Shown: positions 1 to 64,000 of the stretch, piece by piece
How positions within the stretch are numbered: the first letter of the stretch is position 1
How the letters are laid out: each line of letters starts with the position of its first letter
IMG/VR virus record: IMGVR_UViG_3300009506_000019
Coordinates: 1-64,000 of that record
DNA length: 64,000 nucleotides
From: a virus
Direction: 5' to 3' (one strand)
The notes under the pieces: model-generated
Databases searched by the model: none
The model's input: only the letters and a program-made list of their open reading frames with translations
Told to the model about the DNA's origin: nothing
Made by a program: the position numbers and the translations under genes

Positions 1-36
1 GCCGCCGCACCCCTGCTGGCCAACCTGCCCCACTAA
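1..36 (+). CDS. 3' end of a truncated gene
   Basis: Twelve codons in frame end with TAA at 34-36, immediately before the first sigma-54-like promoter. The eleven residues are mostly Ala, Leu and Pro. Too little is inside the window to say what the protein is; it is read as the tail of the gene upstream on the same strand. Confidence 0.45.
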   Translation, partial: AAAPLLANLPH

Positions 37-44
37 GGTCAACG

Positions 45-60
45 CGGCATGCGTCGTGCA
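45..60 (+). promoter_or_regulatory. sigma-54-like promoter P1
   Basis: GG at 46-47 and GC at 58-59 are separated by exactly 10 bases, as CGGCATGCGTCGTGCA. The downstream run resembles the other eleven copies (CATCCTTCTTGGGTGTG). The next gene starts 47 bases further on at 107 after a good ribosome-binding site. Match to the RpoN -24/-12 consensus is by eye. Confidence 0.65.
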
Positions 61-106
61 TCCTTCTTGGGTGTGCGGCGTGTGTCGCGCCTGAAAGGAG
101 AGCACG

Positions 107-346
107 GTGAACCCCATCACACAGCACGCGCAGCTGGCTCGAAGCCAGATGCCGAAAGGAAGCGGACCGCACCACCGGTCCAGAGGCGTGTTCGCGAAGC
201 CGCGAGCACACAACGGCAAGACCCGCCTCTTCACGAACCTGGACATCGTGAGGATGCGCCTGGCCGAAGGCGACAAGGCAGGTGCCCGTCGTCTGCTCGA
301 GGAAATCAAGTCCGGAGCCAAGAAGGCCCTGGCCGTAGCCGAGTAG
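107..346 (+). CDS. small basic protein, unknown
   Basis: A 79-residue protein starting at GTG 107, chosen because AAAGGAGAG lies just upstream. It is rich in Arg and Lys with a Gly/Arg/Lys N-terminal half and a helical, Glu/Lys-rich C-terminal half ending in an Ala-rich segment. I do not recognise a family. It is the first gene after promoter P1 and is probably co-transcribed with the next small basic gene. A nucleic-acid-binding role would fit its charge but is inference. Confidence 0.7.
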   Translation: MNPITQHAQLARSQMPKGSGPHHRSRGVFAKPRAHNGKTRLFTNLDIVRMRLAEGDKAGARRLLEEIKSGAKKALAVAE

Positions 347-373
347 TCCACTCACAAACAGGAGAAAGCAACC

Positions 374-556
374 ATGAACCGTCCGTTTCGAAATCTCGAC
401 CTGGAGCTGCCCGAAGTGTACAAGAAGGCAGCTCAGAAGCGCCGTCGTCAGCTCAACATGGAGGCCAAGAAGATCGCTCCGGGAGCGCCGAGGGTGGCCG
501 TGGCTCGAAACGTGCTTGCGTGGCGTGAGGCGAACAAGCAGCGTCTCGGTCTCTAA
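374..556 (+). CDS. small basic protein, unknown
   Basis: A 60-residue, strongly basic protein with a KRRRQ cluster near residue 24. The ATG at 374 follows AGGAGAAAGCAACC. It ends the short operon that begins at promoter P1; a long gene-free stretch follows. No family recognised; charge suggests binding to nucleic acid or ribosomes, without further evidence. Confidence 0.7.
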   Translation: MNRPFRNLDLELPEVYKKAAQKRRRQLNMEAKKIAPGAPRVAVARNVLAWREANKQRLGL

Positions 557-844
557 ACTGTAAGGTGGTCAGTGGGAACGTATCCCCCTCCTCAGCCGGA
601 TCGTGGGAACGTTCCCACTGACTGCATATTTGTTCAACGAGTATTGTGGTGTCTTGAGGTACGGACATTCAGGGTTGTATTGTCTCGAGCCTCAGACACG
701 GTGTCCGGAGGTCAAGACAGGTAAGGTATCGAGGGTCTTGAGCTGCAGACATGTTCCGTCGTCAAGACAGGGTATGTCTGGAATTCAAGACACTCGGAAT
801 CGAGAGATGTCGTTCCCACGAGACACCAACAAGGAGGCTGTCAG
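557..844. promoter_or_regulatory. gene-free region with clustered inverted and direct repeats
   Basis: There is no convincing gene in these 288 bases. The left part carries inverted repeats of GTGGGAACG/CGTTCCCAC, with a third CGTTCCCAC at 810-818. The right part carries several copies of TCAAGACA or its complement: 651-658, 711-719, 734-741, 761-769 and 785-792. No -24/-12 motif of the kind found elsewhere in the window is present. The region looks like a multi-site regulatory segment upstream of the gene at 845; the binding protein is unknown. Confidence 0.5.
568..622. repeat. nested palindrome GTGGGAACGTTCCCAC and distal arm
   Basis: Positions 603-618 are a perfect 16-base palindrome. In addition, GTCAGTGGGAACG at 568-580 is the exact inverse of CGTTCCCACTGAC at 610-622. 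The right arm can therefore pair either with its neighbour or with the distal arm. This is typical of an operator for a dimeric regulator or of alternative RNA folds. Confidence 0.7.
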
Positions 845-1147
845 ATGAGGCAATTCCGAATCGTCCAAGGAGGTAGAGGCGGGGACTATGAGCCATTTGC
901 CAGGTCAACAGCAACAACAGCCACCATCGACCTGGACATGACCGACCTCCACCAGAAGGTGCGGGAGTTCGAATCCACCGTCAGAGAGGTCATCGAGGGT
1001 GAGAAGCTGACCAAACGCGAATACGAACTCTTCGTCTTCATGGTGGCCCATTTCGCCGACGCCCACGAGATCTACAACGAGGAAATCCACGACGAGTGCT
1101 ATCTGCTCATGGGCAAAATCGAGAGAACCATGGGGAAGGGCAAATGA
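845..1147 (+). CDS. unknown acidic helical protein
   Basis: A 100-residue protein; ATG 845 follows AAGGAGGCTGTCAG. The first 25 residues are polar and the rest looks helical, with alternating charge and a hydrophobic stretch (FVFMVAHF) near residue 63. Not recognised. It is the first gene downstream of the repeat-rich regulatory region and its stop overlaps the start of the next gene (ATGA), so the two are translationally linked. Confidence 0.7.
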   Translation: MRQFRIVQGGRGGDYEPFARSTATTATIDLDMTDLHQKVREFESTVREVIEGEKLTKREYELFVFMVAHFADAHEIYNEEIHDECYLLMGKIERTMGKGK

Positions 1148-1386
1148 GCATCAGGGCAAGCGACCGACTCGTCAACACCGTGCTCCCGGCCGGAGCCAGG
1201 GGACAACCCGCCAAAGGAGCCTACGGATGCCGGAAGGACAGCCGTGGACTCAAAGGATTCTACGAGCCCAAAGGCCACAGAAGAGGCAGGGTCGTAGAGT
1301 ACGTGGGAGAAGCTCTGGTGGAGTGGCTGATGGAGCAGGGGCGATGGGCAGAGGCAGAGGAGCTTCTGGATTCCCTGGGTGATTAG
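1144..1386 (+). CDS. unknown small protein
   Basis: An 80-residue protein starting at ATG 1144, overlapping the previous stop by four bases. It has a Gly/Arg-rich N-terminal half and a helical C-terminal half (around residues 50-78) with regularly spaced Leu and Trp. No family recognised. Confidence 0.65.
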   Translation: MSIRASDRLVNTVLPAGARGQPAKGAYGCRKDSRGLKGFYEPKGHRRGRVVEYVGEALVEWLMEQGRWAEAEELLDSLGD

Positions 1387-1452
1387 GACCAACAGGGGGA
1401 AGGACACCTGCTGGTAGAGAGAGGTATTGTACACTTGAACAAGGAGAGCATC

Positions 1453-1725
1453 ATGAGTCAGGACATCTGGGTTGGAATCCTCGAGTGCCCCGGAGGCTAC
1501 GAGGGAGGGCATACGTGGGTCGTCACGGGAAGTACGTTCGAAGAGGTGGCGAAGCTCCTCTGGGACGAGATGACCGCCGACGACACCAAAATCGCCGATT
1601 GGGAAGGCGTCGAGTGGGATTTCGAGCGCTTCCTGAAGGAGGAGGGCACCTACTGCGACGAGATGAAGACCCGGATTCTGCCCGCGAAGCTGGGGCAGGT
1701 CGTCAAACTCTTCCCGCAGGGCTGA
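1453..1725 (+). CDS. unknown small protein
   Basis: A 90-residue protein. I start it at ATG 1453 after AAGGAGAG rather than at the in-frame TTG 1435, which has no ribosome-binding site. It is acidic and tryptophan-rich (WVGILECP near the N-terminus, WEGVEWDFERF in the middle). Not recognised. The gap before it (1387-1452) has no clear promoter. Confidence 0.7.
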   Translation: MSQDIWVGILECPGGYEGGHTWVVTGSTFEEVAKLLWDEMTADDTKIADWEGVEWDFERFLKEEGTYCDEMKTRILPAKLGQVVKLFPQG

Positions 1726-1728
1726 CAC

Positions 1729-1992
1729 ATGACGTTGAAACAGAAGCTCAAGGACTTCGTGCTGGTAGCCAACGACTACAGCGGGATTGAGTACGGGTTC
1801 AACACCCGAGTCAAGGGCTGGCAGGGGCAGAAGGCCATCGTCACCATCGTGGACCAGGACGACCCGGACACGGAGCAGGACGAAGTGCTATTGTCGTACG
1901 ATGGCGAGAACTACCGTATCGAAAACACGGAAGGCAAACTGCTGGCCACCACCCGATACCCCCGCGTCCTGTTCGCGATTCTGTACACGTAA
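1729..1992 (+). CDS. unknown protein, paralogue candidate of 10084-10386
   Basis: An 87-residue protein starting three bases after the previous stop. Its opening pattern (LKDFV...A.DYSGIEY) and a central DPDT motif recur in the protein at 10084-10386 (LRHFV...AHNYAAVEY and DPET). Both end with a similar LFxxxY sequence. I read them as two diverged copies of one family. Function unknown. Confidence 0.65.
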   Translation: MTLKQKLKDFVLVANDYSGIEYGFNTRVKGWQGQKAIVTIVDQDDPDTEQDEVLLSYDGENYRIENTEGKLLATTRYPRVLFAILYT

Positions 1993-2007
1993 CCAAGGAG
2001 AGCAACC

Positions 2008-2310
2008 ATGAGTTTGAAGGACAAAGTGCTGGTAGAGATCGAGAACCTGCGCGGCAACGCCAGGTTCCCGTCCGTGCTCGACATATGCTACAGCGGCGAG
2101 GCAACCGACTGCGCCAAGCGGCTGGGCGTGGGCCGACACGACACCGAGGAGGTCCTGACCGCCGTGAAACGGCTCCACGAAGACGGAAAGGTCAAATTCG
2201 TCTACCGCTGGGGCTATACCTGGGTGGTGCCGAGCTGGAAGAGCGACATCAAGGACGAAGAGCTGATCCAGAACCCGACTGATCGACCCTACAATTGGGA
2301 GGAGCTATGA
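2008..2310 (+). CDS. putative winged-helix-type small protein
   Basis: A 100-residue protein; ATG 2008 follows AAGGAGAGCAACC. Residues about 30-75 have the rhythm of a winged helix: a helix with ATDCAKRLGVG, a second helix EEVLTAVKRLHEDG, then two strands with KFVYRWGYTWVV. That would make it a DNA-binding regulator, but the match is structural impression only. Its stop overlaps the next start. Confidence 0.6.
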   Translation: MSLKDKVLVEIENLRGNARFPSVLDICYSGEATDCAKRLGVGRHDTEEVLTAVKRLHEDGKVKFVYRWGYTWVVPSWKSDIKDEELIQNPTDRPYNWEEL

Positions 2311-2699
2311 AATCTTCATTGAGGAAGCTCGAGAAGGCCATCAACGCGCTGCTCACGGAGAAGCAGAAACGCGAGATGGCCGAAGATGAGCAGGGAGTCA
2401 TGCTCGTGGACGAAAACAGTCCATGGGAGCACAACCCTGTGCTCTACGTCGGAGACGTGGCCGTGAAGCTGGGCGAGGATGACGACAATCTCCACGTCTG
2501 GACCGAATCGACCAAGGACGCCTACAGACTGTGTTCTCTCGACCCCAATCGGCCGATGGACGAACTGGCGAAGAAGGTCATTCGCTGTCTGAAGGCACCG
2601 TTCCCCTACGGAACCGCAGCAGCCAAGCGGTATCTCGAATGGAAGCGCCAGAATCCGGACATGGACGGATTCACGCCCAAGAAAGGGATTGATTACTGA
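2307..2699 (+). CDS. unknown protein
   Basis: A 130-residue protein. ATG 2307 is chosen because GGAGGAG sits just upstream and it gives an ATGA overlap; a TTG 12 bases earlier is in frame. It begins with a charged helix rich in Lys and Glu, followed by a mixed region. No domain recognised. Confidence 0.65.
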   Translation: MKSSLRKLEKAINALLTEKQKREMAEDEQGVMLVDENSPWEHNPVLYVGDVAVKLGEDDDNLHVWTESTKDAYRLCSLDPNRPMDELAKKVIRCLKAPFPYGTAAAKRYLEWKRQNPDMDGFTPKKGIDY

Positions 2700-2890
2700 T
2701 GAGCAAACACCCACCCAGCAGCACGGAGATTCCGTTTAAGACGCCGAGCTTTTGCTTGAAGGTGATGTGTAGCACATGCAAGAGGGTCATGGGACAGAGC
2801 CAGGGCAAGTGGCGTCGATGCGGCAAGAATCAGGAAATCTTCATCTGTGACGACTGCAGGAGGAAAGACGATGCCAGCTATCGTTATTGA
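2699..2890 (+). CDS. small zinc-ribbon protein
   Basis: A 63-residue protein with two Cys pairs, CSTC near residue 24 and CDDC near residue 51, a layout typical of a zinc ribbon. The spacing of about 25 residues between pairs is normal. It starts on the last base of the previous stop. Partner and role unknown; one of many CxxC mini-proteins in this arm. Confidence 0.65.
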   Translation: MSKHPPSSTEIPFKTPSFCLKVMCSTCKRVMGQSQGKWRRCGKNQEIFICDDCRRKDDASYRY

Positions 2891-3137
2891 CGGCCGAAAG
2901 CTCAGCGAGGCTCAAATCCGCGCTAAGGCCCAGAAGCAGCTGAATCAACCCAGCCTCGAAGAGGATCTGGGCGGTGGACCGGGCGACCACGGCTTCATCC
3001 TTCACGGAGATCGCCTCTTTTACTACCACGTCGCATCGGTCAAAAGAGGATTCTACGTGGCGTCAACTAATGAGATGTCACCCAGCCAGACCAGACCCCT
3101 GGTCAAAGCGTACCTCAAAGAAAGGAAGATCCGATGA
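2871..3137 (+). CDS. unknown small protein
   Basis: An 88-residue protein. ATG 2871 follows CAGGAGGAAAGACG and overlaps the previous gene by 20 bases; an upstream in-frame start at 2847 lacks a ribosome-binding site. N-terminal helix rich in Lys and Gln, a Gly-rich turn, then strands with FILHGDRLFYYHVASV. Not recognised. Confidence 0.65.
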   Translation: MPAIVIDGRKLSEAQIRAKAQKQLNQPSLEEDLGGGPGDHGFILHGDRLFYYHVASVKRGFYVASTNEMSPSQTRPLVKAYLKERKIR

Positions 3138-3547
3138 AGAGCATGCATGAGCAACTCGTAAACGCCACCAAGGTGCCGGAGGTGGACTTCTTCGCCCAAC
3201 TCGCGGCCGAACTCGTGATGGCCGGAGTCAAAATCGTGCCGGAGAGGTGGTGGATGCGTCTGGGCGATTGGCTGGGCGAGAACTACACCATCTTCGACGA
3301 GCCCGAAATCCACGACCTCAACGGATTCACCCACCACGAGAACCACGCCAGAAGCCAACCCCACGAGAGCTGGCAGTGGGACACCTTCAGCCAGATGAAG
3401 GGAGCCTGGGTGATTCCGGTCGAGGAACTCATCTGCCTCTACGACAACGACCCCAACGCCTGTGACTTCGTGAGTATCAACAGACTGACCTTCGTCGGCA
3501 CCGAAGAGAAGCTGGAAGAGGCAATCATGGAGATTCTCAGAACATGA
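3134..3547 (+). CDS. unknown protein
   Basis: A 137-residue, acidic, His- and Trp-rich protein starting with an ATGA overlap and AAGGAAG upstream. Residues 68-85 hold several His (HHENHARSQPHESW), which could bind metal, but no known motif is formed. Function unknown. Confidence 0.65.
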   Translation: MKSMHEQLVNATKVPEVDFFAQLAAELVMAGVKIVPERWWMRLGDWLGENYTIFDEPEIHDLNGFTHHENHARSQPHESWQWDTFSQMKGAWVIPVEELICLYDNDPNACDFVSINRLTFVGTEEKLEEAIMEILRT

Positions 3548-3915
3548 AGACATGGCTTGCGACGTACACGCACACCGTGGATGACTGCTGGTCGGTGAGC
3601 GCAATCGGCAACACCGAAGAGGAGGCCAAGGCTAACCTCCTGGCAAAGCTCAACTCAGATCCAAGCGAAACGTTCACGGCCGAAGAATACGAGGAAGACG
3701 GCGATTTCGAAGTCGAAGAGCTTCCTCTGGGTAACAGCTTCTGGGAGGTCGGATTTGGGTACGACTCGTTCACCCGATTCTGTCTGGCCGACACCGAAGA
3801 AGAAGCCAAAGCCAAGTTCATAAGTATGACCAAGAAAGTGCTCGATAACGCAGAAGAGCCTGGTTGGGAAGAGAATGTCTGGGCTGTCGAGTCAAGCGAT
3901 AGGTGGATGCCATGA
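3544..3915 (+). CDS. unknown protein with internal duplication
   Basis: A 123-residue acidic protein. The segment TEEEAKA occurs twice, near residues 24 and 83, each time after a beta-like stretch and before a helix (NLLAKL, KFISMTKKV). I read this as two copies of a strand-helix unit of about 60 residues. No family named. ATGA overlap with the gene before. Confidence 0.65.
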   Translation: MKTWLATYTHTVDDCWSVSAIGNTEEEAKANLLAKLNSDPSETFTAEEYEEDGDFEVEELPLGNSFWEVGFGYDSFTRFCLADTEEEAKAKFISMTKKVLDNAEEPGWEENVWAVESSDRWMP

Positions 3916-4181
3916 AGGTAACTCAATACTACACCAACATCAAGACTGAGGAATGGGTCATCCTGTCGGTTGGAGAGGATGGCGACGCCATGCTCGAGGA
4001 TGGCTACAAGCGAGAGTGCTCGAACACCTGGTGGCCAGATGGCAAGGAGCCCAAGACTGACGACGAGTGGGACGATCGCTACGAAAAATTCGTGGGTGGT
4101 GACATCACAACCGAAGAGGTTAGCCTCACGAAGATGAAAGGGCTGGTTCACGAACACATCGGCATGCACACCAACTATTAA
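3912..4181 (+). CDS. unknown acidic protein
   Basis: An 89-residue protein starting at ATG 3912 (overlaps the previous stop). Very acidic and Trp-rich in the middle (NTWWPDGKEPKTDDEWDDRY). It closes this run of genes; a hairpin and promoter P2 follow. Not recognised. Confidence 0.65.
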   Translation: MKVTQYYTNIKTEEWVILSVGEDGDAMLEDGYKRECSNTWWPDGKEPKTDDEWDDRYEKFVGGDITTEEVSLTKMKGLVHEHIGMHTNY

Positions 4182-4192
4182 GGCGTACCATC

Positions 4193-4220
4193 TGGCGAGC
4201 CTTGATCGTGAGGCTCGCCA
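4193..4220 (+). terminator. stem-loop between operons
   Basis: TGGCGAGCC at 4193-4201 pairs with GGCTCGCCA at 4212-4220 across a 10-base loop, a perfect 9-bp GC-rich stem 11 bases after the stop codon. There is no clear U-run after it, so termination is inferred from position between a gene end and promoter P2. Confidence 0.55.
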
Positions 4221-4232
4221 CATGGCATGCTT

Positions 4233-4248
4233 TGACATGGCCCTTGCA
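4233..4248 (+). promoter_or_regulatory. sigma-54-like promoter P2 (weak -24)
   Basis: TGACATGGCCCTTGCA: the GC at 4246-4247 and TTGCA are perfect, but the -24 GG is GA. Downstream CATCTCTTGTCTGTG resembles the other copies. It lies in the gap before the TTG start at 4290. Confidence 0.5.
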
Positions 4249-4289
4249 TCTCTTGTCTGTGTACCGGGTGTGATCATCAGGAGGTAAGC

Positions 4290-4478
4290 TTGACAATCCA
4301 AGTCAAAGGCGTACGTATCGACTTTCACGCTACCCACCACGCCACCTATCAGTGGGGAGCGACATTCATATGGCCAAATGGCCGGAAGACCTACGGAGAG
4401 TATCGAACCGTGGGCGAAGCAATCGAATCAGCCAAAACTCACCAAAAGGAGAGCAACCATGACCAAAATGCTGAATGA
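4290..4478 (+). CDS. unknown small protein, TTG start
   Basis: A 62-residue protein. TTG at 4290 is accepted because CAGGAGGTAAGC lies directly before it and no other start fits. The middle is aromatic-rich (TYQWGATFIWPNGRKTY), suggesting a beta sheet. Its 3' end overlaps the next gene by 20 bases. Not recognised. Confidence 0.6.
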   Translation: MTIQVKGVRIDFHATHHATYQWGATFIWPNGRKTYGEYRTVGEAIESAKTHQKESNHDQNAE

Positions 4479-5112
4479 CGGTCGAGCCTGCACAGCTGCC
4501 GTCAACGACATGATGGCACAGGCCCAGGAACGACGCTGGATGCCAGAGATGATGGGCGAGCGCCAGTTCATCAAGTTCGGCTTGATTTTCGGCCACTACG
4601 ACAGCCGAGGAGGAGCCTGCTTGCTGGCCGATCCCAACATCATCAACGGAATGCGTCGCTATAACGAGGCGTGCGGCTGGGAGCCAGACGACAACTGCGC
4701 GTTCGAAGACCTGCAGAATTGTTCGCAGGGCCACATCGAGATCGCGGTGGTCGGAGGCGAGCTGACAGAGGGCGAGCTGCTCCACAACTACAGCGACGAG
4801 GGAGGCTTCGTCCTCTTCAGGGTGGAGACCCGCTACGACAACAAGCTGCAGGAAGACGGCAACCCGGACTGGACCGACTGGCAGGAACAGCCATGGGCCG
4901 TGCTCGTGAAGCTCACCGAAGAGCAGCAAAAGAAGCTCGACGACTTCTACAACGAGGACGGCGACGAAGAGAATGGCAAGCTGCTGATGGCGGAAGTCCT
5001 CAAGGATGTGGACTTCGTGAGCTGGGATGGCGGAGTCCTCAGACAGCAGTACCGCTTCACCGAATGGGACGTGGGCGAAGACGCCTGCGGTCTTTGCAAC
5101 CTGGGAGTCTGA
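4459..5112 (+). CDS. unknown acidic protein, 217 aa
   Basis: One of the larger proteins of the left arm. ATG 4459 follows AAAAGGAGAGCAACC; a longer in-frame ORF upstream has no such signal. The protein is acidic, with six or so Cys scattered in the first half and CGLC at the very C-terminus. An N-terminal Met-rich helical stretch is followed by mixed sequence with a Gln/Lys-rich helix near residue 155. No domain recognised. Confidence 0.7.
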   Translation: MTKMLNDGRACTAAVNDMMAQAQERRWMPEMMGERQFIKFGLIFGHYDSRGGACLLADPNIINGMRRYNEACGWEPDDNCAFEDLQNCSQGHIEIAVVGGELTEGELLHNYSDEGGFVLFRVETRYDNKLQEDGNPDWTDWQEQPWAVLVKLTEEQQKKLDDFYNEDGDEENGKLLMAEVLKDVDFVSWDGGVLRQQYRFTEWDVGEDACGLCNLGV

Positions 5113-5113
5113 C

Positions 5114-5455
5114 ATGACGATGTGGCACATGCGCTGCGAGTACGACCACGGAAAGATCGTGGACCTGGATGACCAGCTGGCCGACAATCCAGGAGAGGCG
5201 ATCAAAAAGACGTTCTCCAGTCCGGACTGGTATCTGCATCGGATCACCGAAGACCCGTATCAGCCGTGCTGGCACTTCAAGCTCAAGGACGCCAAACTCA
5301 CGGTGTACGTGTGGGAGAACGATAGCGTCTGCCCGGAGTGCGGCGCGGAAGATCCGTTCAAGCCCAACAAAGAGTATTGCGCCACGTGCCGATCGGAAGC
5401 ATACGAGACCGTGCGGGACGCGGAAATCCGAGCTGGTTGGGATCCCACGCCATGA
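5114..5455 (+). CDS. zinc-ribbon protein
   Basis: A 113-residue protein starting two bases after the previous stop. A CPECG near residue 73 and CATC near residue 90 make a compact zinc ribbon in the C-terminal third; the N-terminal two thirds are beta-like. Function unknown. It overlaps the next gene, another zinc-ribbon protein, by four bases. Confidence 0.65.
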   Translation: MTMWHMRCEYDHGKIVDLDDQLADNPGEAIKKTFSSPDWYLHRITEDPYQPCWHFKLKDAKLTVYVWENDSVCPECGAEDPFKPNKEYCATCRSEAYETVRDAEIRAGWDPTP

Positions 5456-5841
5456 GTGAAGATATCATCAGCATGAATACGGACTACTGCGCCAAGTGTG
5501 GCGCAGAACACGACTACATGAGCGGTCCGTGTGAGAAATGCGGTAGCCACGTCTTCACCAAGGAGAAACCGCACAAGACCTACGGTGTCTACAAGTTCTA
5601 CAAGGACGGAGCCTGTAACGACAGCCCGTACATCGCCATCTTCGAAGATGAGGATGACGCAAAAAAGGCGGTAGAGGTGCTGGAAAAGCTGCGGCACGAC
5701 AACCGACGTGACATGGCCTTTGCATGTAACGAGGGTTGGGAATTCCGGTGCTACTGGACCTACGAGGAGGTACCAGCACCCAAGACGTTTGACGAGTTCA
5801 TGACTCACGTAAACGAAACACTGGAGGAGTGTGATGGCTGA
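5452..5841 (+). CDS. zinc-ribbon protein
   Basis: A 129-residue protein with CAKCG at residues 13-17 and CEKCG at 27-31, an N-terminal rubredoxin-like zinc ribbon. The rest has alternating strands and a helix (AKKAVEVLEKL). It may be a protein-protein or nucleic-acid adaptor; no family named. Confidence 0.65.
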   Translation: MSEDIISMNTDYCAKCGAEHDYMSGPCEKCGSHVFTKEKPHKTYGVYKFYKDGACNDSPYIAIFEDEDDAKKAVEVLEKLRHDNRRDMAFACNEGWEFRCYWTYEEVPAPKTFDEFMTHVNETLEECDG

Positions 5842-6268
5842 CAGAGGAAAAAGACGCCGAAAGAATCGACCAAGAAGCAGAAGTAAGAAAGAGAAGTTGT
5901 TCGCCATCGTGCACGACGGCACGTTCGAAGGCGACAGCAACTACCAATGTCCAGGAGAAAAGATTCCGTACAAAGACGGACAGACCTGGAACGAAATCAA
6001 AGAAGCCTTCCTCAAACAGAGGATGAAAGATGAGGGCTATGACGACGTGGCCGAGTTCATCGAAGAATTCGGCTATGACAAGATAGCTGGTGCCTGGGTC
6101 GTGACCGAGAAACAGTTTGAGATGATCGAGCTGGTCTGGGAATCCGACCCCGGCTGCGACAGTGCGGTCTACACGTGCAACTACACCGCCAAGTGCATGG
6201 CCGAAAAAGCGTGCGTCGCCTATCTCGGCAAGAAGCCCAAGATGCACGACAGAAAGAAGTGGTACTGA
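5834..6268 (+). CDS. unknown protein with basic N-terminus
   Basis: A 144-residue protein. ATG 5834 follows GGAGGAGTGTG. The first 22 residues are almost all Arg, Lys and Ser (RGKRRRKNRPRSRSKK), a likely nucleic-acid-binding tail; the rest is acidic with four Cys. No domain recognised. Confidence 0.65.
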   Translation: MADRGKRRRKNRPRSRSKKEKLFAIVHDGTFEGDSNYQCPGEKIPYKDGQTWNEIKEAFLKQRMKDEGYDDVAEFIEEFGYDKIAGAWVVTEKQFEMIELVWESDPGCDSAVYTCNYTAKCMAEKACVAYLGKKPKMHDRKKWY

Positions 6269-6621
6269 TGTTAGTCTGCAAGAAGTGTGGGAGTCCGGAC
6301 ATCAACGTGGCGATGTGGGCCAACCCCAACACCAACGAGTTGATGGTTGATGGCGAACCGCTCTTCGACTACAACCAGGCACCGAAGAACATCTGCGTTC
6401 AATACTGCAACATCTGCGATGAAGAATGCGAAGTCGAAGAGAAGAAAGAGTTCGTCGCCATCAAGCCTTACTTCGGCGGGAGAAAGGTGAAGCTCGAGCT
6501 GATGTATACCTCCAAGCTCGAAATGGTGGTAAAACGTAAGGGCGAGCGTGAGTTGTTCACCCGCGAGGATGAAGAGGAAGCGTGGGCTGACAGCGAGGGT
6601 AAGCGCTGGCTGGAGGTCTGA
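6268..6621 (+). CDS. zinc-ribbon protein
   Basis: A 117-residue protein beginning MLVCKKCGS, with a second pair CNICDEEC around residues 47-54. This is a typical N-terminal zinc ribbon. The C-terminal half is charged and helical. It starts on the last base of the previous stop. Role unknown; last gene before promoter P3. Confidence 0.65.
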   Translation: MLVCKKCGSPDINVAMWANPNTNELMVDGEPLFDYNQAPKNICVQYCNICDEECEVEEKKEFVAIKPYFGGRKVKLELMYTSKLEMVVKRKGERELFTREDEEEAWADSEGKRWLEV

Positions 6622-6633
6622 AGGTAGTTAATT

Positions 6634-6649
6634 CGGCACGTGTCCTGCA
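6634..6649 (+). promoter_or_regulatory. sigma-54-like promoter P3
   Basis: CGGCACGTGTCCTGCA with GG at 6635-6636 and GC at 6647-6648, ten bases apart. It lies 14 bases after a stop codon and 53 bases before the ATG at 6703. The initial transcribed region (TATCTTTTGTGTG) matches the other copies. Confidence 0.7.
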
Positions 6650-6702
6650 TATCTTTTGTGTGGGCCACCAATGGCCGTTTTCAAGCTGAGAGGAGAGCAA
6701 TC

Positions 6703-6927
6703 ATGGAGATGCAAGAAGTATCGTCATCGAACATCAGGCTGATTGGCTACGACGAGGCCAACAAGACGATGGGTGTCGTGTTTCACAGTGGCAACCTCTA
6801 CCACTTCTTTGACGTGCCAAAAGAAGTGCACGACGAGCTGGTGGAAGCACCGTCCGTGGGCAGGCAGTTCAACACCAGCGTGCGCGACCAGTACGAGTAC
6901 GAGGACAAGGGACCGTACAGTGGGTGA
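6703..6927 (+). CDS. KTSC-domain protein
   Basis: A 74-residue protein that fits the short KTSC family along its length: SSNIRLIGYD at the start, a strand MGVVFHSGNLYHFFDVP, then EVHDELVEAPSVGRQFN and a final RDQYEY. In the family the conserved Tyr, Phe, VP and Ser-Gly positions are the same. The fold is small and its function is not established, although it is common in phages and beside DNA enzymes. The start at 6703 follows AGGAGAGCAATC. Confidence 0.8.
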   Translation: MEMQEVSSSNIRLIGYDEANKTMGVVFHSGNLYHFFDVPKEVHDELVEAPSVGRQFNTSVRDQYEYEDKGPYSG

Positions 6928-7120
6928 CACGTGGTACTGCCCAGGCTGCGGCTTCGGGACGGACAACCCAGGTATCGCCAGGGAGCACGAGTGTCCTGCA
7001 TCTGAGCTGGATATGGCTGACTGGTACTGCCCAGACCACCCGGACGGATTCAAGGAATTCGACGGCGAGCATTGGGTTTGCATCGAATGTGGCGAGCCTC
7101 TGCAGGAGAAACCCAAGTGA
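6920..7120 (+). CDS. double zinc-finger-like protein, GTG start
   Basis: A 66-residue protein from GTG 6920, overlapping the previous stop by eight bases. Cys/His pairs occur as CPGC (near residue 7), HEC (near 26), CPDH (near 38) and CIEC (near 56), so two small zinc sites are likely. Nothing else is recognisable. Confidence 0.6.
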   Translation: MGDTWYCPGCGFGTDNPGIAREHECPASELDMADWYCPDHPDGFKEFDGEHWVCIECGEPLQEKPK

Positions 7121-7398
7121 GAACGTACAAAATCACAGCAGTCAGCTGCGATTGGAAGGATCGCTACGAACCCAAGCACCTCAATCAGTGCCTGCAGTTC
7201 GTCGGAAACGGAGCGCGATTCACCGACGTAGAGAACACTGGCTCTGACCAGTACGTCACCATCTGCGCCAGCCCACCTGTAACACCAAAACAGGCACAGC
7301 GCCTGTTTGACGTGGGAGACTTTCACGTCTGCGACAATTGGGAGGGCACGATGGATCAAATCCTGCGAAAACTCAGACTACGAGCGAAGGGACTCTGA
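7117..7398 (+). CDS. unknown small protein, GTG start
   Basis: A 93-residue protein starting at GTG 7117 in a GTGA overlap with the previous stop. N-terminal strands (YKITAVSCDW), a middle strand QYVTICASPP and a basic C-terminal helix. Not recognised. Confidence 0.6.
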   Translation: MRTYKITAVSCDWKDRYEPKHLNQCLQFVGNGARFTDVENTGSDQYVTICASPPVTPKQAQRLFDVGDFHVCDNWEGTMDQILRKLRLRAKGL

Positions 7399-7880
7399 TG
7401 AGCTGGTACATTCTGAAAGCCGGGTATCACCACAACAACCCGTCACCGTCCTGGTATCACAATATCCAGGCCGAATCCAAGGATGAGGCTCTGTTGGAAG
7501 CATACAGAGAACTCATCAGGTCTCTGACCCACGACCAGGCATCGATTCCGGACATCAGTGCCATCCTCACCCAGAACGAGCTTGCTATCGATGTCTACGA
7601 TGAAGAAGAACTTGTGGGTGACGAGGAGTACGCCACCCAGATCGTCATCTGGAAGACAATCGATCATGCTGGCGATGTCTGCATGGGTGTGGGCTTTGGA
7701 ACAAGCTCGTCCAGCACAGACAAGTACGAAAATGTTTGGATTGAGGAGCTGGAGCCGAGGAAGAACACCAAGGAACACCTGGTTCAGGCAATCCTCGGTC
7801 ACAAGGGCTACCTGGACAGACTGCCCAAGCCACTGCTTCAACAGATCGCAAACGAGCTAGCTGCCAGAGCGGAGAGGTAG
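7398..7880 (+). CDS. unknown protein, 160 aa
   Basis: Starts on the last base of the previous stop. It opens with WYILKAGYHH and a helix (DEALLEAYRELIRSL), followed by an acidic centre and a C-terminal helical pair. The start resembles the strand-helix units seen in the protein at 3544. No family assigned. Confidence 0.65.
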   Translation: MSWYILKAGYHHNNPSPSWYHNIQAESKDEALLEAYRELIRSLTHDQASIPDISAILTQNELAIDVYDEEELVGDEEYATQIVIWKTIDHAGDVCMGVGFGTSSSSTDKYENVWIEELEPRKNTKEHLVQAILGHKGYLDRLPKPLLQQIANELAARAER

Positions 7881-8090
7881 ATGTACGTCGTCACAGCGGA
7901 AAAAACAGGTAAATTCGAAATCTACAACCAACGGCGAAAGAAAGTCGTGTTCAAAGGTACAGACCGCATGATGAAGGCGAAGGCTGGTACCTCATACGAG
8001 TTCGCTAGCTGTGACGACATGCTGGCCACGCTCTGCAAGTGGGTATCGATCTCCACGTTTCGCAAAGTCACACGGATGCTAAGACCATGA
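7881..8090 (+). CDS. unknown small basic protein
   Basis: A 69-residue protein directly abutting the previous stop. Strand-rich N-terminal half (MYVVTAEKTGKFEIYNQ) with a basic RRKKVVF patch; helical end. Not recognised. Confidence 0.6.
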   Translation: MYVVTAEKTGKFEIYNQRRKKVVFKGTDRMMKAKAGTSYEFASCDDMLATLCKWVSISTFRKVTRMLRP

Positions 8091-8263
8091 AGAGATTGCT
8101 GGACAGGATCATCCCACCGGAAGACAGAATGGCTATGGACTTTTGTTGGCAGATTGCCTACAAGCCTATCCTTCTGGGACTTATAACAGTGGGTCTAGCC
8201 ATCGCTTTCTTAGGATCTTACGCCTACTTTGCCTACTACTTTTTCACAACCAGCCCTTGCTGA
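8087..8263 (+). CDS. small single-pass membrane protein
   Basis: A 58-residue protein starting at ATG 8087 in an ATGA overlap. Residues about 26-52 form one long hydrophobic segment (PILLGLITVGLAIAFLGSYA and on), with a charged N-terminus on the likely cytoplasmic side. It could be a membrane-acting accessory protein; there is no evidence of a lysis role. Last gene before promoter P4. Confidence 0.6.
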   Translation: MKRLLDRIIPPEDRMAMDFCWQIAYKPILLGLITVGLAIAFLGSYAYFAYYFFTTSPC

Positions 8264-8271
8264 ACCACACG

Positions 8272-8287
8272 CGGCACGGGCCGTGCA
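8272..8287 (+). promoter_or_regulatory. sigma-54-like promoter P4
   Basis: CGGCACGGGCCGTGCA, GG at 8273-8274 and GC at 8285-8286. It sits in the 81-base gap between two gene groups and is followed by the shared CATTCTTTTGTGG run. The start codon is 58 bases beyond. Confidence 0.7.
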
Positions 8288-8344
8288 TTCTTTTGTGGTG
8301 GTGGATCCCTCTCACGAGGAAGACAAACACGAAAGGAACCAGGA

Positions 8345-8551
8345 ATGAAAGCCAAGCTCATCGTCGCGTACACCGATAACACCTGGACCGACAAGCTCGT
8401 CGAAGTGCCAGATGGCGTTGTGCCCGACAAGTATTATCGAGGCAGCGTCAAGTGGACGCAGGCAGTTCTGAAGTGGGCGACCGAGAATGCGGATCTCGGC
8501 AAAGAAATCGAGTACGTCGGCATGCTCGATGCGAATCCAGAGGAAGAATAA
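8345..8551 (+). CDS. unknown small protein
   Basis: A 68-residue acidic protein; ATG 8345 follows AAAGGAACCAGGA. Starts with a strand KAKLIVAYTDN and continues with a helix rich in Trp and Lys. First gene after promoter P4. Not recognised. Confidence 0.65.
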   Translation: MKAKLIVAYTDNTWTDKLVEVPDGVVPDKYYRGSVKWTQAVLKWATENADLGKEIEYVGMLDANPEEE

Positions 8552-8931
8552 TGGACGACGCATTCTTCAGGAAGCTCTCACCGAGTGAAGAGCAGGAATT
8601 CCGGGAGTGGGCGAGGGAGAACTTCGATCCACAAAAGGACGCCGATCCGTGCTGGCACCCGTGCGTGCACGACGAGTGGGCCAAGCTCAAGCGCAACGAT
8701 GTGGGCTTCTTCTATTTCGAAGCTCAGACCGGCATCATCCGGGAGAAGCGGCCGATGGCACCAAGCAACTTCCACAACTACAGGCTTCCCAACCTCCTGA
8801 TGGGTACGGTGAAGGAAGCCGTAGAATCGGCCACGGTCGGACCACACGGCTTGCAGTACAAACACGAACGCGACTTCCTCGCAGACCTCGAGGAGTACGA
8901 CACGGAGACCAACAATGACGGCACCAGATAG
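8551..8931 (+). CDS. unknown protein
   Basis: A 126-residue protein starting in a TAATG overlap. N-terminal helix typical of SPSEEQEFREWARENF; a CWHPC segment near residue 34. It shares a loosely similar layout (acidic start, phenylalanine-rich 'VGFFYFEAQTGII' strand) with the next protein ('DTGFVAFNQSHIV'), so the two may be distant copies. Function unknown. Confidence 0.6.
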   Translation: MDDAFFRKLSPSEEQEFREWARENFDPQKDADPCWHPCVHDEWAKLKRNDVGFFYFEAQTGIIREKRPMAPSNFHNYRLPNLLMGTVKEAVESATVGPHGLQYKHERDFLADLEEYDTETNNDGTR

Positions 8932-9361
8932 CTTCGATGGCTGCGCAGGCGACTGGCTACAGTTCAAGGCGTGGCTCAAAGAGAATCATCTGAAGGGCAA
9001 TGACATGCTGGGCATGGGCATTGACGACACTGGCTTTGTGGCCTTCAACCAGAGCCACATCGTCAAAGAACGTCCGGATTTCCCGTATGTCAGACCAGAG
9101 GTCGTCAGAATCATCCAAGATCCAGATGACGACCCAAGCTGTTATATTCATCTGGTGGATGAGTGCAACGCTAGTCCGATTCAGATGCAGATCTCATGGT
9201 CACGCCATTTCTTCCTCCCCATCGAAGAAGCGGACTACTGCATCTGCGAGGAATGCAAAAAGCTCATCCCGGACGACGACATCAGACGCTTTCGTTTCGA
9301 GGCTGGGAACCGCTACACTCTCCCGAGGATCTGCGATGACTGCGCAGAGAAGGTGAAGTAG
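8915..9361 (+). CDS. unknown protein with C-terminal zinc ribbon
   Basis: A 148-residue protein overlapping the previous gene by 17 bases. N-terminal half: helical start, then TGFVAFNQSHIVKERPDFPY, comparable to the preceding protein. C-terminal part: CICEEC near residue 109 and CDDC near residue 141, a zinc ribbon. Not recognised as a named family. Confidence 0.65.
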   Translation: MTAPDSFDGCAGDWLQFKAWLKENHLKGNDMLGMGIDDTGFVAFNQSHIVKERPDFPYVRPEVVRIIQDPDDDPSCYIHLVDECNASPIQMQISWSRHFFLPIEEADYCICEECKKLIPDDDIRRFRFEAGNRYTLPRICDDCAEKVK

Positions 9362-9367
9362 ATAACG

Positions 9368-9799
9368 ATGACGATTAGCTCGTTCGATGGGGAATACCAA
9401 TTCCTCAGCAACTTCTTTCCAGTAACTGTATTCCTGGATGGCGAGTGCTACCCATCGGTTGAGCACGCATATCAGGCAGCAAAAACCACCAACCCATACG
9501 AACGTCAATTCATCAAAGATATGAAAACACCCGGCAGAGCCAAACGTGCTGGTCGTCACCTCATGCTACGTGAAGATTGGGAGCTGATAAAAATCAGCGT
9601 CATGCACGACTTATTGCGCCAAAAATTCAGCCACGAAACGCTGCGCAAACGACTACTGGCCACAGGAGATGAAAAGCTGGAAGAAGGCAACACCTGGAAG
9701 GATTACTTCTGGGGTGTTTGCAACGGAATCGGACAAAACCAGCTTGGCGTGTTGTTGATGCGCGTGCGAGAGGAAATAAGGCACTGTGAGAAAACCTGA
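9368..9799 (+). CDS. NADAR-family protein
   Basis: A 143-residue protein covering the complete NADAR (YbiA/DUF1768) fold: FDGEYQFLSNFFP at 6-18, YPSVEHAYQAAK at 28-39, a TPGRAKRAGR segment, DWELIKISVMHDLLRQKF, and TGDEKLEEGNTWKDYFWG near the C-terminus. All are hallmarks of the family. NADAR proteins act on ADP-ribose-linked bases and can remove ADP-ribose from guanine in DNA; orphan phage members have been reported to counter DarT-type DNA ADP-ribosylating toxins. An anti-defence role here is inference. ATG 9368 follows GAAGGTGAAGTAGATAACG. Confidence 0.85.
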   Translation: MTISSFDGEYQFLSNFFPVTVFLDGECYPSVEHAYQAAKTTNPYERQFIKDMKTPGRAKRAGRHLMLREDWELIKISVMHDLLRQKFSHETLRKRLLATGDEKLEEGNTWKDYFWGVCNGIGQNQLGVLLMRVREEIRHCEKT

Positions 9800-10091
9800 T
9801 CCACAAGAACTCGCCAAGTGGGAACGCTGGGCGAAAAACCACGGATGGCGCTGTCTTGGCAGGGCAGTTGCATACATCCGGAAATTGGAGGGCAACATGA
9901 AGCTTGCATTCAGTCTCAATGAACTCAAAATCATGCACGACACGGTGTGCACCCACGAAGAGATGGCAGGAGACGATCCTGAGAGCTTTGGTGATCAGGG
10001 TGAGTACACCACTCTGCGTAAGAAGCTGAAAGACGCCATCGATCACATCGAGAAAGAAGCAGTCATACAGGCCGAGGTAGCCGATGGCTGA
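9786..10091 (+). CDS. unknown helical protein, two possible starts
   Basis: A 101-residue reading frame from GTG 9786, preceded by GAGGAAATAAG. A second in-frame ATG at 9898 has a better signal (GGAGGGCAAC) and would give 64 residues. The N-terminal part is basic and Trp-rich (KWERWAKNHGWR); the C-terminal part is helical and acidic. No family recognised. Overlaps NADAR upstream and the next gene downstream. Confidence 0.55.
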   Translation: MRKPDPQELAKWERWAKNHGWRCLGRAVAYIRKLEGNMKLAFSLNELKIMHDTVCTHEEMAGDDPESFGDQGEYTTLRKKLKDAIDHIEKEAVIQAEVADG

Positions 10092-10386
10092 ACTCACCAA
10101 AATGGAGAGGCTGCGACACTTCGTCAACGCGGCTCACAACTACGCTGCTGTTGAGTACAAATGCACTGTCACCATCCTCCAAGAGTACAAAGAGGATAAC
10201 TATGTGGTGGTCGCAATGTACGACTCAGAATGCGACCCGGAAACAGATGATCCGACGTGCATGGCCACGCTCTCCGTCACCAGCGCAGAAGTCCCGTTCA
10301 ACTGTAACTTCGTATTGAACAGGGATCCAGGACAACACGCCCTCCTCAAACAACCAGCCGATCTATTCCGACTGATGTACGCATAG
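10084..10386 (+). CDS. unknown protein, paralogue candidate of 1729-1992
   Basis: A 100-residue protein sharing an LxxFVxxAxxYxxxEY opening, a central DPxT acidic turn and a similar C-terminal end with the protein at 1729. The N-terminal helix is followed by strands (VTILQEYKEDNYVVVAMYDS). Family unknown. Confidence 0.65.
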   Translation: MAELTKMERLRHFVNAAHNYAAVEYKCTVTILQEYKEDNYVVVAMYDSECDPETDDPTCMATLSVTSAEVPFNCNFVLNRDPGQHALLKQPADLFRLMYA

Positions 10387-10453
10387 TAAACCAGACAACT
10401 GGTTAAGCTATACATCCTCACCAGGTCATCCTTAACATTGGAGCAAGGGAATA

Positions 10454-10834
10454 ATGCGACACGGAAAAGGCAAGGGCAAGGGCAGAGACCGCAACGACAA
10501 CCAAGAGCGCACTTACCAGCCTCGCGAATGGACGCTGGCGGAAACGCTCGAGAAAGGACGGATCAGAGTAGAAATCACCACTTCTCGCAACCAGAATGGC
10601 ACCAAGATGCACTCCGTGTCGATTCGCAAGAAGATTTTCGACCGTGACGGTGAACCGGTCATCGACTTCGAAGGGAAAGAGAAGACGACCGGATTCTTCC
10701 GTCGCGAAGACATGGCCGACATCGGTGAGCTGGCTATTGAGGCTCAACGGTGGATTGATGCTGACAAGCATGAGGATCAACAGTCCAAGTCGGCTCAAAA
10801 CGGAAGGAAGAACCACGCGCAGCCGCGTGCGTAA
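10454..10834 (+). CDS. unknown basic protein
   Basis: A 126-residue protein with a Gly/Lys/Arg tail at the N-terminus (RHGKGKGKGRDRND). The middle is strand-rich (RIRVEITTSRNQNGTKMHSV), followed by a helix that ends in a basic tail. The tail suggests nucleic-acid binding; the core is not recognised. ATG 10454 follows GGAGCAAGGGAATA. A short CACGCG/CGCGTG hairpin lies at 10814-10829, over its last codons. Confidence 0.65.
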   Translation: MRHGKGKGKGRDRNDNQERTYQPREWTLAETLEKGRIRVEITTSRNQNGTKMHSVSIRKKIFDRDGEPVIDFEGKEKTTGFFRREDMADIGELAIEAQRWIDADKHEDQQSKSAQNGRKNHAQPRA

Positions 10835-10841
10835 CTAAGGC

Positions 10842-10857
10842 TGGCACGGCGTCTGCA
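10842..10857 (+). promoter_or_regulatory. sigma-54-like promoter P5
   Basis: TGGCACGGCGTCTGCA, a full match to TGGCACG-N4-nTGCA, with GG at 10843-10844 and GC at 10855-10856. It is followed by CATTCTTTGGGGGTGTG. It lies directly after a gene end and 67 bases before the start at 10925; the operon is closed by a strong terminator. Confidence 0.75.
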
Positions 10858-10924
10858 TTCTTTGGGGGTGTGTGGGCGTCGTGCCCGTTAATTCGTAACC
10901 CAATCTCACGAGGAGATGACAACC

Positions 10925-11464
10925 ATGGCAAAGATCAAGATCAGTGCGCTGGCAGACAGGCTCAGCATGGACCCGAAGGCCGTCATCGCCAAGCTGGCAG
11001 AAGCTGGCATCCAGGCGAAACGACGCGACAGCTCAGTCGATGAGACCGCCGCTCTCGCGGCTCTCGGAACGGCACCCGCTTCAGCTCCGGCCGAGCAGGG
11101 AGCGGAGGTGGTGAGCCTGGACCAGGCACGCGAAAAGAAGGCATCGAAACCGAAGAAGGAAAAGACGCCGAAAAAGCCGAAGTCCGACAGCGACGATTGG
11201 TACAAGAAGTACCCGTGGGTCGTGAAGGGCAGCGTGCGCGAGCCGACCTCAGCCGACCGCAAGGCTCTGGGCTCGCGATGTCACGGCAAGGTGTGCACCG
11301 TCCGATGCGTGGACAGCGGAGTGGAGCGCGTGGTCAACACGCAGGACGCTTTTCAGTCCAAACGCTGCCCGGACGCGCAAAAGGCGTACATGCGTCGCCG
11401 ACGTGCCGAGCGCCGTCAGGCCCGCAAGGATGCCAAGGCAGCCAAGAAAGCCAATCACAGCTAG
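10925..11464 (+). CDS. basic protein with IF2-N-like domain; paralogue of 21581-21937
   Basis: A 179-residue, very basic protein in its own promoter-terminator unit. Residues 1-28 (KIKISALADRLSMDPKAVIA) resemble the small N-terminal helical domain of translation factor IF2. A Lys/Pro-rich linker follows at about 65-90. The C-terminal part (YKKYPWVVKGSVRE, CHGKVCTVRCVDSG, NTQDAF) is clearly the same domain as in the gene at 21581, with a basic Arg/Ala-rich tail. The domain has no name I know. Ribosome or nucleic-acid binding is inference. ATG 10925 follows ACGAGGAGATGACAACC. Confidence 0.75.
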   Translation: MAKIKISALADRLSMDPKAVIAKLAEAGIQAKRRDSSVDETAALAALGTAPASAPAEQGAEVVSLDQAREKKASKPKKEKTPKKPKSDSDDWYKKYPWVVKGSVREPTSADRKALGSRCHGKVCTVRCVDSGVERVVNTQDAFQSKRCPDAQKAYMRRRRAERRQARKDAKAAKKANHS

Positions 11465-11488
11465 CAGCCAGAGCTAGCAAACCAGAGG

Positions 11489-11536
11489 ACAGCTCGCCTC
11501 CAACCCTACCCGCTCTCCGGGGTTGGAGGCGACTGT
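11489..11536 (+). terminator. strong stem-loop terminator
   Basis: CGCCTCCAACCC at 11495-11506 pairs perfectly with GGGTTGGAGGCG at 11520-11531. ACAG/CTGT at the base (11489-11492 with 11533-11536) extends the stem. CTTTCTG follows. It begins 24 bases after the stop of the gene at 10925 and ends that one-gene unit. Confidence 0.75.
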
Positions 11537-11628
11537 CTTTCTGATGGAGGTAAGAGATGCTGGTGCTTGCCACACATAGTACGATGCCAAGCCTCAACAT
11601 CTGTTGGTCTTCATCACAGGAGGAACCG

Positions 11629-11916
11629 ATGATCCACGAACGACTCACGTGCGAACAAACAATCAAGACTGAAATCACCTTGGAATTGAATCATGTAGCC
11701 TTGAGACAACTGTTGGTGGAAGCTGGATATAAGCTGCCCGAGGATGTAAAGTTCAAGGTATACCGACCAGGCATCAGCGACGATCCAGGCTGCGATGTTG
11801 ACATTGACTTCGATACCATGGTCAATGTCGTCTGGACGGACACAAAGACCAGGTGTGAAGACTTCGATTCGCAGCCGGAGATCAAAGAACAAATCGAATT
11901 GGCCGGATGGAAATGA
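11629..11916 (+). CDS. unknown acidic protein
   Basis: A 95-residue protein from ATG 11629 after ACAGGAGGAACCG. An in-frame ATG at 11557 also has a strong signal (GGAGGTAAGAG) and would add 24 residues, so two forms are possible. Helix-strand pattern with several Asp pairs (ISDDPGCDVDIDFDTM). Not recognised. Confidence 0.6.
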   Translation: MIHERLTCEQTIKTEITLELNHVALRQLLVEAGYKLPEDVKFKVYRPGISDDPGCDVDIDFDTMVNVVWTDTKTRCEDFDSQPEIKEQIELAGWK

Positions 11917-12176
11917 GGCTCAGCGAGAAACAATACGCCAAGGTCCTGGCTGTAAATAAGGACCACTGCCGGTGGATAATCTCCACCGTCACACGCATAT
12001 TCGGCACGATCCGTGAATGGATCGGCATAGCGTATCCGCCCGACGATGTGGAGCTGGTAGCTACCGTGAGAATCTACCGATCAAAAGACAACAGCTATTT
12101 CATCAAACTCGGCAACCACGCATCCTACACAGCGGGCTATTGGTTTGAACAAACTCACAAGGGAGAGCAATCATGA
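11913..12176 (+). CDS. unknown protein
   Basis: An 87-residue protein starting in an ATGA overlap; ATG 11907 is an alternative. Residues 15-40 are hydrophobic with Trp (RWIISTVTRIFGTIREWIGI), possibly membrane-associated, followed by strands. No family recognised. Confidence 0.6.
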   Translation: MRLSEKQYAKVLAVNKDHCRWIISTVTRIFGTIREWIGIAYPPDDVELVATVRIYRSKDNSYFIKLGNHASYTAGYWFEQTHKGEQS

Positions 12177-12718
12177 CAAACTTCAATCGAGAAAGGATCA
12201 GGCAAGACCTGACCTTCAATCCGGACATGAGCCTGCATCAGGCTTTCATGGATCTGGCGTATGACGGATGGAACCAAGGTGGGGCAGAGCACTGGTCCTA
12301 TCAGGACATGCTGAACAACGCACGCTACGTCTACGGAGAGATCGTAGAAATGGCCGTCATGTTGGGCAACTACAACTACCAAGTCGAAAATGGCGGTCAC
12401 ATGCAGTATTTCGACAACGGCTACGCCAGCGAGGGCAAAGACCCGTACGCCGACAAGGACTGCATGATGGTCAGCCGCCTCATCACCCTCATGGACAAGC
12501 ACGGCATCGCCAAGACCGAGCTGGGCAAAAAGGTACGCGAGCTGCTCTGCGAATTCCAAGTCCGTACATCCTGCTGTGACGACCCGATGGATGAGGAATA
12601 CGGAGCCGACTACGACGACCTGGACAGCCAGTATTATAACCTCAACAAGCAATGGATGGCAGAACTCGAATCCTTCCTCAAGGGCTGGATGGAAAAGAAC
12701 GAGAACCCACTGTCATGA
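12173..12718 (+). CDS. DMP19/DUF4375-like protein
   Basis: A 181-residue, strongly acidic protein. The segment VENGGHMQYFDNGYASE at residues 71-87 matches the signature of the DMP19 family (a conserved NGG-x2-QYF-x-N core), set between helices as in that family. DMP19 of Neisseria is a dimeric DNA mimic that blocks a repressor from its operator. By analogy this could shield host DNA-binding proteins from phage or host DNA. The family call is moderate and the mimic role is inference. ATG 12173 follows GGGAGAGCAATC. Confidence 0.6.
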   Translation: MTNFNRERIRQDLTFNPDMSLHQAFMDLAYDGWNQGGAEHWSYQDMLNNARYVYGEIVEMAVMLGNYNYQVENGGHMQYFDNGYASEGKDPYADKDCMMVSRLITLMDKHGIAKTELGKKVRELLCEFQVRTSCCDDPMDEEYGADYDDLDSQYYNLNKQWMAELESFLKGWMEKNENPLS

Positions 12719-12966
12719 AAGTAACCAGACGCAGAGTGGGTGGAACGATGGACTTCCACCCCAAGACTCCAGAGGAGCGAATTGCTGCATTCCGGCAAAT
12801 CGTGGACGACAAGGCGTACGCCAAGATCGATGGCTGCATGATCGATCTGTTTAGCGCCAACTACGTAGTGCAGGTGTACGACGCTCTGAACGAGACCAAC
12901 AAGCAGAAATTCGCGAGCCGCATGGCACCGCTCATGGCCAACATCGCATTCAAGCTGGTGAAGTGA
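12715..12966 (+). CDS. small conserved-looking phage protein
   Basis: An 83-residue protein with the segment KIDGCMIDLFSANYVVQVYD followed by ALNETNKQKF, a pattern I associate with small unnamed phage proteins. It begins basic (KVTRRRVGG). Helical throughout. Function unknown. ATGA overlap with the previous gene. Confidence 0.65.
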   Translation: MKVTRRRVGGTMDFHPKTPEERIAAFRQIVDDKAYAKIDGCMIDLFSANYVVQVYDALNETNKQKFASRMAPLMANIAFKLVK

Positions 12967-12967
12967 C

Positions 12968-13192
12968 ATGGGGGAACTCAGCAAACAACAAATACTGAAC
13001 CTGGCCAAGAATGCGGCCAAGTACGAGTTTGGCAGCCACGGTCTATTCGGCATCAATGGACCCACCGAGTTCTTCTTCGAATTGGAGAAGATAGACAACA
13101 TCGAAGACTTGCGTGCATTTGTAGAGGTCTTTGCAGCAGAGATGCGAGCCAGACTCTACAAGATGTGGAAGGAGCAGTGGACCAATGTGTAA
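12968..13192 (+). CDS. unknown small helical protein
   Basis: A 74-residue protein starting one base after the previous stop. Helical, with a Gly-rich turn in the middle (GSHGLFGINGP). Overlaps the next gene by eight bases. Not recognised. Confidence 0.6.
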   Translation: MGELSKQQILNLAKNAAKYEFGSHGLFGINGPTEFFFELEKIDNIEDLRAFVEVFAAEMRARLYKMWKEQWTNV

Positions 13193-13520
13193 CGGAGAGC
13201 GCTGTAAGACCAAGGAGGAGAGACTAGCCGTCATTCGTGAACTGGCTGGTTGCCTCAACCTGGATGGCTTCACCATCGATCGTGACAAGCTCATGGATGT
13301 GTGGGCTGCCATTCACTTTCATCCTGTCATCTGCGCAAGGATTCTGTTCCCTGACCGACCCAAGCGGTACGTATCTGTCACCCAGGACCTTGGCAACTAC
13401 GCATGCAACAAATCGTGTGCAATGGGACTCAGGCTCGAGGGTAAAATCAACAACGCTTTCGCCTATGAGCACGCATGCGAAATGATCTACAAAGATCTTC
13501 CTGCTTGGGCGAGGTGGTAA
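13185..13520 (+). CDS. unknown protein
   Basis: A 111-residue protein with six Cys spread along it (two near the N-terminus, CNGERC) and a helical layout. It precedes the response-regulator gene by one base, so they are co-expressed. No family named. Confidence 0.6.
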   Translation: MCNGERCKTKEERLAVIRELAGCLNLDGFTIDRDKLMDVWAAIHFHPVICARILFPDRPKRYVSVTQDLGNYACNKSCAMGLRLEGKINNAFAYEHACEMIYKDLPAWARW

Positions 13521-13521
13521 C

Positions 13522-13854
13522 GTGAAAACAGTGCTATTCGTAGACGATGAAGTTCCAATCCTGTATGCCATCAAACGCAACATGAAGGTCCATAGGGATC
13601 AAATCCGATGCCTGTTCACTTGTGACGTGGACACTGCCATCTATCTTGTTGATCAAGTTGACATGGTAGTAACCGACTGGACAATGCCGGGTGGCAGTGG
13701 ACGAGACGTAGTGGATAAGTGCAAACAGATGAACGTGCCAGTCATCGTGAGTAGTGGCGATGACCTCACCATCGATGTGCCGCACATAAAAAAGCCATGC
13801 ATAGCGCAGATTCCAGACGCTGTGGCACGTGCTCTGCATCTCTTGGATCTATAG
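13522..13854 (+). CDS. stand-alone response-regulator receiver domain (CheY-like)
   Basis: A 110-residue protein that is a complete receiver domain and nothing else. Strand 1 VLFVDDE with acidic Asp8/Asp9, phosphoacceptor Asp52 in VVTDWTMPGGSG, the switch Ser in VIVSSGD (77-78) and the conserved Lys in HIKKP (90-91) are all present. It is short for the family because the last helix is trimmed. It has no output domain, so it would work by protein contact or as a phosphate sink for host histidine kinases. GTG 13522 start. Receiver proteins are rare in phages. Confidence 0.85.
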   Translation: MKTVLFVDDEVPILYAIKRNMKVHRDQIRCLFTCDVDTAIYLVDQVDMVVTDWTMPGGSGRDVVDKCKQMNVPVIVSSGDDLTIDVPHIKKPCIAQIPDAVARALHLLDL

Positions 13855-13864
13855 GAGGAGTACC

Positions 13865-14362
13865 ATGGCGCACAACAAGAAGTGGGACAACGACAGCAAG
13901 CTGTCCGACTGGTTTGAGAAGCAACTAAACGAGCTGGACGAATGGGGCGGAGAAGGCTCATCCATCGACGCTATCGGCAACTGTGTGAGCGACGACCACA
14001 TGTTCTCGTACTGTTACGAGGGCCTGGGTAAGGAAATAGACACCAACGACTACATCAACGCGGCTATCGATTTTGGCATGGATGTGAAAGACAACAAAAT
14101 CTTTCACTTCTACTTCCGAAGCGTCAACTTCTACTTCCTGGCTCGTAACAAGACCGAATTCAAGCACATGATCCTTGCGGCCATCAAAGAGTGGAAGGAC
14201 GGCTGCGAGCCCATCGAGAGGGAAGAGCCACAGCCGCCACGTGATGAGGTGATGGAGTCTCTCCTCAAAGACATCTACTCACACGTGAGAGATCCGAAGG
14301 GACGAAACGACATCGAAACCAATTGGTGCGAACGTATTGAGGCACTTGGACTAGGCAAATGA
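13865..14362 (+). CDS. unknown acidic protein
   Basis: A 165-residue protein from ATG 13865 after GGAGGAGTACC. Acidic and aromatic-rich in the centre (IFHFYFRSVNFYFLA), with Pro-rich turn near residue 120 and a C-terminal helix. Follows the receiver gene by ten bases. Not recognised. Confidence 0.65.
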   Translation: MAHNKKWDNDSKLSDWFEKQLNELDEWGGEGSSIDAIGNCVSDDHMFSYCYEGLGKEIDTNDYINAAIDFGMDVKDNKIFHFYFRSVNFYFLARNKTEFKHMILAAIKEWKDGCEPIEREEPQPPRDEVMESLLKDIYSHVRDPKGRNDIETNWCERIEALGLGK

Positions 14363-15243
14363 GGTACTGGCTCAGCATAGACTTCGACTACTTCGTGCGT
14401 GAAGAGTCGATTTGGGATTGGGGACACCGCGAGGCTCCTCTCTTCCGCGATTTCCTGTGGCAGCCACGAGTCCAAGGCTTCCTCCACAATGGAGTCGATC
14501 TACGCAAGGAGATGGACCCACAAGCATTCGCCAAACCCACACCAGACCAGTTTTGGAAGGCACTGGAAGAACGCGGACTCAACATCTCCAGAGCCACAAG
14601 GCTAATCGTGGCAGACTCCCACACATGGGGTGCCGTGGTCTTTGGAGCCTGGTGGCCAGGCAAGGTGCCAAAAAACCATCGTACACTCCTTAGCTTCGAT
14701 GCTCATCATGACTTGGGCTACTCACAACACAATGCCAGAGATACAGTTGAGAGCCAAAACATAGACTGTGCGTCATGGTTGTTGTGGGTTATGCATCAGT
14801 GGAAACACCTGCAAGCTCGAATCATCTATCCACCGTGGCGTGGACTGGAGGAATGGAAGTATTCGGAGCCGTCATTCAAAGGCTTCTTCTACGGTGACGT
14901 GCGTAAAAGGGTAAACGCCAGCGTATGGGATGACGATATTCCGTCCGGTGAAGTTGACCAGATCTACATTTGCCGATCAGGATCTTGGGTCCCACCCTGG
15001 CTCGACAACCAATTCATCAAGTTCGTGCGGGAGTTGGAGAGTAAGACACTCGCAGATGTCGAAGTCCCATTCATCGATGATGAACATTGCAACCCGATGG
15101 AGCCGCGAGACTTCGATTATGACGCCTTGTGTGAGCAAGCGGAAAGAACGCAAGAGGTCATGCAATCCTTTGCTGATCCAGACTCCGCAATCCGCAAGGA
15201 ATACAGAAAGTTGATGAAAATCAAGAACCAGGAGGAGATGTAA
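14359..15243 (+). CDS. arginase-fold (UPF0489-like) protein
   Basis: A 294-residue protein. SIDFDYF at 6-12, VADSH at 84-88 and LLSFDAHHDLGY at 110-121 resemble the metal-binding strand ends of the ureohydrolase (arginase) fold, as in the UPF0489 group; DAHHD corresponds to the DAHxD metal motif. The substrate is unknown; related proteins act on guanidino or amide bonds. The C-terminal 60 residues are a charged helical extension. ATGA overlap upstream, start of a zinc protein downstream. Confidence 0.55.
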   Translation: MRYWLSIDFDYFVREESIWDWGHREAPLFRDFLWQPRVQGFLHNGVDLRKEMDPQAFAKPTPDQFWKALEERGLNISRATRLIVADSHTWGAVVFGAWWPGKVPKNHRTLLSFDAHHDLGYSQHNARDTVESQNIDCASWLLWVMHQWKHLQARIIYPPWRGLEEWKYSEPSFKGFFYGDVRKRVNASVWDDDIPSGEVDQIYICRSGSWVPPWLDNQFIKFVRELESKTLADVEVPFIDDEHCNPMEPRDFDYDALCEQAERTQEVMQSFADPDSAIRKEYRKLMKIKNQEEM

Positions 15244-15644
15244 TGCCGCGTTGTCCAGACTGCAATCTCTTTGTCAGTCTCGAGGAGGCAGAGCCAGAGG
15301 TAGAGTCGCTCGAGATCGATGACAACCAAATCACAGCTCAGGTTCGCATTACCAACAACTGCGAACAATGCGGAACCGAGCTGACCGAGGCCACCCTCGA
15401 GATGGAAGAAATTCTCGACGAAGAGATCCTCTCCAAGCACGAGGGCGACAAACACGAAATCACAATCGAAGAAGAAAGCTCCGAGCGCGACCAGCGAACG
15501 GAGGGAAAGGGCCGTGGCCTACGCACTTTCTATGGTGCGAGACTTGCATATAAGGTCATGTGCTCATGCAATGACGAAAAGCCAGTTCATGAAGGCGAGC
15601 TGTATGACGACATACAGGCGTCTGGCATGGACGAGTGTTTTTAA
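15243..15644 (+). CDS. zinc-ribbon protein, very acidic
   Basis: A 133-residue protein beginning MPRCPDCN, with a second pair CEQCG near residue 40: an N-terminal zinc ribbon separated by strands. The middle is highly acidic. A third CSC motif lies near residue 107. It may be a nucleic-acid mimic or adaptor; nothing firm. Confidence 0.65.
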   Translation: MPRCPDCNLFVSLEEAEPEVESLEIDDNQITAQVRITNNCEQCGTELTEATLEMEEILDEEILSKHEGDKHEITIEEESSERDQRTEGKGRGLRTFYGARLAYKVMCSCNDEKPVHEGELYDDIQASGMDECF

Positions 15645-15662
15645 TCTCACAAGGAGGCAACC

Positions 15663-16187
15663 ATGGCAACTTGGTGTAGTGGGGTGCGAGCAGCACAACA
15701 CTTGATGGAGGGAGTAGAAGAATGCCTGCAAGGCTACGGCTACTACTTCCATGTCACGCTCTATCCATTCCGATCCAACGGTGGACGGAGCAACGGGGTA
15801 TCGGCTATTTTCGAGTACGACTACCCGAAGCAGGACAAGGAACGAAAGTTGGTTTGCATTACACTCTTCGAACACTGGAACACGGACAATCTCTGTGTGA
15901 AGGTTGATAGGTGGGTGCCGACTAACGTGCCCACAACCGAAGGGCACGACGAGCCGAATGCCGAGTTCCGCTACGACAGCATGCAGACACAGACTGTGGC
16001 ATACGCCATCCAGAGCTTTTTGCTACAGTATTTCGACCTTCCGTATCCGAAAGAATGGGATGTACCCAAGGGATTTCGAGGAACCGGCACCTTCGAAGAC
16101 GAGGGGCGCATGGATGTGGCAGACGATATCATGATGCCGACCATCGTAGACTGGTGCGATCCACCAGAGGAGAGGGAAAATGGCTGA
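15663..16187 (+). CDS. unknown protein
   Basis: A 174-residue protein; ATG 15663 follows AAGGAGGCAACC. Strand-rich with several Trp and Tyr (GYGYYFHVTLYPFRSNGGRS), then FEYDYP and a helical C-terminus. Not recognised. Confidence 0.65.
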   Translation: MATWCSGVRAAQHLMEGVEECLQGYGYYFHVTLYPFRSNGGRSNGVSAIFEYDYPKQDKERKLVCITLFEHWNTDNLCVKVDRWVPTNVPTTEGHDEPNAEFRYDSMQTQTVAYAIQSFLLQYFDLPYPKEWDVPKGFRGTGTFEDEGRMDVADDIMMPTIVDWCDPPEERENG

Positions 16188-16464
16188 ATTCATCAACGAC
16201 ACCAAGATGTGGCATCAGATGATGATGGACATGCCGTTCAAAGCACCTGGTGGTAGAACCGCCGAAGAAGCAGCTACCAAACCCGGCAACTGTGTGAAAT
16301 CCAACGAGCGCGATCCATCCAGCGGTGGCTTTCCCAAGTACCACGGTCGTCTGCTCAGCTATGGTGATGAGTGCGTGGTCCTGGGCCACAACAGCCCCGT
16401 CAGCGAGCCTTTTATTTGGAAGGGCACCAATCAGGAATACCACCAGACTTGGGTGGTTGACTAG
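16180..16464 (+). CDS. unknown small protein
   Basis: A 94-residue protein overlapping the previous gene by eight bases. Met-rich N-terminal helix (KMWHQMMMDM), Gly/Pro-rich centre, strands at the end. Last gene before promoter P6. Confidence 0.6.
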   Translation: MAEFINDTKMWHQMMMDMPFKAPGGRTAEEAATKPGNCVKSNERDPSSGGFPKYHGRLLSYGDECVVLGHNSPVSEPFIWKGTNQEYHQTWVVD

Positions 16465-16469
16465 ATCTA

Positions 16470-16485
16470 TGGCACGTGTCCTGCA
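16470..16485 (+). promoter_or_regulatory. sigma-54-like promoter P6
   Basis: TGGCACGTGTCCTGCA, GG at 16471-16472 and GC at 16483-16484. It is followed by the shared CATTCTTTTGGTG run. The start codon of the next gene is only 28 bases downstream with AGGAGG in between, leaving a very short leader. Confidence 0.75.
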
Positions 16486-16512
16486 TTCTTTTGGTGTATA
16501 GGAGGACTGTAC

Positions 16513-16956
16513 ATGCCCAAAACAAATCGAAAAGCCCTAATATGGGAAGACTTCAATAAGGAATTCTGGACTGGTTACAACGGTGACGATGGCGACGGAC
16601 CAGTCCACATTCTCTGGTTCGCAAGGAAAGGAACCTTCGAATTGGAGAACAACATCGTGGTGGAAATCGAGCTGATGACACGTGGGTACGCCGATCATTA
16701 CGTCGGCTACATGGTAAGGCTCATCCACAAGACCAAGGGCAAGCTGACCGAGCACTTCTTCAGGTTTGATGATTACCTGGAGGAAAGGGAAGACAACAGA
16801 GACGATTATCCTCTTGGCGATAACACGTGCTTTTACGTGGATAGCAGAGCCAAGTGGTACATCGCCATCCCAACCTTCGATGATATCGCCGATTTTCAAT
16901 CCAGGGTGATGACTTTCATCGGAGAATACGGGGAAGCTAAAAGCCGCGTGGCATAG
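16513..16956 (+). CDS. unknown acidic protein
   Basis: A 147-residue protein, first and only gene between promoters P6 and P7. Acidic, aromatic-rich, mostly strands (VHILWFARKGTFELENNIVV). A short beta-sandwich is plausible. Not recognised. Its last codons overlap promoter P7. Confidence 0.65.
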   Translation: MPKTNRKALIWEDFNKEFWTGYNGDDGDGPVHILWFARKGTFELENNIVVEIELMTRGYADHYVGYMVRLIHKTKGKLTEHFFRFDDYLEEREDNRDDYPLGDNTCFYVDSRAKWYIAIPTFDDIADFQSRVMTFIGEYGEAKSRVA

Positions 16957-16964
16957 CGCGTGCA
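16949..16964 (+). promoter_or_regulatory. sigma-54-like promoter P7
   Basis: TGGCATAGCGCGTGCA, GG at 16950-16951 and GC at 16962-16963. The -24 half lies over the stop codon of the gene before. The start of the next gene is 30 bases downstream. Confidence 0.65.
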
Positions 16965-16993
16965 TTCTATTATCTCACAGGAGGAGAGCAATC

Positions 16994-17578
16994 ATGGCGA
17001 AGAAGAACACACTCACCAAGGCCAACGGGAAGACCAAGAACGAGGTCGAGAAATTCCCTGTCACTGGTTTCGAAAAGACCGTCCCACAGCTGCGGAAAAT
17101 CGACTCCGACATCGCTGAGCTTCTGAAGCAACGCGACGAGCTGAGGGAGAAGATCCTCGACAACGTGCGGAAAAGCCGCAAGCATTGGGAAAAGAAAGGT
17201 AAGTTCTACAAGACGTTTGTGATCCAGAGCGCCGATGGCGTGGACGCGATTGTTCTGTTCAAGAACGCCTTCTCCAAGGTCGATGCAGAGCAAGAACCGG
17301 AAATGCGGGAGAAGCTCACCGACGCCATCTTCGACCAGCTGTACGAAGTCGTGACGGTGCAGGCGCTCAAAAGCAAGCCCGATTGGGCAGAGCTGAAGAA
17401 GCTCCTGGGCAAACGCGCCGATGAATTCATCAAAGAGAGCAAGCACATCTCTCATCGCAGCGAATTCATGGAGACCCGTGCTGATCTCCGCAACCAGGTG
17501 TCCACCGAGATCAACAAGGTCCTGGACGAGTACACCGAATCCGTGCAAGCGACACCAGATCTCAGGCTCAAGGGATGA
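16994..17578 (+). CDS. unknown helical protein, 194 aa
   Basis: ATG 16994 follows AGGAGGAGAGCAATC. Lys- and Glu-rich with a basic N-terminus, a coiled-coil-like segment at about 30-60 (LRKIDSDIAELLKQRDELRE) and further amphipathic helices. No family recognised. It has its own promoter (P7), so it is probably made in quantity. Confidence 0.7.
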   Translation: MAKKNTLTKANGKTKNEVEKFPVTGFEKTVPQLRKIDSDIAELLKQRDELREKILDNVRKSRKHWEKKGKFYKTFVIQSADGVDAIVLFKNAFSKVDAEQEPEMREKLTDAIFDQLYEVVTVQALKSKPDWAELKKLLGKRADEFIKESKHISHRSEFMETRADLRNQVSTEINKVLDEYTESVQATPDLRLKG

Positions 17579-17850
17579 GTGAACCAACCTTCATGCAACA
17601 GCGCATTCACATGCGCCATACCTTCAAGGATGTGATGGAAAGCCTACAGATCCTTGATAGGCATAGCAAAGGTCTGGTTTCGTTGGACCCGGATGAGGTT
17701 GAGCATCATGCTCTCACCGTGGATTTTGCCATGGAGGAAATCAACGAAATCATAGAAGTACAAATGCGCACATTAGTGCCAGATTCACCGGAGCAAAACG
17801 ATGAGAGTGGCGAGATCCACCCTGGAACAGAAGATCCAAAAGCTCACTGA
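17575..17850 (+). CDS. unknown small helical protein
   Basis: A 91-residue protein in an ATGA overlap with the gene before. Met- and His-rich N-terminal helices, acidic tail. Its 3' end overlaps the next gene by 50 bases in another frame. Not recognised. Confidence 0.6.
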   Translation: MSEPTFMQQRIHMRHTFKDVMESLQILDRHSKGLVSLDPDEVEHHALTVDFAMEEINEIIEVQMRTLVPDSPEQNDESGEIHPGTEDPKAH

Positions 17851-18190
17851 AGCAACGGGCAAGGACTTCTTCTTCGATTGGGGAAGCGGCAGATGTCCAC
17901 GCCTTTGTATGGCAGTGAATGGCGACCGCATGTGTTCCCGCTACATCACACCACGCCTAACTGGCGGGAAAATGTTACAGTGGCTGGAATCCTTCGAGGC
18001 AGGACTAGCACACAGTGGCGCAAACAAAATGCGTGACGCTCTCAACAGTGCACCTCCACCACCATCCATCACGGACCAGTCACCACGCACAGCAGAGCTA
18101 TTGCTGCAGTGGATGGCTGAATACAGGGATTGGTACGACAAGCGAGGTGAAGCGCTGTCTTTCCGGTCTCACAATGAGGTCACTCTTTAG
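17801..18190 (+). CDS. unknown protein
   Basis: A 129-residue protein; ATG 17801 follows GGAGCAAAACG. It has a basic helix at the N-terminus, a CPRLC pair near residue 32, and helical C-terminal half with a Pro-rich turn. Last + strand gene of the left arm; its end overlaps the convergent - strand gene by 11 bases. Confidence 0.6.
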   Translation: MRVARSTLEQKIQKLTEATGKDFFFDWGSGRCPRLCMAVNGDRMCSRYITPRLTGGKMLQWLESFEAGLAHSGANKMRDALNSAPPPPSITDQSPRTAELLLQWMAEYRDWYDKRGEALSFRSHNEVTL

Positions 18191-18683
18191 GCTGAATGTA
18201 AACCTCACCAGTTGACTGCACATGTTGCATTATGCTGTCAAAAGAGGGAGGTTTAGCAGCTTTCTTCGGTTTCTTGTCAAACTCTTTTTCTTCGCCAGAG
18301 TCTGACTCGTCGAGTGGTGCGGGGACAGCCAGCGCAGCTGGTACTCTCCCACCACTTCGACGCACTCCTCTCAAATACCCCTTCAATTCAGCTATCTCCA
18401 GCTTCAGAGCAATTACTTCATCAGAATAAGATTTGATGTTACCGCTCATCTCTTCCACGGTAGAAGCCAGATTCTCATAAGAACTTCGCTGAACCAGTGC
18501 CGCAGTGCTTCTTTCTCTATAATCCAGATAGGTATTTACCAAAACACCAGGAACAGCAGTTAATGCAGCAATAAGAGCTGCTACTCCCGCCCAATTGATT
18601 GGCTTCTTCTTTGGCTCTTCACACTCATCACAATCTTCGTCAGAATCATGAGTGTGAACATGAGTTGTGCGATGTGGGGTCAT
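18180..18683 (-). CDS. single-pass membrane protein with coiled coil
   Basis: A 167-residue protein. The N-terminus has a His-rich stretch and CDEC; one membrane segment lies at about 30-51 (WAGVAALIAALTAVPGVLVN), followed by a coiled-coil-like region to about residue 105 and a charged Lys/Pro tail. The N-in membrane segment plus periplasmic coiled coil recalls an inner-membrane spanin, but no lysis gene is beside it, so this is only a possibility. Last gene of a four-gene - strand island. Confidence 0.6.
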   Translation of the reverse strand: MTPHRTTHVHTHDSDEDCDECEEPKKKPINWAGVAALIAALTAVPGVLVNTYLDYRERSTAALVQRSSYENLASTVEEMSGNIKSYSDEVIALKLEIAELKGYLRGVRRSGGRVPAALAVPAPLDESDSGEEKEFDKKPKKAAKPPSFDSIMQHVQSTGEVYIQPKE

Positions 18684-19081
18684 GGTCCGAATTTCTTGGT
18701 CCTAGCAGACAGATTTACAATAACAGCCTGCCTACGCATGTTTTGTTGACGAATTAGCGCCATCTCGAGCTGCTCAACTGTAAGCTGAGTATGTCTTACT
18801 AGGTACTCACCCAGCATTTCCCCTTTCGACATCTTGAATTCTTTTACCATTCTCTCCAAATCGTTATAGTTAATAAAACCCATTTGAATTAGAATATTAC
18901 CAATACTGGATGGATCATCCTCTGGACGCACACCATTAACTCCTGGAGTTAATGACTGTCGCTGCTCAAGTTCCACAGACAGTTGCTCAGCTGCTGATAT
19001 GAATTCCTTACTCATGGTTGTGATTTTATCTAGCATCATCTTGATGGAATTAGTCTGGTCCAACTCACACTTAGGGTTAGC
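18680..19081 (-). CDS. GspE-N/MshEN-like domain protein
   Basis: A 133-residue protein. I start at the internal ATG (19081), which overlaps the upstream stop and has GGGGAAG before it. The C-terminal half (IGNILIQMGFINYNDLERMV, then MLGEYLVRHTQLTVEQLEMA) has the double 'G..L...G.I....L' repeat typical of the N-terminal domain of type II secretion/pilus ATPases (MshEN), which in some cases binds cyclic di-GMP. There is no ATPase. Whether it binds a nucleotide is unknown. Confidence 0.55.
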   Translation of the reverse strand, partial: ANPKCELDQTNSIKMMLDKITTMSKEFISAAEQLSVELEQRQSLTPGVNGVRPEDDPSSIGNILIQMGFINYNDLERMVKEFKMSKGEMLGEYLVRHTQLTVEQLEMALIRQQNMRRQAVIVNLSARTKKFGP

Positions 19082-19514
19082 CATTTTCTTCCCCATCATC
19101 TTCGACATCAACAACTTGTAACTTGCTTCGCATCTCTTCCATCATATTTTTTATACTAGCAATCGATCTGTAAGCGTCAATAGTTCGCCTACGATCACGT
19201 CTATCCGTCAGGTTCTGAGCCATCAGGATAAGAGGAGATGCAAAAGCTGCTTGAAAGGACAAAACTAGATTAAGCAGGATAAATGGGTATGGATCCCATC
19301 CGGTCACCAGCATTACTGCATTAGCTGCTACCCAGAACGACAGGATAACAGACTGAAGGATAATAAATCTCCAACTACCAATAAACCCAACTACTTTGGT
19401 AGCCACCTTCTCACCAACAGTAGCATCGAGACCATCACCGTAACGAAGATTCTCAATCTCCTCCAGGATGTTCTTTTGTGTCTCAATGATGGTTTTCAGA
19501 TCGGAGTTCGTCAT
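19077..19514 (-). CDS. DUF1003 membrane protein
   Basis: A 145-residue protein from ATG 19514. It matches DUF1003 well: GSWRFIILQ at 46-54, WVAANAVML, WDPYPFILLNLVLSFQAA at 73-90, SPLILMAQNLTDRRDRRR at 93-110. Two membrane segments lie at about 48-70 and 77-99. Bacterial members are inner-membrane proteins of unknown function. The N-terminal 40 residues are helical and acidic. A hairpin at 19570-19586 separates it from the large gene upstream. Confidence 0.75.
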   Translation of the reverse strand: MTNSDLKTIIETQKNILEEIENLRYGDGLDATVGEKVATKVVGFIGSWRFIILQSVILSFWVAANAVMLVTGWDPYPFILLNLVLSFQAAFASPLILMAQNLTDRRDRRRTIDAYRSIASIKNMMEEMRSKLQVVDVEDDGEENG

Positions 19515-19569
19515 TGCACTTCCATTAACTCTATGCGCAGTTGCTGATAGTAGTTGAGAACACCGACCT

Positions 19570-19586
19570 CCTAACGTCAAGTTAGG
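19570..19586 (-). terminator. small stem-loop between - strand genes
   Basis: CCTAAC (19570-19575) and GTTAGG (19581-19586) form a 6-bp stem with a 5-base loop in the gap between the 603-aa gene and the DUF1003 gene. On the - strand the right arm reads into AGGAGG, so it could also hide a ribosome-binding site. No U-run; weak evidence. Confidence 0.35.
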
Positions 19587-19627
19587 CAGCGATGCCACTA
19601 CTGACAAACACGCTACCATCTCTTATT

Positions 19628-21439
19628 TTACAGGTCAGTCATCGACACCACAATGCGCCCTGCCTTGCTGGCCTGTACACCTAATTCCAGATCAGAAGGA
19701 GTCTCGAGTGAAAGCTCTTCTTCGCGCTCTCCCTCTTCTTCCCCTTCCATTCTTTCCTTTTCTTCTTCGATGTTATGCAGGAATACTTCTACAGCGTCAA
19801 CTGCCAGAACATCAGCATTGGGGGCTTCCGGGTCGATGTTTTGGATGGTATAGTCAAGCTCGTCCACATTTTGCTCGTACATACGTACAACTTCTTTGAG
19901 CTTGGCCAATTCGTCTGTATCCTTGGCTCCCATCTTTGGCTTGGGTGGAAGCTTGGTGCCCTTTGGTAGTCCGGCACGTTCTAGCTCCCTCTGCTTACGT
20001 CTTTCCTTTCTGGACTGAGCCAACTCTTCCTTCGTCTTTTTCGGCTTAGGTGCCTTTTTCGATTTAGGGCTAGCTTGAGCAACACGAACACCGACAGACT
20101 TCCAGTATTCGTTCCACTCCCTCATACCTTCAGCCATGTCGTCAACAACAACCATGGCTTGTCTAATCATAACCGCAACATGCTCAGTCATGGGCTGAAC
20201 TTCATAGTTACCCAATGACTCTTCAAATCGACGCAGGCCAGCCTCATCCCACAACCCAAGACGTTCCAGTTTCTCCATACGAACATCATACTTGTCACCA
20301 CTCTTGGTAACCAAGTATGTACGCTTCATGTCTGAACTATAAACCGATACAGTACCGTAATGTTCGAGTGCCTGACCAAGTTTACCTGGTAGACCAGGCT
20401 CATAGGTCGGCATGCCAGGCTCTGCTGGCGCTGCTGGCGTTGGTTGTGTGGTTATAGTTTGAGTTGGCGTGTCGGTCTGTGCAGCTTTGGCAATGTGCCG
20501 CTCATCGTCAGCAGAACCAGACGCTACACCACCAATACCACCAGTTTGAGATCCGGTTGGGCCGACGTAATCGGATTTCGGCTTATCAGAGATTTCTGGC
20601 TCAAAGACATCACCAGCCTCTTTGTCCCCGCCACCTTCTCTCATTTCTTGTTCTACGAATTCTTCTACACCCTCCAACCCCTGTGGTGTATGATCGGTGT
20701 CTTCGTCTTCTTCTTGTTCGATGAATTCCTCTAGTGTGGGACCAGCAGCGCCCTTGTCACCTTCAACCCCGTGCTCTTCGTGTTCCTCATGTTCTTCTTC
20801 GAGAAACTCAGTCATACCAGGTGGAGTTGAAGTCTTTCCACCACCATCAAGTCCCACATCCAATGAGCCTGGTGTGAGGACTAGCACCGTGCCAGTCGCC
20901 ACCTTGCCGTGGACTGGTAGCCGCACCTTGCAACCAACCTTCAACTCCACACCAAAACGGTCTGTGACGGCTACGGAGCTTTCTTTCTTGATAGGCTCAG
21001 GGTCATACCCGAGCACATGATCTTCACCATGCTTGCGGGTCAGAACAAAGCCACCCTCACCAGGCACCATCTCCCACAGATGGTGACCCTCACGGAAAAA
21101 GCCAGTGCCAATTCTTTCAAACTGGCTTGGTATATCAGTAAGACTTGCCACGACAATGCGCTTGGTGGTATTATCGTCATTGCTTACTTTTTGTGCAATC
21201 TTTTTGATTGAGGCGGTCTTCTGATGCTTGGATGCACGCTTTTCTCCGGCACGGCTTACGCCGTCCTTAATACGACGAATGGAATTATCGTCAAGCGTGC
21301 TGGTACCTTGCTGACTGACCCTATTGGCATTCATACGATGCATTTCGATACTCCCAATCTCCGGAGTCTGCGTTCTACTGCTACCGAATAGTCCATTAAG
21401 CATGAATATTGGTAACATTCTGTTCAACCCAATCTCCAT
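19628..21439 (-). CDS. 603-aa low-complexity protein, unknown
   Basis: The largest unknown protein of the window. Order of parts: polar N-terminus; a compact segment with FFREGHHLWEMVPGEGGFVL near 113; a KVGCKVRLPVHGKVATGTV beta segment near 168, like a small SH3-type barrel; a long acidic Glu/Gly/Pro-rich stretch (about 205-330); a folded part around 350-450; a Lys/Pro linker; and a coiled-coil acidic C-terminus. It may be a scaffold or virion-associated protein, but nothing proves it. Start at 21439 with GAGG upstream; divergent from promoter P8. Confidence 0.65.
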   Translation of the reverse strand: MEIGLNRMLPIFMLNGLFGSSRTQTPEIGSIEMHRMNANRVSQQGTSTLDDNSIRRIKDGVSRAGEKRASKHQKTASIKKIAQKVSNDDNTTKRIVVASLTDIPSQFERIGTGFFREGHHLWEMVPGEGGFVLTRKHGEDHVLGYDPEPIKKESSVAVTDRFGVELKVGCKVRLPVHGKVATGTVLVLTPGSLDVGLDGGGKTSTPPGMTEFLEEEHEEHEEHGVEGDKGAAGPTLEEFIEQEEDEDTDHTPQGLEGVEEFVEQEMREGGGDKEAGDVFEPEISDKPKSDYVGPTGSQTGGIGGVASGSADDERHIAKAAQTDTPTQTITTQPTPAAPAEPGMPTYEPGLPGKLGQALEHYGTVSVYSSDMKRTYLVTKSGDKYDVRMEKLERLGLWDEAGLRRFEESLGNYEVQPMTEHVAVMIRQAMVVVDDMAEGMREWNEYWKSVGVRVAQASPKSKKAPKPKKTKEELAQSRKERRKQRELERAGLPKGTKLPPKPKMGAKDTDELAKLKEVVRMYEQNVDELDYTIQNIDPEAPNADVLAVDAVEVFLHNIEEEKERMEGEEEGEREEELSLETPSDLELGVQASKAGRIVVSMTDL

Positions 21440-21441
21440 AC

Positions 21442-21457
21442 TGGCACACCTCGTGCA
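21442..21457 (+). promoter_or_regulatory. sigma-54-like promoter P8
   Basis: TGGCACACCTCGTGCA, GG at 21443-21444 and GC at 21455-21456. It lies 3 bases from the start codon of the divergent - strand gene and 124 bases before the + strand gene at 21581, giving the longest leader of the set. That leader (about 21470-21580) holds no other clear feature. Confidence 0.65.
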
Positions 21458-21580
21458 TCGCTAATAGGGTATGAAGATGGTAGGGATACCTACACCATAG
21501 GACCTTTTGTGCACTACAGAGTGAACAAATTATCAATCCGTTCCACCATAAGGCTATAACCAAGTGAAAGGAGCTGTACC

Positions 21581-21937
21581 ATGGGTGGTAAGAAAAAGTC
21601 CAAACTTCGTGTTGTGAAGGGTGGCAAGAACGACAAGAAGGCCGCGCCGAAGAAGAAGTTCGACGAGGAAGCCTTCTACAAGAAGTACAAGCATGTCGTT
21701 CCTGGGTCCGTCAAGGAGGCAAAGCCTGGCTCTGTTGTGGACGGCTGCAAGGTCGCACATGGTCGCATCTGCAAGATCAAGTGCAAAGAGACCGGCAAGC
21801 TCCGCACCATCAACGTGCAGGATGCCTTTCAAACCTTCTTCACCGCCGAGGTGCAGAAGCGCAAGCAACTCGAGCGTGCAGCCGAGCGCCGCAAGAAGAG
21901 CGGCAAGAAGGCACGTCGCAAGAGCAAAGCAGGCTGA
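21581..21937 (+). CDS. basic protein, paralogue of 10925-11464
   Basis: A 118-residue, extremely Lys/Arg-rich protein. After a basic leader, residues 30-85 (FYKKYKHVVPGSVKEAKPGS, CKVAHGRICKIKCKETG, INVQDAF) align with the C-terminal domain of the protein at 10925, including the two Cys-containing strands and the QDAF motif; the rest is a basic Ala/Lys/Arg tail. It lacks the IF2-N-like part. Like its paralogue it stands alone between a sigma-54-like promoter and a strong terminator, suggesting high expression. Nucleic-acid binding inferred from charge. Confidence 0.75.
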   Translation: MGGKKKSKLRVVKGGKNDKKAAPKKKFDEEAFYKKYKHVVPGSVKEAKPGSVVDGCKVAHGRICKIKCKETGKLRTINVQDAFQTFFTAEVQKRKQLERAAERRKKSGKKARRKSKAG

Positions 21938-21946
21938 CCCAGCTGA

Positions 21947-21981
21947 TGGCAGCCTAGTGGAATCAAGCCGCTGGGCTGCCA
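21947..21981 (+). terminator. strong stem-loop terminator
   Basis: A 14-bp stem: TGGCAGCCTAGTGG (21947-21960) with CCGCTGGGCTGCCA (21968-21981), two G-U pairs, 7-base loop. It starts nine bases after the stop of the gene at 21581 and is followed by a pyrimidine-rich stretch. Same arrangement as the terminator after the paralogue at 10925. Confidence 0.7.
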
Positions 21982-22004
21982 GCTACCCTCCTGTAAATAG
22001 CATA

Positions 22005-22020
22005 TGGCACGTGCCCTGCA
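22005..22020 (+). promoter_or_regulatory. sigma-54-like promoter P9
   Basis: TGGCACGTGCCCTGCA, GG at 22006-22007 and GC at 22018-22019. With flanks it is nearly identical to P11 over about 26 bases (ending TTTTATGATCGT). The next start is 45 bases downstream. Confidence 0.75.
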
Positions 22021-22064
22021 TTTTATGATCGTGCGGAAGCTATCACCACACAGGAGGCTCTATC

Positions 22065-22979
22065 ATGACAAATGACATCCAATCCGCACTGGCAAGTGGT
22101 TCGCGAAAGATCGGTTTTCTCACATGGTACGACTGTCGCAATGCGAGCGTCACACCCACCAAGCTGAAGGCTCTCTTCGACAAGCATGGTCTCGATGAGT
22201 CCCATTTCCCGGATACCATCAAACCGAAGAATGCTTTCCAGAAGGCTTGCCGCAAGGCGATGGCCGAGACGAGCACAAGCAGCGACACACGCCGCTCCAT
22301 CACCAAGCTCATCGTCGATGGTCTGGACAAGATCATCTACGGTGTCGTGGATTTGAATGTTCACGAGAAGGCGGAGTCCATCGACCCCGATTTCAGCGAT
22401 AAGGTGTGGCTCGACAAGAACACACTCAGCGTCGGATTCGACAAGGGACACGACCTGTCCCGCAATGTGAAGAAGATCTTCGACCAGCTCTGTGGTGAAT
22501 ACACGACACGCGACATCAGCCGCATGATCGTAAAGTCTCTCGACCACATGGCGTCTGTCTCCCTCCGTGATGCTGGCGTCATCTACTTCGTGCCTGTCGG
22601 CTTCGAAAAAGATCTGCTCGCTCTACAGGGAGTGGTGAACGACGTGGGCGAGTGCAATATGAGAGTTTTTGCGCTGGGCTCCAGCGATGGGAACTCGGCC
22701 GGAATCGAGAATGCTGCAAAAAGCCAGATTGCAGACAAGATCGATGCGATGAAGGAAGACATCGCAGACTTGAAAGAATCCATCGAGTCTGGTACCGTCA
22801 AGGGTAAGACGGTGGACAACAGTATCGAAGTCCGTCGCAAGAGGTTCAATGAGCTGAAGATGCGATGTCAAGTGTTGGCCGATGCTCTCAAAATCAAGGC
22901 CGACACGCTCGAAGGGAATCTGGGCGAGGTTGAGGACCTCATCAACAAGGAACTGGAAGAGTTCGTCGGCGCTGCGTGA
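22065..22979 (+). CDS. unknown protein of the MoxR/VWA gene group
   Basis: A 304-residue protein. ATG 22065 follows ACAGGAGGCTCTATC. The N-terminal 80 residues (GFLTWYDCRNASVTPTKLKA) look like a small alpha/beta domain; a central folded part follows; the last 80 residues form a coiled coil. It opens the operon region that also carries the MoxR ATPase, so it may be a regulator or substrate of that module. I do not recognise a named family. Confidence 0.7.
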   Translation: MTNDIQSALASGSRKIGFLTWYDCRNASVTPTKLKALFDKHGLDESHFPDTIKPKNAFQKACRKAMAETSTSSDTRRSITKLIVDGLDKIIYGVVDLNVHEKAESIDPDFSDKVWLDKNTLSVGFDKGHDLSRNVKKIFDQLCGEYTTRDISRMIVKSLDHMASVSLRDAGVIYFVPVGFEKDLLALQGVVNDVGECNMRVFALGSSDGNSAGIENAAKSQIADKIDAMKEDIADLKESIESGTVKGKTVDNSIEVRRKRFNELKMRCQVLADALKIKADTLEGNLGEVEDLINKELEEFVGAA

Positions 22980-23182
22980 TGCTAGTCTACGAATCATTCA
23001 CTGAGGAAGAAATCCGCATCGAGGCAGAGAATTTTGCTGAAGATGCGGATCTTCCTTTCCCCTCTTTCAACGAGGCAATGAACGTTTATTTGAATTCAAA
23101 ACCATCAACGTGGAGATTGATCTCCCACTGCATGTTTGGATCCTACACGAAACACCAATTCATTTGGTCAACCGGAGAATGA
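22979..23182 (+). CDS. unknown small acidic protein
   Basis: A 67-residue protein starting on the last base of the previous stop. Acidic N-terminal helix (EEEIRIEAENFAEDAD), aromatic C-terminal half. Not recognised. Confidence 0.6.
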   Translation: MLVYESFTEEEIRIEAENFAEDADLPFPSFNEAMNVYLNSKPSTWRLISHCMFGSYTKHQFIWSTGE

Positions 23183-23185
23183 AAG

Positions 23186-23659
23186 ATGGCCACCGAGAAT
23201 CGTGAGCCGCGAGACGTCCTGAGCGATACGAACGTGTATATGAAGTGCGTTCCGTTCGAAAACAAAGAAGGCGGCTACTTCATCGGCAATTGCAACATCG
23301 AAGTCGGTCTCAAAAACACCGTCTTGCGATTTGTGCCTCCCCATCCAGACGACGTGGAGGCTGCACAGGCCGAAGGAAGAAAGGCCGTAGGACGACTCGT
23401 CATCCTGAATGGCACCTACAATAATGAAGAATTTGAAGAATTCATGTCAGAAACGGAAGATCTCGAAGGGATCCCAGCCTACTTCCATGGTCTGTGCAAC
23501 ATGGACATCAATGCGCTGGACACCGTAATCAAGTTCTTCCCGGAACGATTCGATGAGAAGAACGTGCTACTCATCAATCAGACGCAGAGACGTGATGGCA
23601 AGAGGATCGACAACCCAATGGAGGTTAAGATCTTCATGCGATGCAAGAACCTGCGTTAA
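23186..23659 (+). CDS. unknown protein, 157 aa
   Basis: Starts three bases after the previous gene; GAATGAAAG precedes ATG 23186. Strand-rich. A pattern 'GNCNIEVGLKNTVLRFVPP' recurs loosely as 'GLCNMDINALDTVIKFFPE' near residue 107, so the protein may contain two copies of one unit. Family unknown. Last gene before promoter P10 and the MoxR gene. Confidence 0.65.
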   Translation: MATENREPRDVLSDTNVYMKCVPFENKEGGYFIGNCNIEVGLKNTVLRFVPPHPDDVEAAQAEGRKAVGRLVILNGTYNNEEFEEFMSETEDLEGIPAYFHGLCNMDINALDTVIKFFPERFDEKNVLLINQTQRRDGKRIDNPMEVKIFMRCKNLR

Positions 23660-23665
23660 GATAGC

Positions 23666-23681
23666 TGGCACGGTATATGCA
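23666..23681 (+). promoter_or_regulatory. sigma-54-like promoter P10
   Basis: TGGCACGGTATATGCA, GG at 23667-23668 and GC at 23679-23680. It sits seven bases after a stop codon and 48 bases before the MoxR gene start. Confidence 0.7.
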
Positions 23682-23728
23682 TTCTTGTATGGTAGGCAAC
23701 TCACACCTACCCTGTATTGGAGACAACC

Positions 23729-24841
23729 ATGAGCACTGATTATCGCGGAAAGATTTCGCAGAACATCGACGAGCTGCAAAGCCGATTCTTTGAGAGGGAC
23801 CATATCATCCTCTCGGCATGGGCAGCTCTACTCTCTCGCAACCACATGCTGCAGCTTGGCGTCCCTGGCACAGCCAAATCGATGTTGACACAAGCAATGT
23901 GTGCAAGCATCAGCGGCTCACGCTACTTCGAACGTCTGCTGACCAAATTCTCCCCTCCAGAGGAGCTGTTTGGACCTACCAGCATGAAGGGGCTCGAAAA
24001 CGACGAGTATCGTCGTATCACCACAAAGATGCTGCCGGAAGTGGAGATCGCGTTCATCGACGAAATCTTCAAGGCCAATGCATCAATTCTCAACAGCCTG
24101 CTAACCATCATCAACGAGCGCGAATTTGACAACGGCACTGACCGTACAAAGGTGCCGCTCATCTCTCTGTTCGGAGCAAGCAACGAACTCCCACAAGAAG
24201 AGGAATTGGAGGCTCTGTACGATCGCTTCCTTCTTCGCTTCGACGTGCCGTATATCCAAGACGGCAGCAATTGGGAAGCCTTGATGCTGATGGATGATGA
24301 CGACCTGGTAGTCGAAAACACCATCACGTTGAAGGAATTGCAAGCAGCACAAGCAGAAGTCCGCAAGGTCACACTGTCTCCCGCCACCGTCAAGACCATG
24401 CGCGAAATCAAGATGCGCTTGGAGCGGCAGGGTGTCATCGCCAGCGACAGACGATGGAAGCAGACGGTGCGTGTGCTCAAGGCATGGGCTTGGCTGCACG
24501 GCCGCGATGAGGTAGTGACTCAGGACCTGAGCCTGTTGTGCGACATGATGTGGCGCGACCCAGGCCAACGTCCCATCGTCGTGCAGGAAGTCTTGGCCGT
24601 CACCAATCCGCTGGACCTGGCTGCCACCGAGATCTACGACACCGTGAACGATGTCTACTCCAAGTGGGACCCGAAAGATTCGGCATCCACGGAAGAGACC
24701 GCTGCCAAGATCCGGCTTGCCATGGAGAAACTGGATCACACCATCAAGACCGGCAAGGAAGAAATGCTGGGCAAGACTCGTGAGGTCCGCAACATCATGG
24801 CGATGTGGTACAAGGAAGTCCTCAAGTCAATGGATTTGTGA
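23729..24841 (+). CDS. MoxR-family AAA+ ATPase
   Basis: A 370-residue AAA+ ATPase. Walker A GVPGTAKS at 44-51, Walker B IAFIDE at 107-112, sensor 1 GASNE at 149-153 and an arginine-containing DRFLLR at 165-170 are all in the MoxR/RavA pattern. MoxR ATPases form hexamers and work as chaperones together with a VWA protein. The partner is encoded at 26372. It lacks the GAFTGA loop of sigma-54 activators, so it is not the activator of the promoters found here. ATG 23729 is chosen over one 12 bases earlier. Confidence 0.9.
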   Translation: MSTDYRGKISQNIDELQSRFFERDHIILSAWAALLSRNHMLQLGVPGTAKSMLTQAMCASISGSRYFERLLTKFSPPEELFGPTSMKGLENDEYRRITTKMLPEVEIAFIDEIFKANASILNSLLTIINEREFDNGTDRTKVPLISLFGASNELPQEEELEALYDRFLLRFDVPYIQDGSNWEALMLMDDDDLVVENTITLKELQAAQAEVRKVTLSPATVKTMREIKMRLERQGVIASDRRWKQTVRVLKAWAWLHGRDEVVTQDLSLLCDMMWRDPGQRPIVVQEVLAVTNPLDLAATEIYDTVNDVYSKWDPKDSASTEETAAKIRLAMEKLDHTIKTGKEEMLGKTREVRNIMAMWYKEVLKSMDL

Positions 24842-25023
24842 TGCACGACTTCGACGAACAAGAAGAAAGCCTGTCCTGGACAGTAACCAAGTGGGCTTAT
24901 TGGATTTTCAAAGCTGTGGTGATCACAGGACTCATCACAGGCATCCTCATCAGCCAGCAATGCCGTGATTTCATGAGCGGCCAGGTGAAGGAAATTTGCG
25001 AACTGATTAGGATTTGTGGTTAA
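24841..25023 (+). CDS. small single-pass membrane protein
   Basis: A 60-residue protein starting on the last base of the MoxR stop. One membrane segment at about 18-41 (WAYWIFKAVVITGLITGILI), acidic N-terminus, three Cys in the C-terminal part. Translational coupling to MoxR hints at a link with that module. Not recognised. Confidence 0.6.
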   Translation: MHDFDEQEESLSWTVTKWAYWIFKAVVITGLITGILISQQCRDFMSGQVKEICELIRICG

Positions 25024-25188
25024 CTGAAGATGGGAGGCGTGTCCGGTGATTCACGGTTCTTTACTGCAGTCCTATACCCATCCGTGGGTAAACCGTGGAC
25101 GCAGCATGGTTGCCCGTGAGTTGTCGTTAGTGAGACTCCCTGGGCGGTGAGGTCACGCTAAACCGCCCGTCCTTTTGAGGAGAAGAAA
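25024..25188 (+). ncRNA. candidate structured RNA or 5' leader
   Basis: A 165-base gap with no gene. CACGGTT (25052-25058) pairs with AACCGTG (25091-25097); inside it TACCCA (25075-25080) pairs with TGGGTA (25085-25090) over a TCCG loop, and the two right arms are adjacent, so the helices could stack. A GC-rich terminator-like hairpin at 25142-25168 ends the region. It may be a small RNA or a regulatory leader of the gene at 25189. It matches no RNA family I can name. Confidence 0.5.
25142..25177 (+). terminator. hairpin terminator or attenuator
   Basis: GGGCGGT (25142-25148) pairs with ACCGCCC (25162-25168) across a 13-base loop and is followed by GTCCTTTT. The ribosome-binding site of the next gene follows at once, so it may act as an attenuator rather than a final terminator. 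Confidence 0.55.
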
Positions 25189-25581
25189 ATGGACGTAGTT
25201 GACCGCATTGTGAAAATCGTAAACCTCGCCATCGAAGCCGATCCATCTGCCATGCGGGCTCTTTTCGAAAATCGAGTCCCGTGCAATCAACGTCTGGCCG
25301 ATGACCCGGAAATCCAAGTCATGAAGGAAAACGATGACGTTGGTTATACCATCGGTGTGCTTGGCCTTTTGAGTGGAATCGCTGGTGTCCGCACCTACAA
25401 AGGCCAGGAGAATTTCTCCAAAATTTGGGCCGTCTACAATGTGGACTGCCCAATCCATGGCACCAATGAAGAAGAGCCTGGCCTTGCAGTAGGGGAAACT
25501 TGCCCTGTTGAAGGCTGCGAAGAGAAGTTGGTGCTGGGTGACTTGTTGCGAATTGAAAGGGTGCCAGCAGAAACGGAATAG
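25189..25581 (+). CDS. unknown protein with Cys pair
   Basis: A 130-residue protein; ATG 25189 follows GAGGAGAAGAAA. Helical N-terminal part, a Gly-rich centre (GVLGLLSGIAGV), and Cys/His near the C-terminus (CPIH, CPVEGC) that may bind zinc. Not recognised. Confidence 0.65.
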   Translation: MDVVDRIVKIVNLAIEADPSAMRALFENRVPCNQRLADDPEIQVMKENDDVGYTIGVLGLLSGIAGVRTYKGQENFSKIWAVYNVDCPIHGTNEEEPGLAVGETCPVEGCEEKLVLGDLLRIERVPAETE

Positions 25582-25583
25582 GC

Positions 25584-25832
25584 GTGAACGACGAAGTGCC
25601 TCCAGTTTGGGATCAGATTGTAGCTCTACCAACGTGGACGCTCAACAACCTGATGTATCCGTTTTTGCCAGAGGATCATCTATTCAAGCGATACAAAGCA
25701 ACCCCTCCCCTGGCAAACTGGACCAAATGGAGAACGCCACTTCACACGCTATTCGACACAGCCATTTGGATTTCAGGATCGATGTTGCTGGTAACGTTAA
25801 TCGCAATGTTTTTCAAGCATATAGCTCAGTAG
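25584..25832 (+). CDS. small membrane protein, GTG start
   Basis: An 82-residue protein from GTG 25584, two bases after the previous stop. Trp/Pro-rich N-terminal part and one membrane segment near the C-terminus (about 58-80, FDTAIWISGSMLLVTLIAMF). Not recognised. Its stop is one base before the tRNA gene. Confidence 0.6.
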   Translation: MNDEVPPVWDQIVALPTWTLNNLMYPFLPEDHLFKRYKATPPLANWTKWRTPLHTLFDTAIWISGSMLLVTLIAMFFKHIAQ

Positions 25833-25833
25833 T

Positions 25834-25909
25834 GCTCCCATAGAACAATGGTTAGTTCACCGGGCTTTCAATCCGGGCACAGTGGGTTCGATTCCCCTTG
25901 GGAGCACCA
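25834..25909 (+). tRNA. tRNA-Glu (UUC)
   Basis: A 76-base cloverleaf with encoded CCA: acceptor GCTCCCA/TGGGAGC, D arm GAAC/GTTC, anticodon stem CCGGG/TCCGG with loop CTTTCAA (anticodon TTC, codons GAA/GAG), T loop TTCGATT. One T-C mismatch lies in the T stem. It is embedded in the + strand operon, one base after a stop codon. It would help translate the many glutamate-rich phage proteins. Confidence 0.9.
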
Positions 25910-25923
25910 TATTTGAGGTACCT

Positions 25924-26322
25924 ATGAAACTAGCTCCAAAAAGAAAGAGAGTGGGACCGCCAAATAAGATCACCAAGTATAAATATGGCAGTGAATACCG
26001 AAGGCTCCGTAATCTTCTCCTCCAACACGACCTCAAGCACAACACCGACGCATTTAGATGTGATGAACGACTGATGCGTGCGGCTATTCTCATGTTTGCT
26101 GGTCTGGAAATAGGAACAGACAGCGTAGACAACCTCTATCGTTATCTTGGTTACAACATCCAAAAATACTGCATTCAAGACATGTCATCACGTCTTCGCA
26201 AAAACGGAATATGGCAGAAAGGATCAACCTGTTGCAATTGGAATGACGAGCACGGCTATATTGAATTGATGTGTGACTCTATGGTAGCAATCGGGCTATT
26301 GGCGTGTGAACCGGTAAGGTAG
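25924..26322 (+). CDS. unknown basic protein
   Basis: A 132-residue protein starting 14 bases after the tRNA; GAGGTACCT precedes ATG 25924. Basic N-terminal tail (KLAPKRKRVGPPNKITKYKY) followed by helices and a DMSSRLRKNGIW helix-turn-wing-like segment near residue 93. A DNA-binding role is plausible but unproven. Confidence 0.6.
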   Translation: MKLAPKRKRVGPPNKITKYKYGSEYRRLRNLLLQHDLKHNTDAFRCDERLMRAAILMFAGLEIGTDSVDNLYRYLGYNIQKYCIQDMSSRLRKNGIWQKGSTCCNWNDEHGYIELMCDSMVAIGLLACEPVR

Positions 26323-26326
26323 TATC

Positions 26327-26342
26327 TGGCACGTGCCCTGCA
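26327..26342 (+). promoter_or_regulatory. sigma-54-like promoter P11
   Basis: TGGCACGTGCCCTGCA, GG at 26328-26329 and GC at 26340-26341, almost a duplicate of P9 including the following bases. The VWA gene starts 30 bases downstream. Confidence 0.75.
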
Positions 26343-26371
26343 TTTTATGATCGTACAGGAGGCGCGTATAC

Positions 26372-27736
26372 ATGATTATCACCAACCTAGATGCATGGGA
26401 TCGCCGCGAATTCCTCGATTGCATGCAGTACGACCAGAAGCTGAAAGATGTCGAAATCGACGGGAGCAAGCGACAGCCCAACTTCGCAGAATTCATGATC
26501 GATATCTTTGGTGGGCTTTACAAGTACGAGCCCAAGCTGCGTGAAGAGGATCAGAAAATCGCTGGCACGGAGTGGATGGACGAGATCTACAATGAGATCT
26601 CCCAGCTCCAAGAATGGAAGACGCTACGCGAGCGCACGCGCATGAACGGTGGTGCCTCGGCCGAAGCCACGGCTGAGTTTTGTCTCCAATTCATGGACCA
26701 GGTGCCAAAGCCACCAAAAAAGAATCAGCAGCAGCAACCACAACCACAGCAACAAGGACAGCCGCAGCAAGGCGGTGGTGCTGGCAACCAGCCCAAGCCA
26801 CCAGGGCTCGACATGTCCAAGATTCGCCAAGCTGCACGCAATGCATGCAAAAAGGCGACCGAGGCAGCAGACCGACACAACAGCATGATGTCTGCTTTCG
26901 GTCAGGGCAATGAAACAGGCATTCGACAAACTACCGCTCCTGGTCTGAAGAAGCAGCTGGCCGAAAAGCTCGTTAACAACGAGCACCTTCGCAAGATTGC
27001 AGAACTGGCCGGTCGTATGAAGAGACTCGCCATCCAAAAGCAGAAATCCAAGACTCGGTATGGGACCGATGAAATCGCCAACATCACAGTGGGCGACGAA
27101 TTGTCTCGTCTCGTGCCATCAGAGATTGCCAAACTCTCACATCCCGTCCTGAAGAAGGACTTCTTCAAGCGATACCTGGAAAAGAGCCTGCTCCAGTATC
27201 AACTACGCGGACGCGAGAAAGAAGGACGCGGACCGCTCATCGTCTGCATCGACGAATCCGGCACCATGAGTGGACAACGGGACATCTGGGCCAAAGCCGT
27301 AGCTATGGCTCTACTCCACATCGCACAGCGTCAGAAGCGCCGCTATTTCATGATCCATTATGACTCCAATGTGACCAGGACCGACGAGTTTTTTGGAACT
27401 GCCGATCCTCTGGAGATCATTGACGCAATTTCCCACTACACTGCTGGTGGAACCGAATTTGAAGAGCCACTGAACATGGCGCTTCAGATGATCAACAAGG
27501 GAAAGGAAACCGGATACAAGAAAGCCGACATCGTATTCATCACAGATGGACAAGCTACCGTATCAGACCAATTCCTACAGATCTTCAACATGGGAAAGAA
27601 GGTAGCCAACTTCCAGGTTATCGGCGTGGCCATTGATTGCCGCGATGTGGAGACACTCAAGAAGTTCTCCGATCAGCTGATTCACGTTTGGGGTGGACGC
27701 GACGATGAAGCCCTGAACATCATGTTCGACGTATAG
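26372..27736 (+). CDS. VWA-domain protein, partner of the MoxR ATPase
   Basis: A 454-residue protein. N-terminal helical region, a Gln/Pro low-complexity linker at about 113-145, a second helical part, and a C-terminal von Willebrand A domain from about 287: MIDAS motif DESGTMS at 294-300, Thr361 in AGGTEFEEP and Asp392 in ITDGQ complete the metal site. The layout matches CoxE/ViaA-type partners of MoxR ATPases, which work together to remodel or insert metal into targets. It has its own promoter (P11). Confidence 0.85.
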   Translation: MIITNLDAWDRREFLDCMQYDQKLKDVEIDGSKRQPNFAEFMIDIFGGLYKYEPKLREEDQKIAGTEWMDEIYNEISQLQEWKTLRERTRMNGGASAEATAEFCLQFMDQVPKPPKKNQQQQPQPQQQGQPQQGGGAGNQPKPPGLDMSKIRQAARNACKKATEAADRHNSMMSAFGQGNETGIRQTTAPGLKKQLAEKLVNNEHLRKIAELAGRMKRLAIQKQKSKTRYGTDEIANITVGDELSRLVPSEIAKLSHPVLKKDFFKRYLEKSLLQYQLRGREKEGRGPLIVCIDESGTMSGQRDIWAKAVAMALLHIAQRQKRRYFMIHYDSNVTRTDEFFGTADPLEIIDAISHYTAGGTEFEEPLNMALQMINKGKETGYKKADIVFITDGQATVSDQFLQIFNMGKKVANFQVIGVAIDCRDVETLKKFSDQLIHVWGGRDDEALNIMFDV

Positions 27737-27745
27737 GGGAACCCC

Positions 27746-29602
27746 ATGACCAAAGATTTGGAACAAAAGTTGCAACAGGCTCGAGAAGCGTATTACAAAG
27801 ACGGCACCTCTCCATTGACGGATGCCGAGTATGATGCTCTCGAGGATGAGCTTCGTGCCGTAGATCCAGACAATCCACTACTCAAAGAGGTTGGAGCCGA
27901 CACCGACAGTGGCTGGTCCAAGGCCAGACATGAGATTCCGATGGGATCTCTCAACAAGGTGCAAAACAAAGACCAGTACAATTCCTGGTTGAAGAGCGTA
28001 GGACTCAATGTAGGAGAATTCGGTGTTGGAATCCTTTTCATCAGCGAGAAGCTAGACGGTAGCTCTATCGCTGTACAGTACGTGGATGGCGTCTACACCA
28101 AAGCCATCACACGTGGCGATGGGGAAGAAGGGGAAGACATCACACCCAATGTCGCCAAGATGAAAAATGTGCCACCGAATCTCCCAATCAAATGGACTGG
28201 TTGGCTACGTGGTGAGATCCTTCTATTCAAGGAGGATTGGCAACAGCACATGAGCGATAAGAAGAACCCACGCAACGCAGCTGCTGGCACAGCAAAACGC
28301 CACGATGGCGAAGGCTGTGAACATCTCACCGTCTTGTACTACGACATGACGGATTCTGGTACGTACACCAGCGACAAACTCATGGCAAAACATGGGATGC
28401 TCGAATTCATCGAAAATGCTCTGGGTCTACGCACAGCCAACCATGTTGGACCAGTCATCCCAAATGAAATACCAGGCATTGTTGAGTCATGGGAGCAGAA
28501 TAGGGAGGAGATTCCATACGAAATCGATGGAATGGTCATTGAAATCAACGCCCGCAACATGTTCGAGATGATGGGTGAAACAGACAACCGACCGAAGGGG
28601 GCGGTAGCTTACAAGTTCAAGCCCATCCAAAAGACAACCAAGGTACGAGACATCACGTGGCAGGTAGGACGCACAGGACGTGTTACGCCTGTGGCTGAAC
28701 TGGAGCCAGTAGACATTGGTGGTGTGACAATTTCACGCGCCTCGCTTCACACCGCACGGATGGCACTGGACAGCAACGCTGGTCCCGGTGCCTTGGTTGT
28801 TATCTCACGCAGGAATGATGTAATTCCATACGTGGAGAATGTCATTCAGGGAGCAAAGGTTCAACCACCCAAGTTCCCATGCGATTGGGATGGAGAGTAT
28901 CTCGTTGTTCGCGAAATGGACGATAAGACCGAGCTTTACAACTCCATCAAAACTTGGGTACAACGTCTCCGCATCCTCCATTGGGGCGACGCACTCATCA
29001 AGCTCATCATCGATTATGAGCTGGCTTCCTCCCTTCCGGATTTGTATAGCCTGGATTGGAACTTCTTGGGTGACCTTGCTGGTCAAGGTGTTGCGAAGCG
29101 TGCCAAGAAATCTCTCGAGGACAAGGGGCAAGACATTCCGTTCGCAGACTTCATCTCGGCTTTGAACATCAGATTCCTGGACACAAAGTCCAAGAATTTG
29201 GTAGCCATCGGCATCGATACTCCCGAGAAGCTCCTGGCTGCTACTGTAGACCAGCTCACAACAGCGGAAGGCATCGGCGACACCAAAGCTGTTGAGATCC
29301 GGAAGAGCCTCGACAAACTCAAACCAGTTATCGAACGGATGGGAAAGATTATATCTTTCGAAGAGAAGAGTGGCCCATTGGCTGGCCTCTCATTCTGCTT
29401 CACTGGAGCTATGAGCAGGCCACGGAAAGAACTGGAAAACATGGCACTCGACGCTGGTGCTGAAGTCAAAAAGTCCGTATCTGCTGGGCTCACCCATCTG
29501 GTCATGGCCAATCCAGACTCCACCACAACCAAGGCACAGAAGGCACGGAAGCTTGGCACCAAGTGCATCAGTGAGGCCGAGTTTAAGGGGATGTTCTCAT
29601 AA
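27746..29602 (+). CDS. ligA: NAD-dependent DNA ligase
   Basis: A 618-residue ligase that seals nicks using NAD. The Ia domain is at the N-terminus (EAYYKDGTSPLTDAEYDAL), the nucleotidyl Lys is K102 in EKLDGSS, an OB fold and helix-hairpin-helix region follow (AEGIGDTKAVEIRKSL near 510), and a C-terminal BRCT domain (GLSFCFTGAMSRPRKELE) is intact. The four-Cys zinc finger found in bacterial LigA between OB fold and HhH is missing: that stretch has only one Cys. About 50 residues shorter than bacterial LigA. Start at 27746 after AGGGGAACCCC. Confidence 0.95.
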   Translation: MTKDLEQKLQQAREAYYKDGTSPLTDAEYDALEDELRAVDPDNPLLKEVGADTDSGWSKARHEIPMGSLNKVQNKDQYNSWLKSVGLNVGEFGVGILFISEKLDGSSIAVQYVDGVYTKAITRGDGEEGEDITPNVAKMKNVPPNLPIKWTGWLRGEILLFKEDWQQHMSDKKNPRNAAAGTAKRHDGEGCEHLTVLYYDMTDSGTYTSDKLMAKHGMLEFIENALGLRTANHVGPVIPNEIPGIVESWEQNREEIPYEIDGMVIEINARNMFEMMGETDNRPKGAVAYKFKPIQKTTKVRDITWQVGRTGRVTPVAELEPVDIGGVTISRASLHTARMALDSNAGPGALVVISRRNDVIPYVENVIQGAKVQPPKFPCDWDGEYLVVREMDDKTELYNSIKTWVQRLRILHWGDALIKLIIDYELASSLPDLYSLDWNFLGDLAGQGVAKRAKKSLEDKGQDIPFADFISALNIRFLDTKSKNLVAIGIDTPEKLLAATVDQLTTAEGIGDTKAVEIRKSLDKLKPVIERMGKIISFEEKSGPLAGLSFCFTGAMSRPRKELENMALDAGAEVKKSVSAGLTHLVMANPDSTTTKAQKARKLGTKCISEAEFKGMFS

Positions 29603-29925
29603 TGCAATACATCGGCGCGTTCGTACAAATGCTCCCATCAGGTCGCGGATACAAGGCGTACCTATGGGGGCAACCAGACCTGCACATCATGGATTGGAAC
29701 GGTGCAAACTATCGACGCGCCACAATTCCAGGCCAACCACTTTTCGGATTTCAAACACCTGAGAAGGCAATTAACTTCGTACTGGCAAACTACCAAACCG
29801 AAGCTGATTTGAAGAAATACGCCGAGAAGTGTGGTGATGGAGCCTTTCTCACAGACGAATTTATAACCGATTCACACGAGGTCAGGTGGGATGGGAAGAA
29901 AAAAGCAACCAAGGTATGTGATTAG
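29602..29925 (+). CDS. unknown protein
   Basis: A 107-residue protein starting on the last base of the ligase stop. Strands at the N-terminus (YIGAFVQMLPSGRGYKAYLW), helix near 60-85. Not recognised. Overlaps the next gene. Confidence 0.6.
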   Translation: MQYIGAFVQMLPSGRGYKAYLWGQPDLHIMDWNGANYRRATIPGQPLFGFQTPEKAINFVLANYQTEADLKKYAEKCGDGAFLTDEFITDSHEVRWDGKKKATKVCD

Positions 29926-30124
29926 GTGGAGCCACAACTGTTACTACCATCCACGCAAACAGATGCTGCTTGGAGAGCAAGGCAAGAAGCTTGCAAGACG
30001 CTACACGCGTGGAGAAGCAGAAAGGGTCATCAAAAATTGGGGCAGTAATTGGCCCAACGCAAAGATTGAAGAGGTAGATGATGGACGACAATCAGTGGAA
30101 GGCGAAGATTCAGGCAATAACTGA
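29891..30124 (+). CDS. unknown small basic protein
   Basis: A 77-residue, Arg/Lys-rich reading frame from ATG 29891. An in-frame GTG at 29918 would remove most of the 35-base overlap with the gene before. Contains a YTRGEAERVIKNWG helix. The start and existence are less certain than for its neighbours. Confidence 0.5.
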   Translation: MGRKKQPRYVIRWSHNCYYHPRKQMLLGEQGKKLARRYTRGEAERVIKNWGSNWPNAKIEEVDDGRQSVEGEDSGNN

Positions 30125-30461
30125 CCCTGTTGTCCTTCTGAGGGAAATTGTTATAGCTGTTGACGATGGCTACTTTGGCCACGACCCATACTATAAAGAC
30201 ATAAAGGAAGTATACATGAACAAGGCAATAGAATTGTCTGGTGGAGAGCTGACGATCTGTATGGAACGTCTTTTGAACGATATTGATTGTTCAGGTGACG
30301 GCCACGTACAGATGGTGAATTACAACAAAGCCACAATTCAGGGCCTTCTTGATCGTGGGCTTATCACCCTACTCATGCACCGAAAACACGGCCCACATGA
30401 TGGTAAGGTTATCCGCCGTCGCAGAAACAAGGAATATCAAAACCCACAACTCAACAGGTGA
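30081..30461 (+). CDS. unknown protein
   Basis: A 126-residue protein. ATG 30081 has GAGG six bases upstream; ATG 30078 is directly before it. Helical, with a basic C-terminus (KVIRRRRNKEYQ). It overlaps the previous frame by 44 bases. Not recognised. Confidence 0.6.
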   Translation: MDDNQWKAKIQAITDPVVLLREIVIAVDDGYFGHDPYYKDIKEVYMNKAIELSGGELTICMERLLNDIDCSGDGHVQMVNYNKATIQGLLDRGLITLLMHRKHGPHDGKVIRRRRNKEYQNPQLNR

Positions 30462-30464
30462 CAT

Positions 30465-30797
30465 ATGGCAGACAAAAACGAAACCTATAGCGTGCCAGGA
30501 CAGTTGGCTGTCGCCTTGCAGAGTGGACGTGGACAATTCGTCCAGCTCTACATGGCTGAAATCGACAAAGGCATCGAAATTCCAAGAGAACAACTCAAGG
30601 AAATCGTGCGCCTTGTTGGTGACATGATCGAAGACAACCGCCAACTTCGACACGAGAACCAAGTGCTGCGTAGCCTCATCAGCGACACCAAGGTGGAGCT
30701 GAAAGAACAACTCGATCACATCGAGTTCGCAAGGAACGAAGCACGCAAGACATTGCGTGAGATGCAGCAACAAATCGACGAACTGGACGAAGACTGA
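30465..30797 (+). CDS. coiled-coil protein
   Basis: A 110-residue protein, helical from about residue 35 on with a long coiled coil (LRHENQVLRSLISDTKVELK, continuing to the end). Acidic. Probably an oligomer or adaptor. It ends on the first base of the next gene. Confidence 0.65.
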   Translation: MADKNETYSVPGQLAVALQSGRGQFVQLYMAEIDKGIEIPREQLKEIVRLVGDMIEDNRQLRHENQVLRSLISDTKVELKEQLDHIEFARNEARKTLREMQQQIDELDED

Positions 30798-31273
30798 TGC
30801 CAAGACGATATGCGCAAAACACAGCCACGCCAATCGCACGTAGCCGTGGAGAGATCACCAAACTTCTCCAAGATTGGGGTGCGACGGCTATTCAATGGAC
30901 CGACGAATTCGAAGCGGACAAGTGTACGCTCCGGTTCATGTGGAAGCATGATGACACGGAGTACCTTGCACGCATCTCTATTGGCCTTCCTGGTCGAGAT
31001 GAGCTTGAAGAGGAAGCCTGGCACGGTGGCTTGAAACGTGTACATGAGGGGAAGCTCAAGAAACTCATGTCTGGACGTGGAAAACAAGAACATCGACTCT
31101 TGCTCCTGTGGATCAAAGCCGCACTAAACGCGGTAGATGCAGGCATGGTTTCTGCCGAAGCCATCTTCCTTCCATTCTTTGAAGACCAACAGGGCAACAC
31201 TGTAGCCGAAATTGCTGTTCCCAAGTTGGCCAAGTTGCGGTCTGGGTCCGCAATGAAACTGCTGACATCATGA
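30797..31273 (+). CDS. conserved-looking phage protein of unknown function
   Basis: A 158-residue protein. The N-terminal part (RYAQNTATPIARSRGEITKL, then LLQDWGATAIQW, CTLRFMW and ISIGLP) has the layout of a family I have seen as unnamed in many phages: 'RSR.EI..LL..yGA' followed by a strand and a Pro. No activity is known. TGATG overlap with the previous gene. Confidence 0.7.
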   Translation: MPRRYAQNTATPIARSRGEITKLLQDWGATAIQWTDEFEADKCTLRFMWKHDDTEYLARISIGLPGRDELEEEAWHGGLKRVHEGKLKKLMSGRGKQEHRLLLLWIKAALNAVDAGMVSAEAIFLPFFEDQQGNTVAEIAVPKLAKLRSGSAMKLLTS

Positions 31274-31464
31274 AGTGGAAGATGCTGCCACGAGGATACA
31301 ACAGACGTTGTGTTGCTCTGGACAGTGACGGCAAACGCTGCAGAAAGAAAGCCACCTGGAAAGGCGAATACCACGGTGATGGCGAAATCTACACGTATTT
31401 CGACAACGCGCCACAGTGGGTCCAGGTAGAAATGTGTAACGAACACGCGAGCAAGTGTAAATGA
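31270..31464 (+). CDS. small Cys/His protein
   Basis: A 64-residue protein with Cys at CVALDSDGKRC and a C-terminal CNEHASKC, a spacing seen in small zinc-binding phage proteins. Basic. ATGA overlaps on both sides. Function unknown. Confidence 0.6.
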   Translation: MKWKMLPRGYNRRCVALDSDGKRCRKKATWKGEYHGDGEIYTYFDNAPQWVQVEMCNEHASKCK

Positions 31465-31640
31465 GTCAATTCGAAAACAAACTTGAGGTTGAAAAAATCG
31501 AAGACGGACAGTGTTTCTCTTGCAACAGAGAAGGACGAGTCACCCGCATTCGAACCAAAAACACCAACTACTCTATGAGATCCATGTGTCTGTGCTACAA
31601 ATGCCTGGCGTGGTTGAAGGGGAAACTACGTGGCTTTTGA
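31461..31640 (+). CDS. small zinc-ribbon protein (59 aa)
   Basis: Reads from ATG 31461 (ATGA overlap with the gene before) to TGA 31638-31640. CFSC near residue 18 and CLCYKC near residue 43 form zinc-ribbon pairs, and the end is basic. It is easily missed because it is under 60 residues. It fills the gap before the helicase gene and its last bases overlap the helicase GTG. Confidence 0.6.
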   Translation: MSQFENKLEVEKIEDGQCFSCNREGRVTRIRTKNTNYSMRSMCLCYKCLAWLKGKLRGF

Positions 31641-33180
31641 TGGTACGGGTTATGCATCTTTTTATGGTAGTATGAAGTATCAGCTAAGACCATACCAACA
31701 AGAGGCGGTAGAACGCTTACGAGATTCGTACCGTAACCGCAACCAGCGTGTGGTTCTAGTCTCACCAACTGGATCTGGCAAGACCGTTATCGCATCAAAC
31801 ATCATTGAACGGGCCACCATGAAAAACGGTGGTCGCGTGCTCTTCATAGCTCATCGCCGAGAGATTATCGATCAGACCAGCAAAAAGCTGGCTGAAATCG
31901 GTATACCACATGGCGTCATGATGGGTGATGATGGTCGAAGAGACCCTAATGCACCTGTCCAAGTGGCCAGCATCCAGACTCTAATTCGGCGAGAGCTTCC
32001 ACCTACCGACTTCATCATCATAGACGAGTGCCATCTGTCTCTGGCCGTATCATACCAGAAGGTAATGTGCCACTATGAGGACACACCAATCCTGGGTCTG
32101 ACGGCCACTCCGTGGCGCACGGACGGCCAGGGGCTTGGCCGGATTTATGAAGACATGGTGATGGTGTCCCAGGTAAAGGAACTGGTCAGAAAAGGCTACC
32201 TTCTTGCCCCGGAGATCTTTGCCCCGTTTCGTCCCGATCTGTCCAGTGTTAGGATAAAACTCGGTGACTACGTAGCATCGGACCTATCCATGGTCATGAA
32301 TAAGAGTCACCTGATTGGTAGCATCGTCACTCACTGGAAAAAATATGCACAAGGTATGGCTACTGTTGCATTTGCAGCATCACGGAAGCACAGCAAGCAC
32401 ATAGTACAGAATTTCCTTGACGCTGGAATTCCAGCTGCACATCTAGACCATGCTACCCCCAAAGACGAACGCGAGTCTATTCTACAACAATTGGCTGTTG
32501 GAAGTCTAAAGGTAGTATCCAACGTTGGCATTCTAACTGAAGGGTGGGATCTTCCACAGCTTGAATGCCTCATTATGGCAAGACCAACAATGTCAGAGAC
32601 GCTCTACCTACAAATGGTGGGGCGTGTGATGCGCACCATAGAAGGTAAAACTAGAGCTTTGGTGCTAGACCATGCTGGTTGCTTCTTCAGACACAACTCA
32701 CCCATCGTCGATCGTGATTACTCACTCGATGATAGGGTACAAGAACGCAAAGGTAAAAAATTCGGCAAAAGACACATCAAAATCTGCCCAGACTGTCACC
32801 GTGTCTGTGCAGCTAATAATGTTACGTGTCCTGTGTGTGGATTCAATTTCGATGCAGGGAGAGTCCCAGAAGAAATACCTGGCCAACTGGTTAGGATCAG
32901 AGAAGAATATGTGCCATCATGCAAAAATTGTGGCCAACAATCACTACGACGAGCAAATAGAGGCTACATATCAGAAAACGCAATAGAATATAGATGCGCG
33001 GCGTGTAGAATGCCAAATATTCTGGCCACCACCAAATTGCGAGACCTAGATCAGGCACAACGACACAGGGAATTTTGGAAGTTGAAAACATACGGAATTA
33101 GCAAAGGATACAAGCCGCAGTGGGCCGAATTCAGCTACACAGAACTGTTCGGCATAACACCAAAACAGGACAACTTCTAA
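31630..33180 (+). CDS. SF2 DNA/RNA helicase with zinc-ribbon tail
   Basis: A 516-residue helicase from GTG 31630 (AAGGGG upstream); ATG 31672, giving a 502-residue form beginning just before LRPYQQEAV, is an alternative. Motif I SPTGSGKT at 45-52, motif II DECH at 132-135, motif III TATPWR at 158-163, then motifs V and VI (GWDLPQ, QMVGRVMR). After about residue 390, four Cys pairs (CPDCHRVC, CPVCG, CKNCG, CAAC) form one or two zinc ribbons. Similar proteins remodel branched or R-loop DNA. Substrate not known. Confidence 0.85.
   Translation: MAFDGTGYASFYGSMKYQLRPYQQEAVERLRDSYRNRNQRVVLVSPTGSGKTVIASNIIERATMKNGGRVLFIAHRREIIDQTSKKLAEIGIPHGVMMGDDGRRDPNAPVQVASIQTLIRRELPPTDFIIIDECHLSLAVSYQKVMCHYEDTPILGLTATPWRTDGQGLGRIYEDMVMVSQVKELVRKGYLLAPEIFAPFRPDLSSVRIKLGDYVASDLSMVMNKSHLIGSIVTHWKKYAQGMATVAFAASRKHSKHIVQNFLDAGIPAAHLDHATPKDERESILQQLAVGSLKVVSNVGILTEGWDLPQLECLIMARPTMSETLYLQMVGRVMRTIEGKTRALVLDHAGCFFRHNSPIVDRDYSLDDRVQERKGKKFGKRHIKICPDCHRVCAANNVTCPVCGFNFDAGRVPEEIPGQLVRIREEYVPSCKNCGQQSLRRANRGYISENAIEYRCAACRMPNILATTKLRDLDQAQRHREFWKLKTYGISKGYKPQWAEFSYTELFGITPKQDNF
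31641..31656 (+). promoter_or_regulatory. sigma-54-like promoter P12 (within gene start)
   Basis: TGGTACGGGTTATGCA, GG at 31642-31643 and GC at 31654-31655, followed by TCTTTTTATGGT. It lies inside the helicase reading frame if GTG 31630 is the start, but upstream if ATG 31672 is used, which would leave an almost leaderless mRNA. This makes it the least certain copy besides P2. Confidence 0.45.
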
Positions 33181-33476
33181 TGACAAGACCTATGTACGTG
33201 ATTTGTAAATGCTGTGGAAACAAACGTGGAGTTGCTCCTCAGGAGCAACAGTGCGTCTGTATCTGCACGTCGTGTGGAAAAAGGCCAATACAAGGAACGC
33301 CAATTGAAGCAGATGGACGATGTGAAGATTGTCATCGTCACCCGCCAGGCACGCCATGGAAAGGTGGCACGCTACCCAACGGATGTGAGCTATACGTCAT
33401 GCCGAAAGATTGGAAACCAGGAGATCCAATCAGAACGTCTTCCACGACTGAGACTTCGGAACAGCCTTCAGAATAA
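33180..33476 (+). CDS. double zinc-ribbon protein
   Basis: A 98-residue protein with CKCCG, CVCICTSCG and CEDC, enough for two zinc sites in the first 55 residues; the tail is Pro/Ser/Thr-rich. Starts on the last base of the helicase stop. Last + strand gene; its 3' end overlaps the convergent - strand gene by 47 bases. Could be a cofactor of the helicase. Confidence 0.6.
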   Translation: MTRPMYVICKCCGNKRGVAPQEQQCVCICTSCGKRPIQGTPIEADGRCEDCHRHPPGTPWKGGTLPNGCELYVMPKDWKPGDPIRTSSTTETSEQPSE

Positions 33477-33630
33477 CCTTCTTTACGTCAAGACTACTTT
33501 CACACTTCGGGCAAGTAGGCTTGCTGTCTGCAGTCTCTTTGAGCGTTTGAATTGCCTCGAATTGATACGGCTCCCCATCATTCTCTTCGAGGCACTTGAT
33601 ACTGCTACATTCGAAATCATACATCGGCAT
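33430..33630 (-). CDS. FmdB-like zinc-ribbon protein
   Basis: A 66-residue protein opening MPMYDFECSSIKC, then the pair CPKC near residue 40 and a C-terminal KKVILKAVPKS. This is the pattern of the small FmdB family (MPxYxYxCxxC ... CPxC ... ). Function of the family is unclear; proposed as regulatory. AGGAG lies ten bases before ATG 33630. Last gene of the long - strand block. Confidence 0.7.
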   Translation of the reverse strand: MPMYDFECSSIKCLEENDGEPYQFEAIQTLKETADSKPTCPKCESSLDVKKVILKAVPKSQSWKTF

Positions 33631-33811
33631 GGTAGATCATCTCCTGAGCTTCAACAACATTGTCATCCAGCTCTTGCTTGTAGCCAACATACTGAGCGTT
33701 TTTGAACACTACGTGCTCACCGTTGTCTGCATAAATCACGTGTAAGTCCATCCCCTCCTGGCCCTTCTCCCACCACATCCTCTGGACGAATCGACTTTCT
33801 GTGTTCGGCAT
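33617..33811 (-). CDS. unknown small protein
   Basis: A 64-residue frame from ATG 33811 (AAAGGAACTCATAC upstream). An internal ATG at 33751 is preceded by AGGAGGGG but at short spacing. The first 20 residues overlap the 3' end of the ribbon-helix-helix gene, which is unusual. Mostly strand-like C-terminal part (DLHVIYADNGEHVVFKNAQY). Not recognised. Confidence 0.5.
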   Translation of the reverse strand: MPNTESRFVQRMWWEKGQEGMDLHVIYADNGEHVVFKNAQYVGYKQELDDNVVEAQEMIYHADV

Positions 33812-34001
33812 GTATGAGTTCCTTTATGGTATCACTGAACACAGTGTGATTTCGTTTATTCATAATGTCATTCAATTTCTTCTTTGTGTCCAGGTCCAAA
33901 TGAAAGATGAATGTTGTTACATGACCAGCCACGACGGTTTCCAATTCGGATCCGTCGCCTTCTGGTATGTCTCTGCTAGAATCCTGAGGCTCATCTCGCA
34001 T
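33717..34001 (-). CDS. putative ribbon-helix-helix regulator
   Basis: A 94-residue protein with GAGGGGAG upstream of ATG 34001. Residues 30-72 read as a strand (VTTFIFHLDLD) and two helices (TKKKLNDIMNKR, FSDTIKELIHAEHR), the ribbon-helix-helix pattern of small DNA-binding dimers. Acidic N-terminus. The C-terminus overlaps the next gene by 95 bases. Targets unknown. Confidence 0.55.
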   Translation of the reverse strand: MRDEPQDSSRDIPEGDGSELETVVAGHVTTFIFHLDLDTKKKLNDIMNKRNHTVFSDTIKELIHAEHRKSIRPEDVVGEGPGGDGLTRDLCRQR

Positions 34002-34022
34002 GGGTCTTTGCTCCCCTCACCA

Positions 34023-35369
34023 TCAAACTTCGTCTTGAAGCTCTTGACCCAATGCCTCTCTATCGGATGAAGGGGATCCTTCTCCTCCTGATTCTTCGGT
34101 TCCGTTTGCTCTATCTTCTCCAGGATCTTGCGCTGGCTGGGGGTCAACATACGTGAAGTTTACCTTTTCATCAATAAGGTGATGCAGAACCTTCTCAGCA
34201 TACCCTTGTTCGTTCCTCTCGTATTGCGGCTTGTCCTTCTCTTCCTCGTCCCACTCAATGCCAAGAAACTCCCCGATTTGTTTGAGCAGCGTATTCTGCT
34301 TTGCTACACGCTTCAACTCTTGCCGCAAGAACGGAGTGTCTTGATGCTTGCCCTTGGCTATCAATTCCCTAGCATGTGCCTCTGCCCACGCATCGGGAAA
34401 ATCCGGATACTTGATGGTTGAGGTTATGTGATCGAGAACCAATGTCTTCTTGGTCTGTTCTTCACGCGACTTGTTGATTCTGTCTGCCGAGTCAAATAAG
34501 CTCTTTTTCCATTCCTCGAGAGAGTCATAGCCAGCAGTTATTGCAAGATCATCATCAACTTCTGGCTCTGTACACCTGTAGACACGATTAACTGTGACAC
34601 GAATTTCGAACTTGGACTTGCCCTCGAAATCTTGCTTGAACGGGCCTGGAATCTCTTCAGGATTGGTGGTTGTGATGGAGAACGTGTTACCAGGAACAGA
34701 ACCGAGAAGCTTCTCATACAAAGAGCGAGGATTAACACCGCCCTCGACCAATCGAATATTGGTCGCCTCGTGACTTCCATGATCGAATTTTTCATCATCC
34801 AGGAAAGCTACAATCATGACCTCTACCATGTCGTCTTCTGCTGCTGGTAGAGTATTCCCCTCGTCATCTTCTTTTATGTGGAGGTATGGATTGATGCGAG
34901 AAAAAGCCATGATTCTGTAGTTAACGTAATCGTCTGGGTTCAGCTTCTGTATATCAAAAGCCATCTCCAGATCTTCTTCCTTGATTTCTGCTTTGGGCTC
35001 CACTGCGGTCTTGAATGTGACTACCCATGACCCATCATCATTCTCGACGGCATCCATGTCGTACGTGTGAATAACCTTGTTTGGAGATTTCTCCAAAATT
35101 TTTGCATTTGCGTAGGTTACAAATGAGGCAGCGTATACAGCTTGTATTCCACCCATTCGCTGCTCAATGAGACCAATAGGAGCTTTCCCCTTCCTGAATC
35201 CATTGATTTTAATGACCTTGCGCTGCGCCTTCATATAATTCGTCTTGATCTTCTTTGCCATCTCATGAGCGACAGTGAAGGTAACATCAAGACCGATGTT
35301 GTCGGTATCAGGAATGGAAACCGCGTCGAGCGTGTATTCTTTGTCCACACTATCGGTGAAACCGCACAT
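34023..35369 (-). CDS. tig: trigger factor-like chaperone
   Basis: A 448-residue protein with the trigger factor plan. The ribosome-binding domain carries NGFRKGKAPIGLIEQRMG at about 56-73, containing the GFRxGK(x)P signature. A middle domain follows without an obvious PPIase active site. The C-terminal chaperone domain starts around FEIRVTVNRVYRCTEPEVDD and continues with helices (SLEEWKKSLFDSADRINKSR). A ten-residue extension precedes the usual N-terminus, and the tail is Glu/Gly-rich. It would bind nascent phage proteins at the exit tunnel. AGGAGACATC precedes ATG 35369. Phage copies are rare. Confidence 0.8.
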   Translation of the reverse strand: MCGFTDSVDKEYTLDAVSIPDTDNIGLDVTFTVAHEMAKKIKTNYMKAQRKVIKINGFRKGKAPIGLIEQRMGGIQAVYAASFVTYANAKILEKSPNKVIHTYDMDAVENDDGSWVVTFKTAVEPKAEIKEEDLEMAFDIQKLNPDDYVNYRIMAFSRINPYLHIKEDDEGNTLPAAEDDMVEVMIVAFLDDEKFDHGSHEATNIRLVEGGVNPRSLYEKLLGSVPGNTFSITTTNPEEIPGPFKQDFEGKSKFEIRVTVNRVYRCTEPEVDDDLAITAGYDSLEEWKKSLFDSADRINKSREEQTKKTLVLDHITSTIKYPDFPDAWAEAHARELIAKGKHQDTPFLRQELKRVAKQNTLLKQIGEFLGIEWDEEEKDKPQYERNEQGYAEKVLHHLIDEKVNFTYVDPQPAQDPGEDRANGTEESGGEGSPSSDREALGQELQDEV

Positions 35370-35377
35370 GATGTCTC

Positions 35378-37474
35378 CTACGCAGCCAGTTGATTGGCTT
35401 CATAAATTTCCAGCGTGGAAATTTCATTCTCCATGTGTGCTGTCCATCTCTCATCAAACGCCATCGTGTTCAATAGCCTGGTGTTGTGAGAGATAATCAA
35501 ACATGTTGGCACCAGCTCTACGATAGACTCAAAAGCTTCGACCAACTTGTCAGCATTAACATCGTCCAGATTCTCATCCAATTCGTCCACTGCCGTGATG
35601 TTTACACCCAAACCACGTTCAATAGACAGTTGAATCATAGCAAGGAATGTGGCCACAACTATAATCTTCTTCTGACCACCAGAATACATCTCAATTGGAA
35701 CACCAGTCTTCTTTTCTGTGTCCACGATGAAATTGAGACCAGACACTATACCTTTACCTCTAGTGGTGCTTCTAGCTGTGACAAAACGAGCAAACAACCC
35801 AGGCCCCCACAATTCATACAATCTATCGGCCAACAGCTGATTCAGCCTATCTATGGCAGCCTCATATTCTTGTATCCGAATCTTTTTCAAGTTGCGTTCT
35901 GTCCATTTGAGGTGCGATATCTCATTGGTCATAGACACAGCTTGAGTTTCAAGATGTTGAATCCCAGCTTCGATCTGCTCTACTTCATTAATCTTGCTTT
36001 GTAGGCTAGCCAAATGCATCTTGGCAATGGAGATATTGGTTGGTGCCATCTTGATTTCGTTGTTCAGATAGCTGAGTTTTTCATTCAGATGCTCAATTGC
36101 AGAACATATGTCCTGGTATTCTTTCTTTTTGGCGAGTTGTTTTTGTTTGGATTCTTCCAAATGGCGCAGCTCTTCTTCCATCTTCAATTTCGCTGCGGCT
36201 TTAGCTTCCCCTACAGCCTTCTCATGTGCAGCAACCAAACGACCATGATCTTCATATAGAGCATCGACCTTCAATCCTCCATCAGAGATGAGGTCTGTTA
36301 GGCGCTCTATTTCTTTCTTGAGATGCTCCTGGTCAACCACTTGTCCACAGTTACTACATACTCCCTCACCAACAGTCTGGTAATGATTTACTGTAGTAAG
36401 ATTATTGCGATTCTCCGCCTGAAGGGTCAGAATTTGATTGTGAATAGCACCAATCTTTTCTGGCTCCGGTGGTGGTTCAAAATTTTCATATCTTTCCCTG
36501 CTGTGCCGTTCTTCTGCAACCAGAATTTGTAATTCCTGCTCAACATCATCTATAGTAGATTGCTTCATTTGAAGCTCAGATATTTGTTGCTGAGTTGTGG
36601 CTGCAGCCTGGCATAGGCCCTTGTAATTCTCTTCTACCACTTGAACAGACCTAGCTGCCTCCTGTATGTCCTGTTCAGTAGGTAAGATAATATGATTCAA
36701 CGAGTTCTTCCTACCATTGATTTCACTATTCAAATTAGCAAGCTCTGTATCTTTGTTGGTATATGCTGCCTTGGCTATCTCCGCAGCACTGGTCCAAATA
36801 GAGACATCAGCTATCGCCTGAATGATTTTCTCTCGAGCACCACTTGTGCCCAACACCAATGCCGATTCTGCACTCTGCCCCAGACACACATAGGCAGAGA
36901 ACTGGTCATACGTCATACCGAAGATGTTATCTATAATGAACTGCTTCGCATCATCCATACTTTTGTTATCACGCGAAGCGGTGGGCCTCATATCAACCCA
37001 CTGACTCCCATCCCACATCTCAACAAAGATGTCGTCACCTGTGTATGTACCACCCAACGATAAATGTTGACTCGGACCATCCACACCTTGAGGATAAGTA
37101 GTACCTCTCCATTTGCGAATATTCATGATACGCCACGTCTTGCCTTCACGATCTACACACCACAAGACGCCAAACATACCGTTATCCCAATCGACATGGT
37201 GATTAACCACATTCAATCCGGATTTGGTAGTATCATTCTTACTGAATGCAATCTCTTTGATAGAATTGAGAATGGAAGATTTTCCACTCCCATTGCGTCC
37301 AGAAATCAAAACTCGACCTTTCTTGTCGAGCTGAACAACTGGCATCCAACCAAATGAAAACATGCCAGTAGGATTTACCGCTAAGATAGTCAGCATACCA
37401 TCGATCCTGGGCCTTTTAACGTGGTGAGGAAAGGCCATAACCTCATATTGACCCCGGTGACACAGGACCACCAC
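35378..37474 (-). CDS. gp46/Rad50-like recombination ATPase
   Basis: A 698-residue SMC-type ATPase. Walker A GRNGSGKSS at 59-67, coiled coils on both sides of a zinc hook CSNC at 373-376, signature MYSGGQKK at 596-603, Walker B TAVDELDE at 627-634 and ISHN near the end. Together with the nuclease at 38503 it forms the gp46/gp47 (SbcC/SbcD) complex that resects DNA ends for recombination-dependent replication. GTG 37474 is the start given; the first 25 residues may not be translated, since ATG alternatives exist at residues 13 and 27. Four small genes separate it from its partner. Confidence 0.9.
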   Translation of the reverse strand: MVVLCHRGQYEVMAFPHHVKRPRIDGMLTILAVNPTGMFSFGWMPVVQLDKKGRVLISGRNGSGKSSILNSIKEIAFSKNDTTKSGLNVVNHHVDWDNGMFGVLWCVDREGKTWRIMNIRKWRGTTYPQGVDGPSQHLSLGGTYTGDDIFVEMWDGSQWVDMRPTASRDNKSMDDAKQFIIDNIFGMTYDQFSAYVCLGQSAESALVLGTSGAREKIIQAIADVSIWTSAAEIAKAAYTNKDTELANLNSEINGRKNSLNHIILPTEQDIQEAARSVQVVEENYKGLCQAAATTQQQISELQMKQSTIDDVEQELQILVAEERHSRERYENFEPPPEPEKIGAIHNQILTLQAENRNNLTTVNHYQTVGEGVCSNCGQVVDQEHLKKEIERLTDLISDGGLKVDALYEDHGRLVAAHEKAVGEAKAAAKLKMEEELRHLEESKQKQLAKKKEYQDICSAIEHLNEKLSYLNNEIKMAPTNISIAKMHLASLQSKINEVEQIEAGIQHLETQAVSMTNEISHLKWTERNLKKIRIQEYEAAIDRLNQLLADRLYELWGPGLFARFVTARSTTRGKGIVSGLNFIVDTEKKTGVPIEMYSGGQKKIIVVATFLAMIQLSIERGLGVNITAVDELDENLDDVNADKLVEAFESIVELVPTCLIISHNTRLLNTMAFDERWTAHMENEISTLEIYEANQLAA

Positions 37475-37498
37475 TGTTCCAAGCGTGACAGCTCAGAA

Positions 37499-37696
37499 CT
37501 AGAACTCCACAACGTGCAGCATCTCGGCATCCAGCACCACGAGATCCTCGCTGTCGGACTTCATCTTGAGATTTTCCTTCAACTTCTTCTTCGCCTTTGA
37601 GATGGCGATGTTGATGTTGGCTGCCACACCGTACATCGTCACTTTCTCATTCTTGTCCTTCGGATTCTCAATCACCACTTTCCACATGTACTTCAT
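37499..37696 (-). CDS. unknown small basic protein
   Basis: A 65-residue protein in an ATGA overlap with the gene before. Strand, basic helix (ISKAKKKLKENLKMK), strand. Lies between the gp46- and gp47-like genes. Not recognised. Confidence 0.6.
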   Translation of the reverse strand: MKYMWKVVIENPKDKNEKVTMYGVAANINIAISKAKKKLKENLKMKSDSEDLVVLDAEMLHVVEF

Positions 37697-37923
37697 TTGA
37701 ATCTCCCGTTGTTTTGCCGGATGCCCTTCTTTTGGGCGAACCAGGTAGGAACAGCCACTATTTTCCTGTCAAAAGACAGCGTTATTTTTGCAATCTTGGG
37801 AACCCACACATGCCCAAAATCTGTATTGAATAGTCTGGCGTCCGCTGTCTCTTTGATGATTCCATAGTGATACACATAGGTCACTTCGGAATTGGAAAAC
37901 TCTGACACACCAAAACTACTCAT
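37693..37923 (-). CDS. unknown small protein
   Basis: A 76-residue, strand-rich protein (VTYVYHYGIIKETADARLFN). ATGA overlaps on both sides. Not recognised. Confidence 0.6.
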   Translation of the reverse strand: MSSFGVSEFSNSEVTYVYHYGIIKETADARLFNTDFGHVWVPKIAKITLSFDRKIVAVPTWFAQKKGIRQNNGRFK

Positions 37924-38195
37924 AACAGATCACTCGGTTCGATGTTATTATTTATCATCAATCGGATAGCGTCTTTCACTATCTGACCAACGATCTCATC
38001 ACCAGGCCAATGAGTAACCAGTCTACTTTTTAGTCGAATCTCCTCAGGATCAACATAAGTTCGTTCGATCGTACCCAAATCAGACACTTCTGCACGGACA
38101 CGTTCATGTATGTCCGTGTGATAATTGTCACGTAATTGAGCAACAAAACTCTTTAGATTTTTGAGGTCTTTCCTCTCATCAAAAATGTCACTCAT
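37920..38195 (-). CDS. unknown small helical protein
   Basis: A 91-residue, mostly helical, charged protein beginning with a coiled-coil-like DLKNLKSFVAQLRDNY. ATGAGTGA overlap with the gene before. Not recognised. Confidence 0.6.
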   Translation of the reverse strand: MSDIFDERKDLKNLKSFVAQLRDNYHTDIHERVRAEVSDLGTIERTYVDPEEIRLKSRLVTHWPGDEIVGQIVKDAIRLMINNNIEPSDLL

Positions 38196-38436
38196 TTGTG
38201 AAAGTTCCTTCCTGACCAGCCTCTGGCTCTGGCTCTTCTAGCAGGTAGCCGATAGACCGAAGCGCTTTGTTGACTTCTTCCCACGCCTTCGTCAGTTGGC
38301 CAATACTCTGGCAGACACGGGGCGTCCGCTCGAACGACATCATCTGCATCTTCGTGTCGAGCAACGCTTGGCTGGCTACGGTTATCTGACCAGTCATTCT
38401 GTCCCGTTGTACTTGCGTAGGCGTCTGTCGAATCAT
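38188..38436 (-). CDS. unknown small helical protein
   Basis: An 82-residue helical protein from ATG 38436 (a GGAG lies 12 bases before it). A second frame here (38192-38536) is less protein-like, so this one is preferred. It is separated from the gp47-like gene by 66 bases with no clear feature. Acidic tail. Confidence 0.5.
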   Translation of the reverse strand: MIRQTPTQVQRDRMTGQITVASQALLDTKMQMMSFERTPRVCQSIGQLTKAWEEVNKALRSIGYLLEEPEPEAGQEGTFTNE

Positions 38437-38502
38437 GAAATGTCAGCACTCCATTCGTTGCCGCTGTTGCTCCTGGGTAAGGTACAATAGCCGCCATGGT
38501 CA

Positions 38503-39612
38503 TCAAATAGCCCTTCTCGCTTCCCGGATAGCCCATTTCCCCATCTCTGCAAGAAGCAATGGGTCAAATTCCTTTGTGTTGATACCACTCACCCAAGCAC
38601 ACCACTTATCTTCTGGTTGCGTGGCCTCCATCATACCCGGTGCTATTTGTACCTTTTCATAGGCTCTATCAATTATGATTCTACATCTCCTAACACCGTG
38701 TTGTTGAATTGTATTCTCAATCAACTCAACATTGAGAGAGCCTGCATGCTTTCCCATAAAAGTAATTTCAACAATACCTTCATTACCATCAAGCTGTGAT
38801 TGAAGAAGCGACGTTGTTTTCATCAACGCGTCCATGTCGTTCACAGCCTCGAGCTTCTTTCGTACAAAACGTGGTGACTTGGATGGAACAAAATACATAT
38901 CGAGACGTGGCTGTTCATTGAAGTTTACACACATGTGCCAGAAGCCACGCAATTGTTCTCTGTCACCCCAATTGTGTTGAAGTGGAGCACCTACGTACCT
39001 AGATGGACAGCCCAAAAGCTCAGTCAGATCTTGCGGAGTGTGGTTGTCTCCTCCGATGATGTAATCCGCCTCCAACCTTCTGAGAAGATTAGGATGAATA
39101 CCGCTGCTAGCAGAAGAACCACGAGCAAGGGCAGAGCCAGCGACAAGACCATGGAATAGTACAACAAGAGGGCGAGGATGATCCCTATCCAAAGTAGCAA
39201 TTTCAGGATGCCTTTCATAACCCGATGGAATACAGAGGAAATGAACACCCTCAATCTCGAATTGTTGCACATTCTCTATAACCCGAATATTTCGAAGATC
39301 CGTTTTATATATAGCCGCACTGATAAAAGCGTGCCCACTTGCCGCCGATTTGGTCCATCTATCGTGATTTCCGACAAGGACAATGGTTTCAATACCGGAA
39401 TCTGACCTTCTTTTCCAAGATTCTTCGGCAGCGGCAATAACACTCCGATTTGGATTTGTTGCTCTGTACCAATCTCCAAGGAAGAAGACTTGTCGTATTT
39501 TGTTTTCGATTGCATACTGAGTCACCTGGTCTTCGATAGCAACAATGTCGGCTTCCACAATGCCATTATTGTAGTCATCATGGTGAATGTCTGAATAAGC
39601 TATGAATTGCAT
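38503..39612 (-). CDS. gp47/Mre11-like exonuclease
   Basis: A 369-residue metallophosphoesterase of the SbcD/Mre11/gp47 type. Metal motifs: YSDIHHD at 6-12, GDW at 46-48, GNHDRW at 81-86, then FHG near residue 154 and a late GGDNH. It supplies the nuclease for the gp46-like ATPase at 35378. It starts in a TGATG overlap with the membrane-protein gene before it. Confidence 0.85.
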   Translation of the reverse strand: MQFIAYSDIHHDDYNNGIVEADIVAIEDQVTQYAIENKIRQVFFLGDWYRATNPNRSVIAAAEESWKRRSDSGIETIVLVGNHDRWTKSAASGHAFISAAIYKTDLRNIRVIENVQQFEIEGVHFLCIPSGYERHPEIATLDRDHPRPLVVLFHGLVAGSALARGSSASSGIHPNLLRRLEADYIIGGDNHTPQDLTELLGCPSRYVGAPLQHNWGDREQLRGFWHMCVNFNEQPRLDMYFVPSKSPRFVRKKLEAVNDMDALMKTTSLLQSQLDGNEGIVEITFMGKHAGSLNVELIENTIQQHGVRRCRIIIDRAYEKVQIAPGMMEATQPEDKWCAWVSGINTKEFDPLLLAEMGKWAIREARRAI

Positions 39613-39866
39613 CAGTGTAGTGTCTCGTTCTTGTCCCGCTCAAATCGTTCATCGGGCACATAGTGTCTGTTGTCCTCTACAATATAAATATCCACATTCC
39701 TCTTCCTATTTGCAAAAATGTAAACGATGCCGACTATGATACCAACCCAGGTAAATACACCAAATACAATGAAGAATGGAAGCCAATTACCGGTATAAAT
39801 ACAACCGGCAGTTACCCCACCAATCACAACGATAGGGTAAAAATGACGTTTAAGCTTCTGGCCCAT
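39612..39866 (-). CDS. small membrane protein
   Basis: An 84-residue protein from ATG 39866 (GGAGA upstream); ATG 39884 is an alternative. Two adjacent membrane segments at about 9-25 and 29-52 (YPIVVIGGVTAGCIYTGNW and LPFFIVFGVFTWVGIIVGIV), basic loop after them, acidic tail. Function unknown. Confidence 0.6.
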   Translation of the reverse strand: MGQKLKRHFYPIVVIGGVTAGCIYTGNWLPFFIVFGVFTWVGIIVGIVYIFANRKRNVDIYIVEDNRHYVPDERFERDKNETLH

Positions 39867-40206
39867 TCTCCACAACGTCAGCATAGTAATTAATGTACCA
39901 AGCTGCCTTCCTTAAATCCTCTACCTTCTTGCCTGGGTCCTTTTTACCAGCACGTGCGATGTATTTCAACGCACTACCAAGACAAAATCCCTCGAGCCAA
40001 CCATATCCTCGAATAACCTTGATAGGCTCGAATTTGGCATGCTCACCACCGTAATGAGATGGGTGATTCACCATGTCTGGTTTGTCTTTGACTACTTCTG
40101 ACATGGGCTTTCCCGATGGCCAAATTGGATCATTGGGGCTTTTCTGTGAACAGTTGTCATGGTGCTGACTAAATCCATACCCACACTCATCACAAGTTTC
40201 GCTCAT
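39850..40206 (-). CDS. DUF3310 protein
   Basis: A 118-residue protein. A Cys/His start (CDECGYGFSQHHDNC) is followed by the DUF3310 body: MVNHPSHYGG at 45-54, a run ending IKVIRGYGWLEGFCLG, then ALKYIARAGKKD and a final DLRKAAWYINYY. DUF3310 is common in phages; T7 gp1.7, a nucleotide kinase, is a related protein. Whether this copy phosphorylates nucleotides is unproven. The extra N-terminal Cys/His part may bind zinc. Confidence 0.8.
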   Translation of the reverse strand: MSETCDECGYGFSQHHDNCSQKSPNDPIWPSGKPMSEVVKDKPDMVNHPSHYGGEHAKFEPIKVIRGYGWLEGFCLGSALKYIARAGKKDPGKKVEDLRKAAWYINYYADVVENGPEA

Positions 40207-40823
40207 ACCCCTACCGTCCTGAAGATTTCATGTGCCTCTTCCTCTGGAACTTCGCATCCCTTTACCCGATTGAGATGGATGTGGCTGCATTCATGCATAT
40301 AGGCGGTTTGCTCAATCGGTTTACCTCCCTGACCGACTTTGATGAAATTACCTGAAGCCACCCCATATACCAACCGCATTGGATAACCAGGCGTAAGCAC
40401 CTCAAACACACCAGGAGCCACAAATAAACAAATAAGGCCATTCAATATGGTGTGTTGAGCTGGAATACTCTTGAATTTCTCATAATACATGTCCCATCGA
40501 ATGAACATCTCACCTGTTGTGTCTTCCACATCTTTCAACAGATAGAGTGTCGTTTTGTCATCAAAGAAGCATTGGATACCATGTTTAGTCGTGAACTTCC
40601 ACTTGGAAATCCACTTCCATCTCTGATAGTAGAATGCCACGAAAATGACGACACACGACACCAACACGGCAATCGATGTGACCCATCCACCTACCGGCAC
40701 CTTTTCTCCCCAGGTGTCAGCGTTTAGATGGCTTGCGATCGCTGCAGATATGGCTATTAAGCCCAGAAATAGCGCGAACCAAATTGGAAAAATGTCTTTT
40801 GCTCTGATTAAGCTCGGCTTCAC
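40203..40823 (-). CDS. membrane protein with HExxH motif
   Basis: A 206-residue protein from GTG 40823 (GGAGATTAGCC upstream). Two membrane segments lie at about 10-31 and 46-66; the rest is cytoplasmic or periplasmic and strand-rich. Near the C-terminus it has HECSHIHLNR (177-186), an HExxH zinc motif as in metallopeptidases, followed by a Glu-rich helix (PEEEAHEIF). A membrane-bound peptidase is possible; no named family fits. It overlaps the next gene by 107 bases. Confidence 0.6.
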   Translation of the reverse strand: MKPSLIRAKDIFPIWFALFLGLIAISAAIASHLNADTWGEKVPVGGWVTSIAVLVSCVVIFVAFYYQRWKWISKWKFTTKHGIQCFFDDKTTLYLLKDVEDTTGEMFIRWDMYYEKFKSIPAQHTILNGLICLFVAPGVFEVLTPGYPMRLVYGVASGNFIKVGQGGKPIEQTAYMHECSHIHLNRVKGCEVPEEEAHEIFRTVGV

Positions 40824-41040
40824 GGCTAATCTCCAAAAGTAAATGTTCTATGTTGGCAATTGCCCCATCCAGCCAACTAACTATCGAATCTGGGCAATCA
40901 TCTTCTTCATAAAAAGCCTCCAAATCTTTCTTGATGCGTTCAATCTCGTAGAGATAAAAATCAATGTTGTTCTCAAAGATTTTTACTTTGGCTCTACATG
41001 AGTCGCAGCCGAATTGGAGGCGCGTGTGCTCGCATGTCAT
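40717..41040 (-). CDS. unknown protein with Cys pair, large overlap
   Basis: A 107-residue protein starting in an ATGA overlap (CEHTRLQFGCDSC at the N-terminus may bind zinc). Helical and acidic to about residue 80. The last 35 residues overlap the start of the membrane protein gene in another frame (107 bases), so the end may be less constrained. Not recognised. Confidence 0.55.
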   Translation of the reverse strand: MTCEHTRLQFGCDSCRAKVKIFENNIDFYLYEIERIKKDLEAFYEEDDCPDSIVSWLDGAIANIEHLLLEISREAELNQSKRHFSNLVRAISGLNSHICSDRKPSKR

Positions 41041-41354
41041 TTAATTACTTGTTCTGGCATATAGATATATACTGCAGCCTCCTCCTCACAGCACTCACAT
41101 CGATAACCGCACCGATAAATAGCGCCACGAATCAATGGTGTTTTCTTTCGATTGGTTTTGTTCACAATGGACTTGTGAATGGTAATGCACTTTTTCGGCA
41201 AATCCTTCAGCTCACTGAAGAACTTGATTGGTCTCCCCTCAAAACCAATATGTACAGACATCAACGGCTGATGTTTGAATCTTGGTAAAAACAAATCCAA
41301 CCTGGAGTTGTCTTTGTCAATGTTCGTACGTTTGGTTCTGGCTTCTACAATCAT
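41037..41354 (-). CDS. unknown protein with Cys cluster
   Basis: A 105-residue basic protein with CGYRCECC near residue 82, a possible zinc site. It has a helix-strand layout around KKCITIHKSIVNKTNRKK. ATGA overlaps on both sides. Not recognised. Confidence 0.55.
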   Translation of the reverse strand: MIVEARTKRTNIDKDNSRLDLFLPRFKHQPLMSVHIGFEGRPIKFFSELKDLPKKCITIHKSIVNKTNRKKTPLIRGAIYRCGYRCECCEEEAAVYIYMPEQVIK

Positions 41355-42013
41355 ACTTCCACCTCGTAATGTTCAAATACAGGTGGTGTTGGAGGCTCTT
41401 GCCCCTTGCTCTTACGATATGCTGAAAAATCGAGGAACTGTTCCTCCACCCACTGTCTTTGTGATTGGATGAACTTCTGCAGCGTCTTGGGGAAAGTAGT
41501 ACGTGTAGCTGCCATTTTAAGCAACACATTACCACATGCCGTAGAATCGTTCATGGCACGGTGTGCACCAACCAACGGAATGCCGTACTTGTCTGCGGCG
41601 TCTGTCAGTCGCTTTCCCTTGTTGTATTTGTGCCACTTTTTGAAAAGAATCATAGGGTCTGCCATGGGTTTCAATGGAAATTCCATGCCCACGCGCTTGA
41701 ATTCTTCTTTCAACACACCACGATCGTAATCGTAGTTATAGGCGCAATGAATGTCATAAATGTTCAACGTATTCCATACCCACCATGCAATCTCAGCAAA
41801 CGTCGGTGAGTCTTCAACATCGACGTCTGTAATTTTGTGTACAGCTGATGCACCTGGGTCGATAGGAACAAGCGGTCTGACAAACGTGCCCCATTCCTGT
41901 ATTGGCTTCGCATTTTTGAATAAACTGAAGCCAATCTCAACCACATGATCACCAAGAATGGCGGTCTCGGTATCGAATACTAGCACGCTGCCTTTTAGGA
42001 AATCAGGAATCAT
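41351..42013 (-). CDS. DnaQ-type 3'-5' exonuclease
   Basis: A 220-residue DEDDh exonuclease. ExoI is FDTET at 13-17, ExoII lies around HCAYNYDYDRGVL near residue 90, ExoIII GAHRAMNDSTA near 150 has the His and Asp of the h-type. It is the likely proofreading subunit for the PolIII alpha gene, which comes shortly upstream (42531-46193). ATGA overlaps on both sides. Confidence 0.85.
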   Translation of the reverse strand: MIPDFLKGSVLVFDTETAILGDHVVEIGFSLFKNAKPIQEWGTFVRPLVPIDPGASAVHKITDVDVEDSPTFAEIAWWVWNTLNIYDIHCAYNYDYDRGVLKEEFKRVGMEFPLKPMADPMILFKKWHKYNKGKRLTDAADKYGIPLVGAHRAMNDSTACGNVLLKMAATRTTFPKTLQKFIQSQRQWVEEQFLDFSAYRKSKGQEPPTPPVFEHYEVEV

Positions 42014-42267
42014 TTTTCTATTGGTCTTCCCATGATGTCGGTCATAGGCACCAGACCGGGCACCTCATCGGCTGGTTTGTGCTCAGTATACGCACAATTC
42101 GGACACTCAAGAGTGACCGAATTCTCAATGTGTGATCGCACATGAAGCACACGATCTTCGTGATTGCCAGCAGCATTGCATGACGGACAAGGAATATTGG
42201 TCTTCTTTTCGAATTTGACTCGTCGTCCTTTTTCAGACACCAAGTCACCAATTATGTTCTCCGCCAT
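42010..42267 (-). CDS. zinc-ribbon protein
   Basis: An 85-residue protein from ATG 42267 with GGAG seven bases upstream (ATG 42279 is in frame but poor). CPSC near residue 27 and CPNC near 56, with a His-rich strand between, make a zinc ribbon. It lies between the DnaQ-like and PolIII genes, so a replisome role is possible. Confidence 0.6.
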   Translation of the reverse strand: MAENIIGDLVSEKGRRVKFEKKTNIPCPSCNAAGNHEDRVLHVRSHIENSVTLECPNCAYTEHKPADEVPGLVPMTDIMGRPIEK

Positions 42268-42538
42268 CTGGATCTCCATTCAATATGAAAGTTTTTCTCT
42301 CTGCAACATTGCAAAGAGTATAGACTGCATCTTTGTATCTTTTACTATGTTCTATCTTTTGTAGAACAGAGTGAATGTCTGATGTTACGGACGCCAATCT
42401 CTTGGACATGTCTTTTGGTACGAGCTTTCCTAACTCTTTATCTTTAGTCAGGTCTTGTATGGGAAACCCTATGGAATCCAAAGCTACCACAAGTTTCCTC
42501 ATGCCGCGTATTGCGACAATTAATTCAGCGTCAGTCAT
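42245..42538 (-). CDS. unknown helical protein
   Basis: A 97-residue helical protein; overlaps the PolIII alpha stop by eight bases. Amphipathic helices, Lys-rich middle. Not recognised. Location suggests a link with the polymerase. Confidence 0.6.
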   Translation of the reverse strand: MTDAELIVAIRGMRKLVVALDSIGFPIQDLTKDKELGKLVPKDMSKRLASVTSDIHSVLQKIEHSKRYKDAVYTLCNVAERKTFILNGDPDGGEHNW

Positions 42539-45500
42539 CCAATGCTTCCATAGAAATTAAATACTTAATATCATCACCAAAGTTCTTGACTGCATCATCC
42601 AGGATGTGGGGAGGAACTGTAATCCGACCACGAATAGATGCATATTTCCTGGGTCCAAGAACACTGATGTTATTTACGATACCACCTATATGATTAACAA
42701 CCTCACTCGGGTCATGGCCATTCAGGCGAAATACGCCCTGTACTGGCAATCCATTTGCTAGGTTAATGGCATTATCGACACGCAACATCACCTTATCATC
42801 TCTGAACTTGTCTGGTTTCACCACGCACTCAAACATGGCAATCTCACCAGCCACCAAGATCTTTTGCAAATCTTCACACAATGGCCACCAGACATTGGTA
42901 ACAATAAAGCCTTCACTATCACTCAAGCTGATGTTGAGGTACGGCCTGCTAGGAAATCCACGTTCTGGATTTTCCTTGGTCTGCTTCCTATAAATGTAAT
43001 CTATCATCCCAACGACCAGAACTGACTCACCGATTTCACACTCCATATTAGCAATATGAACGGGCATCACAACTCTAGTGTTGCCTCTTTCCAAGTGAGT
43101 GGACAATCTGTGATAAATAGCCGCTGGGTGTCCGGTAATAAATGAGTTCAAAGATTCTCGCTCATTTTGAGAAATCTCGAGTTCTGTGTACTCATGCCCA
43201 TTCACACCCTCGAGCTTCATAGCTATCTCGATAGGTGAAACTTTGGAGCCATCGAACTTCTTATTTTTCTTCTTGGCCCACTTGTTGATCACATCGATAT
43301 TGTCTACCTTGTCTCGATCACAGAGCATCTTATCCCATGTGAATGCTCCTGCTTTAACCAGGTTGACTTTGGCTGTCTTGTTGACGCTGGGCATGCGCTG
43401 ACAGAAGTTGATGAACGAAGTAAATGGGCCACCGCTTCCTCTTTCAACAACAATTTCTGGTGCTGATTTGCCGACATTTCTTACGGCTGCAAGCCCCATA
43501 TAAATGTTGCCATCTGTTCCAACCTCGTAATCGATGTGGGATTGATTGATGTTAGGTGGAAATACCTTACACTTGCCACCACCAATAATCGAACGCAAAA
43601 GAGTAGGAAGCCGCTTATTATTTCCGCGAAATGCGTCAAGCAACGAGGCATAATACTCGGACGGATAGTGCGCCTCCAGGTAAGCAGTCACATACGTAAT
43701 CCAACCATACCCGCACGAGTGACCACGGTTCCACATGTAACGTGCGTAACCATGAAGCTTCTTGGTCAGATCGTCCACCCAAGATTCAAGAGTGCCTGTC
43801 CAATCTGGTGGTGGCTCCAGACCTGGCATCTTCATTGCACCAACTTTGAAGTCTTCAATACAAGCGTCCACTACCTCCGGAATCTTTTTACCAATTCCTT
43901 TACGGAATTTGTCTGCCTCTACGTCACTAAAACCAGCGATGATGCGTGCCATTGCCATCGCTTGTTCCTGGAACAAGACGGTTTGATACGTGTCGTTCAG
44001 AACCCCATCTAACCAAGGATGCCAGCTAGTAGCGGCTTGCCTTCCGTGTCTACGTTCCACGTACTGGTCCGTAACTCCCGACTCCAACGGTCCGGGACGG
44101 AATAGTGCGTTGAGCGCCATGAGGTGCTCGAAATTTCGCGGGTTAAGTTGTTTACAGAGCCTGCGATAGCCTGTTGAATCGAGTTGGAAGACGGACACAT
44201 AATCTGCGCCTGCAACGAGATCAAATGTGGCTGCGTCGTCGGTTGGCAGGTTATAGACATCAAGATCAATTCCATGTCTCGCCTTTATTCTGTTGACTGC
44301 GTACTGAATAATATCGATATTGCGTAACCCCAGCATATCCAGCTTCAGAAGACCAAGAATCTCACAATCGTACATGTCGTACTGAGTACCAGACAATCCG
44401 TCTTCTTCAGGTGGAGGAATCAACGGCACCAGCTCATTTAGAGCTTCATTCGACACCACTACACCAGCAGCATGAAAGCCGAGATTTTTGGCTGTACCAG
44501 TCAGTGCCAGAGCAATGGGAAGCCACTCTGGCTTGAAATCCATCATCTTTTTGATTTCTTCTTGAACGCTCGAGTCCAAGCTGTCCCATTCTGTCACATC
44601 GTCTGGAATGGCTTTACGCAAATCCCTGTTCACTGTGTGTGGGACTTGTAATGCACGGCCTACATTCTCAATAGCTGCCCTAAGAGCCATTGTCTGGTAG
44701 GTAGCAATGTGTGCGACACGATCCTTTCCATGCACGTCTGCGATATGAGCCAAAACCTCTGGTCGTCTTTCTTGGGAGATGTCAGTATCGATATCGGGAA
44801 GGTCTTTACGTCCAGAGTGAATGAATCGCTCAAATGGGACTCTCCATCTAATGGGGTCCATTGTAATAATGTCGAGAGCATAGCACACCAAACTACCAAC
44901 AGAAGAACCACGTCCAAACGGAACCATGATTCCTTGTTTCTTCATCCAACTAACGATTTCACCAATCAACAAGAAGTAACTAGAAAATTTCTTGTCTTTC
45001 ATCACACCGAGTTCATACTGAAGACGCTCTATGTACGCTGGGTCGCTTGCCTTTCCCTTTTCGTACATTCCACGCCATGCGTCCATCTCCAGTTGTCTGT
45101 GTGTCTCATCGAAATCGGTGTATTCTTTTCCTCCACTCTTATAGGTTGGAACGATGAATTCTTTGTTGACTAGTCCGTAGTCTTCTACCCTTCGAGCTAC
45201 GGCCATCGTATTTTGAACCCAAGGCTGAGCGTGTTCGAAGAAGGAACTAAAAAATACCGGTGGTTTGAACCAATTGTCTATTCCCTCTGGAACATGAATG
45301 TCCAAAGCATGCTTTCCAATTTTGCGACCTACACTATAAGCAAATGCTTCATCTTCATTGGTATACAGTACATTACCTGTCACCAAAACTGGTGTCTGTG
45401 TCTGCTGTGATACCTGATTGACGATACTGATGACTTCTGATCGTGTCGTGTTGATCTCTATATAAGTCTCCATCCTTGGCTTCACAACATTCAGCATGTA

Positions 45501-46193
45501 GCCAGCCATGTTGAAATCACCACCAAAATCAACCATGGCAATCAGGTCTTGCGACACAGGAATATCGGCATCGGTGATAAACACACCGTCTTTGGTCTTG
45601 CGTTCACACCATGCAACGGTCGTCATTTTAACCAGTTGCTTGTAACCATTTCGATTCATAGCTATGAACGTAATGGGATAGGTAATCACGTCCACTTTTA
45701 CATCGAATTCCACTCCAAGGATGGGTTTGATTCCCTCTTTTTGACAATCTTTCACAAAAGTTGGGGAACCACACATATTGCCAAACTCTGTCTTGGCCAG
45801 AGCTGGCATTCCATATTCCTTTGCTTTTTTGATGAGATCGGATGGCTTACAGGTAGCCTTAAGCAGGCTAAGATGAGTATGCACGCGTAGATGCACAAAC
45901 GAGTTCAGATAGGGATCGGAATATGCCTCAAGTGCTTCTCTTTGGGATTCTGGACTGTGACAATGAGATAATGTTTCACCGAACGCGTCTGCGGTGATGG
46001 TGTCGTTTGATGGAATGCGTTCCCTTTCTTCGAGCACATAATTGTTACTCGGCGCATCGAGCAAACGCTCATCATGTTCATCTGCGGACCCCATATCTTC
46101 ACCCATTAATATAACACCGCAATTTTGACACATTCGTGCGTTGAAATCGCTCGACCAATGAATGGCTGGTTTTGGGCAACCACAGCTAGTCAT
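42531..46193 (-). CDS. dnaE: DNA polymerase III alpha subunit (C-family)
   Basis: 1220 residues from ATG 46193 (GAGG seven bases before); an upstream TTG at 46238 is possible. Order: a zinc ribbon at 4-26 (CGCP, CQNC); a PHP domain from about 96 (FVHLRVHTHLSLL, GMPALAKTEFGNM); polymerase core with GRGSSVGS at 427-434, the catalytic PDIDTD at 466-471 and a third Asp in KLDMLG; a C-terminal OB-fold region. In active PHP domains the second motif reads TDHG; here it is TEFG, so a metal ligand is lost. Proofreading is probably supplied by the separate DnaQ-like protein at 41351. This is the replicative polymerase. Confidence 0.95.
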   Translation of the reverse strand: MTSCGCPKPAIHWSSDFNARMCQNCGVILMGEDMGSADEHDERLLDAPSNNYVLEERERIPSNDTITADAFGETLSHCHSPESQREALEAYSDPYLNSFVHLRVHTHLSLLKATCKPSDLIKKAKEYGMPALAKTEFGNMCGSPTFVKDCQKEGIKPILGVEFDVKVDVITYPITFIAMNRNGYKQLVKMTTVAWCERKTKDGVFITDADIPVSQDLIAMVDFGGDFNMAGYMLNVVKPRMETYIEINTTRSEVISIVNQVSQQTQTPVLVTGNVLYTNEDEAFAYSVGRKIGKHALDIHVPEGIDNWFKPPVFFSSFFEHAQPWVQNTMAVARRVEDYGLVNKEFIVPTYKSGGKEYTDFDETHRQLEMDAWRGMYEKGKASDPAYIERLQYELGVMKDKKFSSYFLLIGEIVSWMKKQGIMVPFGRGSSVGSLVCYALDIITMDPIRWRVPFERFIHSGRKDLPDIDTDISQERRPEVLAHIADVHGKDRVAHIATYQTMALRAAIENVGRALQVPHTVNRDLRKAIPDDVTEWDSLDSSVQEEIKKMMDFKPEWLPIALALTGTAKNLGFHAAGVVVSNEALNELVPLIPPPEEDGLSGTQYDMYDCEILGLLKLDMLGLRNIDIIQYAVNRIKARHGIDLDVYNLPTDDAATFDLVAGADYVSVFQLDSTGYRRLCKQLNPRNFEHLMALNALFRPGPLESGVTDQYVERRHGRQAATSWHPWLDGVLNDTYQTVLFQEQAMAMARIIAGFSDVEADKFRKGIGKKIPEVVDACIEDFKVGAMKMPGLEPPPDWTGTLESWVDDLTKKLHGYARYMWNRGHSCGYGWITYVTAYLEAHYPSEYYASLLDAFRGNNKRLPTLLRSIIGGGKCKVFPPNINQSHIDYEVGTDGNIYMGLAAVRNVGKSAPEIVVERGSGGPFTSFINFCQRMPSVNKTAKVNLVKAGAFTWDKMLCDRDKVDNIDVINKWAKKKNKKFDGSKVSPIEIAMKLEGVNGHEYTELEISQNERESLNSFITGHPAAIYHRLSTHLERGNTRVVMPVHIANMECEIGESVLVVGMIDYIYRKQTKENPERGFPSRPYLNISLSDSEGFIVTNVWWPLCEDLQKILVAGEIAMFECVVKPDKFRDDKVMLRVDNAINLANGLPVQGVFRLNGHDPSEVVNHIGGIVNNISVLGPRKYASIRGRITVPPHILDDAVKNFGDDIKYLISMEALDD

Positions 46194-46215
46194 CCATAAC
46201 CTCAGCTCATCCAGG

Positions 46216-46926
46216 TTATACTTCTGCCTCTGCGCCAATGTTAGTAAATGCCTTCCTGAAGCAACCGTTGGGCTTCACACACAACACCTTGTCATTCTTT
46301 GGATCCACCCCAAATTCATCCGTCAGAGCACCACAAGAATCACACCTGACAGTGCCCACATCTGGACGAGCTATCACCTGCTCTCCCAGCTCTGACGCCA
46401 ATAACTCACAATCAGATGCCGCATCCGGTGGCATAAAATTGCGAAAATCTTCATTCACCCCAACAGCTCTTTGAATGATCACACTGAAGTATTCCAGGGT
46501 AGGTCCCTTACCAGTAACACCTGGAACTATACTCGGATAGATAGTGGCAATTCCACCACCATCGATAGCGTAGCGCTTCTTATATCTACGCTTACTATCA
46601 ATGTCGAAGTCCAGCTGTTTCATCATTTTGGTAAATTTGAGTCCAAACGTGGCTTCCTTGTCCTGCCCATTCCCTTTCGGATCTGGAGATTTATCCAAAC
46701 GACGAACAGCACTTTGGGTAGTATCAGCAATCTTCTCGCGTGCAGATTTCTTCTTCCCCGCAGGAGGCTTGCACTTGCTATTGCTTGGAAACTGATTTGC
46801 GGACGCACAAGTCTGCTTGTTCTTTGCAAACTTGCCAACAACCAAAGATGCACCACACGCATCGCACTCCACGATCTTCTGTTTGGCAGGGTCCAGCTTT
46901 ATGTTTCTAACGTTGCTGCCTTTCAT
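46216..46926 (-). CDS. unknown protein with two zinc-ribbon halves
   Basis: A 236-residue protein from ATG 46926 with GAGG six bases before. CDACG near residue 21 and CDSCG near residue 194 with CVKPNGC near 217; the middle is basic then strand-rich. It precedes PolIII alpha by 22 bases. A replication accessory role is plausible by location. Not recognised. Confidence 0.65.
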   Translation of the reverse strand: MKGSNVRNIKLDPAKQKIVECDACGASLVVGKFAKNKQTCASANQFPSNSKCKPPAGKKKSAREKIADTTQSAVRRLDKSPDPKGNGQDKEATFGLKFTKMMKQLDFDIDSKRRYKKRYAIDGGGIATIYPSIVPGVTGKGPTLEYFSVIIQRAVGVNEDFRNFMPPDAASDCELLASELGEQVIARPDVGTVRCDSCGALTDEFGVDPKNDKVLCVKPNGCFRKAFTNIGAEAEV

Positions 46927-46933
46927 GTTAACC

Positions 46934-47737
46934 TCACCGCAGGCCAATGCCACGTTGCTGGGCAGCTACCAGCAGCTTCTTCCTTGCAACAGCATATAGC
47001 CTAGTTATTCGAGGGCGAGACACACCCATGACTTTGGATAGATAGGTGTGCGTTCCATCGATAAGTCTTGTTTTGTTCGATTCGTTCGCATGTGCCAGGC
47101 AGAATGCTATGACTCGATGTTCGTTCGCATTCAGTGTAATTCCATCATCGATTATTTTGATAAGAGATTCAATAATATCTCTGTCACTATACTCCTCTTC
47201 GAACGTGTTTCCTGTTTCAAACACAGCAATTGCATGTCGATCGTTATCGGAAAAGTCTGAATCTGAGTCTGATTTTGGATTGCTGCCTGAGAGTGAATGT
47301 TTGGTATAGAATCGGCGCTGTTTTTGAAACGACCACAGCACCCATTTTCTTGCCCATCCGGTCTTGGGATTTGTTCCAAACAAATACTCGGTAAGATAAG
47401 CAGACTCCCCGATTCTATATCCATGTTCTTCATCAATGAGACACTCGATGACCCTGGATTCAAGATCCATGATCAAATTGTTCATGTCAACGTAGCCATT
47501 GCCTACCCTGGCCACAGCATTGTTCGCTAATCTCACCAAACTTGGACGTACCATCTGCAACAATAATCGAGATGATTCCTCTCGATTAATGTCCAGACGA
47601 ATCCTACAGGCGAGGATATTGATGACTACGTTGCGAGGAGTGGTTCTTTCAGAATAGCACTTACTGACATATCTGCAAGTGCCACATTTTTGCTCTTGCC
47701 GGGCACTCCGTGGCGTGGATGGAGTTAGCCCGTACAT
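46934..47737 (-). CDS. putative sigma-70-family-like protein
   Basis: A 267-residue protein. Residues about 60-115 (LLQMVRPSLVRLANNAVARV and following) have the look of sigma region 2, with DMNNLIMDLESRVIECLIDE as the DLxQE-like part. The C-terminal 65 residues (LNANEHRVIAFCLAHANES and YLSKVMGVSRPRITRLYAVA) fit region 4, a helix-turn-helix that reads the -35 box. Cys at the N-terminus (CGTCRYVSKC) may bind zinc. No strong family call; a transcription factor for phage promoters is the best guess. Confidence 0.45.
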   Translation of the reverse strand: MYGLTPSTPRSARQEQKCGTCRYVSKCYSERTTPRNVVINILACRIRLDINREESSRLLLQMVRPSLVRLANNAVARVGNGYVDMNNLIMDLESRVIECLIDEEHGYRIGESAYLTEYLFGTNPKTGWARKWVLWSFQKQRRFYTKHSLSGSNPKSDSDSDFSDNDRHAIAVFETGNTFEEEYSDRDIIESLIKIIDDGITLNANEHRVIAFCLAHANESNKTRLIDGTHTYLSKVMGVSRPRITRLYAVARKKLLVAAQQRGIGLR

Positions 47738-47946
47738 CACAACTCAATGCCATCCTTCAGCGTCAACGTTGCGTCGGTAGCATTGAGCTTTACGTCCCAA
47801 TCATAGAAATTGGGTGGTTCCTGTGCTGACCAAAGAAAATTCTCTTTCCCAGCGTCTACATCAACTTGAACTTCAAAATCCAAGTCTTTGTAGGTTTCAG
47901 ATGCGGCCACTTGATCTACTACTGCCTGAAGACTTGTAAGCATCAT
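47737..47946 (-). CDS. unknown small acidic protein
   Basis: A 69-residue protein; ATG 47946 is followed directly by a second ATG at 47943. Acidic, strand-rich (DFEVQVDVDAGKENFLWSA). Overlaps on both sides. Not recognised. Confidence 0.6.
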   Translation of the reverse strand: MMLTSLQAVVDQVAASETYKDLDFEVQVDVDAGKENFLWSAQEPPNFYDWDVKLNATDATLTLKDGIEL

Positions 47947-48134
47947 ATTGACACCCCCTCAAGCAACCACATCTTTCCTGTGTTGACATCAATCCTGACA
48001 TCAGCTTCACTTGCTGATTTGGTCACCCCATCAGTAAAGATGTACACAACGCCGCTGTTTGCCATGACGTATGCCGCACCAGAATACGCGGCGAGCACAG
48101 CATCAATCTTGGATTTAAGTTGGGTGGCTGTCAC
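47943..48134 (-). CDS. unknown small protein, GTG start
   Basis: A 63-residue protein from GTG 48134, overlapping the gene before by 20 bases. It has a helix then strands (AYVMANSGVVYIFTDG, DVRIDVNTGKMWLLEG). Similar in size and strand pattern to its downstream neighbour. Not recognised. Confidence 0.55.
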   Translation of the reverse strand: MTATQLKSKIDAVLAAYSGAAYVMANSGVVYIFTDGVTKSASEADVRIDVNTGKMWLLEGVSI

Positions 48135-48327
48135 GTTCTTTCTCCTGAACTACGCGCTGCGCTTCTTTGACGACTTTGAGCCAATTGCTGGTTTCCCCAG
48201 CTTTATATGTTCTCCAAATTTCGTCGCGCAACGGCTTGGGTACTTTGAACCAATGAGGTTTACACATGAGCATATTGCGTGGAATACGCTCACTACATCC
48301 TACGGCATGACACGTCGTAAACCCCAT
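48115..48327 (-). CDS. small Cys/His protein
   Basis: A 70-residue protein with CHAVGCSERIPRNMLMCKPHWF, a C-x4-C-x9-C-x2-H pattern that I have met in small unnamed phage proteins, followed by KVPKPLRDEIWRTYKAG. Likely one zinc ion. Function unknown. Confidence 0.65.
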   Translation of the reverse strand: MGFTTCHAVGCSERIPRNMLMCKPHWFKVPKPLRDEIWRTYKAGETSNWLKVVKEAQRVVQEKERDSHPT

Positions 48328-48330
48328 GAC

Positions 48331-49713
48331 TTATCCTACTTTAACACACCTGATGTGCTGAGCAAAGGTCGGATATACCTTTTTAAGCCAATCATACATA
48401 CCACAGGCAATATTCCTGTAGCTGATGTGACCTTGGGGTTTCGACCTCAACTCAATCACATAGAAATCTTGTTCGAGATTCGAATACCAGACAGTGCGAT
48501 GCCGATATGCCAACGGAGTCATGTAGAGGAAAGCGTCCTTCTCTGGAGCAATTTCTCTCATGGTGTAGATAGCTTTGGCCGCATTCTCCATGACTTCCTC
48601 AAACTGGTCACGGAATCCAGCCTCCACAATGTCGTCTGGAATTGAAAATCCCAACTCCGTGGTCGGAAGTTGAGGAAATTGCTTGCAACGGCGATGACGT
48701 TGAAGATCGCGATAAGCACCGTAATCAACCACGATATCCCAAATCGTTGGGACCGCAGCCAACTCTTCCGGCACAGGATCGTGTTCACCACGTTTCTCGA
48801 GCATCTCATTGATAAGATGCGTGGCCTGTTCCATGCCAATGGCGTACTCATAGAAAGAACCAAAACCATGCTGACACACGATTGATCGAGCAACCGTCTG
48901 TATGGCATCAGGTTCATTCATGGTGTACGCAAGCTCAACACCATTTTCTTTCACTGGTGCATCTGCGACGTTGTGATCGTACCAATCACTCAAGTGCTTT
49001 CGGCCCAACGCTCTTGCAGCACCGATGTAGTAGGATGAGTCAGCATGTCTGACCAATGTTGGTAGCTGCTCCATTCCCTTTTCTTTCAATGTCCTACCCA
49101 GCTCCCGAAATTCATGAACTTCACTAGACAACAACTTGGTAATGAGAATGGACAAGTCTCGACCATTCATTCTCATAGCCAAATTGGTCTGTGTTCCAAT
49201 GGGGAGCAAATATCGAAGAGCATCAAAGGCGCGACGTTGAGCCACAAACTTATCACTACCCGTCACCTTCTGAGCAAATTCCTGCATCGGCTCCTTCAAT
49301 CGCTCATAGGTAGCAAACAACTCCTCCATTGATGCGATGTAGTGATCTCGGGCTTTGCCTTCAAGATAGGGTGGAATGTAGTACGCTGTATACCGACCAT
49401 CCTCATCCTTGAACAAAAAATTCTGAGCCCTGGTCGATTTCTCCTGATACGCACCACGCGGCATGGACTCAAGAATTTTGCTGGCGAGAATGCTGACACC
49501 TTCAAAACAAATGTTGGGCACAGCCATCTCAGCCACAGATGCATGTCCATAGTTGATAACATACTTCTCGTGGAATTGGGCTGCACCTTCAACAGTCACC
49601 TTCTTGGCAATCTCGTTGAAAGGCTCCGGCGAACGAGCACACTTGGCAAAGATGGTTGCAATCTCTTCTTCCGAGAAGTTGCGGTCGAGAGAATAGATGT
49701 TAACCGGATGCAT
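48331..49713 (-). CDS. ThyX-like (FAD-dependent thymidylate synthase family) protein
   Basis: A 460-residue protein. ATG 49713 has AAAGGACAAG before it. The N-terminal half has ThyX-type INYGHASVAEMAVPNICFEG at about 53-72; the C-terminal half has YGAYRDLQRHRRCKQFPQL, in which QRHR resembles the ThyX signature. It is about twice as long as a normal ThyX and appears to hold two ThyX-like halves. It would make dTMP from dUMP, matching dUTPase and dCTP deaminase nearby; activity is not certain because the signature RHR-x7-S motif is altered (RHRRCKQFPQL). Confidence 0.65.
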   Translation of the reverse strand: MHPVNIYSLDRNFSEEEIATIFAKCARSPEPFNEIAKKVTVEGAAQFHEKYVINYGHASVAEMAVPNICFEGVSILASKILESMPRGAYQEKSTRAQNFLFKDEDGRYTAYYIPPYLEGKARDHYIASMEELFATYERLKEPMQEFAQKVTGSDKFVAQRRAFDALRYLLPIGTQTNLAMRMNGRDLSILITKLLSSEVHEFRELGRTLKEKGMEQLPTLVRHADSSYYIGAARALGRKHLSDWYDHNVADAPVKENGVELAYTMNEPDAIQTVARSIVCQHGFGSFYEYAIGMEQATHLINEMLEKRGEHDPVPEELAAVPTIWDIVVDYGAYRDLQRHRRCKQFPQLPTTELGFSIPDDIVEAGFRDQFEEVMENAAKAIYTMREIAPEKDAFLYMTPLAYRHRTVWYSNLEQDFYVIELRSKPQGHISYRNIACGMYDWLKKVYPTFAQHIRCVKVG

Positions 49714-49897
49714 TTTTCTTGTCCTTTCCACCGTAGATGTAGACATAGCCTACTTCTATGTGAACTTCGTGTCCAGTCCTATCGTGATGCTGAACAGCAA
49801 CGCCATGAGCGTTCTTGCTGTCCCAGGTCTTATCACAATCAAAGCAATGAGCTATGAGATGAACCCGACCACCACCACGATAATTTCTTTTACTCAT
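49700..49897 (-). CDS. small C2H2-type zinc-finger protein
   Basis: A 65-residue protein from ATG 49897 in an ATGAG overlap. CFDCDKTWDSKNAHGVAVQH followed by HDRTGH gives a C-x2-C-x12-H-x5-H zinc finger. Basic N-terminus (MSKRNYRGGGR). Small DNA-binding proteins of this kind occur in phages. Target unknown. Confidence 0.6.
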   Translation of the reverse strand: MSKRNYRGGGRVHLIAHCFDCDKTWDSKNAHGVAVQHHDRTGHEVHIEVGYVYIYGGKDKKNASG

Positions 49898-50345
49898 CTG
49901 TCGAGCCAAATCCGCTTGTCCCGCGCACTGTGTTGGGAAGATTCCCCACCACCTCAATAGGTGGAACAACACGCGAATGAATGACCAACTGTGCTAGTCG
50001 GTCTCCATTGTGAATCGGATGTGGTTCGAGAGTCGGATTCCAGATGAAAATTGACAGCTCACCTGTATATCCTTCATCTATCGTGCCACCCATGACAAAC
50101 AACTTACGCTTGGCAAAGGTGCTGGATCGCGGCCTGATGTCGCCCCAATAGCCTTCTGGCAACTTGATGTAGACACCAGTACGAATATTGACCATTTTCT
50201 GTGGATTGACAACGAAAGTACCACCATCATTCTCAACCCATGTTTTCAAATCATATCCAACATCACCGGGCTTGGCTGGGCCTGATATTGGGTCTTCATT
50301 TGGGCATTCTGGGTGCACACGCACCATTAGCTTAATATCAGGCAC
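49890..50345 (-). CDS. dut: dUTPase
   Basis: A 151-residue trimeric dUTP pyrophosphatase from GTG 50345. All five motifs are present: GDVGYDL at 27-33, RPRSS at 71-75, GGTIDEGYTGEL at 86-97, GDRLAQLV at 114-121 and RGTSGFGST at 141-149. It hydrolyses dUTP to dUMP, keeping uracil out of DNA and feeding thymidylate synthesis. Confidence 0.95.
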   Translation of the reverse strand: MPDIKLMVRVHPECPNEDPISGPAKPGDVGYDLKTWVENDGGTFVVNPQKMVNIRTGVYIKLPEGYWGDIRPRSSTFAKRKLFVMGGTIDEGYTGELSIFIWNPTLEPHPIHNGDRLAQLVIHSRVVPPIEVVGNLPNTVRGTSGFGSTDE

Positions 50346-50853
50346 GAGCAGCTCCTAACAATCCTTGAGATTCTTGAGCTTTGGTAAGTTCCTTCTTCAG
50401 AACTTCCAACTCACTAGCTTGACAGCGCATCTTAGCACGTTGTTCTTCAATCTCATGTGCTGCCTTCATGAGCTTCCCATAAAGCTCGTTCACATCCTTG
50501 ACAAAGATAGCCTGTCTGCCGATATATTGCATGTAGACAGACTCAGCCATGTCCGTGATGATGATCATGGGCTTGTGGTTACGTACCTGATAGAACTCAA
50601 TTGGTGTACCAACTGAAGTTTGTCCCTTCTTCAGCGACCCAACCAAGATATCAGACCGTTCCAATGCCACCATGTTGATGTCGTGAATGTACGCTGCGAT
50701 GTCAGCGTCCACATTGCGAAACTTGAATGGAGCACATGGATCAAAGAATGCCAACTCTTTGTTGACATCACATAGAGCAAGTAGCTCTTCCTTCCAAGAT
50801 GCACCCTTGTCCTTTTCATAATCGATAGGACCGGCCATGTAACAAATGATCAT
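50338..50853 (-). CDS. nucleoside 2-deoxyribosyltransferase-like protein
   Basis: A 171-residue protein. MIICYMAGPID at the N-terminus, ADIAAYIHDINMVALERSDI and KGQTSVGTPIEFYQVRNHK fit the NDT fold, in which a Glu attacks deoxyribose. The C-terminal 50 residues form an added coiled coil. It may remodel or degrade nucleotides of the host pool. Family moderately sure; substrate unknown. Confidence 0.65.
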   Translation of the reverse strand: MIICYMAGPIDYEKDKGASWKEELLALCDVNKELAFFDPCAPFKFRNVDADIAAYIHDINMVALERSDILVGSLKKGQTSVGTPIEFYQVRNHKPMIIITDMAESVYMQYIGRQAIFVKDVNELYGKLMKAAHEIEEQRAKMRCQASELEVLKKELTKAQESQGLLGAARA

Positions 50854-51419
50854 TTTCTCAATCCCACTATTTTGGCCAGTGAAGCAGCAGCTTGCACCAG
50901 GTCTGAATTAATGACCGTATAATACGGTATGTTGTATTGGAATATCACCTTCTCCATCTGATCGATCATCTTGTCCTGTTTCTCGATCTTCAGCGACAAT
51001 TTGTCTAGTTCATCTTGGTCATCGCGCATTCGATGCTCTGCACGCAGACGTAGATGTTCCCCGATTACCTTAATGAAACAACCGTCGTCTTCGGTACCAG
51101 CCAACTGGTTGTCCAACATCCATTTGACTTGGCCGTCAAAACGAGGACAGCTATCAAGAAAGATTAACTCTGACCCTTGCCCGCGCCTCTTATTGATCAT
51201 CTTGAGTATCTCTTCTCTCATCCGATCTTCGAATGGAAAGAGATTACCCTGAGCCATATGCTCCAACTCCACCTCTGTAGATAGACGCCTTGCAATGTCA
51301 CCGGTCTTGACATGTGCAATGATTTCCTTGCTGGATTGCACCAATGTCTCTATGAGAGTGCTCTTACCAGAACATGGAACACCAAAGACACCAATGATTC
51401 TTCCAGATCGTCGCTTCAT
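50850..51419 (-). CDS. P-loop nucleotide kinase-like protein
   Basis: A 189-residue protein with Walker A GVPCSGKST at 13-21 and an adenylate-kinase-like layout: KTGDIARRLSTE near 38, a helical lid region, and FLDSCPRFDGQVKWM near 87, analogous to the DGFPR-type motif of adenylate kinases. It probably phosphorylates a (deoxy)nucleoside monophosphate. Which base is not clear. Confidence 0.75.
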   Translation of the reverse strand: MKRRSGRIIGVFGVPCSGKSTLIETLVQSSKEIIAHVKTGDIARRLSTEVELEHMAQGNLFPFEDRMREEILKMINKRRGQGSELIFLDSCPRFDGQVKWMLDNQLAGTEDDGCFIKVIGEHLRLRAEHRMRDDQDELDKLSLKIEKQDKMIDQMEKVIFQYNIPYYTVINSDLVQAAASLAKIVGLRK

Positions 51420-54049
51420 GCTGCAAGCCTCTTGTGTAACGAACCTAAATCAGAGAAGGTAGAACAATCAGTAATGCGGAGATGAGAGCTGCCTGGATCG
51501 ATATGAAGCTTGGCATTCACCTGAAAATCTGATACACCACCACGCCTCTTACCTATGATGACCTTCCGATTCCCTTTGGCTTCGCCATCTTCCGCAATCT
51601 TCTTTTTGCTCTTTACTTCAATATAAACAAAGTTGTCACAATCCTGAATAATCTGATACGAGCCAGCGATTTTATGCTGACCCTGTGCCATCTTATCACG
51701 ATTGAGCTGTGCAATGATAATGGCTGGCAGGCCCATGTCACCGACCACCCGATTAATGATCATCTTCGATGCGTGACCAATAACCTGTTCTCTACTCCAT
51801 CTTTCCTGACCAGGTGCCGTGGTAATGAGCTGGATGTAATCCCAAATTACCGCCTGAATACCATACTTCCACCGATACTCATCAATGATGGCGATAATTT
51901 CATCAATGTGGCCATATGCTGGTTTTGCACAATAGTATCCGGATTTTGCTATCTTCTCACGTGCTTTCCGGATCTCCTCTGCTTCTTTTTGGCTCAAAAG
52001 GCCAGACTGCATTCTACTGTTGTCGATACCAGTCATGATCGATGCAAGACGCATCGTATTATCACGACTGTACATCTCTTGGCCAATCCACAGTGTCTTT
52101 ACTTCAGCATCTACAGCCAGACACTTGAGAATGTTCATGCCAAGCAATGATTTTCCAGATCCAGAATCACCACCTATGACAGTGTAGTGCCGCTGGATTC
52201 CTCCAAGCACCAAATCAACAGACGGCATGTGGTGAAAGCTGTGTCCAATGATTAAGTTACCACCTGACTTGCTGCGTTCTTTGACCTCGTTGTAAAACTC
52301 GTCTGCCAACTCTTGTGGTGTGCGAGCCTGGGGACGAGCAGACGATGACGTAGAAATGAGCTGGCTACGGTGTGTCTCTACTATCTCCACAAAATCCTGT
52401 GATAGATCACGCGATGCTGTAATGAGACCACTAGCCTGCTCGGAAGCAGAACGCCTACGCCACATGTCCAATACTATCTCTGACGCAGCAATCTCGGTGT
52501 ACTTCAAAGAAAGGTCAAACATCTGCGCCACAACAGTAGGCAGCTCTGGATTTGGATGTTGAGCCATGGCCTCATCCAACACTGCCTGTGGCGTATAATT
52601 ATCACCGTACTTGTCTGCGGCATCGATGCAGGCATTGTATAATCGTCTATAATGCGAAATGGTAAATGCTCTCTCTATAATACCAGCAGCTCTTGCAGCA
52701 GCTAAAGCAGATGGATTCTCCATACACATGACCACGAGCGCTCTCTCAGCTTCAGTATTGAATAATTCACTGAATTGCGCTTTAATCTCAGCCACATAAT
52801 CAATCACAGCTTCTTTGGTGCTGTTGATCAACTTGGCCAAGTAATCTGCAGCCATGTCCAACTGAATTCCTGATGCCTTGGTCAGGAAATCACGAAGGTC
52901 TGTGAACAGAGTCTCTTTTTCTGTGTATGATAGGGTTCCGTCTGCTGAACCAGTAAATTTCGTGCGGATGTAATGTTCGACCGGAAGCTCTGTCTTACTG
53001 AGCATGGCATATACTGCTTCATCGCCACCCTCTTTCCACACATCGTGTGGGTCCATATCTACTTCTGGTCGCGCTACCAGTATCAGAGCCTCACCAATAC
53101 GACGTGGCTTACTGACCAATTCGAGTGATTTCAACCACCCAGATTGATCACCATCATAACAAGCTATGATCTTTTTCAGCTTGAATTCAGAAAGAAACTC
53201 TATCTGCTTATCTGTAATAGCTGCGGTCATACAGCCAGCAGCCTTCAATGCAATGGAATCTCGAAATCCCTCCACCACTACCAGCGTGCCATCGTTTGTG
53301 CGGATATTCTTACGAGCAACATGCATTCCATACATAACAGTTGGGTCATGTAATGGGTGCGTAGATTTGTTGCCCATATATGGAGCTTTGTCCCCACCAA
53401 GCTGCTTGGTGTAAAATCCAATGACCTCTGACTTGTGGTTGTGAATCGGATAGATTATGGCGTTGTTGAACAAATCTTTACGATAGAACTCGAGCTTCTC
53501 AATATCTTCTTGTGAGAGCGCTATTTGCTTCGATAAATGAGCAACCAGCACATCTTTGTCTGGACAGTAGCCGACCTGGTATGGAGCAATTTGATCAAGA
53601 GTGAATCCAGACCGAGACATGTAATCGTCACGAATCTGAATGTTCTCTCTCAGCAGTTGATGCATATATTCTGCTGCAAGATTGTTGATTTGTACGTACC
53701 GAGATCTTGCTATTTCTTCTGGTGAGGGGTCTTTGTAGAATGGTGTGAGGTCGAGCTTGAATCTATCTGCGACGTGTTGGACGGACTCAATGAAAGAGAG
53801 ATTGTGCCAGAGCTGCGCCCAGGCAAATATGTCTCCGCTATGTTGCTCCCCTCCCCAATCCTTGAATCGATTTCCACTAACTTTGAAGGAGGGATTGTCT
53901 TCGTCGCGGAACGGAGACGTACAGACGTAAGTATTATTTGATTCTTCTTTCCATTCGACATCGCCCACATCCTCATCGATTACCTGCATTAGGTCAGAGT
54001 TTTCTCTGACGTATTCCTTAGCTCCCTGTAGGTTGCTGAATTTTCTCAT
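51416..54049 (-). CDS. fused DNA primase-helicase
   Basis: An 877-residue replication protein. N-terminal primase: a CHC2-like zone (YVCTSPFRDEDNPSFKVSGN, DWGGEQHSGDIFAW, 41-77) that has lost the zinc cysteines, then a TOPRIM domain with VVVEGFRDS at 257-265 and ACYDGDQSG at 296-304. C-terminal DnaB-type helicase: Walker A GGDSGSGKS at 626-634, VIWDYIQLI as Walker B and QLNRDKM as motif H3. Like T7 gp4 in plan, but longer in the linker. Makes primers and unwinds DNA for the PolIII-type polymerase. Confidence 0.9.
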   Translation of the reverse strand: MRKFSNLQGAKEYVRENSDLMQVIDEDVGDVEWKEESNNTYVCTSPFRDEDNPSFKVSGNRFKDWGGEQHSGDIFAWAQLWHNLSFIESVQHVADRFKLDLTPFYKDPSPEEIARSRYVQINNLAAEYMHQLLRENIQIRDDYMSRSGFTLDQIAPYQVGYCPDKDVLVAHLSKQIALSQEDIEKLEFYRKDLFNNAIIYPIHNHKSEVIGFYTKQLGGDKAPYMGNKSTHPLHDPTVMYGMHVARKNIRTNDGTLVVVEGFRDSIALKAAGCMTAAITDKQIEFLSEFKLKKIIACYDGDQSGWLKSLELVSKPRRIGEALILVARPEVDMDPHDVWKEGGDEAVYAMLSKTELPVEHYIRTKFTGSADGTLSYTEKETLFTDLRDFLTKASGIQLDMAADYLAKLINSTKEAVIDYVAEIKAQFSELFNTEAERALVVMCMENPSALAAARAAGIIERAFTISHYRRLYNACIDAADKYGDNYTPQAVLDEAMAQHPNPELPTVVAQMFDLSLKYTEIAASEIVLDMWRRRSASEQASGLITASRDLSQDFVEIVETHRSQLISTSSSARPQARTPQELADEFYNEVKERSKSGGNLIIGHSFHHMPSVDLVLGGIQRHYTVIGGDSGSGKSLLGMNILKCLAVDAEVKTLWIGQEMYSRDNTMRLASIMTGIDNSRMQSGLLSQKEAEEIRKAREKIAKSGYYCAKPAYGHIDEIIAIIDEYRWKYGIQAVIWDYIQLITTAPGQERWSREQVIGHASKMIINRVVGDMGLPAIIIAQLNRDKMAQGQHKIAGSYQIIQDCDNFVYIEVKSKKKIAEDGEAKGNRKVIIGKRRGGVSDFQVNAKLHIDPGSSHLRITDCSTFSDLGSLHKRLAA

Positions 54050-54855
54050 GATAGCTTCACCTTATCGAACTCTGCTCTATTCTCTTCACCCACAGCAGCT
54101 TTTTCTTCCACTTTATCCCAATCAATCTCCTCACCGACAGTAACCATTTCCTTCATTTTGCTGATTACAAGCTCAGAATATGCATCCAATTCGCTGAGTT
54201 CATCAAGCTCAACTTTTTGAAACGCACGCTCTTTATTTATTATGCCACGAAGGTAATCAGTGGAGTGCTGTCGTATGTTGAAAACTTTGTCCATACATTC
54301 TTGGACGAAACTGAGACTACAATCCCTCGTAAATTCGAAGATGTGGTAAAGAGAAGTGAAGTTGAAATCTGCAACCAACCAACTGGTCACCAATTCATAC
54401 ATCTCTGTATAAGCTGGTTCTAATTGATCAATGTGATGGGGATATACTGCTAGCTTTGAACGAGGAAATTGAATCATCTCTTTCCAAAACTCGACATCAT
54501 CAAACACAGCCAGCTTAAACCAATCAATGTCCTTGCGGCGAGCAGCTCCGGACGCAATAGTGCCACGCTCCCATTCCGGTGGTGCGGTACCTTTTTTGGG
54601 TTTTGCTTTAAATTGGGTTGAAGTACGACGAAGTATGCCCTGAAATATCTGATCTGTGTGTTGGTAGTATGCAGCCTTTTCCCAATGAATGCGATTATAC
54701 TGTCCCCTCAATCTATCTACCCATGCCGTCAGACTCTCAGTACCACGATGTGAGAAACACATCTCATACACATTGTCACGCAGCTGGCGTGCACCACTGC
54801 TCATAGTGAGATTAAATGGTGGGCTGTTCAACAGCTGCGCAATGTGGCTATCCAT
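54046..54855 (-). CDS. unknown protein upstream of the primase-helicase
   Basis: A 269-residue protein ending in an ATGA overlap with the primase-helicase start. Helical and acidic, Trp/Tyr-rich in the centre, with an acidic coiled-coil C-terminus. Position suggests a helicase loader or primase cofactor, but no P-loop or other motif is seen. Not recognised. Confidence 0.65.
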   Translation of the reverse strand: MDSHIAQLLNSPPFNLTMSSGARQLRDNVYEMCFSHRGTESLTAWVDRLRGQYNRIHWEKAAYYQHTDQIFQGILRRTSTQFKAKPKKGTAPPEWERGTIASGAARRKDIDWFKLAVFDDVEFWKEMIQFPRSKLAVYPHHIDQLEPAYTEMYELVTSWLVADFNFTSLYHIFEFTRDCSLSFVQECMDKVFNIRQHSTDYLRGIINKERAFQKVELDELSELDAYSELVISKMKEMVTVGEEIDWDKVEEKAAVGEENRAEFDKVKLS

Positions 54856-55084
54856 CTATCTTTTTCTGTGCCCAAAAAGGTGGTCTGCTATAAATCTCCT
54901 CATCAGAGGACGGCTGCGGTGGTTTTAGTAGTTTCTTCTTTTCGACTGGAATGGTGGTCTGCGCAACAGCATCGAGTATCAATCGTGATACCCACTGGCT
55001 GGCCTGCAGATCGTGCTCACGACAAAATCCCATCATCTTCTGATGAACATCATCAGAAAGATGAATGACCTTACCACCAGACAT
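54848..55084 (-). CDS. ribbon-helix-helix regulator
   Basis: A 78-residue protein; ATG 55084 follows CGGAGGTAAA. Residues 4-42 form a strand KVIHLSDDVHQKM and helices (MGFCREHDLQASQWVSRLIL), typical of ribbon-helix-helix DNA-binding dimers; the rest is a polar tail. Directly upstream, 55104-55138, are two copies of CTATAGTT, a likely operator for autoregulation. Confidence 0.65.
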   Translation of the reverse strand: MSGGKVIHLSDDVHQKMMGFCREHDLQASQWVSRLILDAVAQTTIPVEKKKLLKPPQPSSDEEIYSRPPFWAQKKIDG

Positions 55085-55103
55085 TTTACCTCCGATGAAC
55101 CTT

Positions 55104-55138
55104 CTATAGTTGGCTTTGCTTAAAAGTTAACTATAGTT
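55104..55138. promoter_or_regulatory. repeated CTATAGTT operator candidate
   Basis: CTATAGTT occurs at 55104-55111 and 55131-55138, same orientation, 27 bases apart. The right copy is inside the perfect palindrome AACTATAGTT (55129-55138). They sit in the 46-base gap just upstream of the ribbon-helix-helix gene, where its product could bind. Confidence 0.5.
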
Positions 55139-55520
55139 CCACCATCCAACGAGGGTTGAATGGAATGTCGGTCATTTGAATTTCTTGAGTTCTATGAACG
55201 TAATAAGATCTGGTGCCGTTTCTTGCTAAATCATGCGCAAAAAACAACAAACCAAATCTACCTTGACGAAACGAATAGGGCTCAGCCAACCGCCAGACAT
55301 TGGAATACAAAATTTTGACCAAAACTCTTTTTCTTGCTGCCCTACGAATAAGAGTGACAATCTCGGCCTCTTGAAGATAGGTAGCTCGCTCTACTGGCTT
55401 TTTCAGCTCTTCTACTTCAGTGGTTTCTTCCTCTGGTAGCGGCTCTTTTTGAAAGAATGGTAGCTTGGGAAGCTTCAGCTTCCGCACAACCGACTTGATT
55501 CGTTCAAATAGGCCAGCCAT
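55131..55520 (-). CDS. WYL-like domain protein
   Basis: A 129-residue protein. After a polar N-terminal half (Lys/Pro/Glu-rich, 1-50), residues 53-129 resemble a WYL domain: EIVTLIRRAARKRVLVKILY, RLAEPYSF, LLFFAHDL, NGTRSYYVHRTQEIQMTDIP. WYL domains are ligand-sensing parts of regulators. There is no DNA-binding part here. It lies between the ribbon-helix-helix gene and the Dam-type methylase. Confidence 0.6.
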   Translation of the reverse strand: MAGLFERIKSVVRKLKLPKLPFFQKEPLPEEETTEVEELKKPVERATYLQEAEIVTLIRRAARKRVLVKILYSNVWRLAEPYSFRQGRFGLLFFAHDLARNGTRSYYVHRTQEIQMTDIPFNPRWMVEL

Positions 55521-56137
55521 TATGCCGCCTCTCTTCTTCCATCTGCATAGATATAATGCGTAATTTGTTTTTCCTTGGATTTGACGTTTCGCACTGGAAG
55601 CTGACCAAACCTATGGATATAGTCTTCCTTCCAGTTCCAAATCGACTGGTACGTTCTACCAAGATAATATGGCCTATACACAATGAGCGAATGTGGTAAA
55701 TCTGAAGTTGTGCCGTAGTTGCCTTTTTTATCGGGGTGTGGCAACCAGAATTTGAGCCTACCGCTAACATGACGAACCTCAGCCGCCTTGTCCCAGACCC
55801 AATCGCTCCAATATTTTACATCCGTGCATGTGTGCACTAAAGCAGTAACCGTGATGCCTTTTTGACTCTCGAGCCAACACTTCTCCAAAAACAATGGTAC
55901 CATACCACGACTATATGGTGGATTCAACCATACACTAATACCCATCTTGTGCCAAATCTGCGCAAGAGAGTTCTGTTCTTTAGTTATGTAGGTGTCACAC
56001 TTCGTATTGAACGCAGCAGCTGCCGCGTCAAAAGCGTAGCGAAACTCGTAATCGCAAATCTGAAAGAAGTCTGGACAGGTCTCGTAATATTCCTTGCCCC
56101 CGCCAGGCGTTCTATCTTTCCCCTTCTGGTGTCCCAT
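55520..56137 (-). CDS. Dam-type DNA N6-adenine methyltransferase
   Basis: A 205-residue protein of the phage Dam family: YETCPDFFQICDYEFRYAFD with FDAAA at 36-40, catalytic NPPY at 72-75 (SVWLNPPYSRG), and a GRLKFW motif near residue 125. Such enzymes methylate adenine, often at GATC, and protect phage DNA from restriction. If the DNA contains 2-aminoadenine the substrate would need a second look. Its start overlaps the dCTP deaminase by 26 bases. Confidence 0.8.
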   Translation of the reverse strand: MGHQKGKDRTPGGGKEYYETCPDFFQICDYEFRYAFDAAAAAFNTKCDTYITKEQNSLAQIWHKMGISVWLNPPYSRGMVPLFLEKCWLESQKGITVTALVHTCTDVKYWSDWVWDKAAEVRHVSGRLKFWLPHPDKKGNYGTTSDLPHSLIVYRPYYLGRTYQSIWNWKEDYIHRFGQLPVRNVKSKEKQITHYIYADGRREAA

Positions 56138-56939
56138 CGATGACCCTCAAATTCTGATTGCCACCACATCTCCAACATGTACCTACTTCATCAGAGGCGG
56201 CAACAAATCGCGCACCACACATACAAGTACGCTTTACGTTTAATGGCATCTCGGATATGTCCATCTCTGATGCTCCACCATGTCCATTCTGACACGTCCA
56301 ACCACCAGGAGTTTGATACTGCTGATCACCACAAACAGAACAATACCGTTCTTCCCTTCCAAACGTCACTGGTCCTGGACCTTGTAGCATATGGGCTGGA
56401 ATACCTGTGTGATATTCTTTATCTTTAAACGACCGACTTGCTACAGCACCAACTGAATTGTTGTATTTTCCTTCGTACAATCGATCAATGGTGCCTTCCA
56501 AAGTGTCGAAGTATATCTGGCAGATTCGTGTATCTCGATAGACTTTGACGGGTCTGACGACAACGATCTCAAGAGTCCATTGACTGATGAAACCCACGTC
56601 GCCAAAGCCAGCGGTGAGATGGACGAGGATTCCAAGACGTGCCATCGAACTTCGACCTTCAATGCAAGGCACGTACGATTTTGAACCCGCGACTTCGACG
56701 GTGTGACCGAGATATAGGGTACCGGGAAGCAAAATGAATCCATCTTGGGCATCGATTTCGAAAACCTCAGTTGGAGTCTCTTTTCTGACATCGAGTAGCT
56801 CCCCTTTATAAACGCGCAACTCTGACCCAAGAGTTAAATCGTATGAGTTGGGACCAAGATGATCAGAATTGAATGGGTCGATAACAATATGACCGGCCTC
56901 TACTTCATTCTGAATTCGAAGTCCTGTAAGCTTGGCCAT
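56112..56939 (-). CDS. dcd: dCTP deaminase with zinc-ribbon extension
   Basis: A 275-residue protein from ATG 56939 (TAATG overlap). The first 170 residues are dCTP deaminase: IDPFNSDHLGPNSYDLTLG at 20-38, GRSSMARLG at 95-103, GFGDVGFISQWTLE at 111-124 with the catalytic Glu. It converts dCTP to dUTP. The remaining 85 residues are a non-family extension with Cys/His sets C200, C203, C216, H220 and C239, C241, C255, C258, probably two zinc ribbons, perhaps a sensor or binding tail. Confidence 0.9.
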   Translation of the reverse strand: MAKLTGLRIQNEVEAGHIVIDPFNSDHLGPNSYDLTLGSELRVYKGELLDVRKETPTEVFEIDAQDGFILLPGTLYLGHTVEVAGSKSYVPCIEGRSSMARLGILVHLTAGFGDVGFISQWTLEIVVVRPVKVYRDTRICQIYFDTLEGTIDRLYEGKYNNSVGAVASRSFKDKEYHTGIPAHMLQGPGPVTFGREERYCSVCGDQQYQTPGGWTCQNGHGGASEMDISEMPLNVKRTCMCGARFVAASDEVGTCWRCGGNQNLRVIDGTPEGER

Positions 56940-57133
56940 TAGATAAGCCCCTTCTTCTCCGCAATCCACTCTGTGATTACCAGAGTGCCCTCGTCACCAT
57001 TTTTCCAAACTTCAGAATCATCATCAATCTGTGATTGCGGAATCCAATATTCATCGCCCTCTACGACCACAAGTATCGCATCATCTGTTTCGTGGATACA
57101 TTCTACATCATCATAACTTACCGTTCTTGACAT
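56939..57133 (-). CDS. small acidic phage protein
   Basis: A 64-residue protein of a kind I have met in other phages: DDAILVVVEGDEYWIPQSQI then EVWKNGDEGTLVITEWIAEK. Small beta-barrel-like. Function unknown. It lies between dCTP deaminase and the MazG-like gene; overlap with the gene before is 23 bases. Confidence 0.65.
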   Translation of the reverse strand: MSRTVSYDDVECIHETDDAILVVVEGDEYWIPQSQIDDDSEVWKNGDEGTLVITEWIAEKKGLI

Positions 57134-57377
57134 CTTTCAACCCGCCTGTCACATCGACGATCATCATCGCCAGGTTTGCAACGTCAGTAGATTCAATCAC
57201 AACGTTGTCCAGATTGTCTGCATTCAACGCGTCTTGAAGCTCCTGGACCTCTTCTTTCAAATGATTCAAAAGGCCCTGAGGAGTGGCCGTCTTCCACGTA
57301 TCACCACCATACTTTTTCTGCTTGATGGTAATTCGAGTGTCCATAAGTTCTGCGAATGTTTTAACCTCGTTTCTCAT
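57111..57377 (-). CDS. MazG-like nucleotide pyrophosphohydrolase
   Basis: An 88-residue all-alpha protein. KYGGDTWKTATPQGLLNHLK is followed by EEVQELQDA at 42-50 and ESTDVANLAMMIVD at 62-75: the ExxE...ExxD metal motif of the MazG/dUTPase-like superfamily. It would hydrolyse a (d)NTP to the monophosphate. In Z-genome phages a MazG-type enzyme (MazZ) makes dGMP/dAMP; the same could hold here. ATGA overlap with the helicase gene's end. Confidence 0.7.
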   Translation of the reverse strand: MRNEVKTFAELMDTRITIKQKKYGGDTWKTATPQGLLNHLKEEVQELQDALNADNLDNVVIESTDVANLAMMIVDVTGGLKDVKNGKL

Positions 57378-58816
57378 CCAATCACCGTGTCCCCATCTTT
57401 GTCGTATTGGTTCTTCCGTAATTGAGCATGCTTCCTCAAAAACGGAACATCGTCAACAAAATCTGTGACCAGACCATACTTCTTACCATTGTCTGATCTA
57501 CAGACTCTTCCCTTCAATTGGCGAGCGTCCTTGGTTGGATATGCAATGGCTATATTGTCCAACGACTTGATATTAAGTCCGTAACTTCCAATGTCAGACA
57601 CTACCAAAAGTTGTTCTTTATTCTGAACATCCTTGAAAACTTGATTTCGTTTTCCTCGAGCTGTGCTGCCCTGGAGCATCACCGGATCGTATCGTCGCAT
57701 TGCTTCACACAATGCTTCCCCATATGCAATCTTTTGATAGAAGACATAACAGCTCATACCACCATCTACCATGGCGGCAGCGTGGTTGGCTATCTGTTCA
57801 ATACGCTCCTCGTTGTCTATTACCTGCTCCTGCACAACGTCTTTGTATTCAAGCCCAGGCTCGTGTTTACCATCCCAATCTGCGAAGTTGGATATCTTAG
57901 GTGTGAGCGGCCTATTGATGATCAATGGTACGGTGACACCAAGCTTGATGAAATCCACCTCTCCACGACTATCGAAAATCTTCTTGCCAAAATGTTGTTC
58001 CATTTCTAGATTCTTGCCCTTCTCCGTAGCATGTGCCCACGCATACGGAGTGGCAGTCATCCCAACAAATCTGGCAGCAGGTAAATTACCATATAGCTTA
58101 TCAACGCTAGCATTATCAGCTTCATGTACCTCGTCATGTATGACCAGTCCAACATTGTCCAACCACTCCCGTAATGGCTCCTCTTTCCATGAAGCTGCTT
58201 TTTTCTTTTGCTTGTCGGACAGACGTAGAATTGTGCCAAGAGATTGCATGGTAGCGATTGTCACATCGCCAAGTTCAAAGTCACCAGATCCAACAATTCC
58301 AACCTGTCCAGGAACTACCTGATCAAAAGCTTCAAACGTCTGGTCGAGTAATGTTCTGCTATTAACAACAATTAGAGTGCGATGCTGGTGTAATTTCACC
58401 ATCAACTGCATCATAATTGTCTTGCCAGTACCAGTTGGACTAGCCACAATAACGTGTGACTCTTTGAATGTAGACTCAGCTGCTTCCACCTGAAATGGGT
58501 ATGGTGTAATGCTACCAAAGTCTATCTTGCCAAGATCAGAAATCTTCTCCGCTTGAGGGCGAAGATCAACTATCTCATATGGGATGTTGTCTCTTTGCAA
58601 TCGAAGACCAACACGCCAGACCAATCCGGTACGAAATTCCTGCTTCGGCATGTTGAAGAGATAGTTATATCCATCCCATCTCTTGTTTTTGAAATACCAA
58701 GTATGCTGATATCCAGCCGGATGGTAGCGCAGATCATTATTGAGCCGCGTGCAGACCTCTGCTGGTAGTGTGGGCTCAATCCGCGAAAAAACTCTATCTA
58801 CGACAATTTTGTGCAT
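57374..58816 (-). CDS. SF2 helicase, UvsW-like
   Basis: A 480-residue helicase. A 110-residue N-terminal domain of UvsW type precedes motif Q/I: SPTGTGKT at 126-133, DEVH near 227, TATPYAW near 254, then SDIGSYGLNI and LKGRVCRSD (motifs V, VI). UvsW remodels branched DNA and removes R-loops in recombination-dependent replication, consistent with RecA- and gp46/gp47-like genes in the same block. TGATG overlap with the gene before. Confidence 0.85.
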   Translation of the reverse strand: MHKIVVDRVFSRIEPTLPAEVCTRLNNDLRYHPAGYQHTWYFKNKRWDGYNYLFNMPKQEFRTGLVWRVGLRLQRDNIPYEIVDLRPQAEKISDLGKIDFGSITPYPFQVEAAESTFKESHVIVASPTGTGKTIMMQLMVKLHQHRTLIVVNSRTLLDQTFEAFDQVVPGQVGIVGSGDFELGDVTIATMQSLGTILRLSDKQKKKAASWKEEPLREWLDNVGLVIHDEVHEADNASVDKLYGNLPAARFVGMTATPYAWAHATEKGKNLEMEQHFGKKIFDSRGEVDFIKLGVTVPLIINRPLTPKISNFADWDGKHEPGLEYKDVVQEQVIDNEERIEQIANHAAAMVDGGMSCYVFYQKIAYGEALCEAMRRYDPVMLQGSTARGKRNQVFKDVQNKEQLLVVSDIGSYGLNIKSLDNIAIAYPTKDARQLKGRVCRSDNGKKYGLVTDFVDDVPFLRKHAQLRKNQYDKDGDTVIG

Positions 58817-59217
58817 CAGTGGCGCGATTGTCTTGGGTCCGGTACTCCGATTCCAGTCATAATCCGCGATGCTGCTTCATATTGACCACCAACAACCTGC
58901 CAAGTGCGATACAGTATGTCCTTCTTTGCCTCCAAACGCATTTGTGTCTCTTCGTCCCAATTTGGGTCTTTCTTCTTCTTCATAATCTTCTGTTCAGACC
59001 ATGCTGACACGATACAGTTGAATAGCTCGGTCACATAAGCTTGGTTGTTTGAAAAGATACCAAGCAGAGGGACAATCTGCGAGAGTACATCAATCGGACT
59101 GTTTGGGTGATACACTGGAACTTTATGAGCTAGAATAGCAGAACTCAAAAACTGCTGAAGATGATCTGTTGTGATGTCTTTCACATTCAGTATCGTAACC
59201 GGTGGCAGATTAATCAT
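58816..59217 (-). CDS. unknown helical protein
   Basis: A 133-residue protein from ATG 59217, in an ATGA overlap with the nuclease gene. N-terminal strands, then helices (LSSAILAHKVPVYHP, VLSQIVPLLGIFSNN), basic KKKKD segment near 80. It lies between nuclease and UvsW-like genes. No family recognised. Confidence 0.65.
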   Translation of the reverse strand: MINLPPVTILNVKDITTDHLQQFLSSAILAHKVPVYHPNSPIDVLSQIVPLLGIFSNNQAYVTELFNCIVSAWSEQKIMKKKKDPNWDEETQMRLEAKKDILYRTWQVVGGQYEAASRIMTGIGVPDPRQSRH

Positions 59218-59807
59218 TTCCAATTCTCCGGATCTGACTCCAACATATCCTTATATTGCCAGACAGCGACACTCACACAATCTGGATAGAAGAATATGAA
59301 ATGCTGCGTCTTACAGCGTTCGAGTCGTTCAGAGATTCGCGATGCGTGGTCATTGAATGCAGCACAGAATGTTGCCATATCGAACCGATTAAAAATCAAC
59401 ATTGGATTCTTGTCGATTGGACACTCTTCTTCTGCCTGTCGCAACCAAGCCCATACTTTCGCCTTCTCTGAGAAAAAGTTATGAAGACCCGTAAAATTGC
59501 TTGGCTGATTCTTCAGCTCAAGATGCCATTTGAAATCAGGGGCGTTGGTACAAATGTCACCAGCCATGTCGAATCCCTCTTTGAGAGCAGAGCCTCCAGA
59601 CATGGGTGTACGTTTGAATTCATAATTGCTCTTGCCCTGATTCCACCAGACAGCAATTTCTTTGGCCTTCTTGTTCTCAAAATTAGCGCCCTTACGGCGA
59701 GCAGCCTTCCCCGCCCTCGACTGTTTTTCTTTCAGCGAGGGGAGGAAGACGTGCCCGCATTCAGGACACTTGGCCCTAACTTGAGACTTTGTTTTTGCCT
59801 CTGTCAT
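59214..59807 (-). CDS. putative Hjc/RecB-like nuclease
   Basis: A 197-residue protein. N-terminal zinc pair CPECGH at 14-19. Residues 36-100 (RRKGANFENKKAKE, FKRTPMSGGS, DMAGDI, WHLELKN) match the PD-(D/E)xK layout of Holliday-junction resolvases of Hjc type: early Glu (44), Asp at 80/84, ElK at 97-99. Cuts branched or flap DNA; next to RecA. The fold is moderately sure, the exact substrate inferred. Confidence 0.65.
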   Translation of the reverse strand: MTEAKTKSQVRAKCPECGHVFLPSLKEKQSRAGKAARRKGANFENKKAKEIAVWWNQGKSNYEFKRTPMSGGSALKEGFDMAGDICTNAPDFKWHLELKNQPSNFTGLHNFFSEKAKVWAWLRQAEEECPIDKNPMLIFNRFDMATFCAAFNDHASRISERLERCKTQHFIFFYPDCVSVAVWQYKDMLESDPENWK

Positions 59808-61108
59808 GCTGTTGCTGCTTGTGGCTCCTCCACAATGTTCTCTGGTGGAACCACTGGCTCTCCCTTGGTCATACCAGAACCGTCAATCATGCCCATAGCA
59901 TCAAAGACCTCTGCTCTGATGTCATTCATGACTTCTGGGCGCTCTTTGATCTTGTTGATGAGAGCTGCTTTTCCGTTCTCATTTAGCGGACCAAATGAGA
60001 ACCAGGAGCTTGCTTGTTTGACAACACCGGTACGAATGCCAGTGTCAACATAGTCCTTGACCACATCAACACCACGCATGTACTCGATACCAGCCTCATC
60101 ACGGAAGTTCTCGAAGTACACATCGAAATCGAAATGATAGTTGGTGCTTGGCAATTCTGCAGGAATCGGAGCTGTTTTGTTTTTGACAACCTTTACCCGC
60201 GAATTGACTCCGACGCGTTTTTCTCTGAACACGCCGTCAACACCCTCTACCTTCCTGCGAATTTCTTCGTAGGAAACGACCTCGAACCTGTAGCTCGAGT
60301 AAAACTTCAGAGCGTTTCCACCGGTCTCGATTTCCGATTTCTCCCATCGAGTTGCCATGGGCTTGCCACGAATCTGATTGATGAAGTGCACCAATGAATG
60401 ACCTGTAGCAGCCGCCAGTGACGATGCCTTCTTCACGCCTTCCGACATGAGCTGGGCCGTAGTTGCCTTTTGGCCCTGTCCGACATCATTGATGAACACC
60501 TGCGATGGAACCAGTGCAGGACAGGAATCGAGAATGATGTAGTCCACATCCATCTGCAGACAAAGCATCATCGCATCGAAGAAATCCTCACCAGTCATGA
60601 TCTTCTCTGGCGTACTCTGTACCAGAATCAGATCGTTCGTGTTCATACCGGCACTCTCAGCAAACTGCTTGGAAAACGTACCTTCAGCGTCCAAAAATGC
60701 AACAAGCTTGTTGACCACATTCCCACTATGGTCAATCTTCGTACAACGCTGAATATACGCACCAATTGTCATACAACAGAGAGTCTTACCGGTGCCCTCC
60801 CAACCATGGATATCCATGATTCGGCCACCGATAAGACCTCCATTGCCAACCGCCAAGTCCATTGAAAGAATGCCAGATGGAGTAACCACGATTGGTTTAA
60901 CCGTGGGCTTTTGGGCAACGGCACCACCAAGTTTCTTGTTCAACTCTTCAATGATCTGATCTGCGTTTCCGACTCTGACCAATTGAATGTCTTGAGCCTT
61001 ATCTTTGGCTCTCTTGGAGGACTTCTTCTTTGGTGCCGGTGCTGGTACCGAAGTCGGCTCCTCTTTCGAGGCACTCTTATCCTGTTGTGGTTTCTTTTTG
61101 GTAGCCAT
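59804..61108 (-). CDS. recA: RecA/UvsX recombinase
   Basis: A 434-residue recombinase. A basic, Lys/Pro-rich N-terminus of about 45 residues precedes the core: Walker A GWEGTGKT at 102-109, Glu in DAEGTF, Walker B DYIILDSCPALVP, and an L2-like NQIRGKPMATRWEKSEIETG with GGNALKFYSS. The C-terminal domain carries an acidic tail. It pairs with the ssDNA-binding protein just upstream, as UvsX does with gp32. Confidence 0.95.
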   Translation of the reverse strand: MATKKKPQQDKSASKEEPTSVPAPAPKKKSSKRAKDKAQDIQLVRVGNADQIIEELNKKLGGAVAQKPTVKPIVVTPSGILSMDLAVGNGGLIGGRIMDIHGWEGTGKTLCCMTIGAYIQRCTKIDHSGNVVNKLVAFLDAEGTFSKQFAESAGMNTNDLILVQSTPEKIMTGEDFFDAMMLCLQMDVDYIILDSCPALVPSQVFINDVGQGQKATTAQLMSEGVKKASSLAAATGHSLVHFINQIRGKPMATRWEKSEIETGGNALKFYSSYRFEVVSYEEIRRKVEGVDGVFREKRVGVNSRVKVVKNKTAPIPAELPSTNYHFDFDVYFENFRDEAGIEYMRGVDVVKDYVDTGIRTGVVKQASSWFSFGPLNENGKAALINKIKERPEVMNDIRAEVFDAMGMIDGSGMTKGEPVVPPENIVEEPQAATA

Positions 61109-61111
61109 GAC

Positions 61112-62767
61112 TTACCCCTGTGCGATGCGTTGATCGACAGCAGCACTCAGCTTGACAAGATCAGCAAGTGGGGCAGTCGAGAAATCGGTTGTCCCAATGG
61201 TGGCCGTGAGGAATGGCATCATGTTTTGTGCGATGCCAGGACCTTGGAAATCTGGGATGTTGAGAAACTTCGCGTTCAATTGTTCCAAGATTTGCTGTCT
61301 CTGAGCCTCATCGCCACCAGCTTGCTGTGCTGGAGCTGGCTGCTGGGCCGGAGCTTGCGCAGCTGGTTGTGGTTGAGCTTGACCAGCTCCACCAAGGAGA
61401 GCCTCGATGTGATGAGCGTATTGCTCTTTCTTGTTTCCCTTCAAAAACGTGAGATATCCTCTGTCGTTCTCGAGGACCCATCCCAACGTTTTGCCACTAT
61501 ACTTGCCGAAATCGACGAGGACATCGGCTGGACCACCAGCCGCAGCAGCGACAGGTGCCGGTGCTGCAGCTGGGGTCGGAGCAGGCTGTGGCGCAGCCGG
61601 AGTCGGTACTGGAGCTGAGGTTGGTACCTGAGCTGGCGGAACTTGTTGAGCTTGAACCGGAGGTGCAAAGGTTGGCTGCCCTCCCACGGGGGCGTTGGGT
61701 ACCTCTGGTTGGGTGGGAGCCACACCAGGAACCGGCATTCCTGGCATTCCCTGGACCGGAGCTTGGGGCATGAATCCCTGGCCAGACGGGGCCGAGGGTA
61801 CGTATCCACCCCCAGGAGCTTGGGGATTATATCCGGGAATACCCCCTACTGGAAGCTGCATGGCTACCCCAGGAGTGGGGGTCTGTGGAGGTGCCGCAAC
61901 GGGCTGTGCAACGGGAGCCGCAGGAGTGGCCATCTGGGGCATCGTCGCCTGGGGCATCGGGTTGGCCGGAGGCATCGGATTGGCCGGAGGCATCGCCGCC
62001 TGGGGCATCGTCGTCTGAGGCATCGTCGTCTGAGGCATCGGATTGGCCGGAGGCAACGAAGCTGGCATGGCTCCGTGTGTGGCCACCGGTTGACCACCAG
62101 GCGTATAGCCTGGCATTTGTTGTTGAGGCTGACCACCAGCTACCTGTTGTGGCTGTTGCTGGGTTGTACCGTTGATGAACTTGAGCATGTCATCTTCGGT
62201 CTGGAACGGAATCATGTCAGAGATGGCTTTTTTCATCATCTCTTGACATTTGATTGAAAGAGCGTTCATGTCGCCCTGATAGTTGAAATCAGACTTGTCC
62301 TGACGAGAGGTTTTGTATTGAACCCGACGACCATTGCCCTCTGTCCAACACATCCAATCACAATCAGTGACCTTGCCACCCTGGTCGTACCACTTCGTCA
62401 TCTCCTCATAGAATTGATTGCCAAATTTGGCAATCTTCACATCTTGAGCTTCATAGTCCCATACAGGAAGGAGATGGACAGGTCGAACACTGAAGTCTTG
62501 TCGATTGCCGTCACGATCAAACTTGTCTTGTTGATCGAGGATATCCCAGAGAGGATCTTGATTGTCCTTCATCCAGGTAGAAAAGCTGGCATCAACTTGC
62601 CGATAGAAACGAAGGTTTTCCTTCTTCCCTTGTGGTGTAACTCTCGAACACGAAGGAATGTTGTGTACCCATCTGCCCTCGGCCTCTGGAAACAGAGGTC
62701 TGATGAGCTTGGGGTTGTTGGTGACGGTGAGGTAGATCGTGTCTTTTTTGATCTGAAGGAACGACAT
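61112..62767 (-). CDS. ssDNA-binding-protein-like protein with Pro-rich linker and GKY domain
   Basis: A 551-residue protein; AGGAGAATTCA precedes ATG 62767. The N-terminal 220 residues (SVRPVHLLPVWDYEAQDVKI, CDWMCWTEGNGRRVQYK) look like phage ssDNA-binding proteins of gp32 type. Then a low-complexity Pro/Gln/Ala/Met linker of about 200 residues with repeats of MPQTT, MPPANP type. Residues about 420-450 (FGKYSGKTLGWVLENDRGYL) match the small 'GKYkGkT' domain seen at the ends of nucleases. An acidic-free C-terminus ends it. Located next to RecA, as in T4-like gene sets. Confidence 0.7.
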   Translation of the reverse strand: MSFLQIKKDTIYLTVTNNPKLIRPLFPEAEGRWVHNIPSCSRVTPQGKKENLRFYRQVDASFSTWMKDNQDPLWDILDQQDKFDRDGNRQDFSVRPVHLLPVWDYEAQDVKIAKFGNQFYEEMTKWYDQGGKVTDCDWMCWTEGNGRRVQYKTSRQDKSDFNYQGDMNALSIKCQEMMKKAISDMIPFQTEDDMLKFINGTTQQQPQQVAGGQPQQQMPGYTPGGQPVATHGAMPASLPPANPMPQTTMPQTTMPQAAMPPANPMPPANPMPQATMPQMATPAAPVAQPVAAPPQTPTPGVAMQLPVGGIPGYNPQAPGGGYVPSAPSGQGFMPQAPVQGMPGMPVPGVAPTQPEVPNAPVGGQPTFAPPVQAQQVPPAQVPTSAPVPTPAAPQPAPTPAAAPAPVAAAAGGPADVLVDFGKYSGKTLGWVLENDRGYLTFLKGNKKEQYAHHIEALLGGAGQAQPQPAAQAPAQQPAPAQQAGGDEAQRQQILEQLNAKFLNIPDFQGPGIAQNMMPFLTATIGTTDFSTAPLADLVKLSAAVDQRIAQG

Positions 62768-62810
62768 TGAATTCTCCTGTTTTTGTCCGTTTTGGGTTTG
62801 GAATTAGTCT

Positions 62811-62842
62811 ACTCGTACTCGTACTCGTTGCTCGTCTCTCGT
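62811..62842. repeat. ACTCGT tandem repeat
   Basis: ACTCGT is repeated three times in a row (62811-62828) and continues as degenerate CTCGT copies to 62842. It lies in the gap upstream of the ssDNA-binding protein gene and before the gene at 62848. On the - strand it reads ACGAGT repeats. It could be a translation or transcription control site. Confidence 0.55.
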
Positions 62843-62847
62843 CCAGG

Positions 62848-63105
62848 TCATCGAGCCAAGTCTGCCTCGATACCTCGAATCTCACTAGTTATCACAGAAT
62901 AGGTAATTCCGTCAAACTCGTTGGCAACACCATGTTGCTGCCGAATGTTGAAAATCCGAATCATGGACTGCTCGATCTTCTTCAGAGCATCCAACTCCGC
63001 CTTGAGATAAGCGCGACGTGGATCTTCATCCTCGCCTCTACCTTCAACGTTTTGTGTCTCAAAGTTGTTTAGGTTGAAGCGGCGCTGAACGTTTTCTGTT
63101 GTCAT
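62848..63105 (-). CDS. unknown acidic protein, leaderless start
   Basis: An 85-residue protein from ATG 63105. Helical, charged (EDPRRAYLKAELDALKKIEQ). No ribosome-binding site precedes the start; an extended -10 promoter at 63114-63122 would put the transcript start only a few bases before ATG. It is the first gene before the ssDNA-binding protein. Not recognised. Confidence 0.6.
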   Translation of the reverse strand: MTTENVQRRFNLNNFETQNVEGRGEDEDPRRAYLKAELDALKKIEQSMIRIFNIRQQHGVANEFDGITYSVITSEIRGIEADLAR

Positions 63106-63113
63106 GATTCGCT

Positions 63114-63122
63114 ATTATAGCA
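63114..63122 (-). promoter_or_regulatory. extended -10 sigma-70 promoter
   Basis: On the - strand TGCTATAAT (63122 to 63114) is a full extended -10 box (TGn-TATAAT) with a weak or absent -35. Transcription would start about 63107, for the genes running left from 63105. It is unlike the -24/-12 sites on the + strand. Confidence 0.65.
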
Positions 63123-63214
63123 TAGCACTCTGACAAATTAACTGGTGGCCTGTTGAAGCCGACTGCTGGGGGGGGGAGGGATTACCATGCCGCCGACCCC
63201 AACAGGCCCCAACT

Positions 63215-63379
63215 TCAATCATCATCCCAGCATCTACACGGCAAAATACTGTCACCGTGGAACCTGCCACAATGAATACAATACTTCTCACGTATTGCAT
63301 TCAAGAACTTGAGCCGCTCCTCTTCACTCATCTCCTCAAATTCAGGGAGAACAATGCTGAGAAGCTGCTCAATGGTCAT
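63215..63379 (-). CDS. small Cys/His protein
   Basis: A 54-residue protein from ATG 63379 in a TGATG overlap with the PurA/PurZ-type gene; a longer frame upstream is only a shadow. Helical N-terminal half, then YCIHCGRFHGDSILPCRCWD, a Cys/His set common in small phage proteins. The 109 bases after it hold no gene but do hold the promoter at 63114 and a run of nine G (63171-63179). Confidence 0.65.
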   Translation of the reverse strand: MTIEQLLSIVLPEFEEMSEEERLKFLNAIREKYCIHCGRFHGDSILPCRCWDDD

Positions 63380-64000
63380 CACACTTCGTCCGGACCGCCT
63401 GATTGTACTACGGCTGCCATCTCCCCAGAGGATCGACGGACAATCGTGTGCTCCACATCCGGACCAGTTGACAAGTAATTGAAAAACACTCCGAGCTTGG
63501 ATTCCAGAGTCGTGATCCAATCTCTGGTTTTCTGTGTCAGTGAGTCCCATGATGACTTGTGCCGATCTTGATAGTTCAGGTAGTCAACAAACGACAACAT
63601 GAGCTTCGTTGGTCGATTGATATCCAACGCCTTCTTGAGATCGGTAGGCTTCCCATCGGGCCTATCAAGCGTAAATACCCGACGCTTGCGCTTCGTTGCA
63701 GTGGTGATTTCTACGATGGGCTCTGGAGACTCGGCGTGCTCTGTGATTTCTTCCCATGTAATTTCTTCGCCCGACATAGGACCAGAATCTCCAGCAACAC
63801 GAATAGGAAAAGTACGGGTGACACCATAGACATCCCTGACGGCAAATGGGGAAATGCCCGCGTCAGCACACCAATTAGAAGCATTGGTGTCACGAGAAGT
63901 AGTTTTGCCACGGTATCCATGGTGAAGAGAAAGGACGGAGCCCTGAGTTCCTTCAAGTAGGATCGGCTCATTCCTGTCAATAAGCCGATTGAGAAACTCA
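63379..64000 (-). CDS. adenylosuccinate synthetase family, PurA/PurZ-type (5' end outside window)
   Basis: Open from base 63999 to TGA at 63379: 206 C-terminal residues of a gene that starts beyond the right edge. In order: ILLEGTQGSVLSLHHGY, TSRDTNASNWCADAGISP, VYGVTRTFPIRVAGDSGP, ITTATKRKRRV, DINRPTKLMLSFVDYLNY and a terminal LSTGPD. These are substrate- and NTP-binding segments of adenylosuccinate synthetases. The 'RTFPIRVAG-SGP' form is typical of phage PurZ and related short enzymes rather than of ordinary bacterial PurA (TTRVG). PurZ joins Asp to dGMP for 2-aminoadenine. The residue that separates PurZ from PurA lies in the missing N-terminus. Confidence 0.8.
   Translation of the reverse strand, partial: EFLNRLIDRNEPILLEGTQGSVLSLHHGYRGKTTSRDTNASNWCADAGISPFAVRDVYGVTRTFPIRVAGDSGPMSGEEITWEEITEHAESPEPIVEITTATKRKRRVFTLDRPDGKPTDLKKALDINRPTKLMLSFVDYLNYQDRHKSSWDSLTQKTRDWITTLESKLGVFFNYLSTGPDVEHTIVRRSSGEMAAVVQSGGPDEV

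Follow-up and report, generated by a model that had tools for sequence, protein, structure and literature searches.

Candidate sigma-54-type promoters along a gene block of an uncultured phage

Phages are generally taught to transcribe their genes with the housekeeping sigma factor of the host, with sigma factors of their own or with their own RNA polymerases, and sigma-54 (RpoN) starts no transcription without an ATP-driven activator. The phage described here raises the question of which RNA polymerase reads a series of similar sites that a first-pass annotation had taken for sigma-54 promoters. The record is an uncultured phage of 166,061 bases, whose bases 1-64000 are the window, that is, the whole stretch of 64,000 nucleotides first analysed. 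It encodes tail, capsid, portal and terminase proteins, a DnaE-type DNA polymerase, a primase-helicase and RecA, together with ribonucleotide reductase and NAD ligase. The first 33 kb carry mostly small plus-strand genes, with VWA and CoxE domains among their products, and nearly all remaining genes lie on the minus strand. As argued below, we consider it probable (about 0.72), judging from sequence, that the sites are sigma-54 promoters read by the host RpoN-RNA polymerase.

All twelve sites of the first-pass annotation were recovered on the plus strand at the positions it had given (Table 1), with TGCAT in 12/12 and GG-N10-GC in 11/12, P2 being the one that reads GA-N10-GC. A thirteenth block site at 13823, which the annotation had missed, is exact, and its predicted start lies 16 nt before ATG 13865. 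Moreover, a divergent pair of sites, 85014(-) / 85036(+), is located outside the window between g117 and g118. From -26 onwards the layout is T/C-G-G-C-A-C/T-G, five variable bases, an invariant T-G-C-A-T, a T-rich stretch and G-T at the predicted +1; the common T-rich stretch claimed earlier is indeed seen, at -10 to -1. The claim that the sites mostly precede a ribosome-binding site (RBS) also stood, since among the 14 plus-strand sites scored (the 13 in the block and 85036) an RBS-start pair follows 16-113 nt past the predicted start in 13. The exception is P12 at 31641: with its ATG 5 nt downstream, the helicase gene would have almost no leader, or else the site could be partly coding.

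Table 1. Positions of the sites and of the associated features in the phage record.
Feature	Position	Strand	Basis or remark
Promoter-served gene block	45-33180	+	mainly small genes; one minus-strand insert, 18180-21439
Candidate promoter P1	45-72	+	CGGCATGCGTCGTGCATCCTTCTTGGGT; predicted +1 = 71
Candidate promoter P2	4233-4260	+	GA-N10-GC variant
Weak further candidate	5709-5736	+	GA-N10-GC, within an open frame
Candidate promoter P3	6634-6661	+	matrix score
Candidate promoter P4	8272-8299	+	matrix score
Weaker further candidate	9857-9884	+	core 10/11, divergent downstream part; then RBS and ATG 9897
Candidate promoter P5	10842-10869	+	upstream of gene at 10925
Added candidate promoter	13823-13850	+	TGGCACGTGCTCTGCATCTCTTGGATCT; exact site 13823-13839; absent from first-pass annotation
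Candidate promoter P6	16470-16497	+	matrix score
Candidate promoter P7	16949-16976	+	weaker; shares bases with the end of the upstream gene
Candidate promoter P8	21442-21469	+	good core, divergent downstream part; leave-one-out 7.3 bits
Candidate promoter P9	22005-22032	+	upstream of DUF6744 gene 22065-22979
Candidate promoter P10	23666-23693	+	upstream of MoxR-type AAA+ gene 23717-24841 (start codon probably ATG 23729)
Candidate promoter P11	26327-26354	+	28 bases identical to P9; upstream of gene 26372-27736 (probable VWA-domain protein)
Candidate promoter P12	31641-31668	+	upstream of helicase gene, ATG about 31672
g115, putative sigma-70-type factor	83300-84205	-	operon carries the motif

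Could such a motif be residual or arise by chance? Weak members do exist (21442, 5709), and a consensus search with 3 mismatches, which is uninformative alone, gave 66 matches against 64.7 expected, a difference that is not significant. The other tests nevertheless agree with each other. The first-pass annotation had proposed a weight-matrix scan with shuffled controls; a matrix of 28 positions built from the twelve sites and scanned over the whole 166-kb phage and 15 shuffled genomes put its twelve top places all within the first 32 kb, on the plus strand; the shuffle maximum was 24.3 bits. Site 13823 scored 25.4 with this matrix, from whose construction it had been excluded. In the leave-one-out procedure 9/13 sites exceeded the shuffle maximum, where the scores of 22005 and 26327 are inflated because the two are identical over 28 bases, and the remaining four fell below it (4233, 17.0; 16949, 15.2; 21442, 7.3; 23666, 20.3). 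Allowing one mismatch, the core was counted 16 times in the genome, where second-order simulations gave 3.7 and scrambled consensuses 2.2 +/- 1.8. Moreover, de novo motif discovery in the plus-strand upstream regions recovered the same motif, CTGGCACG.c.ccTGCAT, with 275 bits against a shuffled maximum of 221, and the same search in the upstream regions on the minus strand of the remaining 133 kb gave nothing above shuffles. Apart from the 85014/85036 pair, nothing comparable to the block sites was found in the remaining genome or in the shuffles. With the comparison of relatives pointing the same way, chance is refuted as an origin of the whole set and keeps a practically negligible probability.

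As for the type of the signal, GG and GC stand ten bases apart in a TGGCACG context, as in a sigma-54 promoter. The bacterial consensus mrNrYTGGCACG-N4-TTGCWNNw, quoted in PMC2725144, summarises 186 sigma-54 promoters, and against it the phage sites keep GG in 93-100% and TGC in 100%. Among five phage site sets GG and TGC are nearly invariant, and -10 to -1 is AT-rich in four. The T at -15 of TTGC is not conserved in the studied phage, where it is avoided (7%), and the conservation of the flanks down to +2 exceeds that in most sigma-54 promoters, which counts against a sigma-54 reading. We class the sites as sigma-54-type promoters by their sequence, and the earlier RpoN-consensus reading, based on core positions and placement, is well supported but not proven.

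The 300 b upstream of the sites contain no shared activator motif and no excess of inverted repeats, which counts against the sigma-54 reading; certain sigma-54 activators work without upstream binding sites. The conserved stretch is long, and two sites contain the palindrome GGCACGTGCC, as might be expected if ordinary promoters were overlapped here by operators of a phage regulator or by some other positional signal. The palindrome is however lost in other sites, and the strict orientation, the fixed GG-N10-GC and the position 16-113 nt upstream of starts are promoter-like, so that we regard this explanation as quite improbable.

The motif can be followed into related phages; about 30 related records came from searches for capsid and terminase. 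Two of them, G006 (177,941 b) and G010 (160,708 b; 160,000 scanned), have gene order in common with the studied phage at roughly 25-84% protein identity, and both are enriched in sites with an unchanged core and different flanks, where TGCAC/A or TGCAA takes the place of TGCAT. Sites within 150 b of a start make up 6/10 in G006 and 11/19 in G010, against a background of 0.09-0.10. A third relative, contig C128 of the metagenome-assembled genome (MAG) bin JANXME01, has homologues of eleven phage genes, including replication genes and g115. It also carries 14 sites, counted with one mismatch allowed, which share a single strand and for the most part have the canonical TTGCA. The GG-N10-GC core is therefore kept in all three relatives, with variation in the flanking bases. 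Another contig of the bin, C351, is phage-like by PHROGs and has a site series similar to that of C128. On the other side, scans found the motif absent in the relatives G012, G002 and G022 and in Virus Rctr197k, and this counts against the sigma-54 reading. In a further relative, G025, a 17-b repeat TGGCACGCGAAGTGAAG resembles the sites and was rejected; it is a different signal, because no GC stands at -12 and the repeat directly adjoins start codons.

The motif is also found in phages outside this lineage. A survey of IMG/VR (2.9 million contigs) for a canonical site with AGGAGG after it yielded 60 stretches, corresponding to 35 non-redundant loci, almost none of which share proteins with the studied phage or its two relatives. 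Beyond the sites used for selection, these loci contain 58 more, where scrambled consensuses gave 5.0 +/- 2.7, an about tenfold excess that applies to the extra sites only, because the contigs had been chosen for one site; counts over whole records showed an equal excess over the reversed pattern. For example, the groups L175/L183/L192 and L151/L155/L164/L193 have site series ahead of RBSs. Dense clusters on both strands, as in L165 and L174, may be something other than promoters. The motif extended by its downstream part gave across IMG/VR only chance matches in coding sequence of other phages and was dropped; DNA comparison found no isolated phage with the same sites, and Myxococcus phage Mx8 has no site.

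Which proteins of the phage itself could read the sites? The first-pass annotation had found no sigma-54 activator in the window and had advised searching the rest of the genome for rpoN or GAFTGA-type activators. In the whole phage no Sigma54_activat domain (PF00158), no GAFTGA motif and no sigma-54 (Sigma54_DBD, PF04552) was found, and the sole related AAA+ protein is the MoxR-type one (23717-24841), which has no GAFTGA loop. Likewise, profile searches found no single-subunit or multisubunit RNA polymerase domain (RNA_pol, PF00940, a search run without a positive control; Rpb2_6, PF00562). An unrecognised type of phage RNA polymerase might still be thought of, as conservation from -26 to +2 recalls phage polymerase promoters. 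Besides the absence of RNA_pol, Rpb2_6 or related matches, with the same restriction on PF00940, the GT start is shifted by 1-2 b between relatives (read by eye), and only coincidence could explain why sites in unrelated phages match a host consensus, which leaves such a polymerase very improbable. The earlier alternative, a phage RNA polymerase or a sigma factor that recognises a similar site, is weakened, as no polymerase is found and the core recurs in unrelated phages, but it keeps some probability, as a putative sigma factor, g115, exists.

The protein g115 has a helical N-terminus, a zinc ribbon and a C-terminal helix-turn-helix, and no Pfam match. Its structural model (pLDDT 69), compared with the PDB and with viral models, has mostly sigma factors as top matches, none of them significant (E > 0.02). 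A sigma-70-type factor is plausible; a first fold from three sequences had been discarded as too poor. A relation to the sigma factor gp118 of phage PaBG was considered and dropped, as profile comparison shows no link. Sites accompany the gene: G006 has a counterpart of the divergent pair at the orthologous position (97746-/97788+), G010 has a site (153358-) directly upstream of the g115 orthologue, and C128 has an exact one 107 b upstream of it, within the preceding gene, so that g115 or its operon is preceded by a site in four phages.

The main rival follows directly from this: g115 itself would read the sites, as the master of a phage-encoded regulon mimicking sigma-54 promoters. In its favour, g115 is present in all four related motif-bearing phages and was not found in the motif-free relatives tested, its own operon bears the motif, and most of its top fold matches are sigma factors, none of them significant. 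This co-occurrence however concerns four related phages only, and several of the motif-free relatives are fragments. Moreover, sigma-70-type factors use -35/-10 boxes 16-18 b apart rather than GG-N10-GC, and the motif is common to unrelated phages, which speaks against g115 as reader. The C-terminal helix of g115 also varies across orthologues (TMIANKIRR, TFVASRMSR, TLSSRRIQT) where the motif core is constant. We therefore consider this rival unlikely, and from the variable helix, the constant core and the sigma-54 geometry we prefer a cascade in which host RpoN would serve the block and g115, and g115 would direct further genes. A de novo search on the minus strand found no late promoter motif attributable to g115.

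The identity of the host bears on this preference. The sole MAG with relatives, JANXME01, is labelled Actinomycetes, and Actinomycetes mostly have no sigma-54; no Sigma54_DBD was found in the 2.0 Mb of the bin searched. Taken as a host hint, the label would be unfavourable to the sigma-54 reading. The bin itself looks mixed, with several phage contigs among its sequences.

To sum up, the sigma-54 explanation is based on position, orientation, core, conservation in relatives and recurrence in unrelated phages, and further on the lack of a detectable phage polymerase, sigma-54 or sigma-54 activator. According to this explanation, the host RpoN holoenzyme would form a closed complex at each site, a bacterial enhancer-binding protein of the host would open this complex, and transcription would begin at the G about 12 bases past the -12 GC. 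In this way the small takeover and accessory genes of the 32-kb block would be switched on, and so would the g115 operon via the divergent pair 85014/85036; g115 might then redirect the host polymerase to other phage genes. A set of phage genes would thereby be coupled to the RpoN signal of the host, and a timing of the infection by nitrogen or stress, as suggested earlier, is speculation.

Phages with whole sets of RpoN promoters had been called hardly described, and indeed no paper on them was found in searches of open-access full texts. We lean slightly towards the broader view that the use of host sigma-54 is a recurrent strategy, in which many unrelated uncultured phages put gene blocks under RpoN promoters, and the present lineage its putative sigma factor as well; the progress of infection would then hang on the signal of the host's ATP-driven activator. 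If this is true, a sigma-54 regulon would let a phage sense directly the physiology of its host (nitrogen, carbon, envelope stress or development). It would also be a clue to host range, because RpoN-dependent bacteria would be the expected hosts, and it poses a testable question, namely which host activator is used.

Compared with bacterial RpoN promoters, for example those of the regulon of Geobacter sulfurreducens, where RpoN is reported to be essential (PMC2725144), the phage sites have in common GG-N10-GC, TGGCACG-N4-nTGCA, the AT-rich -10 to -1 and a purine about 12 b past the GC. They differ in that about 15 of them occur in one phage genome, in having no recognisable upstream activator sites and in avoiding the T at -15. 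Among phages, the jumbo phages PaBG and Lu11 (PMC7412058) and Virus Rctr197k have a terminase lineage homologous to that of the studied phage, and PaBG encodes an unusual sigma-70 factor (PMC7412058). Unlike the studied phage, these three show no clear excess of the motif. The regulons of T4 and SPO1 are built on host sigma-70 together with phage-encoded sigma factors or appropriators. As in these two, similar promoters are grouped in one gene block and a phage sigma factor probably acts downstream; unlike them, the first layer would use host sigma-54 and depend on an ATP-driven activator.

Three paralogues of the window phage share a VPGSV...C..C...QDAF domain, with an IF2 N-terminal domain in one of the three, and a sigma-54-type site (a putative RpoN promoter) precedes every one of them. 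In C128, a contig related to this phage, a homologue of these paralogues adjoins the orthologue of g115, the putative sigma-70-type factor. The related phage G010 encodes two Sigma70_r2 proteins in addition to its g115 orthologue. The window protein with the trigger factor domain has homologues in G010 and in G006, another relative.

In the relative G025 (137,165 bases), the exact 17-base repeat TGGCACGCGAAGTGAAG occurs in about 17 copies, each a short way upstream of a start codon; this is a start-associated signal, different from the sigma-54-type sites. Long series of the latter are carried by C128 and C351 (L127-L132), phage contigs found inside a bacterial MAG bin (JANXME01 of G028), and the bin label is unsafe evidence for the phage host.

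Coordinates of the features discussed (window positions unless a record is named)
Feature	Position	Strand	Context
VPGSV...C..C...QDAF paralogue	10925-11464		immediately 3' of sigma-54-type site
VPGSV...C..C...QDAF paralogue	21581-21937		immediately 3' of sigma-54-type site
VPGSV...C..C...QDAF paralogue	L010:1106-1765 (genome 85106-85765)		immediately 3' of sigma-54-type site
Trigger factor N-terminal (ribosome-binding) domain protein	34023-35369	-	
tRNA-Glu (ttc)	25834-25909	+	within promoter block
17-base repeat series	G025 16576-50435 (L080-L086)	-	exact copies ahead of start codons
Sigma70_r2 protein	G010 72691	+	
Sigma70_r2 protein	G010 117660	+	
MoxR-type AAA+ ATPase	23717-24841	+	downstream of one sigma-54-type promoter
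Apparent VWA partner	26372-27736	+	downstream of another sigma-54-type promoter

Within the window, the gene at 26372-27736 looks like a VWA partner of the MoxR-type ATPase, and a phage-borne MoxR-VWA pair seems to be out of the ordinary.

Follow-up and report, generated by a model that had tools for sequence, protein, structure and literature searches.

Genomic setting of the receiver gene

The stretch of DNA analyzed here (hereafter the window, 64,000 nucleotides) covers positions 1-64000 of a virus record that is 166,061 bases long. Scanning phage proteins along the window returned matches to a tail sheath, a baseplate wedge, and a head maturation protease, together with a DnaE-type polymerase, a primase-helicase, a UvsX-like recombinase, an NAD-dependent ligase, and a ribonucleotide reductase. 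Because sheath, baseplate, head, replication, and ribonucleotide reductase proteins all lie in the window, we assign the record to a large contractile-tailed phage. No phage DNA closely similar to the record was present in the annotated collection. Among the 54 aligned window proteins, matches to bpMoxR, VWA, Trigger_N (trigger factor N-terminal), and a LysW-like Zn ribbon form an unusual mix for a phage. A NADAR-domain protein (E 6e-24) is encoded at 9368-9799 on the plus strand, and the NADAR family has been proposed to act in counter-defense against ADP-ribose signals.

The gene studied here has a GTG start and encodes a protein of 110 amino acids (Table 1). Its start is preceded by a good Shine-Dalgarno (SD) sequence (gaggtgg-taac-GTG), and the gene is tightly packed, beginning 1 nt after the upstream gene and ending 10 nt before the next ATG, with both neighbors on the same strand. 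Pattern and tblastn scans of IMG/VR detected no sister phage carrying the gene, and the phage records contained no close relative of the protein, only a 35% partial match. A search with a neighboring gene likewise found no sister phages, while a search with the primase recovered a single syntenic contig, only 7.9 kb long, which does not extend to the receiver region. A DNA pattern for D-W-T-M-P-G-G matched only two unrelated proteins.

Table 1. Features of the receiver gene and RpoN-like elements in the window.
Feature	Position	Strand	Basis or remark
Stand-alone receiver (REC) protein, 110 aa, GTG start, without output domain	13522..13854	+	PF00072, subfamily profile, AF2, Foldseek
Asp8-Asp9 codons, acidic metal-binding pair	13543..13548	+	Invariant in alignments with bacterial receivers
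alpha1-beta2, residues 10-33, kinase-docking helix	13549..13620	+	Part most similar to Desulfuromonadia RR:HD-GYP receivers
Asp52 codon, predicted phospho-acceptor, in TDWTMPG	13675..13677	+	Invariant in alignments
Ser78 codon, conserved Ser/Thr position	13753..13755	+	Thr or Ser at this position in relatives
Linker beta4-beta5 (residues 79-90), shorter by about 10 residues and with His88 at K-3	13756..13791	+	D-K spacing, model
Lys91-Pro92 codons	13792..13797	+	KP motif, equivalent to TKP in relatives
RpoN-like element TGGCACGGCGTCTGCA	10842..10857	+	Upstream of the plus-strand gene run containing the receiver
RpoN-like -24/-12 element TGGCACGTGCTCTGCA, in last codons of receiver gene	13823..13838	+	Suitably positioned for the gene starting at 13865
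RpoN-like element TGGCACGTGTCCTGCA, same family	16470..16485	+	Motif scan
RpoN-like element TGGCACGTGCCCTGCA, same family	22005..22020	+	Motif scan
RpoN-like element TGGCACGTGCCCTGCA, same family	26327..26342	+	Motif scan

Identity, fold, and phospho-acceptor site

The Pfam model PF00072 (Response_reg) matched the protein with an E-value of 6.9e-7 and 29.9 bits over residues 4-81 only, which is 0.3 bit under the curated cut-off of 30.2 bits; the match remains beyond chance after multiplication of the E-value by about 200 genes, and this open reading frame is the sole PF00072 match in the 166-kb record. A subfamily profile built from the six nearest relatives scored the protein at 51.8 bits over residues 1-91, and a sequence search of the PDB also returned receivers. 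The AlphaFold (AF2) model adopts a receiver fold with a mean pLDDT of 82. Foldseek retrieved 107 solved structures at E<=1e-3, and nearly all among the matches listed were receivers, with CckA-Rec (6tne) as the second-best match. Coordinates, SD sequence, PF00072, subfamily profile, PDB matches, and fold matches all agree with the initial annotation of a stand-alone receiver at this position. On the basis of sequence and model together, the open reading frame is confidently predicted to encode a response-regulator receiver. A stop codon follows the 110 amino acids, which bears out the claim that an output domain is absent.

In alignments with bacterial receivers, the catalytic quintet (DD, D, T/S, and K) is complete, being formed by D8, D9, D52, S78, and K91. 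The acidic pair, the phospho-acceptor, and the serine (now fixed as S78) had been recognized correctly at the outset, whereas the conserved lysine had been placed at Lys90. It is K91, because this residue precedes the conserved proline both in the alignment with CheY-type receivers and in the KP motif.

Loss of helix alpha4 and of the output face

The protein departs from typical receivers in its C-terminal half. The spacing from Asp52 to Lys91 is 39 residues, compared with 49-59 in 87 bacterial receivers from the loci compared. The model contains no helix between residues 70 and 94, residues 80-89 are of low confidence, and beta5 is doubtful and poorly formed. As a control, the closest bacterial relative first found (L010) was folded with the same five sequences, and its model contains alpha4 at 83-94 and beta5 at 100-103; the loss of alpha4 in the phage receiver is therefore not an artifact of a thin alignment. 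Residue spacing and model thus indicate that helix alpha4 is deleted in the phage receiver, a feature that the initial annotation had missed. Its loss explains why the PF00072 match ends at residue 81. We also considered a frameshift concealing alpha4 and rejected it, since the KP motif stays in frame and a simple in-frame shortening suffices.

With alpha4 absent and beta5 doubtful, the protein does not have a complete (beta-alpha)5 fold. Receivers without alpha4 are on record (PMC9981736), and the absence of this helix therefore marks a receiver variant rather than a non-member of the family. The residue three before the conserved lysine (K-3) is usually Tyr or Phe and acts in Y-T coupling (PMC12632262). 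In the phage receiver this position is occupied by His88, so that, with alpha4 also lost, both usual parts of the output switch are missing and the CheY-type switch face alpha4-beta5-alpha5 with Y-T coupling is not formed.

These features bear on the suggestion that the protein is CheY-like, since a CheY-like output is disfavored by the absence of alpha4 and of the coupling Tyr/Phe. In the effector form of this idea, the phosphorylated protein would bind a host target, such as a motor or a protease adaptor, through its alpha4-beta5-alpha5 face. A stand-alone receiver with a complete phospho-site would suit such a role, and CheY and CpdR are Rec-only effectors (PMC9981736). However, the very face that would carry the interaction has lost alpha4, has a poorly formed beta5, and bears a histidine at K-3, and we consider a CheY-like effector improbable.

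Relationship to HD-GYP receivers and possible origin

The search of bacterial genomes pointed to one type of receiver. Matches at E<=1e-6 occurred in 18 of the 146 genomes of the class to which the Geobacter MAG belongs (top score, 45.8 bits), and most of the top matches there belonged to a single response regulator:HD-GYP (RR:HD-GYP) family; the 150 genomes of a Planctomycetota class gave 33.8 bits at most. In one genome with 150 receivers, only the HD-GYP receiver passed an E-value of 1e-6. The best sequence matches, reaching 45.8 bits and 40%, were RR:HD-GYP receivers of Geobacter-type Desulfuromonadia (e.g., L010, 5001-5978, and L025, 1501-2457), which share with the phage protein the TVLFVDDE and R-D-x-(I/V)-R-C-L-F stretches as well as the phospho-site. 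In the RR:HD-GYP proteins, alpha4 and beta5 are present and an HD-GYP domain follows at the C terminus, whereas the phage protein has neither alpha4 nor HD-GYP, and its beta5 is doubtful.

The likeness is distributed unevenly along the protein. Residues 10-33 matched 67% of the HD-GYP receiver columns, compared with 37% on average and at most 59% among 64 other receivers, an excess that is somewhat inflated because the family used in this segment test had itself been picked as the best match. Residues 34-72 were near background, and the C-terminal part from beta4 to alpha5 matched 25% of the columns, compared with a mean of 45% in the 64 other receivers. In a maximum-likelihood tree, the phage receiver fell outside the HD-GYP clade on a branch of length 2.2, for which the program warns of long-branch joining. 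Sequence searches and the phylogeny that had been proposed for finding the bacterial donor thus gave a divided answer: the best matches are RR:HD-GYP receivers, but the tree places the protein outside their clade and picks no donor. A Desulfuromonadia RR:HD-GYP receiver as donor is, on sequence likeness, a lead rather than a result.

Two alternatives draw on this divergence. First, the receiver fold may serve as a scaffold for a phosphorylation-independent binder that makes no use of Asp52 and either blocks its host target (a kinase, a response regulator, or another protein) or redirects it. Such a role would fit the strong divergence outside beta1-alpha1-beta2, the long branch, and the PF00072 score just below the cut-off, and there are pseudo-receivers whose action does not depend on phosphorylation (PMC12632262). 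However, all five catalytic positions and the proline after Lys91 have been kept despite the divergence elsewhere, and we regard this alternative as unlikely, although it deserves more weight than the other alternatives considered here. Second, the gene could be a decaying or neutral passenger from a bacterium. Its divergent C-terminal half, its deletion, and the failure to find a related phage carrying it would be expected of a passenger, whereas the intact frame, SD sequence, tight packing, and retained phospho-site would not. Its GC3 of 0.54 is also only a little below those of eight other window genes (0.57-0.76) and close to the lowest of them, and a passenger gene is thus very unlikely.

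Elsewhere in the window, a 144-aa phage protein encoded at 18680-19114 on the minus strand has a sub-threshold match to an MshE-related cyclic-di-GMP-binding motif (32.5 bits against a cut-off of 38), which is of interest beside a receiver resembling those of cyclic-di-GMP phosphodiesterases.

RpoN-like promoter elements

The motif YGGCACG-N4-(C/A)TGCA was found at seven sites between 6.6 and 26.4 kb, starting at 6634, 10842, 13823, 16470, 22005, 23666, and 26327, all on the plus strand. Conservation among the seven elements covers the -24 and -12 blocks, and the spacer is variable. The published sigma54 consensus is mrNrYTGGCACG-N4-TTGCWNNw, with GG at -24 and GC at -12 (PMC2725144); the phage elements fit both this and the Geobacter sulfurreducens consensus, with C or A replacing the first T of the -12 block. 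A one-mismatch scan with the sigma54 core gave 12 sites, compared with 2.87 expected in shuffles. When the start site is predicted about 12 nt past the GC of the element, it falls 17-58 nt before an SD-preceded start codon in each of the seven cases; for the element that overlaps the 3' end of the receiver gene, which the initial annotation had not noted, it lies 17 nt before the ATG at 13865. The promoter core TGGCACGTGCCCTGCATT had no exact match in other viral contigs, and the open part of the literature yielded nothing direct on sigma54 promoters in phages. Among tailed phages, such a set of RpoN-like promoters confined to one strand would be unusual. The first gene after one such element encodes a 182-aa protein (10916-11464, plus strand) whose N-terminal part matches IF2_N, the N-terminal domain of translation initiation factor IF-2 (E 1.7e-7).

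The RpoN-type promoters that had been noted beside the receiver thus proved to be a real repeated motif. Profile searches of the phage record detected no RpoN domain and no Sigma54_activat domain, so that, if these elements are sigma54 promoters, a host activator would be needed. Their link to the receiver is one of proximity only, because the closest receivers belong to HD-GYP phosphodiesterases and not to RpoN activators.

The seven one-strand elements and the lack of a phage activator would suit a relay in which a host RpoN activator receives phosphate from the receiver, or is switched on by it in another way, and so fires the phage promoters; RpoN is also essential in Geobacter sulfurreducens (PMC2725144). 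However, the nearest receivers are not NtrC-like, and receiver-to-receiver transfer needs a histidine intermediate. The position of the receiver gene inside the gene run of one putative promoter, with another element overlapping its 3' end, is expected from dense packing. We therefore see little likelihood in an RpoN relay.

Proposed role as a phosphoryl sink or decoy

Our tentatively preferred reading, to which we give somewhat less than an even chance, is that the protein is a phospho-acceptor without CheY-type output that drains or competes for a host kinase. It follows from the retention of the acidic pocket, the phospho-acceptor, and alpha1 alongside the loss of the output helix. Receivers engage DHp, the histidine-bearing domain of the partner kinase, through their alpha1 surface (PMC9981736). 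The phage receiver may have been pared to its phospho-accepting and kinase-docking core; its alpha1 would dock on a host sensor kinase or histidine phosphotransferase, and Asp52 would take the phosphoryl group from this partner. Being unable to pass on an allosteric output, the protein would then act as a phosphoryl sink or a competitive decoy, formally equivalent to a passive intermediate of the Spo0F/CckA-Rec type, and one host two-component pathway would be muted or re-routed during infection.

A profile search of the entire 166-kb phage record found no HATPase_c domain of a histidine kinase, and any phosphate must therefore be supplied by the host or by small donors. The initial proposal of phosphate diversion or a Spo0F-like relay fits this anatomy, namely a full phospho-site, a retained docking half, and no phage kinase domain.

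Our best guess for the partner is a pathway ending in a response regulator of the HD-GYP (cyclic-di-GMP phosphodiesterase) type. The related RR:HD-GYP gene of the Geobacter MAG is immediately preceded by a histidine kinase gene, and owing to this adjacency we regard this type of kinase as the first candidate partner. In a more elaborate and improbable version, the protein would be a purpose-built decoy made from a host RR:HD-GYP receiver by removal of alpha4 and output; it would capture the phosphate of a specific host kinase and shift cyclic-di-GMP or RpoN-activator signaling such that the phage RpoN-type promoters fire.

Phage-encoded receivers have mostly been catalogued as auxiliary genes without a mechanism. 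The retention of the docking half and phospho-site together with the loss of the output helix leads to a clear prediction, phosphate capture without signaling. If this is true, a sink or decoy receiver would represent a phage strategy against two-component signaling.

Comparison with known receivers

Searches of the open part of the literature returned nothing direct on phage-encoded response regulators. Two Alteromonas phages provide precedents for a phage-encoded single receiver with no known output domain and a retained phospho-acceptor region: CDS-30 of vB_AmeM_PT11-V22 (149 aa), entered as a CheY-like class II AMG (PMC7289586), and vB_AmaS-R9Y1_12 (150 aa). The V22 protein is a Foldseek match of our receiver in BFVD, and several predicted structures of uncultured phages also match as stand-alone receivers. 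The "phage" records matching a generic receiver consensus mostly resemble bacterial contigs, and these were left out as precedent. Both Alteromonas receivers are full-length, with a beta4-alpha4-beta5 region of normal length and a C terminus longer by about 30 residues, whereas the receiver described here is shortened. They are located near tail-fiber genes and are not close to our protein in sequence; PHROG 731 matches them across the entire domain.

The cRec domains of jumbo phages, tied to NAD/ADPr-processing enzymes (PMC7824862), offer another comparison, being divergent receivers in large phages that, as here, also have NADAR. For divergent phage receivers of this kind, a role in cyclic-phosphate processing within NAD/ADP-ribose systems has been proposed, and the NADAR gene of our phage lies 4 kb upstream of the receiver. 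However, about ten genes separate the two, and the receiver keeps the classical DDE, D-x-x-MP, and KP motifs. The cRec model PF20274 (cREC_REC) matched neither the receiver nor anything else in the record at E<=1, which largely refutes a cRec identity and leaves it with hardly any probability.

Among bacterial proteins, CckA-Rec (6tne), Sma0114, and SdrG have no ordered alpha4 and, as a phosphorelay intermediate (CckA-Rec) or as Rec-only proteins (Sma0114 and SdrG), have been judged passive in phosphotransfer (PMC9981736). They resemble the phage receiver in the lack of an ordered alpha4 and in their intact phospho-site. The analogy is partial, because the alpha4 segment or linker of CckA is present but unfolded, whereas in the phage receiver the linker is shorter and alpha4 is deleted. 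The three proteins also carry a FATGUY-type motif (FxSGY in CckA; PMC9981736). This motif, of the MrrA, SdrG, and Sma0114 type, is absent from the phage receiver, which has V-S-S-G-D at residues 76-80 with only S-G in common. Stand-alone phage receivers and alpha4-less bacterial receivers were thus already known, and the shortened, output-less phage form described here is an unusual form of this known type.
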